Assembly: GCF_017854415.1 (NCBI RefSeq)
Contig: NZ_JAFMHR010000005.1
Span: 1-48,877, forward strand
Direction: 5' to 3'
Length of the DNA: 48,877 bases
Source: Yoonia sp.
GTDB taxonomy: Bacteria > Pseudomonadota > Alphaproteobacteria > Rhodobacterales > Rhodobacteraceae
Made by a program: the position numbers and the translations under genes. This document shows positions 1 to 48,877 of this stretch, piece after piece (position 1 is the first letter of the stretch; each line of letters opens with the position of its first letter). The notes beneath the pieces were generated by a model. It did not search any database. It was not told the origin of the DNA and saw only the letters and a list, made by a program, of their open reading frames with translations.

Positions 1-45
1 CCAACGGCTGCCAGCGAAAATCCCTTTTGTGACGAGGACGACCCT

Positions 46-1077
46 TTGACAGATCTCACCCGCGCCGACCTTGGATGGTCGCCGTTTTATATGTCCCAGC
101 TTGAAATCGAAGAGCTGGAAACCCTTACCCCCGCCCGCATTGCCACGGTTCACCGCGACCGCGTCGTGGGCTTTTCCAACATCGGCCCGCTGGAAATGAC
201 CCTTGACCCCGGCATCACAACTGCTGCTGTTGCCGTCGGCGATTGGGTCCTATGCGCGGTCGAACAACACCGCCTGACCCGCGTTCTTGAACGGCAAACA
301 GAGCTGACGCGCGGCACCGAATACCACACGGGCGATAAACAACTGATCGCTGCAAACCTCGATACGCTTTTCATCACCTCGTCGTGCAACAACGATTTCA
401 ACCCTGCGCGACTAGAGCGTTACCTTGCTCTTGCGCATGACGCGATGATCACACCCGTGATCCTGCTGACCAAAGCCGATCAATGCGACGATCCAGGCAG
501 CTATGTTGACCAGGCTCGCCAGCTTGGTCGCAATCTTGAAGTTGTCGCGTGCGACGCCAAAAACGATGATGTGGCCGAGGTTTTGGCGCTATGGTGCGGC
601 AAGGGTCAAACAGTTGCCTTGGCCGGATCGTCAGGCGTGGGTAAAACGACGGTTGCGAACGCGTTGACGGGCGGTAATGCGTTGACCCAGGACATCCGCG
701 AAGATGACGCGCGCGGACGGCACACGACGACTGGTCGGTCATTGCACCGCATGAAAACAGGCGGCTGGCTGATCGACACCCCCGGTATGCGCGGGCTTGG
801 CGTAGCAGAGGTCGCATATGGGATCGATGCAACTTTCCCCGAGATTTCGGAACGTGCGACGCAGTGCAAATTCCGCGACTGCGCCCACGAATCAGAGCCG
901 GGGTGCAAAGTGCAGGCTGGAATTGCGTCAGGCGATATTGACCCTGACAGGTTAGAGCGTTTTAGAAAGCTCAAACGTGAAAACGAACACGCGACCGCAA
1001 CGATTGCGCAGTCACGCGAACGGGGCCGCAAACAAGGCAAAATCTACCGTGCTGCAGTGCAGAAAAAGGGCCGCTAA
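46..1077 (+). CDS. rsgA: Ribosome small-subunit biogenesis GTPase RsgA
   Basis: Circularly permuted GTPase that acts late in 30S subunit maturation. The order of GTPase motifs is diagnostic: G4 (TKAD, residues 142-145) precedes G1 (GSSGVGKT, 194-201) and G3 (DTPG, 244-247). The C-terminal zinc knuckle is Cys274, Cys279, His281, Cys287, and the tail is rich in Lys and Arg, as expected for RNA contact. An N-terminal OB-fold segment precedes the G domain. The start used is a TTG. The frame stays open to the left edge of the window with no clear ATG, so the true start may lie outside and the gene may be 5'-truncated here. It converges on the phosphatase gene and the two stop codons overlap. Confidence 0.93.
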   Translation: MTDLTRADLGWSPFYMSQLEIEELETLTPARIATVHRDRVVGFSNIGPLEMTLDPGITTAAVAVGDWVLCAVEQHRLTRVLERQTELTRGTEYHTGDKQLIAANLDTLFITSSCNNDFNPARLERYLALAHDAMITPVILLTKADQCDDPGSYVDQARQLGRNLEVVACDAKNDDVAEVLALWCGKGQTVALAGSSGVGKTTVANALTGGNALTQDIREDDARGRHTTTGRSLHRMKTGGWLIDTPGMRGLGVAEVAYGIDATFPEISERATQCKFRDCAHESEPGCKVQAGIASGDIDPDRLERFRKLKRENEHATATIAQSRERGRKQGKIYRAAVQKKGR

Positions 1078-1589
1078 GCAGGCGCGACGTCCTGCACCGC
1101 CCAAGCCATCTGCGCGTCGGTTTCGATAGCGCATAGGCGCGCTTGGCGCAGCCTCAACAGTGCTGTGTCCGCGGGTTCGCCAGCCGCGATCATAATGCGA
1201 AGGGCAATCATGCCGGACCGACCGCAGCCGCCCATACAGTGAATCAATACGTTCTCGCCCGACTGCAATCTGGCAACCACGTCTCTGCAAATTCGAGGCC
1301 ACTCCAAACGCACTGGCACGCCAAAGTCAGGCACAGGATTATGTTGCCAGTCAATGCCCGCGCGCAGCAAGTCAGTGCCAAAGGACGTGACTTGGTTCGC
1401 CGTAAACTCCGCCATTTCAACCATCGAAATCACCAGCGCCGGTGCCCATTCCACTACTTCCGCGATGTCAGCGGCGTAGCAACCGCTGCGCCCCGGCATC
1501 GGCGATATCGCTAAGATACCGCCTGCGACAGGAACTGGATAAATCGCGAATGGTGTCAATCTGCTGGCCTCAACTTCCAAGCCTCGCAC
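1074..1589 (-). CDS. Dual-specificity / protein-tyrosine phosphatase family protein
   Basis: Small cysteine-dependent phosphatase. The signature loop HCMGGCGRSG (His117-Cys118 to Arg124, counted from the GTG at 1589) fits the HCx5R pattern, giving a thiol nucleophile and a phosphate-binding arginine. Asp88, in a PDFGVP loop upstream, is a candidate general acid. About 170 residues is normal for a stand-alone bacterial enzyme of this fold. The start is uncertain: GTG 1589 has little Shine-Dalgarno support, whereas a TTG at 1559 lies about 8 nt after a GAGG and gives a protein starting just before FAIYPVPVAGG, the part that looks conserved. The substrate cannot be told from sequence. It is divergent from the DUF202 gene. 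Confidence 0.8.
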   Translation of the reverse strand: MRGLEVEASRLTPFAIYPVPVAGGILAISPMPGRSGCYAADIAEVVEWAPALVISMVEMAEFTANQVTSFGTDLLRAGIDWQHNPVPDFGVPVRLEWPRICRDVVARLQSGENVLIHCMGGCGRSGMIALRIMIAAGEPADTALLRLRQARLCAIETDAQMAWAVQDVAPA

Positions 1590-1606
1590 TCTGCAAGAAC
1601 TCTGCT

Positions 1607-1981
1607 ATGTCTACGCGTATGTCAGAAGAAAACAAACAATCGCAAAAGCGCACCGACTGGGCCGAAGATCGCACGATCATGGCCAACGAGCGCACCTTTT
1701 CCAGCTGGATGGGTACGGGACTTGGCGCAATCGGTGTCGCGATCGGCTTGAAGGCCGTGTTCGGCGCATTTGAACCAACATGGGCTGCCAAACTGGTTGC
1801 AACGATCTTTCTTGGTGTAGCCATCGCAATATTCTGGTCTGCCAGAAATCAAGCCTGCCAAACCTTTGCACGTCTCAGCGAACGCGATGTCGAGGCCACG
1901 TCATCGCGCAATTACACGCGTCTTGCGACCATCATGACATTTGCGGCAGTTGCGACCGGTGTGATCTTGTGGTCGCTTTGA
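1607..1981 (+). CDS. DUF202 family inner-membrane protein (YidH-like)
   Basis: About 124-residue membrane protein with the DUF202 hallmark of a charged N-terminus running into ANERTFSSWMGTG and then three hydrophobic segments (roughly residues 40-60, 65-85 and 103-122). The family is widespread, small and of unknown molecular function. ATG 1607 or ATG 1619 are the plausible starts. The longer open frame to 1442 would run through the phosphatase gene and has no family resemblance, so it was not used. Only about 17-47 bp separate it from the divergent phosphatase start, so promoters must overlap coding sequence. Confidence 0.8.
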   Translation: MSTRMSEENKQSQKRTDWAEDRTIMANERTFSSWMGTGLGAIGVAIGLKAVFGAFEPTWAAKLVATIFLGVAIAIFWSARNQACQTFARLSERDVEATSSRNYTRLATIMTFAAVATGVILWSL

Positions 1982-2047
1982 TCAGCTAGACCTTAGCGGT
2001 CGCTGCCCCTAGTCTTACCGGACGCCCGAATCCTTGCGAAAGCCGCT

Positions 2048-3793
2048 ATGACCGATCAACCAACCTATCAAGTGCTCGCCCGTAAATACCGGCCTGAAAC
2101 CTTTGCCGATATGGTTGGGCAAGACGCCATGGTGCGCACCCTCAAGAATGCGTTTGCTGCCGACCGGATTGCGCAAGCGTTCATCATGACGGGTATTCGC
2201 GGCACAGGTAAAACCACGACGGCGCGGATCATTGCAAAGGGCATGAACTGCATCGGATTAGATGGCACCAGCGGCCCGACAACCGAACCTTGCGGGAAAT
2301 GCGAACATTGCGTCGCCATCATGGAAGGGCGTCACGTTGACGTCATGGAAATGGATGCCGCATCCCGGACAGGTGTCGGCGACATTCGTGAAATTATCGA
2401 TAGCGTGCATTACCGCGCGGCCTCTGCACGCTTTAAGATCTACATCATTGACGAAGTTCACATGCTGTCCAAGAACGCGTTTAACGCGTTGTTGAAGACG
2501 CTTGAAGAACCGCCAGAACATGTGAAATTTATCTTTGCGACAACCGAAATCCGGCAAGTTCCGGTGACTGTCCTGTCGCGCTGTCAGCGTTTTGATTTGC
2601 GACGGATTGAACCTGAAACACAGATCGCCTTGCTGCGCAAAATCGCGACTGCCGAAGGTGCCGAGATCACGGACGAGGCACTGGCGCTGATTACACGCGC
2701 TGCCGAAGGATCAGCGCGCGACGCGCAATCGCTGCTGGATCAAGCAATCAGCCATGGTGCTGGCGAAACATCGGCGGATCAAGTGCGCGCGATGCTTGGC
2801 CTTGCCGATCGTGGACGGGTGCTTGACCTATTCGATTTGATCCTGAAGGGCGAAGCTGCCGCCGCCCTAACCGAACTGTCCGGCCAATATGCCGACGGCG
2901 CCGATCCCATGGCCGTCCTGCGCGATCTGGCAGAAGTCTGTCACTGGATCAGCGTAATCAAGATTACCCCCGAAGCGGCTGAAGACCCGACAATCAGCCC
3001 GGATGAGCGGACACGCGGCCAAGCAATGGCTGCCGATCTGCCGATGCGCGTGATGTCGCGGATGTGGCAAATGCTGCTCAAGGCGCTCGAAGAAGTCGCG
3101 ATGGCCCCGAACGCGATGATGGCCGCTGAAATGGCTGTGATCCGCCTGACCCATGTAGCCGACCTGCCCAGCCCCGAAGAACTGGTGCGCAAACTGCAAG
3201 ACGCGACACCACCCCCGAGCGGTCCATCTGGTGGACGCCCTGCCCCACATGCAGGCGGTGCAACCGCGATATCCCGCACACCTGCACCCACACATTCCGG
3301 CCCTGGCGGGCCAAGTGCCTCTGGCGCACAAACAGCCGTCGCGCTGCAGACTGACCCGCTGCATCATTATGCCAGGTTCGAGGATGTGGTCGAACTGATC
3401 CGCATGCACCGCGACGTGAAATTGTTGGTCGAGGTCGAAACCGGTCTGCGGTTGGTCAGCTATCAACCTGGCCGGATCGAGGTAAACCCAACCGCTGACG
3501 CAGCACGCGATCTGGTGGGCCGGCTTGGTGCGCGCCTGCAAGCGTGGACCGGCAATCGCTGGGCAATCAGCGTAGTGGACGGGGGTGCCCCAACAATTGC
3601 GGAAACCCGCGACGCAGCTGAAAATGCCGTGCGCGCCGAGGCAGAGGCGCATCCCCTTGTTCAAGCTGTGATTGCAGCCTTTCCCAAGGCAAAAATCACT
3701 GACATTCGTACAGAGGCTGATAAGACACTTGACGCCCTGACCGACGCACTTCCGGAAGTAGACGAGGAGTGGGACCCGTTCGACGAAGATTAA
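2048..3793 (+). CDS. dnaX: DNA polymerase III subunit gamma/tau
   Basis: Clamp-loader ATPase of the replicative polymerase. Walker A is GIRGTGKT (49-56), the zinc-binding cysteines are Cys68, Cys82, Cys85 and Cys88, Walker B is DEVH (135-138), and the sensor/arginine-finger segment ends in SRCQRFDLRR. AAA+ and lid domains are followed by a Pro/Gly/Ala-rich linker (about 390-440) and a tau-like C-terminal domain ending in a very acidic tail. At 581 residues this is the full-length tau form; I saw no A-rich slippery sequence that would give a programmed gamma product. It heads the dnaX - small membrane protein - ybaB - recR cluster, whose association is conserved in many bacteria. Confidence 0.97.
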   Translation: MTDQPTYQVLARKYRPETFADMVGQDAMVRTLKNAFAADRIAQAFIMTGIRGTGKTTTARIIAKGMNCIGLDGTSGPTTEPCGKCEHCVAIMEGRHVDVMEMDAASRTGVGDIREIIDSVHYRAASARFKIYIIDEVHMLSKNAFNALLKTLEEPPEHVKFIFATTEIRQVPVTVLSRCQRFDLRRIEPETQIALLRKIATAEGAEITDEALALITRAAEGSARDAQSLLDQAISHGAGETSADQVRAMLGLADRGRVLDLFDLILKGEAAAALTELSGQYADGADPMAVLRDLAEVCHWISVIKITPEAAEDPTISPDERTRGQAMAADLPMRVMSRMWQMLLKALEEVAMAPNAMMAAEMAVIRLTHVADLPSPEELVRKLQDATPPPSGPSGGRPAPHAGGATAISRTPAPTHSGPGGPSASGAQTAVALQTDPLHHYARFEDVVELIRMHRDVKLLVEVETGLRLVSYQPGRIEVNPTADAARDLVGRLGARLQAWTGNRWAISVVDGGAPTIAETRDAAENAVRAEAEAHPLVQAVIAAFPKAKITDIRTEADKTLDALTDALPEVDEEWDPFDED

Positions 3794-4170
3794 CCACTGC
3801 CGCTGCACTTGTATTTCCAGCCCCTGCTTGGGCAGAGGTCTGCGAAGACCTGCGCCCCAACTGGGACGGCACCATGATGTCGGGCATGGACGAACTGCTG
3901 CACTTGTTTCAGACACCGCTGGTTTTGTTGCTGGTTCTCGCTACGGCGTTAGCAGTGCGATTTCGCCGCGAATGGGGCGGTGTCGCCGTCGTTGTTGGCT
4001 GGAGCCTTGCAACCTTTTTATTAACCGGAACAGGTGGCAGCTACGGCATCATGGATATCGGCCGCGTCGAGGGTTGCGTGGGCAGCCCCGCGCTTTTCAT
4101 TGCAGTTGCTGTAGCGGTATGTATCGGTGTAGTCCTCTACACAGCACCGCGGCAGCGCGGAAAAGAATGA
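3769..4170 (+). CDS. Small exported/membrane protein downstream of dnaX
   Basis: Function not recognised. The 133-residue protein starts with a short Arg-rich stretch and a signal-like segment ending in PAPAWA before EVCEDL. Two hydrophobic segments follow (about 48-65 and 70-88) and a third near the C-terminus (about 105-125), with Cys25 and Cys102 possibly paired. The GTG at 3769 lies inside the end of dnaX (25-nt overlap), with GGAAG 10 nt upstream, so it is probably translationally coupled to dnaX. Similar short proteins follow dnaX in other Rhodobacterales as far as I recall. An overlapping 118-aa frame (3828-4184) lacks this organisation and is treated as a shadow. Confidence 0.7.
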   Translation: MGPVRRRLTTAAALVFPAPAWAEVCEDLRPNWDGTMMSGMDELLHLFQTPLVLLLVLATALAVRFRREWGGVAVVVGWSLATFLLTGTGGSYGIMDIGRVEGCVGSPALFIAVAVAVCIGVVLYTAPRQRGKE

Positions 4171-4185
4171 CGGGAGATCGATAAA

Positions 4186-4530
4186 ATGCTTAAGGGACTT
4201 GGTGGGCTTGGCGATATGGCCAAGATGATGAAGCAAGCACAAGAAATGCAGGGCAAAATGGCCCAGATGCAGGACGACCTTGAAAATATCATGGTCGAAG
4301 GCGTCAGTGGCGCGGGCCTTGTTAAGGCAACCGCAACTGCAAAAGGCGAATTGAAGGGCCTGAACATCGACCCGTCGATCTTTAACGGTGACGACAAAGA
4401 AGTCGTCGAAGACCTGATCCTTGCCGCAATCAAGGACGCGCAAAGCAAAGCGACCGCGCGCGCCCAAGAAGAAATGGGCAAAATGACCGAAGGTCTTGGC
4501 CTCCCTCCAGGCATGAACCTGCCGTTCTAA
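4186..4530 (+). CDS. ybaB: YbaB/EbfC family nucleoid-associated protein
   Basis: 114-residue DNA-binding protein of the YbaB/EbfC family, normally a dimer shaped like tweezers and encoded between dnaX and recR. The N-terminus is rich in Gly and Met (MLKGLGGLGDMAKMM), the middle is a Gln/Met-rich helix, then comes the conserved core around GAGLVKATATAKGE, and a C-terminal helix ends in GLGLPPGMNLPF. All are typical of the family. A good Shine-Dalgarno (GGGAG) lies 8-9 nt before the ATG. The TAA stop shares its last A with the ATG of the next gene. Confidence 0.93.
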   Translation: MLKGLGGLGDMAKMMKQAQEMQGKMAQMQDDLENIMVEGVSGAGLVKATATAKGELKGLNIDPSIFNGDDKEVVEDLILAAIKDAQSKATARAQEEMGKMTEGLGLPPGMNLPF

Positions 4531-4889
4531 TGATGCGTGTTTTTTACTCTCAGAGAGATGCGGCGACGCATCCTCTTACAGTTGAAGGAGCTATCGAAGT
4601 TTTGGAAACGGCACGGAACGCGTGTATTGCACAGTTCTCGATTGCTTTTACCGCGACTGTAGTGCTGGGTTGGATTGCCGAAACTTCGTACGGGCCTGCC
4701 GCAAGTATTTTCCAATTGATCGCAAGCATATCTTTTTTATGTGCCATTGGTGCTGGATACGCACTTTGGTCGCACTTCAAAGAACGCGCATCCGTCTTCA
4801 ACAACCTTGAAACCGAATTGGTGAATGGGACCTCTGCAGAGAGCTTTTGGAGAATGCACGATGGTATTTTCCCGATCGGGTTAAAATAA
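4530..4889 (+). CDS. Hypothetical two-TM membrane protein inserted between ybaB and recR
   Basis: Unrecognised 119-residue protein. Two hydrophobic segments are visible (about residues 35-52 and 60-82) between a polar N-terminus and a soluble C-terminal tail. Its first ATG (4530) overlaps the ybaB stop, with a second ATG directly after it, so translation is probably coupled. Hand counts over four 60-base lines give about 48% G+C, against about 58% for a line in ybaB and visibly higher values in recR. ybaB and recR are usually direct neighbours, so this gene looks like an insertion of different origin. No family assignment is possible by eye. Confidence 0.6.
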
Positions 4890-4894
4890 AATAT

Positions 4895-5491
4895 ATGTCA
4901 AAAAACGGCAACCAAGACCTCGACAACCTGATCGCATTGATGGCGAAACTGCCCGGGCTGGGACCACGTTCAGCCCGACGCGCGGTTTTGCATTTGATCA
5001 AAAAACGGTCGTTGCTCCTGATACCATTGGCTGACGCGATGCAGCAGGTGGGAGCGACGGTGCGCGAATGTCTGAATTGCGGAAACGTTTGTACGGATGA
5101 CATTTGCGATATTTGCGCGTCCGAAAAACGTGGCATTGGCCAGATTGCAGTCGTCGAAGATGTGGCCGATCTGTGGGCGATGGAACGCGCGCAAGTGTTC
5201 AAAGGACGCTATCATGTATTGGGCGGTACTTTGTCAGCGCTTGATGCGGTTGGACCGGACGAGCTGCGCATTCCCAAGTTGATCGACCGGATCAAAACCG
5301 AAGAAGTGACCGAAGTAATTCTGGCCCTTGCAGCTACAATCGACGGGCAGACGACGGCACATTACATCGCTGATCAGTTGTCTGGCATCGCGGTCACATC
5401 ACTTGCGCAGGGTGTGCCTGTGGGCGGTGAATTAGATTATCTGGACGACGGCACGATCACTGCGGCGCTAAATGCGCGTAAAGCAATCTAG
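4895..5491 (+). CDS. recR: Recombination mediator protein RecR
   Basis: RecF-pathway protein that with RecO loads RecA onto SSB-coated single-stranded DNA. The 198-residue product has the helix-hairpin-helix [11 protein letters not shown] (19-29), a C4 zinc finger (Cys59, Cys62, Cys71, Cys74), a Toprim domain starting at VVED (about 87) with [12 protein letters not shown], and a C-terminal segment containing [15 protein letters not shown]. The ATG at 4895 gives the normal family length; the in-frame extension to 4847 overlaps the preceding gene and is unneeded. No convincing Shine-Dalgarno lies before this ATG (the region is A/T-rich), which may mean coupling to the upstream gene. Confidence 0.96.
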
Positions 5492-5547
5492 ACGTCGACG
5501 CCAAAGCGCAGTTTTTTGCGACCCAACCCGCACAAAGGATCAAACCT

Positions 5548-6165
5548 ATGGCCAACGCTACCTTCTGGGACAAAGCTGCCCAAAAATATGCCGCATCGAA
5601 GATCGCTGATATGGGCGGGTACGAAGAAACTTTGGACCGAACCCGTCGTTTTTTGGGTCCAGAGGATCATCTGCTTGAAATCGGTTGCGGCACAGGAAGC
5701 ACCGCACTGAAACTCGCCCCGTCTGTTGGGCAACTGACGGCCACTGATATCTCGGGGGAAATGCTCGCGATTGCTAACGAAAAGCTGCGTGCTACTGATC
5801 TGGCGAACCTGCACTTTGTGCAGTCCGAAGCAACCAAGCCGATTGAAGGTGGCCCCTTTGACGCTATCTGCGCGTTTAGCTTGTTACACTTGCTGGATGA
5901 TCTGGACGCGGGGCTGGCGCATTTTCACAGCCTACTGAAACCCGATGGCATGCTCATCACCAAAACAGCGTGCTTGCGCGACATGAGCGTTGCAATGGCC
6001 CCGCTCATCAAGGTGATGCAGTGGCTTGGCAAAGCGCCAGATGTTATTATCTTCACCGCGCCGCAGCTAGAGGCCGCATTCGAGAAAGCGGGATTTGAAC
6101 TGGTTGAAACCGGCTATCACGGCAAAACGAAATCAACGCGGTTCATTGCGGCACGGCGCAAATAA
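5548..6165 (+). CDS. Class I SAM-dependent methyltransferase
   Basis: 205-residue Rossmann-fold methyltransferase. Motif I LLEIGCGTGS (42-51) binds S-adenosylmethionine, followed by the acidic residue of motif II in TATDISGEM and by FDAICAFSLLHLLDD, a motif IV-like stretch. The C-terminal part (KPDGMLITKT and after) matches the UbiE/type 11 methyltransferase layout. The substrate cannot be inferred; nothing nearby points to a pathway. AAAGGA lies about 8 nt before the ATG. The stop codon lies in the base of a hairpin that probably terminates the convergent trcR gene. Confidence 0.85.
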   Translation: MANATFWDKAAQKYAASKIADMGGYEETLDRTRRFLGPEDHLLEIGCGTGSTALKLAPSVGQLTATDISGEMLAIANEKLRATDLANLHFVQSEATKPIEGGPFDAICAFSLLHLLDDLDAGLAHFHSLLKPDGMLITKTACLRDMSVAMAPLIKVMQWLGKAPDVIIFTAPQLEAAFEKAGFELVETGYHGKTKSTRFIAARRK

Positions 6166-6194
6166 AAAGGCGCCACATTCGAAAATGCAGCGCC
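6164..6194 (-). terminator. Rho-independent terminator of trcR
   Basis: Inverted repeat GGCGC (6169-6173) / GCGCC (6190-6194) with an inner CATT/AATG pair and a CGAA loop. Read on the minus strand it is followed by a T5 run (A5 at 6164-6168 on the plus strand), the classical order for a terminator of the minus-strand gene. The plus side has no T-run. Confidence 0.7.
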
Positions 6195-6220
6195 CAATAG
6201 CACCTTAGTGCTACGGTAGT

Positions 6221-6973
6221 TTAGTCTTTATCGTCTGCATCATCAGGCAGGTTAAAGAAGCTGTCCGCGTCTTTGACATCGCGCGTGTCAACTTCTTCCT
6301 CATCGTCATCATTGCTGTCAGACAGGCTAAAGGTTTCCAGTCCGGCCATCGCAGATGGCATTTTCGGCTCTGCCGCCATGCCAAGTGACTGCTCTGTGCT
6401 AACCAGCTTGCGACGCTCATCATCAGTCATCGCCTCGCCATCTTTGGCCTTTTTAGCATTTGCTTTTTGCACGGCCGCGTCCAGCTCTGACTGCTTACAA
6501 AGGCCTAGGGCGACCGGATCGATTGGATCAATGTTGTTGATGTTCCAGTGCGTCCGCTCGCGGATTGCCTGAATTGTTGGCTTTGTTGTGCCGACCAGCT
6601 TGGAAATTTGACCGTCTGTCAGTTCGGGGTGGAATTTAACCAGCCAATAGATCGACGCAGGACGGTCCTGACGCTTGGACAATGGCGTGTAACGCGGGCC
6701 ACGGCGCTTTTCTTCGCCAGTCGCAGCAGCGTAGAACTTAAGCTTAAGCTGGTGCGCTGGATCGGCTTCGGCTTTGTCCAGTTCTTCTTGGGTCAACTGA
6801 TTGTTGGCGATCGGGTCAAAGCCCTTTACGCCAGTCGCCACATCACCGTCAGCAATGCCTTGCACTTCCAATTCATGGAAACCGCAGAAATTCGCGATTT
6901 GCTTGAAGGTCAGCGTTGTGTTGTCGCAAAGCCAAACAGCAGTCGCTTTGGCCATAATCGGTTTATCGGACAT
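6221..6973 (-). CDS. trcR: Cell-cycle transcriptional regulator TrcR (DUF1013)
   Basis: 250-residue alphaproteobacterial protein of the DUF1013 family. From the literature, the Caulobacter member (TrcR) travels with RNA polymerase and affects cell-cycle gene expression. The N-terminus MAKATAVWLCDN with FKQIANFCGFHELEV (23-37) looks like a first helix-turn-helix. A second is seen at DGQISKLVGTTKPTIQAIRE (120-139). The C-terminus (219-250) is strikingly acidic, rich in Asp and Glu. No partner genes are adjacent: it converges on the methyltransferase gene and is divergent from RNase T2. The start at 6973 gives MSDKPIMAKATA, the form expected for the family. Confidence 0.9.
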   Translation of the reverse strand: MSDKPIMAKATAVWLCDNTTLTFKQIANFCGFHELEVQGIADGDVATGVKGFDPIANNQLTQEELDKAEADPAHQLKLKFYAAATGEEKRRGPRYTPLSKRQDRPASIYWLVKFHPELTDGQISKLVGTTKPTIQAIRERTHWNINNIDPIDPVALGLCKQSELDAAVQKANAKKAKDGEAMTDDERRKLVSTEQSLGMAAEPKMPSAMAGLETFSLSDSNDDDEEEVDTRDVKDADSFFNLPDDADDKD

Positions 6974-7110
6974 CTTTCATCTCCATCTTATCAGCAGACA
7001 AGCCTCTCCCACGCCCTTAAGTTGGGCAGACTGCACTGGCAGCCGGGTTCGCATTGTCGGGGAACTTGGCAACTGTATAGTGACTGGCAAACCGATAGGA
7101 AAGATCAAAA

Positions 7111-7740
7111 ATGTACCGCTTGTTTGCCCTGCTTTGTTTGCTGGCCGCACCCCTATCCGCCCAAGACCGCGCGGGTGACTTTGATTATTACGTCATGTCG
7201 TTGTCGTGGTCGGCCAATTGGTGCGCTCTTGAGGGGGACGACCGCAATTCCCCGCAATGCGATCCAGACGCCAATTTTGGATGGATTCTGCACGGGCTAT
7301 GGCCGCAATATGAGCGTGGCTATCCTGCCAATTGCAACACTGCGATACGTCCGCCTACGCGCAGTGATACCAGTGCAATGGCCGATATCATGGGCACTTC
7401 TGGGCTGGCTTGGCATCAATGGCGTAAACACGGGGTTTGCAGCGGTTTGTCGTCTGACGACTACTATGCGCTGTCCCGACAAGCATATGGCAAGATCACC
7501 CGACCAGAGGTTTTTCGCGAATTGGCCCGCCAAGTTACGCTACCTGCTTTGTTGGTCGAAGATGCGTTTATCGCGGAAAATCCAGAGCTTGAAGCAAATC
7601 AAATCACGATCACCTGCAAATCAGGTTACATCCAAGAGGCGCGTATCTGTTTGACGCGCGATCTGAAGTTTCGCGATTGTGGACGTGATGTCGTCCGCGA
7701 TTGCACCATGACCAACGCACAGTTTGATCCCATGCGCTGA
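7111..7740 (+). CDS. Secreted ribonuclease T2 family protein
   Basis: 209-residue RNase T2 with a cleavable signal peptide (about 1-18, ending PLSAQ). The two active-site segments are HGLWPQ (61-66, His61) and HQWRKHGVC (102-110, His102 and His107). Eight cysteines are spread as expected for disulfide-bonded periplasmic enzymes. In classical T2 enzymes the second segment reads HE(W/F)xKHG; here the Glu is Gln103, a change I believe recurs in related alphaproteobacteria. It would cleave RNA via a 2',3'-cyclic phosphate, probably for periplasmic scavenging. Start supported by AGGAAAG upstream. It is followed directly by a strong bidirectional terminator. Confidence 0.9.
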   Translation: MYRLFALLCLLAAPLSAQDRAGDFDYYVMSLSWSANWCALEGDDRNSPQCDPDANFGWILHGLWPQYERGYPANCNTAIRPPTRSDTSAMADIMGTSGLAWHQWRKHGVCSGLSSDDYYALSRQAYGKITRPEVFRELARQVTLPALLVEDAFIAENPELEANQITITCKSGYIQEARICLTRDLKFRDCGRDVVRDCTMTNAQFDPMR

Positions 7741-7743
7741 CGC

Positions 7744-7773
7744 AAAAAAGGCATCAGTTATCTGATGCCTTTT
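7744..7773. terminator. Bidirectional rho-independent terminator
   Basis: Perfect 8-bp stem GGCATCAG (7750-7757) / CTGATGCC (7762-7769) with a TTAT loop, preceded by A6 (7744-7749) and followed by T4. It has a T-run in either reading direction and sits between the convergent RNase T2 and lipoprotein genes. Confidence 0.9.
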
Positions 7774-7796
7774 CGGTAATCTTCGCCAGCTTGGGC

Positions 7797-8108
7797 TTAG
7801 GAACCTGTGTTCACAGGCTCTTGTTCGGCCATCACCATGCTACCATCTTTGAGCATGACCTCGCCGCGCGCGTCCTGACACTTTGGTGTTCCATCGCGGT
7901 TTAGCCGTGGTGTCATAAAGCCTTCAAGGCCGTCATCAATATACCAGTGCTGGCAGCCATCCGGATCAATCCAGACGTTTGCCACGCCGTCACGTAGGAA
8001 CCCACCGTCGATGCCGCCATCCGTTATATCGTCCGCATCACCTGACCGCTCGCAGGCGACCAAGGCTGTCGCTGCCAAAACCAAGATTACACTTCTTAAA
8101 AAAACCAT
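7797..8108 (-). CDS. Small putative lipoprotein
   Basis: 103-residue protein starting MVFLRSVILVLAATALVAC; LVAC fits a lipobox, with Cys at about residue 19 as the lipidation site. The mature part is hydrophilic and acidic, with two further cysteines (in DGCQHWY and PKCQDA) and a WYIDDGLEGFMTPRLN segment. I do not recognise a function. The ATG at 8108 was chosen because it places the signal peptide at the N-terminus; the open frame extends to 8198 without resemblance to any export signal. The closest Shine-Dalgarno-like AAAGGA is about 15 nt upstream, further than usual. Confidence 0.7.
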   Translation of the reverse strand: MVFLRSVILVLAATALVACERSGDADDITDGGIDGGFLRDGVANVWIDPDGCQHWYIDDGLEGFMTPRLNRDGTPKCQDARGEVMLKDGSMVMAEQEPVNTGS

Positions 8109-8264
8109 GTGTTCAAAACCATTTCCTTTGTGCGATTCGCGCGTCAATTCTTTCGATAAACAATAATCTGACGACGGCCATTGGTCCACTGCCAGCACCT
8201 ATTTTGAGCTAAAACTACCCTTAAAGTCATGGGTTTTCGGACTTCTGCGCCATAATCACCCGGT

Positions 8265-9038
8265 TCAAGCTAAGATTTCATGAACAAGCGCACTTTTGGG
8301 GTCTGCCATATCTTCGATTACATTGAAGTGGTGAAGACCGGGTACAACTACTTCTTTACAATGCCATGCATCCGCGAGCGCATGCGCTTGGGCGATGAAA
8401 ACCGGCCTTTCATCCCCGCCGACCCAGACGGTGACCGCCGGTTTGGGCGCTGGCAAATGCACGGGGCTTTCGCGCAAAACTTCGGCTTGGGTCAATTGCA
8501 GGTCTTTGTTCATGGACGTCTGTATCAATGGCGCAAGATCACCAACCGGCGACACAGGTACTATTTTCTCAACCCGTCGCTGCCAACCGATTGGACGCGG
8601 ATCAGCCATGACGCGCGCAACCAAATGCCCGCCCGCTGAATGCCCAACCAGCCGGATCGGCCCCGGTACACGGTCCGCAGCCATTGCAATAGCTTGGGTC
8701 ACCTGCTGCCCAATATCGGTGATCCGGACGTCAGGACACAAATCATAGGACGGCATCGCTACGGCCCAACCCTGCGCAAGCGGCCCTGCAGCCAGATGCG
8801 ACCAGAAAGATTTATCAAAGCGCAGCCAATAACCCCCATGCACAAAAACAACCAAGCCCTTGGCAAGCCGGTCAGGATGAAACAAATCCAGTTTTTGACG
8901 GGCAGTTTCGCCATATGGCAAATCTATTTCGCACAAACACTCTGCCCGAAACTTGGCTGCCGCCTGCGCCCATTTGTCCGGATAGGCGTCAGAACCCGGA
9001 ATATACGCCGCATTCGCATAAGCATCGTCGAAATCCAT
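8265..9038 (-). CDS. Alpha/beta hydrolase (esterase / kynurenine formamidase-like)
   Basis: 257-residue alpha/beta hydrolase. The oxyanion-hole motif HGGYW (67-71) and nucleophile elbow GHSAGG (Ser134) place it near the HGGxW esterases and arylformamidases. The catalytic acid is probably Asp209 in VGGDERP and the base His236 or His237 in GLHHFNV. Kynurenine formamidase is possible, but no tryptophan-degradation genes are adjacent, so the substrate is open. ATG 9038 lies 5 nt after a GGGGG Shine-Dalgarno; ATG 9041 would be too close. It is divergent from the gabD-like gene with about 65 bp between starts. Confidence 0.82.
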   Translation of the reverse strand: MDFDDAYANAAYIPGSDAYPDKWAQAAAKFRAECLCEIDLPYGETARQKLDLFHPDRLAKGLVVFVHGGYWLRFDKSFWSHLAAGPLAQGWAVAMPSYDLCPDVRITDIGQQVTQAIAMAADRVPGPIRLVGHSAGGHLVARVMADPRPIGWQRRVEKIVPVSPVGDLAPLIQTSMNKDLQLTQAEVLRESPVHLPAPKPAVTVWVGGDERPVFIAQAHALADAWHCKEVVVPGLHHFNVIEDMADPKSALVHEILA

Positions 9039-9103
9039 CATGTCCCCCTTTACGGCACTCCCCTGCATCGTTCAGATAGCGCCAAAGTATAAGGGAGACC
9101 ACC

Positions 9104-10582
9104 ATGCTCGATGAAACAACCAATCTAAAGTCCATGCTATCCCGCCCAGATCTTGTCTGCGATCAGGCCTACATATCAGGTGAATGGGTAAACGCTGCTA
9201 GCGGCAAAACCTTTGATGTGACCAATCCCGCACGCGGTGACGTGATCGCAAAAGTCCCCGATTTGTCGCGCGCCGAAGTGGCCGCAGCCATTGCAACGGC
9301 CGAAAAAGCACAAAAGCCATGGGCGGCCCGCGCTGCCAAGGAACGCGCAAACATCCTGCGCAAATGGTTTGATCTGTTGATGGCAAACCAAGAAGACCTC
9401 GCGATCATCATGACCGCAGAGCAAGGCAAACCACTGGCCGAAGCACGCGGCGAAGTCGCCTATGGCGCGTCATTCGTGGAATGGTTCGCAGAAGAAGCAA
9501 AACGCGTCTACGGCGAAACAATCCCGGGCCACATGGCCGACAAACGCATCACCGTGATTAAACAGCCCATCGGTGTCGCCGCAGGTATTACGCCTTGGAA
9601 CTTCCCCAACGCGATGATCGCCCGCAAAGTGGCACCGGCACTGGCTGCGGGTTGTTCATTCGTGATCCGCCCCGCATCGCTCACACCGCTGTCGGCACTT
9701 GCGATGGCAAAGTTGGGCGAAGAGGCCGGCATTCCCAAGGGACTATTTTCGGTTGTGACGTCCACCTCAGCATCCGAAGTCGGCAAAGAATTCTGCGAAA
9801 ACCCGATTGTGCGCAAACTGACCTTCACAGGATCAACCGAGGTTGGCCGCATCTTGCTGCGCCAAGCGGCCGATCAGGTCATGAAATGCTCGATGGAACT
9901 GGGCGGCAACGCGCCATTCATCGTCTTTGACGATGCCGACCTAGACGAGGCCGTGATTGGCGCAATCGCCTGCAAATTCCGCAATAACGGTCAGACCTGC
10001 GTCTGCGCCAACCGGATTTATGTGCAAAAGGGTGTCTATGATAACTTTGCTGCGAAGCTTAAGGTTGCTGTTGAAAAACTCTTGGTTGGCGATGGCCTGA
10101 CTGACGGCACGACCCTTGGACCGCTGATTGAACCTGCAGCCGTTGATAAGGTGCAAGAACACCTTGATGACGCGCTCGCCAAAGGCGGCAAAATCCTGAC
10201 TGGCGGCAAGCCGCACAGCTATGGCGGTCAGTTCTTCGAGCCGACAATCGTCACCAACGCCACGAAGGATATGCTGGTCAGCAAGGACGAAACATTCGGG
10301 CCCTTTGCGCCACTGTTCATGTTTGAAAACGAAGACGATGTGATCGCCCAAGCCAACGACACGATCTTTGGTCTGGCTTCCTATTTCTATGCAAAAGACC
10401 TCAGCCGGGTGACGAAAGTTGCCGAAGCTTTAGAATATGGAATTGTGGGCGTTAACACGGGCATCATTTCAACCGAAGTGGCCCCGTTTGGCGGCGTCAA
10501 ACAGTCCGGTTTGGGCCGCGAAGGATCAAGCCACGGCATCGATGACTACCTTGAGATGAAATACATCTGCACAAGCGTCTAA
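9104..10582 (+). CDS. gabD: NAD(P)-dependent succinate-semialdehyde dehydrogenase
   Basis: Aldehyde dehydrogenase that oxidises succinate semialdehyde to succinate in GABA catabolism. The 492-residue chain closely tracks E. coli GabD: PWNFP, the NAD-fold FTGSTEVG, the general base Glu265 in MELGGNAPF, and the catalytic cysteine in GQTCVCANR (Cys299, with Cys301 as a possible redox partner). The C-terminus GLGREGSSHGIDDYLEMKY is typical of GabD. The usual Lys of the (V/L)KPA cofactor motif is Arg189 (FVIRPAS). A strong Shine-Dalgarno GGGAG precedes the ATG. It is monocistronic: no GABA transaminase adjoins it. Confidence 0.93.
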   Translation: MLDETTNLKSMLSRPDLVCDQAYISGEWVNAASGKTFDVTNPARGDVIAKVPDLSRAEVAAAIATAEKAQKPWAARAAKERANILRKWFDLLMANQEDLAIIMTAEQGKPLAEARGEVAYGASFVEWFAEEAKRVYGETIPGHMADKRITVIKQPIGVAAGITPWNFPNAMIARKVAPALAAGCSFVIRPASLTPLSALAMAKLGEEAGIPKGLFSVVTSTSASEVGKEFCENPIVRKLTFTGSTEVGRILLRQAADQVMKCSMELGGNAPFIVFDDADLDEAVIGAIACKFRNNGQTCVCANRIYVQKGVYDNFAAKLKVAVEKLLVGDGLTDGTTLGPLIEPAAVDKVQEHLDDALAKGGKILTGGKPHSYGGQFFEPTIVTNATKDMLVSKDETFGPFAPLFMFENEDDVIAQANDTIFGLASYFYAKDLSRVTKVAEALEYGIVGVNTGIISTEVAPFGGVKQSGLGREGSSHGIDDYLEMKYICTSV

Positions 10583-10593
10583 CACCGCTTTTC

Positions 10594-10637
10594 GCGGGCC
10601 TTTGTCAGTGCGTCGACGCGCAATGATTTAGGCCCGC
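10594..10637. repeat. Nested inverted repeat downstream of gabD
   Basis: Outer 8-bp arms GCGGGCCT (10594-10601) and AGGCCCGC (10630-10637) enclose a perfect 10-bp palindrome GCGTCGACGC (10610-10619). No T-run follows on either strand, so it is not an obvious intrinsic terminator. It may still end the gabD transcript with Rho, protect its 3' end, or bind a protein. The rest of the gap (10638-10706) shows nothing I can name. Confidence 0.6.
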
Positions 10638-10706
10638 ACACAACTTTCACAAAATAATTGCGGCTGCCGCCAAGGATTGACCATTCGCGCGCGTCCAACC
10701 ACCGTA

Positions 10707-11249
10707 ATGCGTATGATAACCAGCGATGAAGACTTGGCCGAAGCGGCCGCAGCCGGTGACGGTGCGGCCTTCGCAAGCTTGCTTGATCGTCACTATGATC
10801 GCTTGTTTGCGTTTTGCTTTCGACTGACAGGTACACGCTCCGAAGCCGAGGATCTGACCCAAGATATCTGTGCTGCATTACCTGCAAAGCTAGGCAGTTA
10901 TCAAAAACGCGCCAAGGTCACGACTTGGCTATACCGCGTCGCTGTCAATGCAGCCCACGACCGGCGGCGCAAGCGCGCCACTTACGCCAAAGCAACCAAC
11001 GGCTGGGGCGATTGGGAAATTCAACGGACCGCGACCAACAATGACATGTCCGAAAAGCTGGACTGGTTGACCGTCGCAATGTCCCAGCTTTCACAAGACC
11101 TGCGCGACACGCTCGCATTGGTTCTGGACGACATGACCCACGCCCAAGCAGGCGAAGTTCTGGGCGTGTCCGAAGGCACGATTAGTTGGCGCATGTCAGA
11201 GGCAAAGAAGGCTTTGCGCGCGTTAAAAGAACAAGAGGGCAAGACATGA
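10707..11249 (+). CDS. RNA polymerase sigma factor, ECF / sigma-70 family
   Basis: 180-residue sigma factor with region 2 (FASLLDRHYDRLFAFCFRLT then AEDLTQDICA) and region 4 (LSQDLRDTLALVLDDMTHAQ followed by the helix-turn-helix GEVLGVSEGTISWRM), but no region 1.1 or 3, which fits the ECF class. ATG 10707 or 10713 is the likely start; the frame opens with a TTG at 10677. No clear Shine-Dalgarno is present. The last codons overlap the next gene in an ATGA (11246-11249), so the two are probably co-translated and functionally linked. The target promoters are unknown. Confidence 0.85.
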   Translation: MRMITSDEDLAEAAAAGDGAAFASLLDRHYDRLFAFCFRLTGTRSEAEDLTQDICAALPAKLGSYQKRAKVTTWLYRVAVNAAHDRRRKRATYAKATNGWGDWEIQRTATNNDMSEKLDWLTVAMSQLSQDLRDTLALVLDDMTHAQAGEVLGVSEGTISWRMSEAKKALRALKEQEGKT

Positions 11250-11953
11250 ACGATGACCTCAACAAACTGAAATCATTGATGGATGATGCAACGCCAAAGC
11301 CTGATCATGTTCGCAGGACCGCCCACATTGCATTGGCACAAGACAGTTTTGCGGTATTTCATCAGGCGCGTAATGCGAAAGAAGCAGCGCCAACTGGAAC
11401 CATTTGGCAACGCGCAAGTGCTTGGTTGCAAAGCGGTCCCGCAAAGGGCCTTGTTACTGCGTCAGTATTGGTCGTCGCAGCCAGCCTGTTTTTGGAGACA
11501 CCGCCGAGTACAAATCAACTTAGCGCGCCTGTGGAATCGGTTGAACCCGCCCAGGAGGGTCTGGTCGCAGAATTTGCAGCTCCGGCCCAAATGATCACAG
11601 CAGATGATGCCCCTGTAGCAGCTAGAATGGCTGCACGCAGCGTTGCCGTTCAGACATCATACGACGCAATACGCGCAGCGCTCTTGCAAGGGAAACTACC
11701 ATCACAAAGTGACGTGCAGATCGCAGAAATGGTCAATGCATTTGCCTACGATTCCGACACGCCAGAGATCGACGCAAATTTTGCCGAAGCAATTGAGAGT
11801 TTCGGTATTTTGCTACGCGACCCTCAAGCAGTTGGGGATAAAGGCTATGACGATGTCATTGCGCGCGCGCAGGCAAACCTTGGGCCCGACATTTCGGGGC
11901 AACGCGCAGAAGCCGTGATGTTGATGCGGCTAGCCAAAGATTTATCGCAATAA
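11246..11953 (+). CDS. ECF-linked membrane protein: VWA-family flanks without the VWA domain
   Basis: 235-residue protein, coupled to the sigma factor by a 4-nt overlap. A cytoplasmic N-terminus (1-66; LKSLMDDATPKPDHVRR, anti-sigma-like position), one transmembrane segment (about 67-83), and an acidic Ala/Pro/Glu-rich periplasmic linker are seen. SYDAIRAALLQGKLP...EMVNAFAYD (138-169) resembles the N-terminal module of VWA/YfbK-like proteins. The C-terminus (about 175-234: ANFAEAIESFGILL, GYDDVIARA, QRAEAVMLMRLAKDL) resembles the DUF3520-type tail of the same proteins. The VWA domain of several hundred residues that normally lies between is absent, and the reading frame is intact. It may act as a membrane anti-sigma factor, but that is inference. 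The alternative start in frame at 11186 lies inside the sigma gene. Confidence 0.68.
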   Translation: MNDDLNKLKSLMDDATPKPDHVRRTAHIALAQDSFAVFHQARNAKEAAPTGTIWQRASAWLQSGPAKGLVTASVLVVAASLFLETPPSTNQLSAPVESVEPAQEGLVAEFAAPAQMITADDAPVAARMAARSVAVQTSYDAIRAALLQGKLPSQSDVQIAEMVNAFAYDSDTPEIDANFAEAIESFGILLRDPQAVGDKGYDDVIARAQANLGPDISGQRAEAVMLMRLAKDLSQ

Positions 11954-11963
11954 TTGCCGCATG

Positions 11964-11987
11964 TAAGGTGGACAGAAATCCACCTTA
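11964..11987. terminator. Hairpin between convergent genes
   Basis: Perfect 9-bp stem (TAAGGTGGA 11964-11972 / TCCACCTTA 11979-11987) with a CAGAAA loop, located between two convergent stop codons and including the stop of the serine hydrolase gene. There is no clear T-run on either side, so efficiency as an intrinsic terminator is uncertain. Confidence 0.5.
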
Positions 11988-12986
11988 TCCCATTTGGGTT
12001 TGGGCCGCCGGCAATATCTGGCCCTCAATCAGGTTCTTGATATCACCAAAATACCCGCCGCTGCGTGCAGGCTGTGTAGGGTCAGACGTCAAAGCCAGCG
12101 TCAATTCAACGGTCGGCGCCACACAAATAATCTGCCCACCGTAGCCGCGCGCCAACGCATAGGGCACCCCAGCACCCGATCCCAAAAACCAGCCATACCC
12201 ATAATTTAATCCCGAAAACGCAGAACGTGTCCGCACCTCAAACGAGCGTTTAACCCAATCGGCACTCAAAACCTGCACGCCATCAAAGGTCCCATTCTGG
12301 CGATACATTTCGCCAAACCGCACCATGCCTTCGAGGGTCAATGACATCTCGTTTCCGCCCAGATAACGCCCCTGCGGATCGCGGGTCCAACTGGGTATTT
12401 CGATGCCCAATGGTGCACCAATCCGCGTACGGGCCAAGGCACGCAGGGACTGCCCTGATACTTCAGACAAGACCGCGCCCAACACATGAAACGATCCCGT
12501 CGAATACAGCATCCGCGAACCCGGCTCTGCGACAAATTCGCGACCCAGCGCATTGGCAACCCAATTGCTACTGCTTACCCAGCCGCCATAATTGGCCCCT
12601 GATGTCCGCTCTAGCCCGGCCTGCATCGTAATCAGATTTGCGATTGTGATCCCAGCAACACGCGGATCAGCCTCGCGCGGGATCAACTGGGGTGCTACAT
12701 CGCCCAACCGCGCCTCTAGTGATGCTATCTCACCGCGATCAAGTGCGGCACCCGTCAGCGCTGCTACAACAGTCTTTGAGACCGATTTGATCGGCACCGC
12801 TCGCCCGATTGATGGGCCGCGAAACACCTGCGAGAGAACAATGCGCCCCGATTGACGAATAGCAAGCGCGTTGCACTGATCAAGCGCACTAGCGCGCGCT
12901 GAAATGTCGGCCCACGGGTCTGCCTGTGCAAAAGAAGGCGACGCAAGAACCGCCCCACTGCCTACCAAAAAGCTGCGCCTGTCCAT
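11985..12986 (-). CDS. Serine hydrolase, beta-lactamase/penicillin-binding fold, Tat-type signal
   Basis: 333-residue exported enzyme of the beta-lactamase (class C / EstB-like) superfamily. MDRRSFLVGSGAVLASPSFA is a short signal sequence with a twin-arginine RRSFL motif, suggesting folded export. The nucleophile motif is SVSK (Ser68-x-x-Lys71). The second motif is Tyr160 in YSTGS; the usual YxN/YxS is YST, which I have seen in related hydrolases annotated as 6-aminohexanoate-dimer hydrolase-like. The substrate is unknown. GAGGA 7 nt upstream supports ATG 12986; the open frame to 13082 would bury the signal sequence. It lies 77 bp downstream of hyi on the same strand. Confidence 0.82.
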   Translation of the reverse strand: MDRRSFLVGSGAVLASPSFAQADPWADISARASALDQCNALAIRQSGRIVLSQVFRGPSIGRAVPIKSVSKTVVAALTGAALDRGEIASLEARLGDVAPQLIPREADPRVAGITIANLITMQAGLERTSGANYGGWVSSSNWVANALGREFVAEPGSRMLYSTGSFHVLGAVLSEVSGQSLRALARTRIGAPLGIEIPSWTRDPQGRYLGGNEMSLTLEGMVRFGEMYRQNGTFDGVQVLSADWVKRSFEVRTRSAFSGLNYGYGWFLGSGAGVPYALARGYGGQIICVAPTVELTLALTSDPTQPARSGGYFGDIKNLIEGQILPAAQTQMG

Positions 12987-13063
12987 GTAAAAATCCTCTG
13001 ACCGCTTGCTATAAGAACAATAGGCCACCGCCGTTGATTGGCGACTAACAATCCCGTGGGGTG

Positions 13064-13819
13064 CTAGCTTTTCGCAGCCCAACCAACACCCGCAAGCGTT
13101 GTCGTGCGCGGTTTATACTCACCAGCCACCCAACCCTGATAGCCTTGTGTATCCAGATCAGCAAAGAACGCAGGATAATCGATCTGCCCCTGATCCGGTT
13201 CCGAGCGGTCCGGCATCTGCGCCACCTGAACATGCGCCGTGATGTCGCGCATCGCGGCCCACGTCCCCAGCACATCGCCGGTGATCTTAGCGGCATGGAA
13301 AGTGTCAAACTGCAGCCGCAAGTTAGGCGCGTCAATCAAAGTGACAATCTCGCGACCCAAATCAAAATCGTTCAGGAAATATCCCGGGATCGTATCGTTG
13401 TTGATCGGCTCTATCGTGAGGCTTTGATCCGGCGCCTCTGCCGCGGCCCAGCGCAGGTTCTCAATAAATGTAGCCTTAGCCTCCGCACCTTCCGCCGCAC
13501 CCGACATGATATGCAGATGCTGTGCACCCAACGTCTGCGCATAGCGCAACGCGCGTTTGAAATCAGTGCGAAACCGCTGCTCCAAACCTGGCACTGCTGC
13601 AAACCCTTGATCGCCGCCTGTGTAGTTCGGCGGCGGGCAATTGATCAGCGCCATATGCAAATCATGCTTGGCCAGTTCTTTGACGATATCTTGGGCGTTC
13701 ACGTCATATGGAGACAGAACCTCGACAGCATCAAACCCTGCCCCTTTGGCAGCTTCAAAGCGTTCCAGAAATGGCAGTTCTGTGAATAACCAAGTAAGGT
13801 TGGCGCAGAGTTTGGGCAT
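13064..13819 (-). CDS. hyi: Hydroxypyruvate isomerase family protein
   Basis: 251-residue TIM-barrel enzyme that interconverts hydroxypyruvate and tartronate semialdehyde in glyoxylate metabolism. The metal and catalytic residues are in place: Glu137 (TIEPIN), Asp172 and His175 (FDTFH), Gln198 (VQVAQ), Glu234 (GEYKP), with NCPPPNYTGGD and MSGAAEG as further family signatures. A very strong Shine-Dalgarno (AGGAGGT) precedes the ATG by 5-6 nt, the best in this neighbourhood, suggesting high expression. The usual partners (glyoxylate carboligase, tartronate semialdehyde reductase) are not adjacent; glcDEF 9.5 kb away feeds glyoxylate into the same pathway. Confidence 0.9.
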   Translation of the reverse strand: MPKLCANLTWLFTELPFLERFEAAKGAGFDAVEVLSPYDVNAQDIVKELAKHDLHMALINCPPPNYTGGDQGFAAVPGLEQRFRTDFKRALRYAQTLGAQHLHIMSGAAEGAEAKATFIENLRWAAAEAPDQSLTIEPINNDTIPGYFLNDFDLGREIVTLIDAPNLRLQFDTFHAAKITGDVLGTWAAMRDITAHVQVAQMPDRSEPDQGQIDYPAFFADLDTQGYQGWVAGEYKPRTTTLAGVGWAAKS

Positions 13820-13871
13820 ATGACACCTCCTAGGGGGGATTCAGAATGAAGCGTTGAACTGAAAAACGAAC

Positions 13872-14459
13872 CTATTCCAATTCCGCAGAAGGAATAATCG
13901 GGAAGAAGACCCCGTCAGAATATACTCCAAACCATTGCGCGCCTGCGTGCGCCGCATGTTCGCCAAGCTCAACCAACCGGTAAAACGACTTGCGGTCGAT
14001 CAAGGCTTCCAGATTGGCACGGACCAAGACATAAGGCGACGGCTCGCCTGTTTGCGGATCTCGGACAACACGGATCGGATGATCCTTGCCCGCAATCATT
14101 CGGTCACCCACATTCGTCTCAAACTCTAGCCCATCACCACGCTTGTTGAAATCAACGGCCACAAAAGGCGCATCATCAACCGTGATCCCGACCTTTTCGA
14201 CCGGGGTGACCAAAACATAGTCATCACCATCACGGCGCAGAATCGTTGAAAATAGTTTCACCAGTTCGTGCCTGCCAATAGGCGTGCCCATGTAAAACCA
14301 CGTCCCGTCACGGGCAATCCGCATGTCGATATCGCCACAATGCGGCGGATTCCACAAATGTACGGGTGGCAAACCGCCTTTTTGGGCGGCGCGGGCGCTA
14401 CTAGCGAGGCTTTCTGCCGACGGAGTAACAATCTTTTGTGTGGTCATTGTTTTTGCCAT
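13872..14459 (-). CDS. DUF1285 domain-containing protein
   Basis: 195-residue soluble protein of the DUF1285 family, for which structures exist but no function is established. Recognisable parts are LPPVHLWNPPHCGDIDMRIARDGTW-type opening (about 30-53), GRHELVKLFSTILRRDGD, and APFVAVDFNKRGDGLEFETNVGD, ending at the region YRLVELGEH...WFGVYSDG. It is divergent from the moxR operon with 58 bp between starts, an arrangement that recurs in alphaproteobacteria to my knowledge and may mean shared control. ATG 14459 was preferred over ATG 14447; the frame is open to 14945, but that extension overlaps moxR and is an artefact. Confidence 0.85.
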   Translation of the reverse strand: MAKTMTTQKIVTPSAESLASSARAAQKGGLPPVHLWNPPHCGDIDMRIARDGTWFYMGTPIGRHELVKLFSTILRRDGDDYVLVTPVEKVGITVDDAPFVAVDFNKRGDGLEFETNVGDRMIAGKDHPIRVVRDPQTGEPSPYVLVRANLEALIDRKSFYRLVELGEHAAHAGAQWFGVYSDGVFFPIIPSAELE

Positions 14460-14517
14460 TGGGTGAGATGGGTTTATCTGTTCGTATACACGAATATAGC
14501 TCATGCGGAGGAATGTC

Positions 14518-15525
14518 ATGGCCAACGACACCGATCTTGTCACCCAAATCGAAACCTTGGGTGTAAAACTAGGTGAAGCACGCACCAGTATCGCGGCCCG
14601 ATTTATCGGCCAACCGCGTGTCGTGGACCTGACCCTGACTGCGCTGATCTGCGGCGGGCATGCTGTGCTTGTTGGACTGCCCGGCCTTGGTAAAACTCGC
14701 CTTGTCGATACGCTGTCGACGGTGATGGGTCTCAAGGGCAATCGCATCCAATTTACACCGGACTTGATGCCTGCAGACATATTAGGCTCTGAAGTGCTCG
14801 AAACCTCCGAGGGTGGCAAACGCAATTTTCGGTTTATTGAAGGTCCGATTTTTTGCCAACTGCTGATGGCAGACGAGATTAACCGCGCGTCCCCACGCAC
14901 CCAATCGGCGCTTTTGCAGGCGATGCAGGAAAAAGAAGTCACCATCGCAGGCGAACACCGCCCGCTTGGAGTACCGTTTCACGTCCTCGCCACGCAAAAC
15001 CCAATTGAACAAGAAGGTACCTACCCGCTGCCAGAAGCACAGCTTGACCGTTTCCTCGTCCAAATCGATGTTCCCTACCCTGATCGTGCCACTGAAAAAG
15101 ACATCCTGATCGCCACAACTGGCGCGACCGAAGCACAATCGAACCAAGTCTTCACCGCGCAAGAACTGCTCGATGCCCAAGACTTGCTACGCCGCATGCC
15201 TGTAGGCGAAAACATTGTGGAAATGATCCTTGATCTGGTACGCGCTTGCCGTCCGGACGACGAAAACGCGCCCGATCTGGTCCGCCAAAACGTAAGTTGG
15301 GGGCCAGGTCCGCGTGCAGCTCAGGCACTAATGCTGACAGTCCGCGCCCAAGCCCTGCTTGAAGGACGGCTTGCCCCATCCGCAGAAGACGTGCGCGCAA
15401 TGGCAGTTCCAGTGTTGGAACACCGCATGGCCCTATCATTTGCGGCACGTGCACGCGGTGAAAGCATCCACCACGTCATCAATACCGTTGCCGATCAAAT
15501 CACGACGGTCGCGGCGGCTGCATGA
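14518..15525 (+). CDS. moxR: MoxR family AAA+ ATPase
   Basis: 335-residue MoxR-type AAA+ ATPase, a chaperone-like motor that works with VWA-domain proteins. Walker A is GLPGLGKT (53-60), Walker B LLMADE (115-120), then INRASPRTQSALLQAMQE, the MoxR insertion HxPLGVPFHVLATQNPIE, and QLDRFL with the arginine finger. ATG 14518 is preceded by GGAGG at good spacing. It is the first gene of a tightly packed five-gene run; its stop overlaps the DUF58 start (ATGA). Its likely clients are the membrane proteins encoded downstream. Confidence 0.93.
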   Translation: MANDTDLVTQIETLGVKLGEARTSIAARFIGQPRVVDLTLTALICGGHAVLVGLPGLGKTRLVDTLSTVMGLKGNRIQFTPDLMPADILGSEVLETSEGGKRNFRFIEGPIFCQLLMADEINRASPRTQSALLQAMQEKEVTIAGEHRPLGVPFHVLATQNPIEQEGTYPLPEAQLDRFLVQIDVPYPDRATEKDILIATTGATEAQSNQVFTAQELLDAQDLLRRMPVGENIVEMILDLVRACRPDDENAPDLVRQNVSWGPGPRAAQALMLTVRAQALLEGRLAPSAEDVRAMAVPVLEHRMALSFAARARGESIHHVINTVADQITTVAAAA

Positions 15526-16394
15526 CCGAACCGCTCGCCTTACGCTCACAAGCAGAAGCACTTGCCGGACCTTTGCCGCCGCTGTTGGCAGAGGCAGAGC
15601 ATTTGGCGACGACAGTTCTGTTGGGCGATCATGGGCGCAGGCGGGCGGGCACGGGCGATACATTCTGGCAATACCGCCCCGCGCAACCGCATGACGCGGC
15701 GCGTAGTATCGATTGGCGGCGCTCTGCGCGGTCCGATGCTAATTTCGTGCAAGACAAAGAGTGGCAAATCGCACAGTCAGTCATTCTATGGGTAGATCAA
15801 GCGGCAGCGATGACATTCCGTTCGCACGATAACCTGCCTCGCAAAGGGTTGCGCGCCCGCACCCTGGGCCTTGCCTGCGCGATCTTACTGATCCGCGGCG
15901 GCGAAAGGGTCGGGCTTTCAGGGCTGCGTCTTCCGCCACGTCGGGGCGAAGCCCAACTGATGCAGATGGCGAAGCTATTGTCCCAAGATGACGACACCGA
16001 CTATGGGGCACCTGAATCGCAAGGTATGCTGCCGCATTCGCGGGCCTTGTTCATCAGCGATTTTCTGGGCGACATTAAACCGATCGAAGACGCCTTGCTG
16101 CGTGCCGCTGATCGCGGTGTTGGCGGTGCGTTGCTGCAAATCCTCGACCCCCAAGAAGAAGCATTCCCTTTCGAAGGGCGCACAGTATTCGAGAGCATGT
16201 CAGGCGGGCTGCGGCATGAAACACTCAAAGCCAGCGACCTGAAATCACGCTACCTCGACCGGCTGGCCGCACGCAAAGATAAGCTGCAGCATCTTGCACG
16301 CATCACCGGCTGGCAATTCCAAACGCACCACACAGGCCAAAGTGCAACAAACGCACTCCTGTGGCTCTACAACGCGCTGGAGCGGCAGGCATGA
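15522..16394 (+). CDS. DUF58 domain-containing protein
   Basis: 290-residue protein of the DUF58 family, regular companion of MoxR ATPases. The signature block is GTGDTFWQYRPAQPHD followed by AARSIDWRRSARSD (about 43-72), then KEWQIAQSVILWVDQAAAM, which resembles the first strand of a VWA fold with a degenerate metal site, and SRALFISDFLGD near the middle. No transmembrane segment stands out. Start overlaps moxR by 4 nt. The role is inferred only from association: an adaptor between MoxR and the membrane VWA-like proteins. Confidence 0.9.
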   Translation: MTEPLALRSQAEALAGPLPPLLAEAEHLATTVLLGDHGRRRAGTGDTFWQYRPAQPHDAARSIDWRRSARSDANFVQDKEWQIAQSVILWVDQAAAMTFRSHDNLPRKGLRARTLGLACAILLIRGGERVGLSGLRLPPRRGEAQLMQMAKLLSQDDDTDYGAPESQGMLPHSRALFISDFLGDIKPIEDALLRAADRGVGGALLQILDPQEEAFPFEGRTVFESMSGGLRHETLKASDLKSRYLDRLAARKDKLQHLARITGWQFQTHHTGQSATNALLWLYNALERQA

Positions 16395-16446
16395 TGCATA
16401 AAACCCCACCTCGCTTTGTTCCAAATACTCAAAAGGGCCACGCATA

Positions 16447-19194
16447 ATGTGGTCGCTAGGTCCCATAGGCTTTACTGCTCCGTGGCTACTGCTCGGCCTG
16501 ATTGCACTCCCGATCCTGTGGATATTGCTGCGCGCTGTTCCGCCCGCGCCAATTAGGAGACGGTTTCCAGGTGTCGCACTCTTGCTGGGCCTTACAGATG
16601 ATGAAAACCAAACTGACCGGACACCTTGGTGGTTGCTCTTGCTGCGCACTCTCGCTGTCGCAGCCGCGATCATTGGATTTGCAGGCCCGGTTCTAAACCC
16701 GCAAAACGCACGCGACGGATCTGGCGATCTGGTCATTGTGCTGGACGGCACATGGGCCGGCGCCGCAAGTTGGCAGTCGCGGATCGACCGTGTAAACACT
16801 CTGCTGACCGAAGCTGCACTGGCAGACAGGCGTGCGGCCGTGATTAACTTGACTGACCTTCCTGTGGGCGATTTACCCTTCGCGGCACCGCGCGACTGGC
16901 AAAACCGCTTGGCCAACGTACAACCTAAACCATGGCAGCCAAATGATCCCGCCCAGTGGTTCGCGCAAACCCAAGGTGCGTTTGAAACATACTGGATTTC
17001 CGACGGTTTAGACTGGAATGGCCGCGACGATCTTTTGGCGACCCTCGAAAATCGTGGCGCAGTGACCGTGTTTCAAACACCCCGCCAAACCATCGGTTTG
17101 CGTCCCGCGCGTTTTGAAAATGGCGAAGTCATCGTTTCCGCCGTACGCACCCCAATCGGCAACCCGTTTGAGACAACGATCACAGCCACCGGCCTTGACC
17201 CCGCTGGCGTAGAACGCTCGCTCGCGACCGTGCCGCTTTCGTTCAGCGCGGGCGAACCTGTGGTCGAAACGGCTATGGTTTTGCAGCCAGAACTGCGCAA
17301 CCGGATCACCCGCTTTGAAGTTACCGGCACCCGCTCTGCCGCTGCCGTGACCTTAACAGACGACGCGCTGAAACGGCGCGAAGTCGCCTTGATTGCCGCG
17401 CGCGACGAGCGTGAAGGACTAGAGCTGTTGTCGCCGCTTTATTACTTGCGCGAAGCATTGGAGCCTACCGCAGACATCATTGATGGTGCTGTCGACGATA
17501 TCCTTTTGGCCAATCCAGACGTCATCATCTTGGCAGATGTGGCAACCTTGGCCGAAGCAGACGCCATTGCGGACTGGGTCGAAAATGGCGGCATGTTACT
17601 GCGTTTTGCAGGCCCGCGTTTGGCAGCATCTGATCAAGGGCGCAACTTTGACGACCCGCTTTTGCCCGTTCGACTTCGCTCTGGCGGGCGGTCTGTTGGT
17701 GGTGCAATGAGTTGGGGTGCACCTAAAACCCTCGCCCCATTCACCCAAGATAGCCCATTTTTCGGCCTCCCGGTGCCGGAAGATGTCACAGTCACATCAC
17801 AAGTCATGGCCCAGCCCGATCCCACGTTGGCCGACCGCGTTATCGCGCAATTGTCAGACGGCACGCCTTTGGTCACGCGTAAACTTAGCGGCGAAGGTCA
17901 GGTTGTCCTGGTCCACGTGACAGCAAATGCAGAATGGTCAACTTTACCGCTTTCAGGCTTGTTCGTGCAAATGCTAGAGCGATTGGCCATTTCCACCCGC
18001 CCTGCGGAACTGGAAGAAAGCGCGCTTGACGGTACGACGTGGCTGCCAAACAAAGTCCTCGACGCATTTGGCAGGCTTGAAGATGGCAGCGCCCTGTCGG
18101 GCGTTGCAGGCGAAGAATTAGTGGCTGGAACACTCGGCCCGGATCTATTGCCTGGTCTTTATGCGGGCGGCGACCGCCAAATCGCGGTAAATGTCATTGG
18201 CTCGGATACCACCCTAAGCGTCGCGCAATGGCCCGCACGCATCGCGATCGAGGGCATGTCGGTTGTGCGCGAAACCGCACTCAAGGGCTGGCTGCTAAGT
18301 GCAGTGATCTTGCTGCTGCTTGTCGATGTAATCGCATCCTTGGCAATTGGTGGGCGCTTGCGTGGACCACGCGCAGATGTTGCCGCGGCTTTGGTATTGG
18401 CCCTGTTCTGGGCACCAGAAGCACACGCGCAAACCAATGATGATTTCGCCTTGCGCGCCACGAGCGAAGTCGTATTGGGCCATGTCCTCACTGGTGACGC
18501 CGAGACCGACGATGTCGCATTTGCCGGCCTGTCGGGGCTATCGCAAACCTTGTTCCGGCGTACATCGATTGAACCAGCAGCCCCCATCGGGGTGGACCTT
18601 GAAACCGACGAGCTCGCTTTTTTTCCGTTCCTTTATTGGCCTGTCACCGCTGACCAACCACTGCCTAGCCGCGACGCCTACGCCAAGTTGAACCGCTATC
18701 TGCGGACTGGCGGGATGATCATGTTTGACACTCGCGACGCGGACACGGCACGGTTCGGATCAAGCTCGCCCGAGGGCCGCAAGCTGCAAGCCATAGCACG
18801 GTCTTTGGATATTCCGGCCATTGCCCCCATTCCGTCCGACCACGTCCTCACGCGGACGTTCTATTTGCTGCAAGACTTCCCCGGACGTTACGCAAGTCGC
18901 GACGTTTGGGTCGAAGAGGCTACTGACACCGGGCCCCGCACCGAAGGCATGCCATTTCGCAATCTCAATGATGGCGTAACACCCGTTATTATCGGCGGGA
19001 ACGATTGGGCACGCGCCTGGGCAGTTGATGCGGCAGGACGGCGGATGTTCCCCGTGGGACGCGGCGCATCAGGCGAGCGGCAACGCGAATTCGCGCTGCG
19101 TTTTGGCGTGAATGTGATCATGCATGTGCTGACGGGCAATTATAAATCCGATCAGGTCCATGTGCCTGATTTACTGGACCGATTGGGGCAATGA
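16447..19194 (+). CDS. BatA-type N-terminal TM / DUF4159 membrane protein
   Basis: 915-residue membrane protein. The N-terminus has the BatA-like double-transmembrane unit (about 10-29 and 60-80) flanking a basic loop (RRRFPGVALL). A degenerate VWA-like region follows: DLVIVLDGTWAGAA lacks the DxSxS metal motif. Two more hydrophobic segments lie near 615-635 and 640-655; the second ends in PEAHAQTND, which looks like a signal-peptidase site inside the chain. The rest (about 665-910) is DUF4159, with FPFLYWPV, GGMIMFDTRD and DHVLTRTFYLLQDFPGR. DUF4159 is related to periplasmic ligand-binding or amidotransferase-like folds, function unknown. A 52-bp gap separates it from DUF58, and its stop overlaps the next start. 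Confidence 0.88.
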   Translation: MWSLGPIGFTAPWLLLGLIALPILWILLRAVPPAPIRRRFPGVALLLGLTDDENQTDRTPWWLLLLRTLAVAAAIIGFAGPVLNPQNARDGSGDLVIVLDGTWAGAASWQSRIDRVNTLLTEAALADRRAAVINLTDLPVGDLPFAAPRDWQNRLANVQPKPWQPNDPAQWFAQTQGAFETYWISDGLDWNGRDDLLATLENRGAVTVFQTPRQTIGLRPARFENGEVIVSAVRTPIGNPFETTITATGLDPAGVERSLATVPLSFSAGEPVVETAMVLQPELRNRITRFEVTGTRSAAAVTLTDDALKRREVALIAARDEREGLELLSPLYYLREALEPTADIIDGAVDDILLANPDVIILADVATLAEADAIADWVENGGMLLRFAGPRLAASDQGRNFDDPLLPVRLRSGGRSVGGAMSWGAPKTLAPFTQDSPFFGLPVPEDVTVTSQVMAQPDPTLADRVIAQLSDGTPLVTRKLSGEGQVVLVHVTANAEWSTLPLSGLFVQMLERLAISTRPAELEESALDGTTWLPNKVLDAFGRLEDGSALSGVAGEELVAGTLGPDLLPGLYAGGDRQIAVNVIGSDTTLSVAQWPARIAIEGMSVVRETALKGWLLSAVILLLLVDVIASLAIGGRLRGPRADVAAALVLALFWAPEAHAQTNDDFALRATSEVVLGHVLTGDAETDDVAFAGLSGLSQTLFRRTSIEPAAPIGVDLETDELAFFPFLYWPVTADQPLPSRDAYAKLNRYLRTGGMIMFDTRDADTARFGSSSPEGRKLQAIARSLDIPAIAPIPSDHVLTRTFYLLQDFPGRYASRDVWVEEATDTGPRTEGMPFRNLNDGVTPVIIGGNDWARAWAVDAAGRRMFPVGRGASGERQREFALRFGVNVIMHVLTGNYKSDQVHVPDLLDRLGQ

Positions 19195-21260
19195 TGACAG
19201 GCACCCTTGTTCTTGACCCGATGATCCCGCTGGCGCTGCTTTATGTCGTGACTGCTTTGGCGGCCATTGGCGTGGCGCTTGCGGTTTGGCGCAGGTTGGC
19301 CGGGTGGTGGCTGCGGGGCCTTGCGGGGCTTGTTTTGCTGATCGCCTTGGCAAATCCGGCAATCCAACAAGAAGATCGCGAAGCGCTTTCGGATATCGTG
19401 GTCGTCGTCGTCGACGAAAGCGCCAGCCAGCGGATCAGTGACCGTGCATCCCAGAATGCCGCAGCCCTTGCCAATATCGAGGCCGAATTAGCCCGAATTC
19501 CAAATACCGAAACCCGCCTTGTCACGTTGGGCGACGGTGAAGGCGACGCTGGAACGGAACTTATGACGTCGGTGGCGCAGGCCCTTGCGGATGAACCGCG
19601 CGCCCGTGTCGCAGGCATTATCCTGATCACGGACGGACGCTTGCACGACATTGAACGCGCGCCGGACCTGCCCGCCCCTTTGCATGCAATTCTGACCGGT
19701 CAGCCTGACGATTGGGACCGCCGCTTGATCGTATCAAACGCGCCAGCCTTTGCGATCCTTGGTGAAGAAGTGACGCTCACTCTGCGCATCGAGGACCAAG
19801 GTGCCGCGCCGAACACGACGTCGGTCCCGCTATCCATTTCGATTGACGGAGAGCCACCTATCACGGTGCCTGTTCCCATCGGTGAAGACATCGGCTTGCC
19901 ATTGCAACTGCCCCATGGCGGCATGAACGTGCTGCAATTCACGATCCCCGAGGCAGACGGCGAATTGACGAACCGCAACAACACCGCAGTTGTGCAAATT
20001 AACGGCGTGCGCGACCGCTTGCGCGTTCTACTGGTGTCCGGCGAACCGCATCCCGGCGAGCGGACATGGCGCAATCTACTCAAATCGGACGCTGCTGTTG
20101 ATCTGGTGCACTTCACCATTTTGCGCCCCCCTGAGAAGCAAGACGGCGTTCCTGTAAACGAACTTTCCTTGATTGCATTTCCGACGCGCGAATTATTTTT
20201 GGAAAAGATCCACGACTTCGATCTGATCATCTTTGACCGTTACCGTCGTCGGGGTATTCTGCCTAGCGCATACCTTGAAAATATCCGCACTTACGTCGAA
20301 CAAGGCGGCGCTGTTTTGATTTCATCTGGTCCCGAATACGGGGCAGCTGAAAGCATTTACCGCTCTCCTTTGGGTGAAATCTTGCCGGGTGCGCCAACCG
20401 CGCGGGTGTTTGAAGAAGGCTTCGTGCCGCAGATCACCGATATCGGGCAACGGCATCCCGTGACCGAAGGGCTTGATGCTTTGTCGCCCAATCCTGACGG
20501 TGACGGACCGGGCTGGGGCCGCTGGTTCCGCTTGGTTGATGTGCTGGTTCCGGAGGGTGCGACAACTGTCATGTCCGGCCTAGATAATCGCCCGCTTTTG
20601 ACCCTGAACCGCATCGGCGAAGGACGCGTGTCACTGATTGCGTCAGATCATTCATGGCTTTGGGATCGCGGTTACGAAGGCGGTGGGCCGCAGTTGGAAC
20701 TGCTGCGCCGTTTGGCCCATTGGATGATGAAAGAGCCAGAGCTTGAAGAAGAAGCGCTGTGGGTCGAACCAACAGGCCAGACGATGCGGATTATCCGGCG
20801 GACATTGGAAACGACAACAGGCGATGTCACTATCACCCATCCGGATGGGTCCACAACGGTTGTGACCCTCGAAGAAATTTCGCCGGGGCGCTTCGAGGCG
20901 CTTTGGACGGGTCCTGAAATCGGGCTTTACCGGCTCGAAGATGCAGATCAATCTGCCGTTATCGCACTTGGCCCATCGGCCCCGCGCGAGTTCGAACAAA
21001 CGATCGCCAGCGCCGAGGCGTTGCAACCATTGGTCGACAGCCAACGTGGCGGGATCATGCCCATTGCGGCAGGCGATGTGAATATCCGGAGTGTACGCGC
21101 AGGCCGTCCGGCGGCAGGACGCGGTTGGATCGGTATCACGCCACGCGACGCCTACCGGACCGCTGACATCAGTATTAAGCCCATTTTGCCTGCATGGGCG
21201 TTCTTGCTGTTAGCGGCACTCTTGATCGTGGGTGCTTGGCTTCGTGAAGGGCGGCGGTAA
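19191..21260 (+). CDS. Membrane protein with VWA-like and glutamine-amidotransferase-like domains
   Basis: 689-residue membrane protein. Two transmembrane helices lie at 11-32 and 40-57. VVVVDESASQ (71-80) contains DESAS, a match to the DxSxS MIDAS motif; Thr122 in GTELMTS and ITDG (146-149) complete a VWA-like site. The centre (about 274-480; RVLLVSGEPHPGERTWRNLL, DFDLIIFDRYRRRGILP, GGAVLISSGPEYG) resembles class I glutamine-amidotransferase-like folds without an evident catalytic Cys. A C-terminal helix at about 664-682 ends the protein. The ATG overlaps the preceding stop. It is the candidate metal-binding VWA partner for the MoxR ATPase, complementing the degenerate one upstream. Confidence 0.82.
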   Translation: MMTGTLVLDPMIPLALLYVVTALAAIGVALAVWRRLAGWWLRGLAGLVLLIALANPAIQQEDREALSDIVVVVVDESASQRISDRASQNAAALANIEAELARIPNTETRLVTLGDGEGDAGTELMTSVAQALADEPRARVAGIILITDGRLHDIERAPDLPAPLHAILTGQPDDWDRRLIVSNAPAFAILGEEVTLTLRIEDQGAAPNTTSVPLSISIDGEPPITVPVPIGEDIGLPLQLPHGGMNVLQFTIPEADGELTNRNNTAVVQINGVRDRLRVLLVSGEPHPGERTWRNLLKSDAAVDLVHFTILRPPEKQDGVPVNELSLIAFPTRELFLEKIHDFDLIIFDRYRRRGILPSAYLENIRTYVEQGGAVLISSGPEYGAAESIYRSPLGEILPGAPTARVFEEGFVPQITDIGQRHPVTEGLDALSPNPDGDGPGWGRWFRLVDVLVPEGATTVMSGLDNRPLLTLNRIGEGRVSLIASDHSWLWDRGYEGGGPQLELLRRLAHWMMKEPELEEEALWVEPTGQTMRIIRRTLETTTGDVTITHPDGSTTVVTLEEISPGRFEALWTGPEIGLYRLEDADQSAVIALGPSAPREFEQTIASAEALQPLVDSQRGGIMPIAAGDVNIRSVRAGRPAAGRGWIGITPRDAYRTADISIKPILPAWAFLLLAALLIVGAWLREGRR

Positions 21261-21275
21261 GGAAATCTTGATAGA

Positions 21276-22196
21276 ATGCTGATAACGCTGATCAAGATCT
21301 GCGGCACTCTTCTTGTTGCGTTTGTCGCTCTGGTTGGTTGTCAGACTGTGCGCAACTCGGGCAATGTGCCGATTGCAGATCAGGCCGCAAACACCCTGCG
21401 TTTGGGCACTTACAATGTACACTACATCATCTTGGGAAAAGACACCGGCCCTTGGTCGCGCGGAGATTGGGACCGTCGCAAAGTTCCATTGGCGCTGGCA
21501 TTCGATGATATCAACGCGGATGCCATCGGTTTTCAAGAAATGGAAAGCTTTGCGCGCGGCAGTGGCGGGAAAATCAATCTGACGCTTGATTGGCTCTTAT
21601 TGAACAATCCAGACTATGCAGCAGCGGCTGTCGGTGATCCGGATGTTTTTCCGTCGACTCAACCTATCTTTTACCGCAGGGAACGGCTTGCGTTGCTTGA
21701 CCAAGGATGGTTCTTTTTTTCTGACACGCCTGATGTAATCTACGCGCCCACTTTCAATGAATCATATCCCGCATTTACATCTTGGGCCATGTTCCGTGAC
21801 CTGCACAACGGCGCAGAGTTCAAAGTGGTCAATATCCACACTGACTTTGGAAGTAGATCGAACCGTGTTCAATCGGTCGAACTGGTCGCAGCGCGGATCG
21901 CACCGTGGATCGACGCCGGGCAGACAGTGTTTGTATTGGGTGATTTGAACGCGCGCATTGGTGACAAGGTTGTGGATATACTTGCTGACACAGGGTTAGA
22001 TTTCGCCCCCGTGCAAGGTGCCACAGTGCACTTCAATCGCGGGATCAATCTATTCGGCGCGATAGACCATATCGCATCCTCTGGTCAGGCCGAACTGGCG
22101 GCAGGGCCTTTTGTGCTGCGGCAGAAATATGCTGGGGAATGGCCAACAGACCACTACCCCGTCGTGGCAGACTACCGTTTGGGCGACACACCTTAG
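21276..22196 (+). CDS. Lipoprotein endonuclease/exonuclease/phosphatase family protein
   Basis: 306-residue metal-dependent phosphoesterase of the DNase I / EEP fold. The signal sequence ends in a lipobox (LVGC, Cys22), so it is probably membrane-anchored in the periplasm. Active-site motifs in order: TYNVHY, Glu in FQEME, NIHTDFGSRSNRVQS, LGDLNAR, IDHIAS and the final TDHYPV with the catalytic His. The substrate is not determinable: nucleic acid, phospholipid or inositol phosphate are all possible. It starts 15 bp after the MoxR-operon membrane protein, so it may be the last gene of that transcript, and its end overlaps the convergent gene by 4 nt. Confidence 0.87.
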   Translation: MLITLIKICGTLLVAFVALVGCQTVRNSGNVPIADQAANTLRLGTYNVHYIILGKDTGPWSRGDWDRRKVPLALAFDDINADAIGFQEMESFARGSGGKINLTLDWLLLNNPDYAAAAVGDPDVFPSTQPIFYRRERLALLDQGWFFFSDTPDVIYAPTFNESYPAFTSWAMFRDLHNGAEFKVVNIHTDFGSRSNRVQSVELVAARIAPWIDAGQTVFVLGDLNARIGDKVVDILADTGLDFAPVQGATVHFNRGINLFGAIDHIASSGQAELAAGPFVLRQKYAGEWPTDHYPVVADYRLGDTP

Positions 22197-22531
22197 TTGT
22201 CGATGCGCACTTCAAACAATGCATCTGACCAGCCGTCAACATTGCAGCGGGCGCGAATGTAAACGACTTCGGCACCTACCGGTATCTGCACGTTTGATAG
22301 CGCACGGGTAAAGGGTTGTTCGGTGACATGCGGATGCGCCAATTCGCGAATACCAAGGCTGTTGCCCTGTGCATCCAGAACCTCCCAACCATCAGCATAG
22401 TGGTCCCAGCCCGTATCGGGATGGGACAACGTGACACTGAAACGGTCGCCGCTGACGACAACGTTTTCGATAACAGGTGCGTCCGCAAATGCGGGGGCAG
22501 CAAGCAGGGCGATGATGACACTTAGCTTCAT
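22193..22531 (-). CDS. Small secreted protein of unknown function
   Basis: 112-residue protein with a clear signal peptide (MKLSVIIALLAAPAFA) and an all-beta-looking mature part with DTGWDHYADGWEVLD, a PHVTEQPFTR segment and a single Cys in ARCNVDGWSD. I do not know a family name. The start at 22531 places the signal peptide at the N-terminus and overlaps the stop of the upstream DUF599 gene (ATGA), so the two are co-translated. The frame open to 22642 runs through DUF599 and is rejected. Confidence 0.72.
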   Translation of the reverse strand: MKLSVIIALLAAPAFADAPVIENVVVSGDRFSVTLSHPDTGWDHYADGWEVLDAQGNSLGIRELAHPHVTEQPFTRALSNVQIPVGAEVVYIRARCNVDGWSDALFEVRIDN

Positions 22532-23226
22532 ACTTTGTCGTTTAGCAGAATTGTCCGGGGCAGCGATGCAAATTCCCGTGACCAGACAACCCAGACAACC
22601 ACAACCGTTGCGATAATCAATGCGGTCGCGCCCAAAAGCCACGCCAAAGCAGCAAGCGCAAAATACATCGTCCGCAAACCGCGATTAAAGTTGATGGCAG
22701 CGCGAATGTTCAGTTCTGCCGCTTGTGCCGCGCGGGGAAACGCACTTGGATCGTTGGGGTCATTTGGCACGGCAGCCATCAAAACGGCGCAGTAGCCAAA
22801 GACGCGATTGGACCAGACGAACTTTAGAAATGCATTGGTCAAAAGCAAGGCGACCAACCCCAGTTTAAGTTGAAAGATCAAAACCGGCGTCGTCATTGCC
22901 GTCACTTCGGCCTCAACCCCGCGCAAAGGTTCGGTGTTGCCAGCCAAAGCCAATACACCGCCGACAGCCAGCAGGCAGGTGGACGCAAAAAACGCTGTCC
23001 CCTGACGCAAGCTAGCAAGAATCTGGCTGTCAAATATCCTTGGATCACGGGTTACGAAAACCTTCATCCAGTCGCGCCTGCGTTCTGACATAAGAACCGT
23101 GACCGAGGGCCTTTTGGCAAATGGATGTTCGATCATCCAGCCCAAAATGTGCCAAGACGCTAGGACAGCGCCTGCGGCGACCCAGTCGAGCGGTGAAAGA
23201 AGTGCCATGTGATCAAGTATTTGCAT
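22528..23226 (-). CDS. DUF599 family membrane protein
   Basis: 232-residue membrane protein with about four transmembrane segments (roughly 12-32, 75-98, 110-132 and 190-215). Between the first two is a charged loop rich in Arg (MSERRRDWMKVFVTRDPRIFDSQ), characteristic of DUF599. FNRGLRTMYFALA precedes the last helix. The family's function is unknown. It is the first gene of a two-gene unit with the secreted protein and is divergent from glcD; the intergenic region holds the glcD promoter and operator. Confidence 0.85.
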   Translation of the reverse strand: MQILDHMALLSPLDWVAAGAVLASWHILGWMIEHPFAKRPSVTVLMSERRRDWMKVFVTRDPRIFDSQILASLRQGTAFFASTCLLAVGGVLALAGNTEPLRGVEAEVTAMTTPVLIFQLKLGLVALLLTNAFLKFVWSNRVFGYCAVLMAAVPNDPNDPSAFPRAAQAAELNIRAAINFNRGLRTMYFALAALAWLLGATALIIATVVVVWVVWSREFASLPRTILLNDKV

Positions 23227-23256
23227 GTGGACATCCTTAGCCTTTCCAGTTCAGAC

Positions 23257-23293
23257 TTGCCATAATGCAAAATTGGTAATATATTTTTACCAA
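23257..23293 (+). promoter_or_regulatory. glcD promoter with GntR-type operator
   Basis: A -35 TTGCCA (23257-23262), 17-bp spacer and -10 TATATT (23280-23285) precede glcD. The -10 lies within a 21-bp palindrome (23273-23293) with perfect 7-bp arms TTGGTAA / TTACCAA. The TTGGT...ACCAA half-sites fit operators of the FadR subfamily of GntR regulators. The same element, 19 of 21 bases identical and with the -10 at the same offset, lies before the GntR-family gene at 41718. Binding by that regulator is inferred. Confidence 0.72.
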
Positions 23294-23316
23294 ATAGAAG
23301 CTCAGGGAGTCGTCTC

Positions 23317-24750
23317 ATGGAAATGCCAACCCCAAATGCGCATGTTTTGATGCGCAAAGCACAAATTGTGGCGCGACTGGAAGAAGTGTTGCCGCGCGAC
23401 GCAGTGATTTCTGACGAGCGTGAAACCCAAGCCTATGAATGTGATGCGTTGACGGCATATAAGTGCCCGCCACTTTGCGCGGTGTTGCCCGCCAACACCA
23501 AAGAGGTCGCAGCCGTTCTGAAGATATGCCACGAAATGGGTGTGCCTGTTGTGCCACGCGGGTCTGGGACTTCTCTTGCTGGCGGTGCGCTGCCAACGGC
23601 TGACTGCGTGATCCTTGGCGTGGCCAAGATGAATGACGTGATCGAAACGAATTATGACGACCGCTATATTCGCGTCCAAACGGGCCGGACCAACTTGTCC
23701 GTGACCGGTGCGGTGGAAACCAACGGCTTCTTTTATGCGCCTGACCCGTCAAGCCAGTTGGCATGTGCGATTGCGGGTAATATCGCGATGAATTCGGGCG
23801 GTGCGCATTGCCTGAAATACGGTGTGACCACAAACAATCTAATGGGCGTGAAAATGGTCCTGATGGACGGTACCATCGTTGATATCGGCGGCGCGCATCT
23901 GGATGCAGGCGGTTTGGATATCTTGGGTGTGATCTGCGGGTCCGAGGGCCAGTTAGGTGTCGTCACCGAAGCGACATTGCGCATTTTGCACAAACCAGAA
24001 GGGGCGCGGCCAGTTCTCATGGGCTACGATAGCTCCGAAGTTGCAGGCCAAGTCGTGACCGACATTATCAAAGCGGGCATCTTGCCTGTCGCGATTGAAT
24101 TCATGGACCGCCCTTGCATCGAAGCAACCGAGAAATTCGCGAAGGCGGGCTATCCGATGTGCGAAGCATTGCTGATTGTCGAGGTCGAAGGATCGAACGA
24201 CGAAATCGATGCGCAGTTGAAACTGATCATGGAAATTGCAGCGAGCCACAATCCGGTAGAATTGCGCGAAGCCAAAGACGCCGAAGAGGCAGGTCGCATC
24301 TGGTTGGGACGCAAGTCCGCCTTTGGTGCGATGGGCCAGATCAACGATTACATGTGCCTTGATGGAACGATTCCTGTGTCGGCCCTGCCGCTGGTCCTTC
24401 GCCGGATCGGAGAGATGTCCAAAGAGTTCGGCCTTGATGTGGGCAATGTGTTCCACGCAGGCGACGGTAATATGCACCCGCTGATCCTGTTTGATGCCAA
24501 CAAACCCGGTGATCTGGAACTGTGCGAAGAATTTGGCGCAGAAATCCTCAAACTTTGTGTCGAAGTTGGCGGTTGCCTGACCGGCGAACACGGTGTGGGC
24601 ATTGAAAAGCGCGATCTTATGAATGTGCAGTATGATCCTGCCGATCTTGAAGCGCAGATGGCCATCAAGGACGTGTTTGATCCCGCATGGTTGCTGAACG
24701 CTGCAAAGGTCTTTCCGTTGGCCAACTCAGAGGCACGCCGCGCCGCATAG
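23317..24750 (+). CDS. glcD: Glycolate oxidase subunit GlcD (FAD-linked oxidase)
   Basis: 477-residue FAD-binding oxidoreductase of the GlcD/lactate dehydrogenase type, oxidising glycolate to glyoxylate as part of GlcDEF. The PP-loop VPRGSGTSLAGGALP (79-93) binds the FAD diphosphate, with PDPSSQLACAIAGNIAMNSGG as the second FAD contact. FHAGDGNMHP and GGCLTGEHGVGIEKRD form the C-terminal catalytic cap. Start supported by AGGGA 8 nt upstream. It is first in glcD-glcE-glcF, with the operator-containing promoter directly upstream and an extragenic repeat before glcE. Confidence 0.95.
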   Translation: MEMPTPNAHVLMRKAQIVARLEEVLPRDAVISDERETQAYECDALTAYKCPPLCAVLPANTKEVAAVLKICHEMGVPVVPRGSGTSLAGGALPTADCVILGVAKMNDVIETNYDDRYIRVQTGRTNLSVTGAVETNGFFYAPDPSSQLACAIAGNIAMNSGGAHCLKYGVTTNNLMGVKMVLMDGTIVDIGGAHLDAGGLDILGVICGSEGQLGVVTEATLRILHKPEGARPVLMGYDSSEVAGQVVTDIIKAGILPVAIEFMDRPCIEATEKFAKAGYPMCEALLIVEVEGSNDEIDAQLKLIMEIAASHNPVELREAKDAEEAGRIWLGRKSAFGAMGQINDYMCLDGTIPVSALPLVLRRIGEMSKEFGLDVGNVFHAGDGNMHPLILFDANKPGDLELCEEFGAEILKLCVEVGGCLTGEHGVGIEKRDLMNVQYDPADLEAQMAIKDVFDPAWLLNAAKVFPLANSEARRAA

Positions 24751-24809
24751 AAGGGGCTTTGCCCCCGCCCCTGATCGGGGCTCCCCCAGGATATTTTTAC
24801 TCGGAAGAA
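24751..24809 (+). repeat. REP-like extragenic element, copy A (glcD-glcE gap)
   Basis: Hairpin-forming unit: GGGGC TTT GCCCC, then GCCCC TGATC GGGGC, then CCCCC followed by a 21-base tail (24789-24809) from GGATATTT to CTCGGAAGAA. The tail matches copies B and C near 37.3-37.5 kb at 18 of 21 positions. The GGAAG at its end sits about 9 nt before the glcE ATG, so the repeat seems to supply the glcE ribosome binding site. Confidence 0.75.
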
Positions 24810-24816
24810 ACCCGAT

Positions 24817-25920
24817 ATGACCCCCAAGACCGAAGAAGAACTGGCCCAGATGATTAAAGGGGCCAATGGTCCTTTGCGCATTCAAGGCGGCGGCACGCGT
24901 CCGATTGGCAAGTGTGACGGCGAGACGCTAAGCACATCAGCGATAAGCGGGATTTCCCTTTATGAACCCGGTGCGCTGACAATCGTTGCAGGTGCAGGCA
25001 CTCCTGTGGCGGAGGTTGAAGCGGCATTGGCAAAGGACAATCAGCGTTTGGCGTTTGAGCCGATGGATCACCGCGCTTTGCTTGGCACCACGGGTACGCC
25101 CACGATGGGTGGGTTGGCGGCCGCGAATATATCAGGCCCGCGCCGCATTTCTGTTGGTGCCTGCCGTGACTTTATGCTGGGCGTCCGTTTTGTGGATGGA
25201 TCGGGCAATATCGTCAAAAACGGTGGCCGAGTGATGAAGAACGTGACCGGCTATGACTTGGTCAAGTTGATGACAGGTGCGTATGGCGCGCTTGGTGTTT
25301 TGACTGAAATCTCTTTGAAGGTTCTGCCAGAAGTAGAGACGACAGGCTCTGTCTTGTTGCATGGGCTTTCTGACGCAGATGCGGTTGCCGCCATGGCAGC
25401 CGCACTCGGGTCACCGTTCGAGGCCACAGGTTTGGCGCACTTCCCCAAGGGGCCAACTGGTGATCCGCTGACGATGATCCGTGTCGAAGGGTTTGAGAAG
25501 TCCGTGAATTATCGCGCCGAAAAACTGCGTGACCTTCTCAAGAAATTTGGCGAGGCCACTATTGAAACTAGCGACGCAGCCAGATGGCAAGGCGTTCGCG
25601 ATGTCGCAGCCTTTGCAGGTCAAGATGGAGATGTATGGCGCCTATCAGTCAAACCATCTGACGCCGCCGAACTTGTCGCCAAGATGGATGCCAAAGCCGT
25701 GCAATACGACTGGGGCGGTGGACTGGTCTGGGCAATGACCGACAGCGGCCGCGATTTGCGCGCAGCGATTGGCCCATTCGATGGCCACGCCACATTGATC
25801 CGCGGCACCGCAGACGTGCCAACTTTCCAACCAGAAGCCCCTGCCCTTGCAGCGATCACAAACGGCATTCGCGCCAAGTTCGATCCACGCGGCATCCTTA
25901 ACCCCGGGATCATGAGCTAA
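24817..25920 (+). CDS. glcE: Glycolate oxidase subunit GlcE (FAD-binding)
   Basis: 367-residue second flavin subunit of glycolate oxidase. IQGGGTRPIG (24-33) is the FAD loop; GTTGTPTMGGLAAANISGPRR is the conserved middle, and KNVTGYDLVKLMTGAYGALG is a strong GlcE signature. It is shorter than GlcD, lacking the long cap, as expected. The Shine-Dalgarno GGAAG comes from the end of the extragenic repeat. Its TAA overlaps the ATG of glcF by one base, so the subunits are made in step. Confidence 0.94.
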   Translation: MTPKTEEELAQMIKGANGPLRIQGGGTRPIGKCDGETLSTSAISGISLYEPGALTIVAGAGTPVAEVEAALAKDNQRLAFEPMDHRALLGTTGTPTMGGLAAANISGPRRISVGACRDFMLGVRFVDGSGNIVKNGGRVMKNVTGYDLVKLMTGAYGALGVLTEISLKVLPEVETTGSVLLHGLSDADAVAAMAAALGSPFEATGLAHFPKGPTGDPLTMIRVEGFEKSVNYRAEKLRDLLKKFGEATIETSDAARWQGVRDVAAFAGQDGDVWRLSVKPSDAAELVAKMDAKAVQYDWGGGLVWAMTDSGRDLRAAIGPFDGHATLIRGTADVPTFQPEAPALAAITNGIRAKFDPRGILNPGIMS

Positions 25921-27239
25921 TGCAAACCACATTCACCCCAGAGCAACTGACCGATCCCGCGATTGAACGGTCTAACGAAATTCTTCGCACCTGCGTGCAT
26001 TGCGGATTTTGCACAGCGACATGCCCAACCTATCAGGTGCTTGGCGATGAACTCGACAGCCCGCGTGGACGGATTTACCTGATCAAGGACATGCTTGAGA
26101 ATAACCGCAAGCCGGACGCCAAAACGGTTAAACATATTGACCGCTGCCTGTCCTGCCTTGCTTGCATGACGACCTGCCCGTCTGGCGTCCACTATATGCA
26201 TCTGGTCGATCATGCCCGTGCCTATATCGAAAAGAACTATGACCGCCCCTTTTCTGACCGCGCATTGCGTTGGGTTCTGGCGCGAATTTTACCTTATCCG
26301 ATGCGGTTTCGTGTGGCCTTGCTCGGTGCCAAAATTGGGCGTCCGTTTGCCCGTTTTATGCCAGATGCCCGCCTGCGTGCGATGTTGGAAATGGCCCCGA
26401 AAACAATCCCTCCGGTCAGCCGCAATGATGATCCGCAGACCTTTCCGGCGCAAAACAAAACCATGCGTGTGGCGCTTATGACGGGCTGTGCCCAAAAGGC
26501 GCTGAACACTGATATCAACGATGCAACGATCCGTTTACTGACCCGTCTGGGTGCCGAAGTCGTCGTGGCCGAAGGTGCAGGCTGTTGTGGCGCGTTGACC
26601 CACCACATGGGCAAGGAAAACGAAAGCCACGCGACAGCCGCGAAAAACATCAAGGCGTGGTGCAAAGAGATCGATAATGGCGGTCTAGAGGCCATTGTGA
26701 TCAATACGTCTGGTTGCGGCACAACCGTCAAAGACTATGGACATATGTTCCGCAACGATCCGCTGGCCGCTGATGCGGCACGGGTTTCTGCTATCGCGAT
26801 GGATGTCTCTGAGATCTTGATGAAGCTGGATATGCCCGAAGGTGACCATAAGGACACCAAAGTTGCCTACCACGCGGCTTGTTCGCTGCAACACGGCCAA
26901 CAGATCAAGACCTTTCCTAAGGACTTGCTGAAAAAGGCTGGGTTCACGGTTCTTGAACCGGCAGACAGCCATCTGTGCTGTGGTTCAGCGGGAACATATA
27001 ATCTGATGCAGCCCGAGATTTCCAAACAGTTAAAGGCGCGCAAAGTGCAAACCCTCGAGGCGCTGACGCCTGACATCATCTCGGCTGGTAACATCGGCTG
27101 CATGATGCAAATCGGTGGCGGAACGGATGTGCCGATTGTACACACCGTTGAATTGCTGGATTGGGCGACGGGTGGGCCCCAGCCTCCTGCACTTACCGCG
27201 CCGGGCAAGCGTGAGCCGCAAATCCCGATCTTGCGCTAG
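25920..27239 (+). CDS. glcF: Glycolate oxidase iron-sulfur subunit GlcF
   Basis: 439-residue subunit passing electrons from the flavins to the quinone pool. Two ferredoxin-type 4Fe-4S motifs: Cys25, Cys28, Cys31, Cys35 and Cys76, Cys79, Cys82, Cys86, each closing with CP. Two CCG domains follow: GAGCCGALTHHMG with its upstream CAQKALN, and HLCCGSAGTYNLM with HAACSLQHGQQ. It is the third gene of the operon; 39 bp separate it from the protease gene, which may be read through. Confidence 0.95.
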   Translation: MQTTFTPEQLTDPAIERSNEILRTCVHCGFCTATCPTYQVLGDELDSPRGRIYLIKDMLENNRKPDAKTVKHIDRCLSCLACMTTCPSGVHYMHLVDHARAYIEKNYDRPFSDRALRWVLARILPYPMRFRVALLGAKIGRPFARFMPDARLRAMLEMAPKTIPPVSRNDDPQTFPAQNKTMRVALMTGCAQKALNTDINDATIRLLTRLGAEVVVAEGAGCCGALTHHMGKENESHATAAKNIKAWCKEIDNGGLEAIVINTSGCGTTVKDYGHMFRNDPLAADAARVSAIAMDVSEILMKLDMPEGDHKDTKVAYHAACSLQHGQQIKTFPKDLLKKAGFTVLEPADSHLCCGSAGTYNLMQPEISKQLKARKVQTLEALTPDIISAGNIGCMMQIGGGTDVPIVHTVELLDWATGGPQPPALTAPGKREPQIPILR

Positions 27240-27278
27240 CGCCACAATGCTGCCCCAAGTGTCGGCCAGTTTGACAAG

Positions 27279-28103
27279 ATGAAGATTGGACTGACTCTCA
27301 AACGGCTTGGCCTTTGTCTCGCTTTCACTTGCGCCCTGAGTTTTGGGGCGCAGGCCCAACAAAGCGAGCTGGTACCTTTTCAAACTATGCAAGACAGCGA
27401 AGGTTGGGATGCAGTTGGTCGTCTTGATATTCGGGGCAAAGGGTTTTGCACGGCGGCACTGATCCGCGAACGGCTGATCCTGACAGCGGCCCACTGCCTT
27501 TACGACACGGACGGCACACGCATTGATCCCGGGCGGTTCGAATTCCGCGCGGGTTTGCGCGACGGGCGCGCAGAGGCAGAACGCAGCATATCGCGAACCA
27601 TTCCTCATCCCGCATACAGTTTCAAAGAAGACGCGACAGCGGCCCCGGCCGTCGCGCTTGATATTGCAGTGCTAGAGCTAAACCATCCTATTCGGATGAC
27701 CCGTGTACGCCCATATCAGATCGCCCCGCGCCCGTTGGCAGGTGACGAAGTGCGGGTGGTGTCTTATGGCCGTGGCCGTTCTGACGCGCCGAGCATGCAA
27801 GAGAGTTGCCGCGTAATTGGTCATGATCTTGGGGTCATTGTGATGACATGCGATGTTGAATATGGCTCAAGCGGGTCGCCGGTCTTTATGGTCGTGAACG
27901 GTGAAACACGCATCGCATCTGTCGTATCCGCGATGGCGCAATTGGATGGAGAGCGTGTTGCATTGGGCACGTCACTGGCAGGTCCGCTAAGTGATCTGTT
28001 GTCACATTACGCGACATTGGGACCCGCACGCGTGAATGGCACCCAGCGCTTTCTTGGTGGCGGTCAACGCAATGATACAGGCGCGAAGTTCATCCGCCCC
28101 TGA
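27279..28103 (+). CDS. Secreted trypsin-like (S1 family) serine protease
   Basis: 274-residue exported protease. Signal peptide about 1-27 (SFGAQAQ). The catalytic triad is complete: His72 in LTAAHC, Asp128 in LDIAVLEL and Ser198 in YGSSGSPV. Cys57-Cys73 flanks the histidine as in chymotrypsin-fold enzymes, with Cys177-Cys191 as a second likely disulfide. No PDZ domain is present, so it is not a DegP type; it resembles the short trypsin-like proteases common in Rhodobacterales. The substrate is unknown. Confidence 0.88.
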   Translation: MKIGLTLKRLGLCLAFTCALSFGAQAQQSELVPFQTMQDSEGWDAVGRLDIRGKGFCTAALIRERLILTAAHCLYDTDGTRIDPGRFEFRAGLRDGRAEAERSISRTIPHPAYSFKEDATAAPAVALDIAVLELNHPIRMTRVRPYQIAPRPLAGDEVRVVSYGRGRSDAPSMQESCRVIGHDLGVIVMTCDVEYGSSGSPVFMVVNGETRIASVVSAMAQLDGERVALGTSLAGPLSDLLSHYATLGPARVNGTQRFLGGGQRNDTGAKFIRP

Positions 28104-28107
28104 CCCT

Positions 28108-28136
28108 CTTGAAAGACGCGAAATTCCTTCCCACAT
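28108..28136 (+). promoter_or_regulatory. Candidate heat-shock (RpoH) promoter of hsp20
   Basis: CTTGAAA (28108-28114) followed after 15 nt by CCCACAT (28130-28136). This resembles the sigma-32 pattern CTTGAAA-N(13-15)-CCCCATnT and lies directly before the UTR of a small heat-shock gene. The match at -10 is imperfect. Confidence 0.5.
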
Positions 28137-28145
28137 AACAGTCAT

Positions 28146-28227
28146 CGGGATGCCATTGATGGGTCCCGTGTCGAACGGCCTGTCCCCTATGGGAAGGCTA
28201 CATATTGTTATCGCTTAAGAAAAGGAT
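28146..28227 (+). ncRNA. Possible ROSE-like RNA thermometer in the hsp20 5' UTR
   Basis: The leader carries three successive hairpins. The first is CGGGA/TCCCG (28146-28150/28164-28168) with an inner CCA/TGG pairing. The second is GCCT(g)TCCC/GGGAAGGC (28178-28198) with a CTAT loop. The last contains UCGCU (28211-28215), which matches the U(U/C)GCU motif that opposes the Shine-Dalgarno in ROSE elements, facing AAGGA (28222-28226), with an apposed G-G. This layout fits ROSE thermometers of alphaproteobacterial hsp20 genes. The fold is by eye only. Confidence 0.48.
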
Positions 28228-28234
28228 GACCCAA

Positions 28235-28702
28235 ATGCGTGCATTTGACCTAACACCACTTTACCGCGCCACCGTTGGCTTTGACCAAGTTGCTGATCTG
28301 ATGGATCGCGCCCTTGCCAATGATGTCGGCCAGACGACCTATCCACCTTACAATATCGAGAAAACAGACGACGACGCATGGCGTATTTCCATCGCCGTTG
28401 CTGGGTTCTCTGACGATGATCTTGCGATCGAAGTCAAGGATCGTGGCCTGAATGTCACCGGCCGCAAATCCGCTGACGAGGCAGAACGTACCTACCTGCA
28501 CCGTGGCATCGCGACCCGCGCGTTTGAACGCCGCTTTCACTTGGCCGACCACGTGAAAGTCACCGGAGCGGGCCACGAAAATGGCATGCTGCACATAGAC
28601 CTGACCCGCGAAGTGCCAGAGGCACTGAAACCGCGCCGCATCGCTATTTCTTCGGATACGAAGAAAGATGCGAATTTGGTTGAGGCGAAGTCGGTTAACT
28701 AA
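28235..28702 (+). CDS. Small heat-shock protein, Hsp20/IbpA family
   Basis: 155-residue alpha-crystallin-type holdase. The N-terminus MRAFDLTPLYRATVGFDQV is IbpA-like; the crystallin domain runs from about YNIEKTDDDAWRISIAVAGF to GMLHIDLTREVPE, with HRGIATRAFERRFHLADHV in the middle. The C-terminal PRRIAI carries the I/V-x-I/V-type motif used in oligomer assembly. ATG 28235 lies 8 nt after AAAAGGA; ATG 28226 directly abuts that sequence. A heat-shock-like promoter and a structured leader lie upstream and a strong terminator follows, so it appears to be a stand-alone heat-inducible gene. Confidence 0.92.
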   Translation: MRAFDLTPLYRATVGFDQVADLMDRALANDVGQTTYPPYNIEKTDDDAWRISIAVAGFSDDDLAIEVKDRGLNVTGRKSADEAERTYLHRGIATRAFERRFHLADHVKVTGAGHENGMLHIDLTREVPEALKPRRIAISSDTKKDANLVEAKSVN

Positions 28703-28725
28703 GTTTCGACTGTTGTGAGAATGAG

Positions 28726-28755
28726 CGCGTCACCTGAAAGGGTGGCGCGTTTTTT
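28726..28755 (+). terminator. Rho-independent terminator of hsp20
   Basis: 9-bp stem CGCGTCACC (28726-28734) / GGTGGCGCG (28741-28749; one G-T pair) with a TGAAAG loop, followed by T6 (28750-28755). Confidence 0.9.
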
Positions 28756-28784
28756 GTTGGGCGCAAAACGCTTGGATCATAAGC

Positions 28785-29234
28785 TTATAATTGGGCTACC
28801 CGCATGATATCGTCCAAGAATGCTTGAACTGTCTTTTCCGGACTATCAAAAACACCTGAAATTGCTAAATCAATCGCATCCCAGTGTGAAGCAAATGGTG
28901 CCAAGAATTCAGGAGCATCCACTTTTTGTGAAAGCACATAGAGGTGTTTCGCTAAGTTTGATGCTTCGGCGGGTGACAAACTCTGAACAGACGACAATCG
29001 TTCAAACAGTTTCAAGACAACTGAGCGGAAATCAGCATTCCTTGACAGTATGTTCAAATGCGAAAGTGCATCAGGAGCACCCTTGGCAAGGGATAAGTCA
29101 ATCAGCGCGTCACTCAAAGTATCTGAGCATATGATTACCTGATCCGCCCAACTGACAGCGTCTGACAAATCGGCGTATCCCCAAGAAATCGCCAGAGCAA
29201 GCGCGCCTGCTTCTATTTCATGAGCTTCAGTCAT
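28785..29234 (-). CDS. Hypothetical protein downstream of polA
   Basis: 149-residue soluble, mostly helical protein with no recognised domain. It is acidic, with segments ALALAISWGYADLSDAVSWA, CSDTLSDALIDLSLAKGAP and FASHWDAIDLAISGVFD. Hand counts over two 60-base lines give 43-45% G+C, against 57% for a neighbouring polA line, suggesting a different origin. ATG 29234 was chosen; the frame extends to 29321 into polA without gain. It lies 40 bp after polA on the same strand and could share its transcript. The short length, composition and isolated location might fit an immunity-type or recently acquired gene, but nothing in the sequence shows this. Confidence 0.6.
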   Translation of the reverse strand: MTEAHEIEAGALALAISWGYADLSDAVSWADQVIICSDTLSDALIDLSLAKGAPDALSHLNILSRNADFRSVVLKLFERLSSVQSLSPAEASNLAKHLYVLSQKVDAPEFLAPFASHWDAIDLAISGVFDSPEKTVQAFLDDIMRVAQL

Positions 29235-29274
29235 TTGAGACTGCTGCCCCGCGTCAGGCAACCTTGCGAACACA

Positions 29275-32067
29275 CTAATGCGCCTCAGCCCAATTCGCAC
29301 CCTGCCCTGCATCCACCGCAAGCTTCACATCCAGCTTCACCGCCGGATCGCTTGCGTTTTCCATGACCTCACGCGCAGCATCAATCAGTGTATCAACCGC
29401 GCCTTCTTCGACCTCAAAGATCAGTTCATCGTGGACCTGTAGCAACATCTTGGCGGGTATGCCCGCTATCGCCGCAGGCATACGGATCATTGCGCGCCGG
29501 ATCACATCAGCCGCCGTTCCTTGGATCGGCGCGTTGATGGCCGCACGTTTGGCGAAACCGGCTTGCGGGCCTTTCGCATCAATCTGTGGCGTGTTGATCC
29601 TACGACCAAACAACGTCTCCACATATTTATGCTCTTTCGCAAAAGCGACAGTGTCATCCATATATTTGCGAATGCCGGGGAAGCGTTCGAAATAACGGTC
29701 AATAAACCCCTGCGCTTCGCCGCGCGGAATGCGTAGGTTGCGGGCCAGACCAAAGCCGGAAATGCCATAGATCACACCAAAGTTGATGGCCTTGGCCTGA
29801 CGGCGCACGTCCGGTGTCATCTCGCCCAATGGTACGCCGAACATCTCTGACGCGGTCATGGCGTGGATGTCGATACCGTCTAAAAACGCCTGTTTCAGCG
29901 CGTCAATGCCCGCGACATGCGCCAAGATGCGCAACTCGATCTGGCTATAATCAAGGCTAACAATGACTTTACCTTCGTCTGCAATGAACGCCTCGCGAAT
30001 GCGCCGCCCTTCCTCGGAGCGGACAGGAATGTTCTGCAAATTGGGGTCGGTCGATGCCAGCCGTCCCGTGTTCGCGCCCGCAATAGAATAAGATGTGTGA
30101 ACGCGGCCAGTATCCGGATTGATGTGTTCCTGAAGCGCGTCTGTGTAGGTTGATTTCAGCTTTGCTAACTGCCGCCAATCCAATACGCGGCCAGGCAATT
30201 CGTGTTCAGTTGCAAGGTCTTCAAGAATATCCGCACCTGTCGCATAGGCACCCGTCTTGCCTTTTTTCCCGCCGGGCAGACCCATTTCGTCAAACAGAAT
30301 TTCGCCCAGTTGCTTGGGCGATCCGACGTTAAATGGCCGCCCCGCCATTTCCTGAATTTCCGCCTCTAGCCCTGCCATTTTTTGGGCAAACGCATTCGAC
30401 ATCCGGCTCAATGTATCGCGGTCTACCTTGATGCCGTTGCGTTCCATCTGCGCAAGCACAGGCACCAACGGACGCTCCATCGTCTCGTACACGGTCGTCA
30501 CGCGGTTCACATGCAACAGCGGTTTGAATTTCTGCCAAAGGCGTAGCGTGATATCGGCGTCTTCTGCCGCATATTTCACAGCCTCATCAATCGGTACACG
30601 GTCAAAGGTGATGGCCGATTTCCCTACGCCAAGCAGCGGTTTGATCGGGATCGGTGTATGGCCCAGATATTCCTGCGACAGCGTATCCATGCCATGATTA
30701 TGCAGTCCTGCATTCATCGCATAAGACATCAACATCGTGTCATCGATCGGATCAACGGTCACATCCTGACGCGCAAGAATCTTGGCGTCATACTTCATGT
30801 TTTGCCCGATTTTGATGATCGCAGGGTCTTCAAGAACAGGTTTTAGCAGCGCCAGACACTCCGCGAAATTCATTTGCCCCTCGGCCAGATCATCAGATCC
30901 GAACAAGTCATCAGAGGATGCCGATTTGTGGATCAAAGGGATGTAGCAGGCCTGCCCCGCCTCAACACAAAGCGAAATCCCGACCAAATCGGCGGTCATA
31001 TCATTCAGGCCAGTGGTTTCGGTATCAACGGCCACATAACCACGTTCGCGGATGCGGTTGATCCACACCTGCAAAGCAGCGGCATCACGTACGCATTCGT
31101 AATTGTCTGGAGTGAAATCCACCGCCTCTGGAGCGGCGACATCGGCCACCGATGCCGCGATCTCAATCTCGGGCGCCTTAATGCCTAGCTTGTCCGCGAT
31201 CCGCTTGGTCACCGTGCGGAATTCCATTTCGGCAAGGAACCCCAGCAAAACTTCTGGGTCAGGGTCACGAACTTCAAGGTCATCAAGCGTAAAGTCTAGC
31301 TTCATATCACAATCAAGCTGCACAAGGCGCTTAGACAGCTCGATCTGGGCACGGTTATCAATCAGTGACTCGCGGCGTTTAGGTTGCTTGATCTCGCTTG
31401 CGCGGTCCAACAACGTTTCAAGATCGCCGTATTCATTGATCAATAAAGCCGCCGTTTTAATCCCAATTCCGGGCGCACCAGGCACGTTATCGACGGAATC
31501 GCCCGCAAGGGCCTGTACATCGACAACTCGGTCTGGGCGCACGCCAAATTTCTCGACCACGCCTTCACTATCAATGAGCTTGTTCTTCATCGGGTCGAGC
31601 ATATCAACTCCGTCACCAACCAACTGCATCAAGTCCTTGTCGGACGATACAATCGTCACGCGTCCACCCGCATTACGACCTTGGTGTGCGAGCGTGGCAA
31701 TGATGTCGTCAGCTTCAAAGCCTTCAACTTCTTCGCAAGCGATGTTGAACGCCTTTGTGGCCACACGGGTTAGCGGCATTTGTGGGCGCAAATCCTCGGG
31801 CATTGCATCGCGGTTGGCTTTGTACTGGTCATACATGTCGTTGCGAAACGTATGACTGCCCTTGTCGAAAATCACGGCAACATGCGTCGCTGCACCCTCG
31901 CCATTGTTGCCGTCAATATAGCGCTGCAGCATATTTACAAAGCCGCTGACCGCACCCACAGGCAAGCCGTCAGACTTGCGCGTTAGCGGGGGCAGCGCGT
32001 GATAGGCCCGAAAAATAAACGCTGATCCGTCGATCAGATGCAGATGACAGCCTTTGCCGAACGCCAT
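29275..32067 (-). CDS. polA: DNA polymerase I
   Basis: 930-residue repair and Okazaki-fragment polymerase with all three domains. The 5' nuclease is at the N-terminus (HLIDGSAFIFRAYHA, VEGFEADDIIATLA, GDSVDNVPGAPGIG). The proofreading 3'-5' exonuclease has its DxE site in VDTETTGLND, so proofreading is probably active. The polymerase carries motif A DYSQIELRILAH, motif B RRQAKAINFGVIYG and motif C QVHDELIFEVE. ATG 32067 follows AGGGGG by 7 nt; the frame extends ten codons further without support. Confidence 0.97.
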   Translation of the reverse strand: MAFGKGCHLHLIDGSAFIFRAYHALPPLTRKSDGLPVGAVSGFVNMLQRYIDGNNGEGAATHVAVIFDKGSHTFRNDMYDQYKANRDAMPEDLRPQMPLTRVATKAFNIACEEVEGFEADDIIATLAHQGRNAGGRVTIVSSDKDLMQLVGDGVDMLDPMKNKLIDSEGVVEKFGVRPDRVVDVQALAGDSVDNVPGAPGIGIKTAALLINEYGDLETLLDRASEIKQPKRRESLIDNRAQIELSKRLVQLDCDMKLDFTLDDLEVRDPDPEVLLGFLAEMEFRTVTKRIADKLGIKAPEIEIAASVADVAAPEAVDFTPDNYECVRDAAALQVWINRIRERGYVAVDTETTGLNDMTADLVGISLCVEAGQACYIPLIHKSASSDDLFGSDDLAEGQMNFAECLALLKPVLEDPAIIKIGQNMKYDAKILARQDVTVDPIDDTMLMSYAMNAGLHNHGMDTLSQEYLGHTPIPIKPLLGVGKSAITFDRVPIDEAVKYAAEDADITLRLWQKFKPLLHVNRVTTVYETMERPLVPVLAQMERNGIKVDRDTLSRMSNAFAQKMAGLEAEIQEMAGRPFNVGSPKQLGEILFDEMGLPGGKKGKTGAYATGADILEDLATEHELPGRVLDWRQLAKLKSTYTDALQEHINPDTGRVHTSYSIAGANTGRLASTDPNLQNIPVRSEEGRRIREAFIADEGKVIVSLDYSQIELRILAHVAGIDALKQAFLDGIDIHAMTASEMFGVPLGEMTPDVRRQAKAINFGVIYGISGFGLARNLRIPRGEAQGFIDRYFERFPGIRKYMDDTVAFAKEHKYVETLFGRRINTPQIDAKGPQAGFAKRAAINAPIQGTAADVIRRAMIRMPAAIAGIPAKMLLQVHDELIFEVEEGAVDTLIDAAREVMENASDPAVKLDVKLAVDAGQGANWAEAH

Positions 32068-32120
32068 GGTGGACCCCCTAAGATGCGTTTCCAACACCTA
32101 TACGCGGGGGCCACCCCGGT

Positions 32121-33032
32121 CTAGTGCGCGGCCTGAATGAAGGTCCCGTTTTGCAGGTCTTTCATCGCTTGGCGTAACTCGGCCTGCGTATTCATCACAA
32201 TCGGGCCGTGCCATGCGACAGGTTCCTGAATAGGGCGGCCAGCGACCAACAGGAAACGCACACCTTCGGGGCCAGCCTGCACGGTGACTTCGTCGCCATT
32301 GCCAAATCGCACCAACGTGCGGTTTCCAGTCATATCGCGAATATTCAATTCTTGACCCGCGACTTCTTTTTCGACGCGGACCCCAATCGGATTAGCTGCA
32401 TCAACAAAGCTTCCGGCCCCTGAAAAGACATAAGCAAAAGCGTTGGCACGGGTATCCACCGGCAAGGTTTTGCGGCCATTTGGCGGGATCGATACGTCGA
32501 GATACAGGGGATCTGCCGCGATCCCGTCCACGGGCCCAGTTTTGCCCCAGAATTTACCCGTGATTATCTTCACCCGGGTCCCGTCATCATCGATGATCTC
32601 GGGGACATCGCCACCTGCGATATCTTGATAGCGAGGTGCAGTCATTTTCAAAGAAGACGGCAGATTAGCCCAAAGCTGGAACCCATGCATCTGACCGGCC
32701 GCATTTCCCTTTGGCATTTCTTGATGCAAAATACCCGACCCAGAGGTCATCCACTGTACAGATCCGGCACCCAATGTCCCGTGATTGCCCAGCGAATCGC
32801 CATGTTCGACTTCGCCCTCAAGAACGTAGGTAATCGTCTCGATCCCGCGGTGCGGATGCCAGGGAAATCCGCGCTCGTAATGTTCGGGAATATCGTTGCG
32901 GAAATCATCCAGCAACAAGAATGGATCGCTTTGCGAGGGATCACCAAAGCCAAAGACGCGGTGCAAATGCACGCCAGCGCCCTCCATCGTGGGTTGGGCG
33001 TGGGTTGTTTGGGTGACTGGGCGGAATGTCAT
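32121..33032 (-). CDS. Pirin family protein
   Basis: 303-residue bicupin of the pirin family. Iron ligands are visible in the N-terminal cupin: HPHRGIET gives two His, and SGSGILHQEMP a His and a Glu. The C-terminal cupin (from about 165) lacks a full metal site, as is usual. Bacterial pirins have been described as quercetinases or as regulators by protein contact; which applies cannot be told. AAGGAG 6 nt upstream supports the start. It lies upstream of polA on the same strand with about 50 bp between, possibly co-transcribed. Confidence 0.9.
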   Translation of the reverse strand: MTFRPVTQTTHAQPTMEGAGVHLHRVFGFGDPSQSDPFLLLDDFRNDIPEHYERGFPWHPHRGIETITYVLEGEVEHGDSLGNHGTLGAGSVQWMTSGSGILHQEMPKGNAAGQMHGFQLWANLPSSLKMTAPRYQDIAGGDVPEIIDDDGTRVKIITGKFWGKTGPVDGIAADPLYLDVSIPPNGRKTLPVDTRANAFAYVFSGAGSFVDAANPIGVRVEKEVAGQELNIRDMTGNRTLVRFGNGDEVTVQAGPEGVRFLLVAGRPIQEPVAWHGPIVMNTQAELRQAMKDLQNGTFIQAAH

Positions 33033-33120
33033 GACATGCTCCTTAACTGGTTAAGAAGCATATAGCGCAGGCAGTGCTGTGCGAAAACGCGCAGCAGCGA
33101 ACAATCTGTGTGCGGACGTG

Positions 33121-33300
33121 TTAGACTTTGCCTTCAAAATCCTTGTGCACCAACTTGGCATCACAATAGGGGCATTCAATCCAGCCATGCTCACTAGGAA
33201 TTTGCAGCCAGACACGCGGATGACCCAACGCGCCGCCGCCGCCATCACAGGCCACGCGCCACTCATGAACGATCTTTGTCTCGGGTGCGGGTGTGGACAT
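33121..33300 (-). CDS. Zinc-finger domain protein (zf-CHCC, NDUFS6-like)
   Basis: 59-residue protein with a Cys-His-Cys-Cys zinc site: VACDGGGGALGHPRVWLQ supplies Cys and His, ECPYCDAKL the last two Cys. This is the zf-CHCC fold shared with the mitochondrial complex I accessory subunit NDUFS6; alphaproteobacterial homologues are stand-alone small proteins thought to relate to complex I. The start at 33300 (MSTPAPETK) gives the normal size; the frame open to 33372 reaches across the next gene's start region. Confidence 0.85.
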   Translation of the reverse strand: MSTPAPETKIVHEWRVACDGGGGALGHPRVWLQIPSEHGWIECPYCDAKLVHKDFEGKV

Positions 33301-33386
33301 GATTTCCCCTGTCTGGTTGCCGTGGGCCAGTGCCCAGCTTAGATGAGGGTGAACATACCGCAGGTGCGGCACGGGGGAAAGACGGC

Positions 33387-34316
33387 ATGACCGACAATGC
33401 GATAGAAATTCAGGGGCTAAAAAAGACCTATGCGGCGACTAAACGCAGCGAAGCAAAAGAAGCGCTAAAGGGCATCGACCTGAACATTCCGCGCGGATCG
33501 ATCTTTGGCTTGCTAGGGCCAAATGGCGCGGGAAAATCTACACTCATCAATATCTTGGCCGGTCTCGTCGTCAAAACTGCCGGAAGCGTGAAAATTTGGG
33601 GGTTTGACCAAGACAAAAACCCGCGCCAATCCCGCGCCGCCATCGGGATCATGCCGCAAGAACCGCATCTTGACCCGTTCTTTACCCCTGCCGGATCCCT
33701 CGATGTGCAAGCTGGACTGTATGGCGTGCCCAAATCACAGCGCAAGACAGCCGAAATCCTTGAACTCATCGGCTTGACCGACAAAGCGAATGCCTACGCA
33801 AGGTCTTTGTCCGGAGGCATGCGCAGACGACTTTTGCTGGGCAAGGCACTTGTACACTCGCCCCAAATCCTTGTGCTTGACGAACCCACTGCTGGTGTCG
33901 ACATCGAATTGCGTAATCTGCTGTGGCAGAATGTGCGCAAGTTGAACGAGGGCGGTATGACGATCATTCTGACGACCCACTACCTCGAAGAAGCCGAAGA
34001 GATGTGCGACGACATCGCGATCATCAACCACGGTGAAGTCATCATCCGCGACAGCACCAAAAACTTGCTGGGCCGTCTCGACAGTAAAACGCTGGTGATT
34101 ACACCTGATGCAGACGCCGAAATGCCCGCCCTGCCAGACACGATCACGGGCAAAAAACAGGCGGACGGCACGCTGAGCTTTACCTACCAAACGGGTGTCA
34201 CGCCCGCAGATCAAGTTTTGTCATTGGTACGCGACGCCGGCATCACAATCAAAGACGTCAAAACCCAAGAAGCCCACCTCGAAGACGTCTTCTTATCGCT
34301 GACGTCAGGCCGCTAA
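33387..34316 (+). CDS. ABC transporter ATP-binding protein (ABC-2 / DrrA-CcmA type)
   Basis: 309-residue ATPase. Walker A is GPNGAGKS (44-51), Q-loop Gln91, signature LSGGM (141-145), Walker B ILVLDEP (161-167), H-loop in TTHYLEEAEEM. The C-terminal accessory region (from about 220) ends in EAHLEDVFLSLT, the hallmark of DrrA-like exporters. No permease gene is adjacent: the downstream gene converges. The membrane partner must be elsewhere or lost. ATG 33387 follows GGGAAAG; the earlier in-frame start at 33330 overlaps the divergent zinc-finger gene's leader. Confidence 0.9.
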   Translation: MTDNAIEIQGLKKTYAATKRSEAKEALKGIDLNIPRGSIFGLLGPNGAGKSTLINILAGLVVKTAGSVKIWGFDQDKNPRQSRAAIGIMPQEPHLDPFFTPAGSLDVQAGLYGVPKSQRKTAEILELIGLTDKANAYARSLSGGMRRRLLLGKALVHSPQILVLDEPTAGVDIELRNLLWQNVRKLNEGGMTIILTTHYLEEAEEMCDDIAIINHGEVIIRDSTKNLLGRLDSKTLVITPDADAEMPALPDTITGKKQADGTLSFTYQTGVTPADQVLSLVRDAGITIKDVKTQEAHLEDVFLSLTSGR

Positions 34317-34365
34317 CGCCCCAACTTCTTTTTCCAAGATAAACTTCCGCCTGAGGCAGCGCAGT

Positions 34366-34728
34366 TTAATCTGCCAACATGCGCCCCAAAGGACGACCGC
34401 CCAAAATATGCATGTGATAATGCGGCACATCTTGCACGCCGTGCACCCGCGTATTGGACACGCCGCGAAAGCCGTCCACTAGACCTGAAATACGGCAAAC
34501 CTCTGCAACCGCTTGGAAAAACCCAGCTTGCTCTTCTGCAGATGCATCACGGGCAAAGTGGTCCAAACTCATATAGGCACCTTTGGGAATGACCAAAACA
34601 TGCACCGGAGCTTGGGGCGCGATGTCCTCGAATGCCAATGCAAAATCGTTCTCGTAGACTGTCCTGTTCGGAATTTCACCGCGCAGGATTTTGGCAAAAA
34701 TGTTCTGATCGTCGTAAATAAATTCCAT
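34366..34728 (-). CDS. HIT family nucleotide hydrolase/transferase (HINT-like)
   Basis: 120-residue histidine-triad protein. The active-site HYHMHILGG (103-111) carries the three histidines; IFAKILRGEIP near the N-terminus and HVLVIPKGAYMSL are conserved HINT features. It probably hydrolyses adenosine phosphoramidates. GAGGA 6 nt before ATG 34728 fixes the start, 8 bp after the stop of the glycosyltransferase gene, so the two are probably co-transcribed. Confidence 0.92.
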   Translation of the reverse strand: MEFIYDDQNIFAKILRGEIPNRTVYENDFALAFEDIAPQAPVHVLVIPKGAYMSLDHFARDASAEEQAGFFQAVAEVCRISGLVDGFRGVSNTRVHGVQDVPHYHMHILGGRPLGRMLAD

Positions 34729-34736
34729 CGGGTTCC

Positions 34737-36314
34737 TCAATCAACAAAAAGATGGGGGGTCTGTGCAAGCGTCAGTGCAACTTCGGGCGAGACCCCCAAA
34801 AACTTAACCAAAGCCGCAGCATTTTCGTCCACACTGGCCGTTTCACGCATGCGGGCAGCATCTGCAAACTCCGCGTCGCGGATCGCTTCACGTTCATAAA
34901 TCATATCATTGTAGATCGTCGGCAAAAGGCGCGCGATTGTATCTTCGCTGGTCTGTTCACCTGCAAGACCCACGCGTTTGGCATGCCCGACAAGGTAGTC
35001 GTCATCAAAACTGCATTCAATTTCAAGCAGCCTGACAGTTGCGCGATCCTCGTGGAAATCGGACATCAAATCAAGGCTCGCTGTATCAAGACAAATCACC
35101 AATCGGTCGCTGCCATAATGACTAAACAACATCCGCATCAAGGCACGACGATGCCTGCTGCGCTTACGCAATGATGTCTCAATCCCCCCCAGATCAGGGA
35201 GCGTAGAGTGATCCTCGTTAAACAGGTATTCCAATGCAGGCACATTCGTCTGCGCATTGATTGCTGCGACCAAACGCTTGGCCACATGCCATTGCTTGCA
35301 AGCTATGATCATTAACTCTCGGTCACGCCCCAGCTTTGTATCACGCTCCCAAAACCGTGGACCAAAGCGGCGTCCGACACGGCCACGTTCGGTTAAAAAA
35401 GAAAAGAGGTTCCGCCCTTCGTCCGAGATATCGAATGCCATCCGCTGACTGGCATAAAGGGCGCCCAAATTCTCGCGCAACGCCTGTGCTTCGACGCTGA
35501 TCTTGCGGGCAAATAATCCGTTTTGCCCCAAGAGAAGATCGTGGTGATCATTATAAAACGTGACCGGCATTCCGTAGTCAGAGAACATCAAGAATGTCAG
35601 CGTGCGGTTTTCGATCTCACGGCCGGGGACCAGATGACGGACAAGCGTCTGGAAAAACGTCTCATCGGGAATCCATGTTGTCTTAAAGAACCGCATGACA
35701 TCGCGGCGCTCGACGGTAAAAGCAAGCACGGCCTCAATCGTTTGGCGTCGCAAGCACCACCATTGACTGCCAATCATGACTTGCAGATCGCTTGGGATCT
35801 GCAGTGTAATCTTGAGCTTTTCCTGAAACCCCAAGGCTGCGTAAAAGCGCCATTTCTGCGTCCGTTCATTGAAATAATGGCGGTAGATCAAGCGTTCTTG
35901 GCGGAAACCCGTTTTGATCCAGTTGCTATCAAAAAAGTCGTAACTCTCGATGTAATCCACATCGTTGTGATCCAACATCTGATGGGCGAACTTTGCCGAT
36001 TTGATCGGCATACAATCGCCGGAAACCATATAGAAGTGGGTAGCGCGGGCAAATGCGTCCGTCGCGGCTTCAACTGCGTTTAATGTCGCTTGAACAAGGC
36101 TCCATTCACCCCAACCACATTTAACGCGGCGCTTGGCAAAGACAACATTTGGGTTGCCGGACAACCCGTCTTGAATAGTACGGTAGTCGTCTGCCGAAGC
36201 AGAGGCATCGAAGTGGATAGCAATATAGTCGCCTGCGGCCGTCAACTGATTGGCCTGCGTCACGATCGCCGCAGGGTTCTTATGACACAATAGAATAAAG
36301 GCTATTCTTGCCAT
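34737..36314 (-). CDS. GT14 beta-1,6-N-acetylglucosaminyltransferase with DUF5928-like C-terminus
   Basis: 525-residue protein. The N-terminal ~300 residues match the core-2/I-branching family: ARIAFILLCHKNP start, IHFDASASADDY, GWGEWSLVQATLNAV, THFYMVSGDCMPIKS, GSQWWCLRRQT and WIPDETFFQTLV. No signal peptide or transmembrane segment is present, so it acts in the cytoplasm or at the inner face of the membrane. The C-terminal ~220 residues are a separate, Arg-rich domain that I associate with DUF5928 of Rhodobacterales proteins; its role is unknown. ATG 36314 is chosen because the family N-terminus begins there; upstream in-frame sequence to 36539 has no similarity to it. It is divergent from the sulfotransferase, suggesting a shared glycan pathway. 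Confidence 0.82.
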   Translation of the reverse strand: MARIAFILLCHKNPAAIVTQANQLTAAGDYIAIHFDASASADDYRTIQDGLSGNPNVVFAKRRVKCGWGEWSLVQATLNAVEAATDAFARATHFYMVSGDCMPIKSAKFAHQMLDHNDVDYIESYDFFDSNWIKTGFRQERLIYRHYFNERTQKWRFYAALGFQEKLKITLQIPSDLQVMIGSQWWCLRRQTIEAVLAFTVERRDVMRFFKTTWIPDETFFQTLVRHLVPGREIENRTLTFLMFSDYGMPVTFYNDHHDLLLGQNGLFARKISVEAQALRENLGALYASQRMAFDISDEGRNLFSFLTERGRVGRRFGPRFWERDTKLGRDRELMIIACKQWHVAKRLVAAINAQTNVPALEYLFNEDHSTLPDLGGIETSLRKRSRHRRALMRMLFSHYGSDRLVICLDTASLDLMSDFHEDRATVRLLEIECSFDDDYLVGHAKRVGLAGEQTSEDTIARLLPTIYNDMIYEREAIRDAEFADAARMRETASVDENAAALVKFLGVSPEVALTLAQTPHLFVD

Positions 36315-36444
36315 TGGATGCTCAAGGCCTTGTTCACACGGGTTGCCGCTATGATTGACATAGCGCGAACAGACATTGAAGTTACAGTGTTTCTTTGGTC
36401 TTAATTGGGCAAAGGCCAGAGCGGTCGACAACGAGGGTAATAGC

Positions 36445-37266
36445 GTGGCGAGTTTTCCGGGAACATGGATGACCAAAAGCGAAAGCATGGTGTACCGCGT
36501 AGTGCCCAAATGCGCGTGCTCTTCGATTGGGCAGATCATGTACTATTCAGATCACGGGCGTTTTTTTGACGGCGACATCCATGACGCCAAGACGGATATC
36601 CACAAATGGGCCATCGACAAAAGCCAGCCGCTGATCGGCAAAAACGTCCGCGACCATTCGAGCTATACATTCACCTGTGTCCGCAACCCTTACACGCGGA
36701 TATTGTCGTCGTTTTTTGACAAGATTTGTGGTATTCAGCGCAACGGCAAATACTATCGCGGCAACCTTGTCCCGCTTCTGGTCCAAAAATACGGTATTGA
36801 AGTGGGTGATCCGGACAACGGGTTCGAGTTCGACCAAATCGAGAGTTTCCGTCGCTTTCTGCTATTCGCCCGCGACACCATCCGTTGGCGTCGCCCGATG
36901 GAACCAGACATCCATTGGTCAGCTATGTCCGGCCATATCTCGACGTTCATCGTGAACGGCGGGCGATATGACAAAATTTTCTGGACCGAAGATTTCAATA
37001 CAGGCATGCAAGACGTGCTCGACAATACTCAAACAGCCCATCCCATAGATCTTGCTACAATCCCGCGCTTCAACGAAAGCGAAGGACATGGACCAAAGCG
37101 CGCGCATCCAGTGGCCGACTATTTCGATGACCTGTCGATGCATCTTGTCTATGAGATGTATAAAAAGGACTTCCGTATCTTCAAATATGACTTTGAAAAT
37201 CCGGCCAATAAAATGCCCATCGGTGACATCGACCTTGATGAGGTTCACGCAAAACTTGGTCATTAA
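36445..37266 (+). CDS. Sulfotransferase family 2 protein
   Basis: 273-residue PAPS-dependent sulfotransferase resembling carbohydrate (HNK-1/chondroitin-type) enzymes. The 5'-phosphosulfate loop is PKCACSSI (21-28) and the 3'-phosphate motif RNPYTRILSSF (80-90). KRAHPVADYFDDLSMHLVYEMYKKDF at the C-terminus (with the usual Y...DF pattern) completes the family layout. GTG 36445 was preferred: GAGGG lies 7 nt upstream and MASFPGTWM matches related N-termini as I recall them; ATG 36469 is the alternative. It would transfer sulfate to a polysaccharide, plausibly one built with the divergent GT14 enzyme. Confidence 0.82.
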   Translation: MASFPGTWMTKSESMVYRVVPKCACSSIGQIMYYSDHGRFFDGDIHDAKTDIHKWAIDKSQPLIGKNVRDHSSYTFTCVRNPYTRILSSFFDKICGIQRNGKYYRGNLVPLLVQKYGIEVGDPDNGFEFDQIESFRRFLLFARDTIRWRRPMEPDIHWSAMSGHISTFIVNGGRYDKIFWTEDFNTGMQDVLDNTQTAHPIDLATIPRFNESEGHGPKRAHPVADYFDDLSMHLVYEMYKKDFRIFKYDFENPANKMPIGDIDLDEVHAKLGH

Positions 37267-37274
37267 AGCCGCAA

Positions 37275-37335
37275 GGGGGCTGTCTGCCCCCTCGGCCTAC
37301 GGCCTCTCCCCCGAGGATATTTAGGCTCGGAAGAA
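37275..37335 (+). repeat. REP-like extragenic element, copy B
   Basis: Hairpin GGGGGC TGTCT GCCCCC (37275-37291), then GGCC TAC GGCC nested in CCTCGG/CCGAGG (37290-37316), then a 21-base tail (37315-37335) starting GGATATTTAG and ending CTCGGAAGAA. The tail is repeated exactly, inverted, at 37460-37480 and with three changes in copy A. Confidence 0.78.
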
Positions 37336-37417
37336 GTCGGATTTACGAACGATTAACCAGCGTTAGATATGAATAACTGCGGCACAGGCAGGGATGCCGA
37401 TGGCCGTCGACGAAGAA

Positions 37418-37448
37418 ACCGCTGTTGCGCCTGAGTGCCAACAGCGGT
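37418..37448. repeat. 9-bp inverted repeat between copies B and C
   Basis: ACCGCTGTT (37418-37426) and AACAGCGGT (37440-37448) with a 13-nt loop. No T-run follows on either strand, so it is not an obvious terminator. It may be an operator or a structured RNA. Confidence 0.55.
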
Positions 37449-37459
37449 GGATTCCGCTA

Positions 37460-37480
37460 TTCTTCCGAGCCTAAATATCC
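37460..37480 (-). repeat. REP-like extragenic element, inverted tail copy C
   Basis: Exact 21-base inverted copy of the tail of copy B, 124 bp away, followed (on its own strand) by no hairpin of the A/B type but preceded by a CCGGCGGGG segment. It appears to be a partial copy. Confidence 0.75.
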
Positions 37481-37570
37481 CCGCCGGAGGCATTAAAGTT
37501 CCTTTTGCCTCGACAGTCACAACGACCGCGTTAGTTCCTTGAAATAGCAAGCAAACGAGGGACGTAGCAC

Positions 37571-38278
37571 GTGTCAGTGGTTTTGATCTTAGGAAGTGGT
37601 CCAAACGTTGTTGCTAGCCGTGACTGGCAGCGCGATCCGTTCGACCGCATTGTTGCCATCAACAACGCATGGGCAGTGCGTCCTGATTGGGATGATCTTA
37701 TTCACCCAGATGATTTTCCTCTGGCCCGGATGCCACTGGTTTTAGCACGTCATCAACGGATTATTCGCGCATCGGACTATGTTCCCTTGCAAAACAATTA
37801 TGGTGGTTTTGTCTATGCGGGCGGAACTATGGCATTCACGGCATGCTATTGGGCCTTGGCCGCGCTAAAGCCAAAGGTCATCGCAGTGATGGGCTGTGAC
37901 ATGGTTTATGATAACGCCAGCAAGACCCATTTTTATGGCCAAGGAACCGCTGACCCACTCAGGCAAGATGTTACCTTGCGATCACTCGAAGCTAAATCGG
38001 CCCGCCTTATAGCGCTGGCCGCGCGCCAAGGCTGTGCAATGGTCAACCTATCAACCGATCCCAGCCGGTTGGTTTTCCCGCGTTCCAAGATTGAAGACTT
38101 GGCCACGACACTGCCATGTCCAATGCACGTGCAAGCAATTGACAATGCCCTCGCCCAAGAGGCAACGCTCGACTACTACGTCCCGTCCGGCAAGTACTGG
38201 AAAGAAGAAGGCAGATTTGACGCTAGCGCGATTGACGCGCTGGATGCGCTTTGGCTTACAGCAGTCCCTGCGCTTTAA
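37571..38278 (+). CDS. Rossmann-like protein, possibly glycosyltransferase/DUF115-like
   Basis: 235-residue protein without a firm family. The N-terminus VVLILGSGPNVVASRDW and IVAINNAW resemble the G-x-G-P nucleotide-sugar loop and the following strand of MptE/DUF115 and GT42 sialyltransferase folds. GGFVYAGGTMAFTACYWA, VIAVMGCDMVYD and a late acidic/aromatic tail (DYYVPSGKYWKEEGRF) are the other conserved-looking parts. GTG start with GAGGG 9 nt upstream. It follows the sulfotransferase on the same strand after the repeat-rich gap and overlaps the end of the convergent adenosine kinase gene by 23 bp. A sugar-modifying role is suggested only by location and fold. Confidence 0.55.
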   Translation: MSVVLILGSGPNVVASRDWQRDPFDRIVAINNAWAVRPDWDDLIHPDDFPLARMPLVLARHQRIIRASDYVPLQNNYGGFVYAGGTMAFTACYWALAALKPKVIAVMGCDMVYDNASKTHFYGQGTADPLRQDVTLRSLEAKSARLIALAARQGCAMVNLSTDPSRLVFPRSKIEDLATTLPCPMHVQAIDNALAQEATLDYYVPSGKYWKEEGRFDASAIDALDALWLTAVPAL

Positions 38279-39248
38279 AGATCGCTTTAAGGTCGGCTTC
38301 GGGACGTGCCCCGATGTGGCTGATCACCTCGGATGCGGCGAGGTTGCCCATCTTTCCGCAAACTTCCAAATCGTGACCATTGCTAAGCCCCCAAAGGAAC
38401 GCCCCCGCGAACAGATCACCCGCGCCAGTCGCGTCTACGATATCAGTCGGCACAGCGGGAACATGCCAGCGCTGGCCTTCTGCCAAGATATGCACGCCGT
38501 GTTCACTGTCCGTGCAAGCAACGATGGCCACATCAGACGCGGCTTGCGCTAATGCACCGTCGAAGTCTTCTGTCTGGTACATCGACAGCATTTCAGCGCG
38601 GTTGCAGAACAGCAGGTCAACGTGATCGCGGACCATATCGCGGAACGCATCGCGGTGGCGCTCAATGCAAAACGGATCAGACAGCGTAATCGACACACGT
38701 CCGCCAGCACCCTTGCAAGCATCAATCGCTTTGGCAAAAGCGGCTTTACTGTCAGGCCCGTCAAAGCGGTAGCCCTCAAGATAAATCCATTCGGCCTCCG
38801 CCATCTGGTCCGTATCAATGTCGTCTGGCGACAAAAACTCTGTCACCCCAAGATAGGTGTTCATCGACCGCTCCCCGTCGGGCGTGACGATCACAATGCA
38901 GCGGCCGGTTTCAGCTTCTTCCGACTTGGGCGCGAGGGTGGTTTCATAAACAGCCCCTTGGGCGCGCAGGTCGTGCGCGAAAATCGCGCCAAGCTGGTCG
39001 TCTTTGACCTTGCCAACGTAGGCTGTCCGCCCACCCAAATGCGCAACGCCTGCAATTGTGTTGGCCGCAGACCCACCACTGATTTCTTTGGCAGGACCAA
39101 CACGGGAATACAGATTAACCGCCCGGTCCATATCGATCAGCTGCATGATGCCTTTTTGCACGCCTGCCTCAGCCAGAAACGCATCTTCGGCACGTGCCAA
39201 GACATCCACCATCGCATTGCCGATGCCGACAACCTGAAATTTTTTCAT
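38256..39248 (-). CDS. Adenosine kinase (PfkB family)
   Basis: 330-residue sugar/nucleoside kinase. The N-terminal GIGNAMVDVLA, GGSAANTIAGVAHLGG (substrate loop) and C-terminal DATGAGDLFAGAFLWG (anion hole and catalytic Asp) are PfkB signatures. The overall layout matches the alphaproteobacterial adenosine kinase group, which salvages adenosine to AMP. The start overlaps the nth stop (ATGA), so the two are translated together. The end overlaps the convergent Rossmann-like gene by 23 bp. Confidence 0.88.
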   Translation of the reverse strand: MKKFQVVGIGNAMVDVLARAEDAFLAEAGVQKGIMQLIDMDRAVNLYSRVGPAKEISGGSAANTIAGVAHLGGRTAYVGKVKDDQLGAIFAHDLRAQGAVYETTLAPKSEEAETGRCIVIVTPDGERSMNTYLGVTEFLSPDDIDTDQMAEAEWIYLEGYRFDGPDSKAAFAKAIDACKGAGGRVSITLSDPFCIERHRDAFRDMVRDHVDLLFCNRAEMLSMYQTEDFDGALAQAASDVAIVACTDSEHGVHILAEGQRWHVPAVPTDIVDATGAGDLFAGAFLWGLSNGHDLEVCGKMGNLAASEVISHIGARPEADLKAIFKAQGLL

Positions 39249-39889
39249 AGGTTTTTATCCTCAAACATACATAGGTCGCGGACCAAACAGGCCGCGCATT
39301 TAGGTTTTCGCGCAACGCAAACGTAGCGGCCATGCAAGATCATCCAGTGATGCGCATGAAGCTGAAAATCAGCAGGCACATGGTCTTCGATCGCGCGTTC
39401 TACCGCGTCGACATCTTTTCCGGGCGCAACACCACTGCGGTTTCCAAAACGGAAAATATGCGTATCGACTGCCTGTGCGGGCTGACCCCACCACATATTC
39501 AGAACCACATTCGCAGTTTTGCGGCCAACACCGGGTAACGACTGTAGCGCAGCGCGGGAATTAGGAACCTCGCCACCGTATTCATCCACCAAAAGCTGGC
39601 TCATCTTGATGACGTTTTTCGCTTTTTGGCGGAACAGTCCGATAGTCTTGATGTGGTCTGTCACACCCTCAAGCCCCAGATCGAGCATTTTTTGCGGCGT
39701 GTCAGCGATTTTGAACAGTGCGCGTGTGGCTTTGTTCACGCCCGCATCGGTCGCTTGCGCCGACAGGGCGACCGCGACGACAAGCGTGTAAACATTCACA
39801 TGCTCAAGCTCGCCCTTTGGTTCGGCCTCTGCAGCCCGGAACCGTTCAAAGATCTCGCGGACCGTATGATAATCAAGCTGTTTTGCCAT
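39245..39889 (-). CDS. nth: Endonuclease III
   Basis: 214-residue DNA glycosylase/AP lyase removing oxidised pyrimidines. Helix-hairpin-helix LPGVGRKTA (118-126) with catalytic Lys124, catalytic Asp142 in AVDTHIFR, and the 4Fe-4S cluster Cys191-x6-Cys198-x2-Cys201-x5-Cys207. All are offset by four from the E. coli numbering. ATG 39889 is used; the frame extends to 39940 without family similarity. It is divergent from an alkylation-repair gene, making a small base-repair cluster. Confidence 0.95.
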   Translation of the reverse strand: MAKQLDYHTVREIFERFRAAEAEPKGELEHVNVYTLVVAVALSAQATDAGVNKATRALFKIADTPQKMLDLGLEGVTDHIKTIGLFRQKAKNVIKMSQLLVDEYGGEVPNSRAALQSLPGVGRKTANVVLNMWWGQPAQAVDTHIFRFGNRSGVAPGKDVDAVERAIEDHVPADFQLHAHHWMILHGRYVCVARKPKCAACLVRDLCMFEDKNL

Positions 39890-39983
39890 GAAAACGGGTA
39901 TGCCCTTATGCACCAAAGGGGGCAAGCGCCAGATGCGCAATTTTCGGGTCGCGCGGTGCGCGACGACCCCCTAAGTTCACCTT

Positions 39984-40832
39984 ATGGAACAAAAAGAAAC
40001 ATATCATTACCAAGTGATGCGCCGCGCAATCGAGGCAATCGATGCCGCAGGTGACAGCCCAATGACTTTGGCCGATCTGGCCGCGGATATGAACATGAGC
40101 CCTGCACATTTTCAGCGGCTTTTTTCGTCGTGGGTCGGTGTGTCGCCAAAACGCTATCAGCAATATCTAACCCTCGCGCACGCGAAAACCCTGCTCCGCG
40201 ACCGCTTTACCACGCTGGACACAGCCCATGCTGTTGGCCTTTCAGGCAGCGGGCGTCTGCACGATCTTTTCGTGCGCTGGGAAGCAATGAGCCCCGGTGA
40301 CTATGCGCGCGACGGCGCCGGACTCGCGATTTATTGGGGCTGGTTCGAAAGCCATTTTGGCCCGGCTTTAGTGATGGGCACCACACGTGGCATCTGCGGA
40401 TTGGCATTCGCTGCAGAGGCCGGTCCAGAACCCGCAATGACAGACCTGAAATCACGCTGGCCAAAAGCGACGTTTATCGAAGATCCCAGCCGGTTGCGCG
40501 ATTGGGCAACAGCCGCCCTTGGTATGACGGGCGAAACCCAGTTGCACATGATCGGCGCACCCTTCCAGCTTCAGGTGTGGGAAGCACTGTTAACCATACC
40601 TTCGGGGCATGTCACAACCTATTCCGAAATCGCGCAATCCATCGGGAAACCCAAAGCCGTGCGTGCCGTTGGAACCGCTGTCGGGCGCAATCCGGTAAGT
40701 TGGCTGATCCCTTGCCACCGTGCCCTGCGCAAGTCGGGTGCACTGGGCGGGTATCACTGGGGGCTGCCCGTCAAGCGGGCGATGCTGGCGTGGGAATCTG
40801 CGCGCGTAGACGCGCAGTCACCTCAGGTGTGA
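39984..40832 (+). CDS. AraC-type HTH / methylated-DNA-cysteine S-methyltransferase fusion
   Basis: 282-residue fusion: an AraC-type helix-turn-helix (about 10-105: TLADLAADMNMSPAHFQRLF and GRLHDLFVRWEAMSPGDY) joined to an O6-alkylguanine-DNA alkyltransferase domain. That domain has HVTTYSEIAQSIGKPKAVRAVG and the active-site PCHRA with the acceptor cysteine. The N-terminal Ada phosphotriester domain with its four-Cys zinc site is missing, so it should repair O6-methylguanine but cannot sense methylphosphotriesters as E. coli Ada does. It is divergent from nth across about 95 bp. Start at ATG 39984; its Shine-Dalgarno is weak. Confidence 0.92.
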   Translation: MEQKETYHYQVMRRAIEAIDAAGDSPMTLADLAADMNMSPAHFQRLFSSWVGVSPKRYQQYLTLAHAKTLLRDRFTTLDTAHAVGLSGSGRLHDLFVRWEAMSPGDYARDGAGLAIYWGWFESHFGPALVMGTTRGICGLAFAAEAGPEPAMTDLKSRWPKATFIEDPSRLRDWATAALGMTGETQLHMIGAPFQLQVWEALLTIPSGHVTTYSEIAQSIGKPKAVRAVGTAVGRNPVSWLIPCHRALRKSGALGGYHWGLPVKRAMLAWESARVDAQSPQV

Positions 40833-40846
40833 TGATTGGGCGGAAG

Positions 40847-40875
40847 TTGACCTATTGTCGGCACGATATTGGATA
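40847..40875 (+). promoter_or_regulatory. Candidate sigma-70 promoter of the OmpA-like gene
   Basis: TTGACC (40847-40852), 17-bp spacer, TGGATA (40870-40875), about 75 nt before the ATG of the lipoprotein gene. The -35 is strong and the -10 weaker. Confidence 0.45.
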
Positions 40876-40951
40876 ACACTGCGCAAAGGTTTATAGAAAG
40901 AGGTATGAAGCCTGCGCGACATGCGCACCCATATCAAATGGAATCATAACC

Positions 40952-41608
40952 ATGACTTTTAGAAAATTCCCTCTTGTTCTTGCCGCATCTGCAATGACGT
41001 TTGTTGCAGCTTGTGACGCTAACGGACCAAACCAAAGCCAGAACACACAACAAGGTGCTATCCTTGGTGCTTTGGGTGGTGCTGCAATTGGCGCAATTGC
41101 AAACCGCAATGACGACACCCGTGGCCGCAATCAGGCGGCTTTGGCGGGCGCTCTGTTGGGGGCCGGTGCCGGTGCCGCAATTGGCAACAACCTCGACAAG
41201 CAAGCCGAAGAATTGCGCCGCTCGCTACGCAGTGACGTGGGCGTGTCCAACAACGGTAGCAACCTTGTTGTGATCCTAAGCCAAGACCTGCTGTTCGCAA
41301 CCAACAGTACGACCGTCTCTGGTACATCGCAGAACGAATTGCTGACTGTGGCGAATTCGCTGAACCGCTACCCCAACACGACTGTGAACGTCATCGGCCA
41401 TACGGATAACGTGGGCGACGCGTCATTCAACCAAGGTCTGTCGGAGCGCCGCGCACAAGCCGTCGCCGGTATCTTGCTAAACGGTGGCGTTGCCAATTCT
41501 CGCGTCCGTGCCATTGGCGCAGGTGAAAACCAGCCGATCGCATCGAACCTGAATGCCTCTGGCCGTCAGATGAACCGCCGTGTTGAGATCATCATCACAC
41601 CAAACTAA
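40952..41608 (+). CDS. OmpA family lipoprotein with glycine-zipper domain
   Basis: 218-residue outer-membrane lipoprotein. The signal sequence ends in FVAACDANG (lipobox Cys at about 21). A Gly/Ala-rich zipper (GAILGALGGAAIGAIANR and GALLGAGAGAAIGNNLDKQ) spans about 35-75. An OmpA C-terminal peptidoglycan-binding domain follows, with VIGHTDNVGDASFNQGLSERRA and NRRVEIIITPN. It should anchor the envelope to peptidoglycan. Shine-Dalgarno GGAA 8 nt upstream. A strong terminator lies 25 bp downstream. Confidence 0.93.
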   Translation: MTFRKFPLVLAASAMTFVAACDANGPNQSQNTQQGAILGALGGAAIGAIANRNDDTRGRNQAALAGALLGAGAGAAIGNNLDKQAEELRRSLRSDVGVSNNGSNLVVILSQDLLFATNSTTVSGTSQNELLTVANSLNRYPNTTVNVIGHTDNVGDASFNQGLSERRAQAVAGILLNGGVANSRVRAIGAGENQPIASNLNASGRQMNRRVEIIITPN

Positions 41609-41632
41609 GCGATCATCACTGATTGCCAAATG

Positions 41633-41663
41633 AAGGGGTCGCAGCCATGCGGCCCCTTTCTTG
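41633..41663 (+). terminator. Rho-independent terminator of the OmpA-like gene
   Basis: 11-bp stem (AAGGGGTCGCA 41633-41643 / TGCGGCCCCTT 41648-41658; one G-T pair), loop GCCA, followed by a T-rich TCTTGTTG. Confidence 0.85.
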
Positions 41664-41700
41664 TTGTGGACACCCCATGTTGGTCATATAATTTTACCAA
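41664..41700 (+). promoter_or_regulatory. gntR-family gene promoter with self-operator
   Basis: -35 TTGTGG (41664-41669), 17-bp spacer and perfect -10 TATAAT (41687-41692). The -10 lies inside a 21-bp imperfect palindrome (41680-41700; arms TTGGTCA / TTACCAA). It differs from the glcD operator at 2 of 21 positions and carries the -10 at the same offset (seven bases in), so autorepression is likely. Confidence 0.72.
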
Positions 41701-41717
41701 TAATATGTGGAAATTGA

Positions 41718-42485
41718 ATGCCCTTTGAACCAGTCCAGCAAGAGAAACTGTCGCACGGTGTGATCCGTCAAATCGAGGGATTGATCCTGCGTGGCATCCT
41801 GCGCCCCGGTGAACGCCTCCCCTCGGAGCGCGAATTGAGCGAACGCATGAGCGTCTCGCGTCCGTCTTTGCGCGAAGCGCTTGGTGACTTGCAAGAACGT
41901 GGCCTGCTGACTTCCAAGGCAGGCGCGGGTGTCTATGTGGCCGACGTGCTAGGCTCTGCCTTTGCACCAGCTTTGGTCAAATTGTTTTCGACGCATGACA
42001 AAGCGGTCTTTGATTACATCAGCTTTCGCCGCGACATGGAGGGCTTGGCCGCAGAACGCGCGGCGCGCATAGCAAGCGATACCGATCTCAAAGTCATCAA
42101 CACGATTTTTGAAAAAATGGAAGCGGCCCATCAAAAGCGGAACCCCGCAGACGAGGCCCATCTTGATGCCAATTTTCATCTGTCGATCATTGAAGCCAGC
42201 CACAACGTCATCATGCTGCACATGATGCGGTCAATGTATGAATTGCTGCGTGAGGGCGTGTTCTATAACCGCACAATCATGTTCAAGCAACGTATGACGC
42301 GGGACGCGCTGTTGGAACAACACCGCACCATCAACATAGCGTTGCAAGCGCGCGATCCAGCGGGCGCGCGCGCTGCTATCGAACAGCATCTCGACTTTGT
42401 AGAGACAGCCCTGTCAGAGCAGCAAAAGGCCGACAATAACGAAGCCTTTGCGCAACGACGCCTTGAGCACGAATCCAGCCGTTAA
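41718..42485 (+). CDS. FadR-subfamily GntR transcriptional regulator (probable glycolate operon regulator)
   Basis: 255-residue regulator. The N-terminal winged helix contains LRPGERLPSERELSERM and SRPSLREALGDLQERGLL. The C-terminal FCD ligand domain has the metal-binding pattern Asp-His in DANFHLSI, His in EQHRTI and His in EQHLDF; such domains bind short organic acids. The promoter carries the same palindrome as glcD, 18 kb away, so it probably senses glycolate or a related acid and represses glcDEF and itself. GlcC, LldR and PdhR are the nearest family names; none is assigned. Confidence 0.85.
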   Translation: MPFEPVQQEKLSHGVIRQIEGLILRGILRPGERLPSERELSERMSVSRPSLREALGDLQERGLLTSKAGAGVYVADVLGSAFAPALVKLFSTHDKAVFDYISFRRDMEGLAAERAARIASDTDLKVINTIFEKMEAAHQKRNPADEAHLDANFHLSIIEASHNVIMLHMMRSMYELLREGVFYNRTIMFKQRMTRDALLEQHRTINIALQARDPAGARAAIEQHLDFVETALSEQQKADNNEAFAQRRLEHESSR

Positions 42486-42497
42486 ACAGTTGCCCAC

Positions 42498-42531
42498 GAA
42501 AAAGCCCGACTGCAAATACTGCAATCGGGCT
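42498..42531 (-). terminator. Terminator of the F0 ATP synthase operon
   Basis: Stem AGCCCGA (42503-42509) / TCGGGCT (42525-42531), one C-A mismatch, then TGCA/TGCA around an AATAC loop. On the minus strand it is followed by T5 (plus-strand A5 at 42499-42503). The plus side has no T-run, so it mainly serves the minus-strand operon, though it could slow the convergent gntR transcript. Confidence 0.8.
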
Positions 42532-42556
42532 ATAACAAGTTCAAAACATTCAAATG

Positions 42557-43117
42557 TTAATGCAGCTTTTCGCCAACAGTATCGATTGATGTATCAATCA
42601 TCGCGCCAGCAGCTTTCGCATCCATCTGGCTTGCAATAACGTCTTTCGCGACTGCGACGGCCACAAGAATAGCCTGATCGCGGACGTCCTTGATGGCAGA
42701 TGCCTCGGCGCTTGCGATCTGATCTTCAGCCGCAGCAAGACGGCGCGTAATCGACCGTGCGATATCTTCTTTTGCGGCAGCGGCAGCGTTTGTCGCCTCT
42801 TCTTTGGCGGCAGCGACGATACGAACGGCCTGCTCGTGCACTTCTTTTTGCTTACGCTCATAAGTGGCCAGCAACGACTGCGCTTCTTCGCGCAATGCTT
42901 TGGCTTCGTCTAGTTCTGCTTTGATGCTGTCAGCACGCTTGTCCAGCATACCGCCCACAAGGCCGGGGACCTTGTAGTAAAGCAAGATGCCAATAAAGAG
43001 CGCGAAAGCGATTGTGACAACAAAGTCGGTGTTCGCCAGTGAAAAGAACGGCTTGTCACCAGCAGCCAGCGCAGGGCTAGCGGCAAGTGCAAAAAGGGAT
43101 GTGAGTAGAATTCTCAT
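42557..43117 (-). CDS. atpF: F0F1 ATP synthase subunit b
   Basis: 186-residue peripheral-stalk subunit. A cleavable-looking N-terminal segment (MRILLTSLFALAASPALAAG) precedes the membrane anchor (TDFVVTIAFALFIGILLYY) and a long charged helix (about 60-180) rich in Ala, Glu, Lys and Arg that pairs with b'. GMLDKRADSIKAELDEA is a conserved feature of b. It is the last gene of the operon; 3 bp separate it from the b' stop. Confidence 0.93.
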   Translation of the reverse strand: MRILLTSLFALAASPALAAGDKPFFSLANTDFVVTIAFALFIGILLYYKVPGLVGGMLDKRADSIKAELDEAKALREEAQSLLATYERKQKEVHEQAVRIVAAAKEEATNAAAAAKEDIARSITRRLAAAEDQIASAEASAIKDVRDQAILVAVAVAKDVIASQMDAKAAGAMIDTSIDTVGEKLH

Positions 43118-43120
43118 GGT

Positions 43121-43669
43121 TTACCCTTTCATCCGTGCGGTCACCGCAGCGGTGATTGTCTTTGCGTCCGCCGTACCGCCCAGTGCTACAACCAATGCTT
43201 TGGCAGTGTCTTTGGCGACAGCAGTTACGCTTTTCACAGAACCGGCGCGGATTTCGCCAATGGCAGCCTCGCTTTCGGCTGTCTTTGCAGCGATCTGCGC
43301 GTCGGCTTTCTGAAGCTCGACATCCAGTGCAACCTGCATTTCTGCTTTTGCTGCATTCACTATCTTTTGTGCTTCAGCGCGGGCATCCAAAAGTGCCTGG
43401 TCATAGGCAGCTTCGGCTTCGGCCGCTTTATTCTTCAGCTCTTCAGCTGCAGCAATATCATTTGTGATTGTGCCGGAACGCTCTGCCAGAACCGCACCAA
43501 TGCGGGGCAGTGCGATGCGTGACATCACAAAGTAAATTGCGATCAGAGTGACCAACAACCAGAAAATCTGGTTTGGCATCCAATCCGCGCAAAGTTGCGG
43601 CATACCAAGGGCAGAGCCCCCTGCATCTACGCAAACGCCTGCGACGGTGTCGTGTGTTTCTGTTGCCAT
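43121..43669 (-). CDS. atpX: F0F1 ATP synthase subunit b'
   Basis: 182-residue second stalk subunit, present as a separate gene in photosynthetic bacteria and many alphaproteobacteria. The single membrane anchor is near residues 33-52 ([19 protein letters not shown]), followed by [19 protein letters not shown], a conserved b/b' motif, and a coiled-coil tail. The N-terminus before the anchor is unusually long and holds two cysteines ([19 protein letters not shown]). Order atpE-atpX-atpF is as in Rhodobacter. Confidence 0.9.
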
Positions 43670-43750
43670 GATGGCCCCCGAATACCTTGATGTTTTACTG
43701 ATCGACGCAGAAGTCTCCGCGCCGATCAGCCGTAAGGATATGGGTCGTTC

Positions 43751-43975
43751 TTAGACTGCGAACATCAGCAGAAGCGCGACGAGGAACGCGAAGATCCCCA
43801 GTGCTTCGGCGAATGCCAGACCAATGAACAATGTTGCTGTTTGACCAGCAGCGGCAGATGGGTTGCGCAGTGCGCCAGCCAAGTAGTTGCCAGCAACTGT
43901 ACCAACACCGATTGCGGCAGCGCCGGAACCGATTGCAGCCAGACCAGCGCCGATGTGTGCGAGTTCGCCTTCCAT
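43751..43975 (-). CDS. atpE: F0F1 ATP synthase subunit c
   Basis: 74-residue hairpin of two transmembrane helices forming the rotor ring. Helix 1 is Gly/Ala-rich ([17 protein letters not shown]), the polar loop contains RNPS (37-40), and helix 2 carries the proton-binding carboxylate Glu57 in [11 protein letters not shown]. The sodium-type Q...ES pattern is absent, so it is proton-driven. A good Shine-Dalgarno (AAGGAG) precedes it, consistent with the high stoichiometry of c. Confidence 0.97.
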
Positions 43976-44035
43976 GTGAATTCTCCTTACGATTGGAAGT
44001 TGGGACGTACGGCGAGGATAATCCCCGCCAAACCT

Positions 44036-44782
44036 TTAGTGAGCGGGATGAAGCGCGTCTTTCAAATAAACGCACGTCAGGATTGTGAAGACATAGGCCT
44101 GAATACCACAGACCAGAATTTCGAGACCGTAGATGGCAACGATACCAACGATTGCAACCGGGCTAACAAGCGTCAGGGCAGCAAAGCCCGCGAACACTTT
44201 TAGAACGGCGTGACCCGCCATGATGTTACCCGCCAAACGAATGGAGTGGCTAACAGGGCGCACGAAATACGAGATAACTTCGATAACTGCGATGATCGGG
44301 CGCAAGATCGCTGGCGCGTCTTTCATCCAGAACAGCCCAAGGAATGCAGGGCCGTTCAGCACAAAGCCAAGGATCGTAACCGCGAAGAATACCCCAAAAC
44401 CAAGGATCGCGGTGATCGCAATCATCGATGTTGGCGAATAGGACATCGGGATCAGCGCAAGGTAGTTCGAGAACAGAATGAACACGAACAGTGTCATAAT
44501 GTACGGGAAGTATTTGACGCCGTCTTTGCCGCAAACGTCTTCGACCATCTTGTAGATAAAGCCGTAAGCCAGTTCGCCCAGCGACTGAACGCGGGTTGGA
44601 ACGATTGCCCGGCCGCGGCTGCCGATGGCAAACAGTGCAACGATGCACAAAAGGGCGATGCCCAACCAAAGGGTCACGTTTGTTGGCGTATACCAGCTGA
44701 CCGCACCATCACCAAACAGTGGTTTGACGATAAACTGATCCAATGGGTGAAATACTAGACCACCTGTTTTTTCTTCAGCCAC
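44036..44782 (-). CDS. atpB: F0F1 ATP synthase subunit a
   Basis: 248-residue proton-channel subunit with about five to six transmembrane segments. The essential Arg lies in [28 protein letters not shown] at the N-terminus and [20 protein letters not shown] at the end are conserved. A GTG at 44782 with GAGGG 8 nt upstream gives [13 protein letters not shown], the family N-terminus; the frame extends to 44812 through a TTG that is less likely. It overlaps the atpI end by 8 nt. Confidence 0.95.
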
Positions 44783-45107
44783 GCGCGTCGCCCTCTTGTT
44801 TGGCAGCTTCAAGCTGCTTTCTTTGCACTTCTTTAGCCGACCGCATCATGGTTTTAACACCAGCCGCGAGACCCAGGAATATAAACAGCACCAGAAAAAT
44901 TGGCATGGTCCCAAACAAGGTATCCAGCCCGTATCCGATGCCAAAGCCGATCCCAAGACCGGCCACCAGCTCTATCACCATCCGCCATGCAAGTTGCGCC
45001 TGCGAATAATGTTCTTCCGAATGGTGCTTTACCTCTGTCGGCGCTTTGAGCGCTGCAATCTTCGCTTCAAGCGCCTTTAGGCGGTCAGCGACATGCGGAT
45101 CAGACAT
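44775..45107 (-). CDS. atpI: ATP synthase protein I (AtpI/AtpQ type)
   Basis: 110-residue membrane protein that begins the F0 operon. Two transmembrane segments (about 40-58 and 65-88) carry [20 protein letters not shown] and [18 protein letters not shown], with a charged C-terminus. AtpI assists c-ring assembly in some bacteria. GAGGGG lies 8 nt before the ATG. A promoter-like sequence lies 30 bp upstream. Confidence 0.9.
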
Positions 45108-45136
45108 CAGTTTCGTCCCCTCGGAAGGTTGCGAGT

Positions 45137-45165
45137 GGTTTATGGCGGGACCACATTAGAGTCAA
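45137..45165 (-). promoter_or_regulatory. Candidate promoter of the F0 ATP synthase operon
   Basis: On the minus strand: TTGACT (45165-45160), 17-bp spacer, TAAACC (45142-45137), about 30 bp before the atpI ATG. The same TTGACT-N17-TAAAC pattern occurs before ffh. It fits alphaproteobacterial housekeeping promoters. Confidence 0.58.
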
Positions 45166-45314
45166 GAACACGTTTCACCACATTTATTCAATTAAAATCA
45201 ATGGCTTGATGTATTAGTGATTAGGTAAATTCGCCCTGTTTCGTGTGGGAAACCCCTAATTCGATATTCAACCAAGTGGTTGACGTTTCCCGCCCCGCCC
45301 GCTTAATCGCAAGT

Positions 45315-45635
45315 ATGACTGCGCAACTTGATCAAGTCTTCTCTGCTTTGGCCGACCCGACCCGTCGGGCGATTTTGGCGATGTTGCTTGAAGACGACAT
45401 GGCCGTCACGGACGTGGCCGAACCTTTCAAGGTGTCGCTGGCCGCAATTTCCAAGCATTTGGGCGTGTTGTCTGCCGCGAAACTAATCAGCCAGGAAAAA
45501 CGTGGGCGGGTGAAATGGTGCAAGCTTGATCCAGACGCATTGCGGTCCGCCTCGGTTTGGATGCAAGCGTTTGGTCAGATGGAACCTGTCGATCTAGATG
45601 CGTTCGAGGCGTTCTTGTCCCAAGAGCTTGACTAG
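45315..45635 (+). CDS. ArsR family transcriptional regulator
   Basis: 106-residue winged-helix repressor. ALADPTRRAILAMLLED is the standard ArsR opening, followed by the recognition helix VSLAAISKHLGVLSAAKL and the wing SQEKRGRVKWCKLD. It lacks the CxC metal site of ArsR/SmtB sensors, so it belongs to the non-metal branch usually paired with an AHSA1/SRPBCC protein; no such gene adjoins it here. The ATG at 45315 is chosen; the frame open to 45243 adds nothing family-like. It ends overlapping the convergent LysR gene by 4 nt. Confidence 0.88.
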   Translation: MTAQLDQVFSALADPTRRAILAMLLEDDMAVTDVAEPFKVSLAAISKHLGVLSAAKLISQEKRGRVKWCKLDPDALRSASVWMQAFGQMEPVDLDAFEAFLSQELD

Positions 45636-46510
45636 CAGTCCATCTGCTTGATGCTTTCCTTCAAGAACCGCAGGAAAGTTTGTACCTTCGTCGTCCGGTG
45701 CAAATCTACATGTGTCACGATCCAAAGCGGCGCCGACCATTCTTCGCGATTGGCGATGACTTCGGTCAATGCGGGATTACGGGCTAGCTCCTGAGATGTC
45801 ACAAATCCTATCCCGGCACCTGCCAATATCGCATCTTGCATGTTGCGGTTATCGGTCGTGCGAAAAACGAATGCTTCATCGGGGACTAAATCGCGCAGCC
45901 ACCGCGCAAAAGGTGCGCGGCTTTGGGCATTGTCGTGCCCCACGAAAAAGTGGTTTTTCAAGTCGTCCTCATGCGCCGGCATGCCGTGGCGCGCGACATA
46001 ATTTTCTGACGCCACAAGCGCCATCTTTTGAACCATAAAGGGCTGCACGACATTATCGGGTTCTTCCGGCATTGTACCCGCACGAATTGCGACATGTGCC
46101 TCGCCATATTCCAAACGAAACAAGCGATCCCCCGTCCGGTATCTGATCCGCAATTCAGGATGCTCTGCTTGGAACGCCACCAAAATCGGGGTGAGCATCG
46201 GCGACGCGCTTTCCAAAGACGTCACAACCAATTCGCCGGATACACCTTCGCCCTGCCCTTTGATCCGACCCGCCAACTGCGTGAACTGATCATCGGTGGC
46301 TTGGGCGACCTGCAACAAATCCTGCCCTGCCTCAGTCGCGGTATATCCACGGGCATGACGTTGAAACAACTTCACGCCCAAGCGCTGCTCTAGCGCATCA
46401 ATATGGCGGATCACGGTCGCATGGTGGACACCCAATTCATCTGCGGCGCCACTCACGGTCCCACGGCGCGCCACTTGGAAAGCAGTTCTGATTTCGTCCC
46501 AATTATCCAT
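45632..46510 (-). CDS. LysR family transcriptional regulator
   Basis: 292-residue regulator with the N-terminal helix-turn-helix (FQVARRGTVSGAADELGVHHATVIRHIDALEQ in pattern; about 11-42) and a periplasmic-binding-protein-like effector domain (about 90-290). It is divergent from azoR with about 100 bp between, the classical arrangement for a LysR activator of its neighbour. The region between contains a GAAA...TTTC dyad that could be its site, though this is weak. The effector is unknown; quinones or other electrophiles are plausible given AzoR. Confidence 0.88.
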   Translation of the reverse strand: MDNWDEIRTAFQVARRGTVSGAADELGVHHATVIRHIDALEQRLGVKLFQRHARGYTATEAGQDLLQVAQATDDQFTQLAGRIKGQGEGVSGELVVTSLESASPMLTPILVAFQAEHPELRIRYRTGDRLFRLEYGEAHVAIRAGTMPEEPDNVVQPFMVQKMALVASENYVARHGMPAHEDDLKNHFFVGHDNAQSRAPFARWLRDLVPDEAFVFRTTDNRNMQDAILAGAGIGFVTSQELARNPALTEVIANREEWSAPLWIVTHVDLHRTTKVQTFLRFLKESIKQMDC

Positions 46511-46613
46511 CGGTCATCCTGTGCGCTGACAAACACTCGCTGTTGAAAATCGACCATTTCGTTCGTTAGCGCAAGGGCATAGTTCCTGATCAACACCGCA
46601 AAGGAGCATTCAC

Positions 46614-47153
46614 ATGACAACGGTTCTACATATTAAAGCCTCTGGTACCATCGACGGCTCAGTTAGCCGCGAAGCGACGGCAAAACTTCTGACAAGGCTG
46701 GACCCGACGCGCATTATCACACGCGACTTGGCCGCAACGCCGCTGCCGCAAGTAGACGCCGCTTGGATCACAACACGTTTGATCCCCGAAGACCTACAAA
46801 CCCAAGAACACAAAGACGTGCTGGCCCTGTCGGACGCACTGATCGCCGAGATCAAAGCCGCTGACGTGATCGTGATCGGGATGCCGATGTATAACTTTGG
46901 TATGCCAGCCGCACTCAAAGCGTGGATCGACCTGATAGCACGTCCCAAAGTGACTTTCACCTATACCGAGGGCGGCCCCGTTGGACTGCTTGAAGGCAAA
47001 CGCGCTGTCGTGGCTGTCGCATCCGGTGGCGTGCCAGTCGGCACTCCGGTTGATTTTGCAACACCACACCTGCAGCAGGTACTCATGTTCATTGGTATTG
47101 ATGACATCGAAATCCACACCGCCAAAGATGTTGTTGCTGAACTGGCCGCTTAA
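46614..47153 (+). CDS. azoR: FMN-dependent NADH:quinone oxidoreductase / azoreductase
   Basis: 179-residue flavodoxin-fold enzyme of the AzoR/AcpD family, reducing quinones or azo compounds two electrons at a time. MPMYNFGMPAALKAWIDLIARP is the classical FMN-contacting block (written here as MPMYNFGMPAALK), with TFTYTEGGPVGLLEGKRA after it. AAGGAG 8 nt upstream gives a firm start. The divergent LysR gene is the probable regulator. The protein is shorter than E. coli AzoR by about 20 residues, mainly at loops. Confidence 0.9.
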   Translation: MTTVLHIKASGTIDGSVSREATAKLLTRLDPTRIITRDLAATPLPQVDAAWITTRLIPEDLQTQEHKDVLALSDALIAEIKAADVIVIGMPMYNFGMPAALKAWIDLIARPKVTFTYTEGGPVGLLEGKRAVVAVASGGVPVGTPVDFATPHLQQVLMFIGIDDIEIHTAKDVVAELAA

Positions 47154-47189
47154 GGCTGGACATTATGCCCTGCGCGCTAAGTGCTGGGC

Positions 47190-47549
47190 ATGACACCTGC
47201 ATCCCGCCTCATAAACGCGCTTCGCGCAGCCCTTACGATAGCATTTCTGTACTTCGGCCTGCGCAAGCTGGGCGGTTTCAGCACAGACGTGGCCATCTAC
47301 GAAGCCATCGGCTTTGGTCAATTCCCGCGCTACATCACCGGATCTATCGAGGTCGCGGGCGCAGGTCTGCTTTGGTGGCGCGGCTGGGAAGGTCTTGCAG
47401 GGCTCCTTTTACTTGGGACAATGATTGTAGGACTTAGTGCTTTGCTAATTTGGGTTGGTCCACCTTACTGGCACATGCTGGTGCTGATGGTCGGTACGGC
47501 CTCGGTCGCATGGACCTACCGCGCGCAACTGATCGCCCTTGTTAAATAG
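47190..47549 (+). CDS. DoxX-like family membrane protein
   Basis: 119-residue protein with four hydrophobic segments (about 10-28, 48-65, 70-90, 95-112). LYFGLRKLGGFSTDVAIYEAIGFGQFPRYITGSIEVAGA contains the K...G...Y...E pattern of DoxX-like proteins. Members often accompany redox enzymes. It follows azoR after 36 bp on the same strand and is probably co-transcribed with it. ATG 47190 or GTG 47181 could be the start; neither has a clear Shine-Dalgarno. Confidence 0.75.
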   Translation: MTPASRLINALRAALTIAFLYFGLRKLGGFSTDVAIYEAIGFGQFPRYITGSIEVAGAGLLWWRGWEGLAGLLLLGTMIVGLSALLIWVGPPYWHMLVLMVGTASVAWTYRAQLIALVK

Positions 47550-47572
47550 CGCTTTGTTCGCTGCGGCTGTTG

Positions 47573-47601
47573 TTGACTCGCAGCTTTCCACGTCGTAAAC
47601 G
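47573..47601 (+). promoter_or_regulatory. Candidate promoter of ffh
   Basis: TTGACT (47573-47578), 17-bp spacer, TAAACG (47596-47601). It has the same layout as the ATP synthase promoter. The leader to the ffh ATG would be about 145 nt and contains the palindrome at 47635-47650. Confidence 0.5.
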
Positions 47602-47634
47602 CCTCCTAACACCCGGATAGCATCAGCTTTCCGG

Positions 47635-47650
47635 TCCCTATTCATAGGGA
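47635..47650. promoter_or_regulatory. 16-bp palindrome in the ffh leader
   Basis: TCCCTAT and ATAGGGA arms around TC, perfect over 14 bases, about 35 bp downstream of the predicted -10. It could be a repressor site or an RNA hairpin with a tiny loop. No known operator matches. Confidence 0.5.
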
Positions 47651-47751
47651 TCGCCCTCCGTCAGCGCGTCGCGCCCACGGGGGCTCTACTGCTTTTTACG
47701 GCGCGTACATATATACGTGTCGTACCCGAAACGAGACGAGGGCCTTGGCCA

Positions 47752-48877
47752 ATGTTTGAAAATCTATCCGATCGCCTTTCCGGCGTCTTTGACAAGCTTA
47801 CCAAGCAAGGTGCGCTGTCGGATGATGACGTCAAAACCGCACTGCGCGAAGTCCGCATCGCCCTGCTAGAGGCAGACGTGTCGCTGCCAGTGGCACGTGA
47901 CTTCATTAAAGCCGTGCAAGAAAAGGCAACAGGCCAGTCGGTTACGAAATCCGTCACCCCCGGCCAGCAAGTCGTCAAAATCGTCCATGACGAATTGCGC
48001 CATGTTCTGACAGGCGACAGCGATCCGGGTGCGCTCAAAATCGACAACCCGCCAGCCCCTATCTTGATGGTGGGTTTGCAAGGCTCTGGTAAAACCACCA
48101 CGACCGCCAAGCTGGCCAAGCGGCTGAAGGAAAAAGAAGGCAAGCGCGTCCTGATGGCGTCGCTTGACACCAATCGCCCCGCGGCGATGGAACAGTTGGC
48201 GATCTTGGGTTTGCAAATTGGCGTCGACACGCTGCCCATCGTCAAAGGCGAAGACCCAGTCGCGATTGCAAAACGCGCCAAAGTTCAAGCGAGCCTTGGT
48301 GGCTATGACGTCTACATGCTCGACACTGCAGGCCGTTTGCACATTGACGCAGAATTGATCGCACAAGCCGCAGCCGTTCGCGACGTAGCAAACCCGCGCG
48401 AAACGCTGCTGGTCGTGGACGGCTTGACCGGCCAAGACGCCGTGAACGTCGCCCAAGAATTCGACGACAAAATCGGCGTGACCGGCGTGGTCCTCACCCG
48501 CATGGACGGCGACGGTCGCGGTGGTGCGGCTCTGTCAATGCGTGCGATCACCGGCAAGCCGATCCGCTTTGTTGGTCTTGGCGAAAAGATGGACGCGCTT
48601 GAGACGTTCGAGCCGGACCGCGTCGCGGGCCGTATCCTTGGCATGGGCGACATTGTTGCACTTGTCGAAAAAGCGCAAGAAACCATCGAGGCTGAACAAG
48701 CAGAGCGCATGATGAAGCGCTTTCAAAAAGGTCGTTTCAACATGAATGATCTGAAAATGCAGCTTGAGCAGATGATGAAAATGGGCGGCATGGAAGGCAT
48801 GATGGGAATGATGCCCGGTGCAGCAAAGATGAGCAAACAGATGGCAGCATCCGGCATGGATGACAGCATTCTGAAAC
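47752..48877 (+). CDS. ffh: Signal recognition particle protein Ffh (3'-truncated by window end)
   Basis: The first 375 residues of the SRP54 homologue that binds 4.5S RNA and delivers nascent membrane proteins. N domain: MFENLSDRLSGVFDKLTKQG. The G domain has GLQGSGKTTTTAKLAK (G1), DTNRPAA (G2), DTAGRLH (G3), TRMDGDGRGG (G4) and GLGEKMDALETFEPDRVAGR. The Met-rich M domain begins at the end, with MKRFQKGRFNMNDLKMQLEQ and MEGMMGMMPG. The gene has no stop inside the window because it runs off the right edge, not because it is broken. ATG 47752 is preceded by GAGGG about 9 nt upstream. Confidence 0.96.
   Translation, partial: MFENLSDRLSGVFDKLTKQGALSDDDVKTALREVRIALLEADVSLPVARDFIKAVQEKATGQSVTKSVTPGQQVVKIVHDELRHVLTGDSDPGALKIDNPPAPILMVGLQGSGKTTTTAKLAKRLKEKEGKRVLMASLDTNRPAAMEQLAILGLQIGVDTLPIVKGEDPVAIAKRAKVQASLGGYDVYMLDTAGRLHIDAELIAQAAAVRDVANPRETLLVVDGLTGQDAVNVAQEFDDKIGVTGVVLTRMDGDGRGGAALSMRAITGKPIRFVGLGEKMDALETFEPDRVAGRILGMGDIVALVEKAQETIEAEQAERMMKRFQKGRFNMNDLKMQLEQMMKMGGMEGMMGMMPGAAKMSKQMAASGMDDSILK

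Follow-up and report, generated by a model that had tools for sequence, protein, structure and literature searches.

Results and discussion

The glc genes and the regulator gene

The window analysed in this work (the whole stretch of 48,877 bases) carries the glcDEF genes and, farther downstream, a gene for a regulator of the FadR subfamily (Table 1). The GlcF protein scored above the NCBIfam cut-off of its family, while GlcD and GlcE were best matched by the families of the same name but stayed under the respective cut-offs. The preliminary description of this DNA had called the regulator a FadR-type GntR protein, and the call was upheld by the Pfam profiles GntR (68.4 bits, cut-off 27) and FCD (82.5 bits, cut-off 24.3). 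Among the NCBIfam equivalog families PdhR was the best match (194 bits, cut-off 330); LldR reached 172 bits (cut-off 311) and GlcC 150 bits (cut-off 301), all three scores being below the cut-off. The recognition-helix letters of the regulator, VSRPSLREA, are those of E. coli PdhR. The predicted structure was weak (mean pLDDT 63.8, pTM 0.50) and was not used for conclusions.

Table 1. Positions of the genes, promoters and operator dyads in the window
Feature	Position	Strand	Basis
glcDEF promoter: -35 TTGCCA (23257-23262), 17 bp, -10 TATATT (23280-23285)	23257-23285	+	read directly
Operator dyad TTGGT-N11-ACCAA, glcDEF promoter, over -10 box	23273-23293	+	sequence, shuffles, genus and family conservation
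glcD, FAD-linked glycolate oxidase subunit	23317-24750	+	ORF, profile match
glcE	24817-25920	+	ORF, profile match
glcF	25920-27239	+	ORF; NCBIfam GlcF cut-off passed
Regulator promoter: -35 TTGTGG (41664-41669), 17 bp, -10 TATAAT (41687-41692)	41664-41692	+	read directly
Operator dyad TTGGT-N11-ACCAA, regulator's own promoter, over -10 box	41680-41700	+	sequence, shuffles, genus conservation
FadR-subfamily (GntR + FCD) regulator, clade A	41718-42485	+	ORF, domains, tree

Two matching dyads placed over -10 boxes

The two 21-bp palindromes noticed earlier were found as described, one before glcD (TTGGTAATATATTTTTACCAA) and one before the regulator gene (TTGGTCATATAATTTTACCAA); the copies are identical at 19 of 21 bases, the two differences being at positions 6 and 12. 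They are the only exact TTGGT-N11-ACCAA dyads in the window, and 100 dinucleotide shuffles contained on average 0.02 exact dyads, none of them two. With up to two mismatches the window had 13 dyads as compared to a shuffle mean of 19.6, thus the signal lies in the exact arms and not in degenerate matches. This lack of excess could also be taken to mean that the palindromes are chance, or common A/T-rich promoter sequence without a regulator, and because the core is in part a -10 box, some likeness between promoters is expected anyway. In the genome-wide search proposed in the preliminary description, the 3.12-Mb draft genome was found to have exact arms at 10 places, against three for the backwards control, and an A/T core occurs only in the glcD and regulator dyads.

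The promoter geometry was also as first described, both -10 hexamers beginning after seven dyad bases and both -35/-10 spacers measuring 17 bp. The regulator promoter, which was not flagged by a consensus scan of 41580-42700, is preceded by a terminator-like hairpin (41632-41659). Across the family a TTG was found 17 bp ahead of the hexamer that starts at dyad position 8 in 47 of 68 glcD promoters, and at the equivalent place in 39 of 53 regulator promoters. In both kinds of promoter the dyad sets in about 10 bp past the -35 box. An operator that lies over the -10 box, just after the -35 box, normally blocks polymerase.

Conservation of the dyads in the genus

The genus set consisted of 25 genomes, the genome of the window included; upstream windows of 160 nt were searched, the windows and mismatch limits being the analyst's choice. 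Loss of the palindromes from relatives that keep both genes, named beforehand as the observation that would speak against a shared operator, was seen in a single case. The glcD dyad was kept in all 25 genomes (24 exact, one with one mismatch) and the regulator dyad in 24 (15 exact, six with one mismatch, three with two), the sole exception being L064. Counted among the 24 is L065, which has an assembly gap (a run of N) inside the regulator gene and in which the start and the dyad could be located. The distance between glcD and the regulator gene is 16-20 kb in 17 of the 25 genomes (18 kb in the window), and in the other eight the genes are farther apart or on different contigs. Both sites are also kept in three genomes that have the two genes on one contig at distances of 236 kb (G299), 2.1 Mb (G315) and 54 kb (G316). 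Linkage was ruled out as the reason for sharing the site, because genomes with unlinked genes retain both copies.

Coupling of the dyad to the regulator gene in the family

A regulator match was found in 228 genomes of the family, and 67 genomes had none at E 1e-30, 47 of them assigned by absence from the match list. The samples of regulator-bearing genomes were the best-scoring rows, i.e. not random (68 of 228 for glcD, 68 for the regulator promoter, 54 for lldD); of the 67 regulator-less genomes 56 had glcD, the best-scoring 30 of which were examined, and 14 were used for lldD. Allowing one mismatch, the glcD dyad was present in all 68 regulator-bearing genomes of the sample and in 3 of the 30 regulator-less ones. 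A strict pattern with A/T core, which involved no choice of rows, was found in 70 of 228 and 4 of 67 genomes, respectively. In the glcD promoters both arms are nearly invariant while the flanks drift. The proposed autoregulatory site proved to be common but not universal: a regulator dyad was found in 54 of 68 genomes (up to two mismatches, two cases doubtful by eye). In the GlcD tree, in which G256 is present twice and 18 of the 48 rows with the regulator had been picked up via the dyad, absence of the regulator is scattered, with 18 changes, at least 6 of them forced by well-supported branches.

The spacing of 11 stands out as well. With one mismatch allowed, the other spacings between 0 and 20 reached at most 5/68 (glcD), 3/68 (regulator) and 7/54 (lldD), in a comparison where the shuffles for the family counts of all three promoters preserve base make-up only. 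At two mismatches other spacings were frequent in the glcD promoters (N10 42/68, N1 33/68, N2 28/68, N20 27/68), none of them exact. An ordinary FadR-type site with N3 or N2 spacing was rejected, as it was found within one mismatch in only 1/68 and 2/68 glcD promoters and in 1/68 and 1/68 regulator promoters, respectively. A tblastn search of the 30 regulator-less glcD loci with seven FCD proteins (flanks up to 1.5 kb) detected no FCD regulator adjoining glcD. At five of the loci matching the family pattern the stretch examined contained neither a glc homologue nor one of the regulator; L018, L019, L028 and L034 come from the regulator-less genomes G090, G033, G248 and G136, and the match in L038 lies within an ORF.

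It is conceivable that the same protein binds these sites as an activator or as a dual regulator, as its named relatives include GlcC, which activates glcDEF in E. coli (PMC11323563). The position of the dyad, over the -10 box and close behind the -35 box at glcD and the regulator gene, does not favour this, and the retention of glcD in 56 of the 67 regulator-less genomes is easier to understand with a repressor. The Paracoccus GlcR protein was also reported to be a repressor (PMC11323563), and we consider activation unlikely.

lldD as a probable further target

The preliminary description overlooked a third dyad-bearing promoter, that of lldD (L-lactate dehydrogenase). The lldD dyad has two mismatches in the genome of the window, it is present in 23 of the 25 genomes of the genus set, and within one mismatch it was found in 42 of the 54 regulator-bearing family genomes versus 1 of 14 regulator-less ones. 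Among the regulator-bearing genomes the site was missing from 12 of 54 promoters at one mismatch and from 6 of 54 at two. The lldD sites keep the arms, and their core is not A/T-only. Thus, of the claim that the regulator controls glycolate oxidation, the link itself is supported by the conserved dyad shared by glcD and the regulator gene, but the restriction to glycolate is probably too narrow because lldD has the same dyad. From the sequences, glycolate and lactate use are probably under the control of a single regulator. The dyad also occurs before malate synthase G in three genera and before D-lactate dehydrogenase in one, predicted targets that fit the same chemistry as glcD and lldD. In a single case (L453) a dyad precedes a gene for a DctP-type solute-binding protein, and the dyad of L454 looks like chance.

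These data also bear on the explanation by chance or plain promoter likeness. The arms of the family glcD promoters persist while the flanks change, the lldD sites hold the arms despite a core that is not A/T-only, and the arms are mostly missing where the regulator is missing. Together with the conservation in the genus, these observations in our judgement rule the explanation out, its remaining probability being negligible.

LysR-type proteins bind sites that follow the T-N11-A rule. The dyad fits this rule, and relatives of the LysR protein encoded at 45632-46510 were present in all 64 regulator-bearing genomes examined, in many cases no more than about 10 kb from the regulator gene, so another factor such as this protein might bind the dyad, the GntR gene being merely one more target. 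The gap upstream of the LysR gene itself (46511-46613) has, however, no dyad within two mismatches, and at glcD and the regulator gene the dyad overlaps the -10 box instead of being upstream of the -35 box. Moreover, the presence of the dyad tracks the GntR gene at glcD, at lldD and in the GlcD tree, and eight glcD loci flanked by a divergent FCD gene of the GlcR type have the same N11 dyad. We disfavour LysR as the binder and regard it as very improbable; the GntR protein is the preferred candidate.

Comparison with known regulators

E. coli PdhR, which controls pyruvate dehydrogenase, has the half-sites TTGGT and ACCAA. It is 35% identical to the window regulator, with the same recognition-helix letters, whereas the GT-AC distance is given as 3 nt for PdhR (PMC4494728) and is 11 in our dyad. 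E. coli LldR (32% identity) has a spacing of 3 nt as well (PMC4494728); it is an FCD regulator of the lldPRD operon (PMC10272880), its gene lying inside lldPRD according to the annotation of the locus. In general, FadR-subfamily sites are described as TKGT and ACMA boxes 3 nt apart, or 2 in some groups, with NanR and BioR among the exceptions (PMC4494728). Our dyad has such boxes, set 11 nt apart. The earlier remark on the wide spacing was thus right, 3 (or 2) nt being typical, not obligatory. A differing spacer in alphaproteobacteria is already on record: a RegPrecise reconstruction noted in 2016 that the alphaproteobacterial GlcC motif differs in spacer length from that of beta- and gammaproteobacteria (PMC5343134). 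Like our regulator, this GlcC is a GntR regulator of glycolate genes with a differing spacer, the comparison covering the regulator family, the glycolate genes and the fact of a differing spacer.

Our literature search for a glycolate oxidase regulator studied experimentally in Rhodobacterales yielded Paracoccus GlcR alone. GlcR of P. denitrificans (Pden_4400) was reported to repress glcDEF and to be released by glycolate (PMC11323563). It resembles the window regulator in being an FCD-type GntR regulator of glcDEF, and in the N11 dyad found in the glcR-glcD gap. All eight GlcR-type loci, i.e. those with a divergent FCD gene by glcD, are within one mismatch of TGGT-N11-ACCA, seven of them exact; the gap limits of two unannotated records (L448 and L450) were set by analogy and overlap the GlcR gene by 8 bases. 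The two proteins are, however, only 38% identical, the GlcR gene adjoins glcD while the window regulator gene is 18 kb off, and the half-site of GlcR is mostly GTGGT instead of TTGGT. Membership of the window regulator in the GlcR clade was ruled out by the regulator tree, which separated 22 clade-A rows from 5 GlcR-type rows (only five) with supports of 98/99 and 91/93; the branching order of the groups is uncertain, since FadR, LldR and GlcC (incomplete at its end in the locus) are on long branches. Sections 6 and 9 of PMC11323563 make no mention of lldD control by GlcR, and a word search of its main text returned no operator. Among the plasmid loci without a neighbouring FCD gene, Paracoccus fistulariae L131 has a glcD dyad with two mismatches, and L132, L133 and L135 have no dyad at -60 to -20.

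Proposed mechanism and significance

What the sequences show directly are the sites, their placement within the promoters of glcD and the regulator gene, their conservation and their coupling to the regulator gene. We infer direct binding, repression and the nature of the inducer: the FCD-type GntR protein is very probably an autoregulated repressor, which would act through the wide dyads, at lldD too, and would be released by glycolate and/or L-lactate. A dimer may bind the dyad across the -10 box of the glcDEF promoter and of the regulator's own promoter, and the bound protein would block RNA polymerase at both; the same regulator would also act at lldD. The inducer that frees the operator is probably a C2/C3 alpha-hydroxy acid (glycolate and/or L-lactate), and release of the regulator would lead to joint induction of the two oxidation systems. 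As the half-sites are 8 bp farther apart than usual, one may ask how a FadR-type dimer reaches both. Two dimers, as reported for NanR (PMC8012715), are disfavoured and a single wide-set dimer seems preferable, because a pair of N3-type footprints would have core bases in common.

With belief and doubt about evenly balanced, we propose that an FCD repressor clade separate from GlcC, GlcR, PdhR and LldR couples glycolate and L-lactate oxidation via one operator in most Rhodobacteraceae genera sampled, in a few genera together with malate synthase G or D-lactate dehydrogenase. PdhR-like half-sites would here be 14 bp apart centre-to-centre instead of 6, the DNA-binding domains of the dimer would be in an unusual arrangement, and the -10 box would be wrapped in the spacer at glcD and at the regulator's own gene. 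To our knowledge, such an arrangement of DNA-binding domains is not known for the FadR subfamily. Rhodobacteraceae are among the marine consumers of glycolate. Algae release this compound in very large amounts, and it feeds heterotrophic bacteria (PMC11323563). In comparison with the Paracoccus system, our results name a different, widespread regulator clade, give its predicted operator letter by letter and add lactate oxidation to the predicted regulon. An N11 operator is predicted for Paracoccus GlcR, too, the candidate sequence in the glcR-glcD gap of P. denitrificans being GTGGTCTGAAAATTATACCAA.

The dyads and their promoters

The exact pattern TTGGT-N11-ACCAA occurs just twice in the window, once 5' of glcD and once 5' of the regulator gene, and the two copies are identical at 19 of 21 positions, as first stated from a reading of the sequence. 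Read in the same way, the glcD promoter is TTGCCA-17 bp-TATATT and the regulator promoter TTGTGG-17 bp-TATAAT, the -10 hexamer starting at dyad position 8 in both. The draft genome contains the exact dyad at 10 places, and only the glcD and regulator copies have an A/T core. In the dyad-anchored family rows a TTG lies precisely 17 bp 5' of the position-8 hexamer at 47 of 68 glcD and 39 of 53 regulator promoters, thus the promoter reading of the preliminary description was borne out in most genera sampled. In these rows the information content of the glcD arms is 1.8 to 2 bits per position, and the glcD dyad is slightly extended by a preceding A and a following T. The regulator probably acts as a repressor; family grounds would also allow an activator, which is unlikely and against which the position of the dyad speaks.

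On the other side of the operator region from glcD is a divergently oriented DUF599 gene; of the 19 pattern loci among L011-L040 that bear glcD, 13 have a homologue at this place. Directly 3' of the regulator gene, and convergent to it, are the genes of F0F1 ATP synthase subunits a, b and b'.

Coordinates of the dyads and of the genes near them
Feature	Coordinates	Location and remarks
DUF599 gene	22528-23226	window, minus strand
Dyad 5' of glcD	23273-23293	window
glcDEF	23317-27239	window
Dyad 5' of regulator gene	41680-41700	window
Regulator gene (GntR + FCD domains)	41718-42485	window, 18 kb from glcDEF
F0F1 ATP synthase genes a, b, b'	42557-44812	window, minus strand
LysR-type gene	45632-46510	window
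lldD operator	L345:1501-1522	same genome, contig 69
lldD	L345:1537-2697	same genome, contig 69
Dyads 5' of malate synthase G	L452:2549-2569, L456:2456-2476, L467:2502-2522	
Dyad 5' of D-lactate dehydrogenase gene	L455:2455-2475	G056
Dyad 5' of DctP-type ORF	L453:2525-2545	G176

Conservation and proposed autoregulation

All 25 genomes of the genus set, our own included, have the dyad 5' of glcD (exact in 24, one mismatch in the remaining genome). When two mismatches are allowed, it precedes the regulator gene in 24 of 25 (15 exact, 6 with one mismatch, 3 with two), a count that includes the one-mismatch locus L065, in which the gene start was masked by an assembly gap within the gene; at locus L064 the regulator dyad is lost. 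The distance between glcD and the regulator gene is 16-20 kb in 17 of the 25 genomes, 54 kb, 236 kb and 2.1 Mb on one contig in G316, G299 and G315, respectively, and in 5 genomes the genes are on separate contigs. Both sites are present in G299, G315 and G316, so the similarity of the dyads is not explained by linkage.

The preliminary description also proposed autoregulation. Of 68 genomes from the wider family, 54 have a dyad with no more than two mismatches in the promoter of the regulator gene itself (exact in 11, at most one mismatch in 36); two of the 54 sites (L219, L230) are chance-like by position and letters, and about 4% of shuffles reach two mismatches. The site is thus common without being universal. 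Its consensus, gTGGTCATATnaTTTGACCAA, differs from the glcD form, TTGGTTATATTtttTTACCAA.

Coupling of the glcD dyad to the regulator

The family set comprises 295 genomes from 294 genera. In 228 of the genomes there is a relative of the regulator (E 1e-30; 9 of these matches are weaker than 1e-70 and possibly of other subtypes), and in 268 there is glcD (E 1e-140). The strict pattern TTGGT-N2-W7-N2-ACCAA occurs in 74 of the 295 whole genomes, the reversed pattern in 5. It is present in 70 of 228 genomes with the regulator vs. 4 of 67 without, and at these four sites there is no glc or regulator homologue.

Upstream of glcD, 65 of 68 regulator-bearing genomes have the exact dyad and all 68 have it at no more than one mismatch, as opposed to 0 and 3 of 30 regulator-less genomes; about 0.35% of shuffled upstream sequences reach one mismatch. 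Among spacings 0-20, none besides N11 rises above 5 of 68 at one mismatch; at two mismatches several others score high (N10 42, N1 33 of 68), none of them exact. Fisher's test gives 4e-21 for genomes that are, it must be noted, related to each other. A GlcD tree of 48 rows with the regulator (18 of them loci found via the dyad, one genome entered twice) and 30 without contains 18 label changes, at least 6 of which are forced by well-supported branches. Since the label changed repeatedly, the coupling is replicated. Some regulator-less glcD promoters look like decayed dyads; at L285 the left arm is kept (TTGGTTATTTGTATCTGCAAA), and its sister row L011 has an intact dyad. No FCD regulator was found in the fetched flanks of the 30 regulator-less glcD loci.

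LysR boxes follow T-N11-A, and the LysR protein encoded in the window might bind the dyad instead: it has relatives in all 64 regulator-bearing genomes examined (best hits 54-75% identity), often about 10 kb or less from the regulator. Against this, the gap upstream of the LysR gene has no such dyad, the glcD and regulator sites overlap -10 boxes, and the distribution of the site tracks the GntR gene. The dyads are very probably operators of the GntR-type regulator. The LysR-type gene is divergent to an azoreductase-like gene.

Further probable targets

A looser search of the same genome (up to three mismatches) found GCGGTAATAATTAATTACCAAT on contig 69, 5' of lldD; nine other three-mismatch hits look like chance, and the backwards control gave 2 forward and 2 reverse matches. 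The 21-base lldD dyad has two arm mismatches and ends 15 bases 5' of the lldD start. Three relatives of this lldD exceed the NCBIfam L-lactate dehydrogenase subfamily cut-off. By eye, the gene sits 3' of a trpA-like ORF. Of the 25 genomes in the genus set, 23 have an lldD dyad with at most one mismatch and all 25 have one with at most two; among these 25, the L371 site is not credible by eye. In the family, 42 of 54 regulator-bearing genomes have it at up to one mismatch (exact in 30), vs. 1 of 14 regulator-less ones. The lldD core is not A/T-only, therefore the N11 distance is part of the operator, not merely of the -10 box.

Elsewhere, three further genera (G003, G056, G231) have the dyad 5' of the gene for malate synthase G, which is oriented divergently from a large ORF. 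A single genus, G056, has it 5' of a gene for D-lactate dehydrogenase, and in G264 it precedes an lldD-like gene of 35% identity. In G176 it stands 22 bases 5' of an ORF for a DctP-type (TRAP) solute-binding protein, a possible hydroxy-acid transporter. Going only by family and regulon content, glycolate or lactate would be a somewhat favoured inducer.

Comparison with known regulators

The regulator belongs to the FadR subfamily. Its recognition helix, VSRPSLREA, is letter for letter that of E. coli PdhR, whose half-site TTGGT is the same as the dyad arm. Overall identity is 38% to GlcR of P. denitrificans (so called by its position beside glcD in strain HAMBI_2443, not via the Pden_4400 record), 35% to PdhR, 32% to LldR and 30% to GlcC. 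In a 37-row tree the window's clade (22 rows, 98/99) stands apart from the Paracoccus GlcR type (5 rows, 91/93).

For FadR-subfamily sites the published distance from GT to AC is 3 nt, in some groups 2 (PMC4494728), and a 2016 comparative study describes a GlcC motif whose spacer length differs between alpha- and beta-/gammaproteobacteria and lists LldR regulons for 13 taxonomic groups (PMC5343134). Part of the regulon may already be in RegPrecise, named GlcC or LldR. Among titles and abstract beginnings in the open-library literature, we recognised no joint control of glcDEF and lldD by an FCD regulator in Rhodobacterales.

PMC11323563 reports GlcR as a repressor of glcDEF that binds a 156-bp fragment of the promoter and from which glycolate, but not glyoxylate, releases it; a word search of its main text returned no operator. 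All eight glcR-glcD gaps (six Paracoccus and two Sulfitobacter plasmid loci, thus few independent cases) contain TGGT-N11-ACCA at up to one mismatch, seven exactly, and other spacings never occur in more than four. The divergent FCD gene was confirmed in two unannotated records, L448 and L450. From these sequences we infer that the N11 dyad would be what GlcR bound. Genome G173 has window-type and GlcR-type regulators together, and the upstream region of the latter (L306) also holds an N11 dyad, TTGGTAAAATGTTTTGACCAC. On a Paracoccus fistulariae plasmid (L131), a glcD without an adjoining FCD gene has a two-mismatch N11 dyad, CCGGTAAATTTATCTTACCAA.
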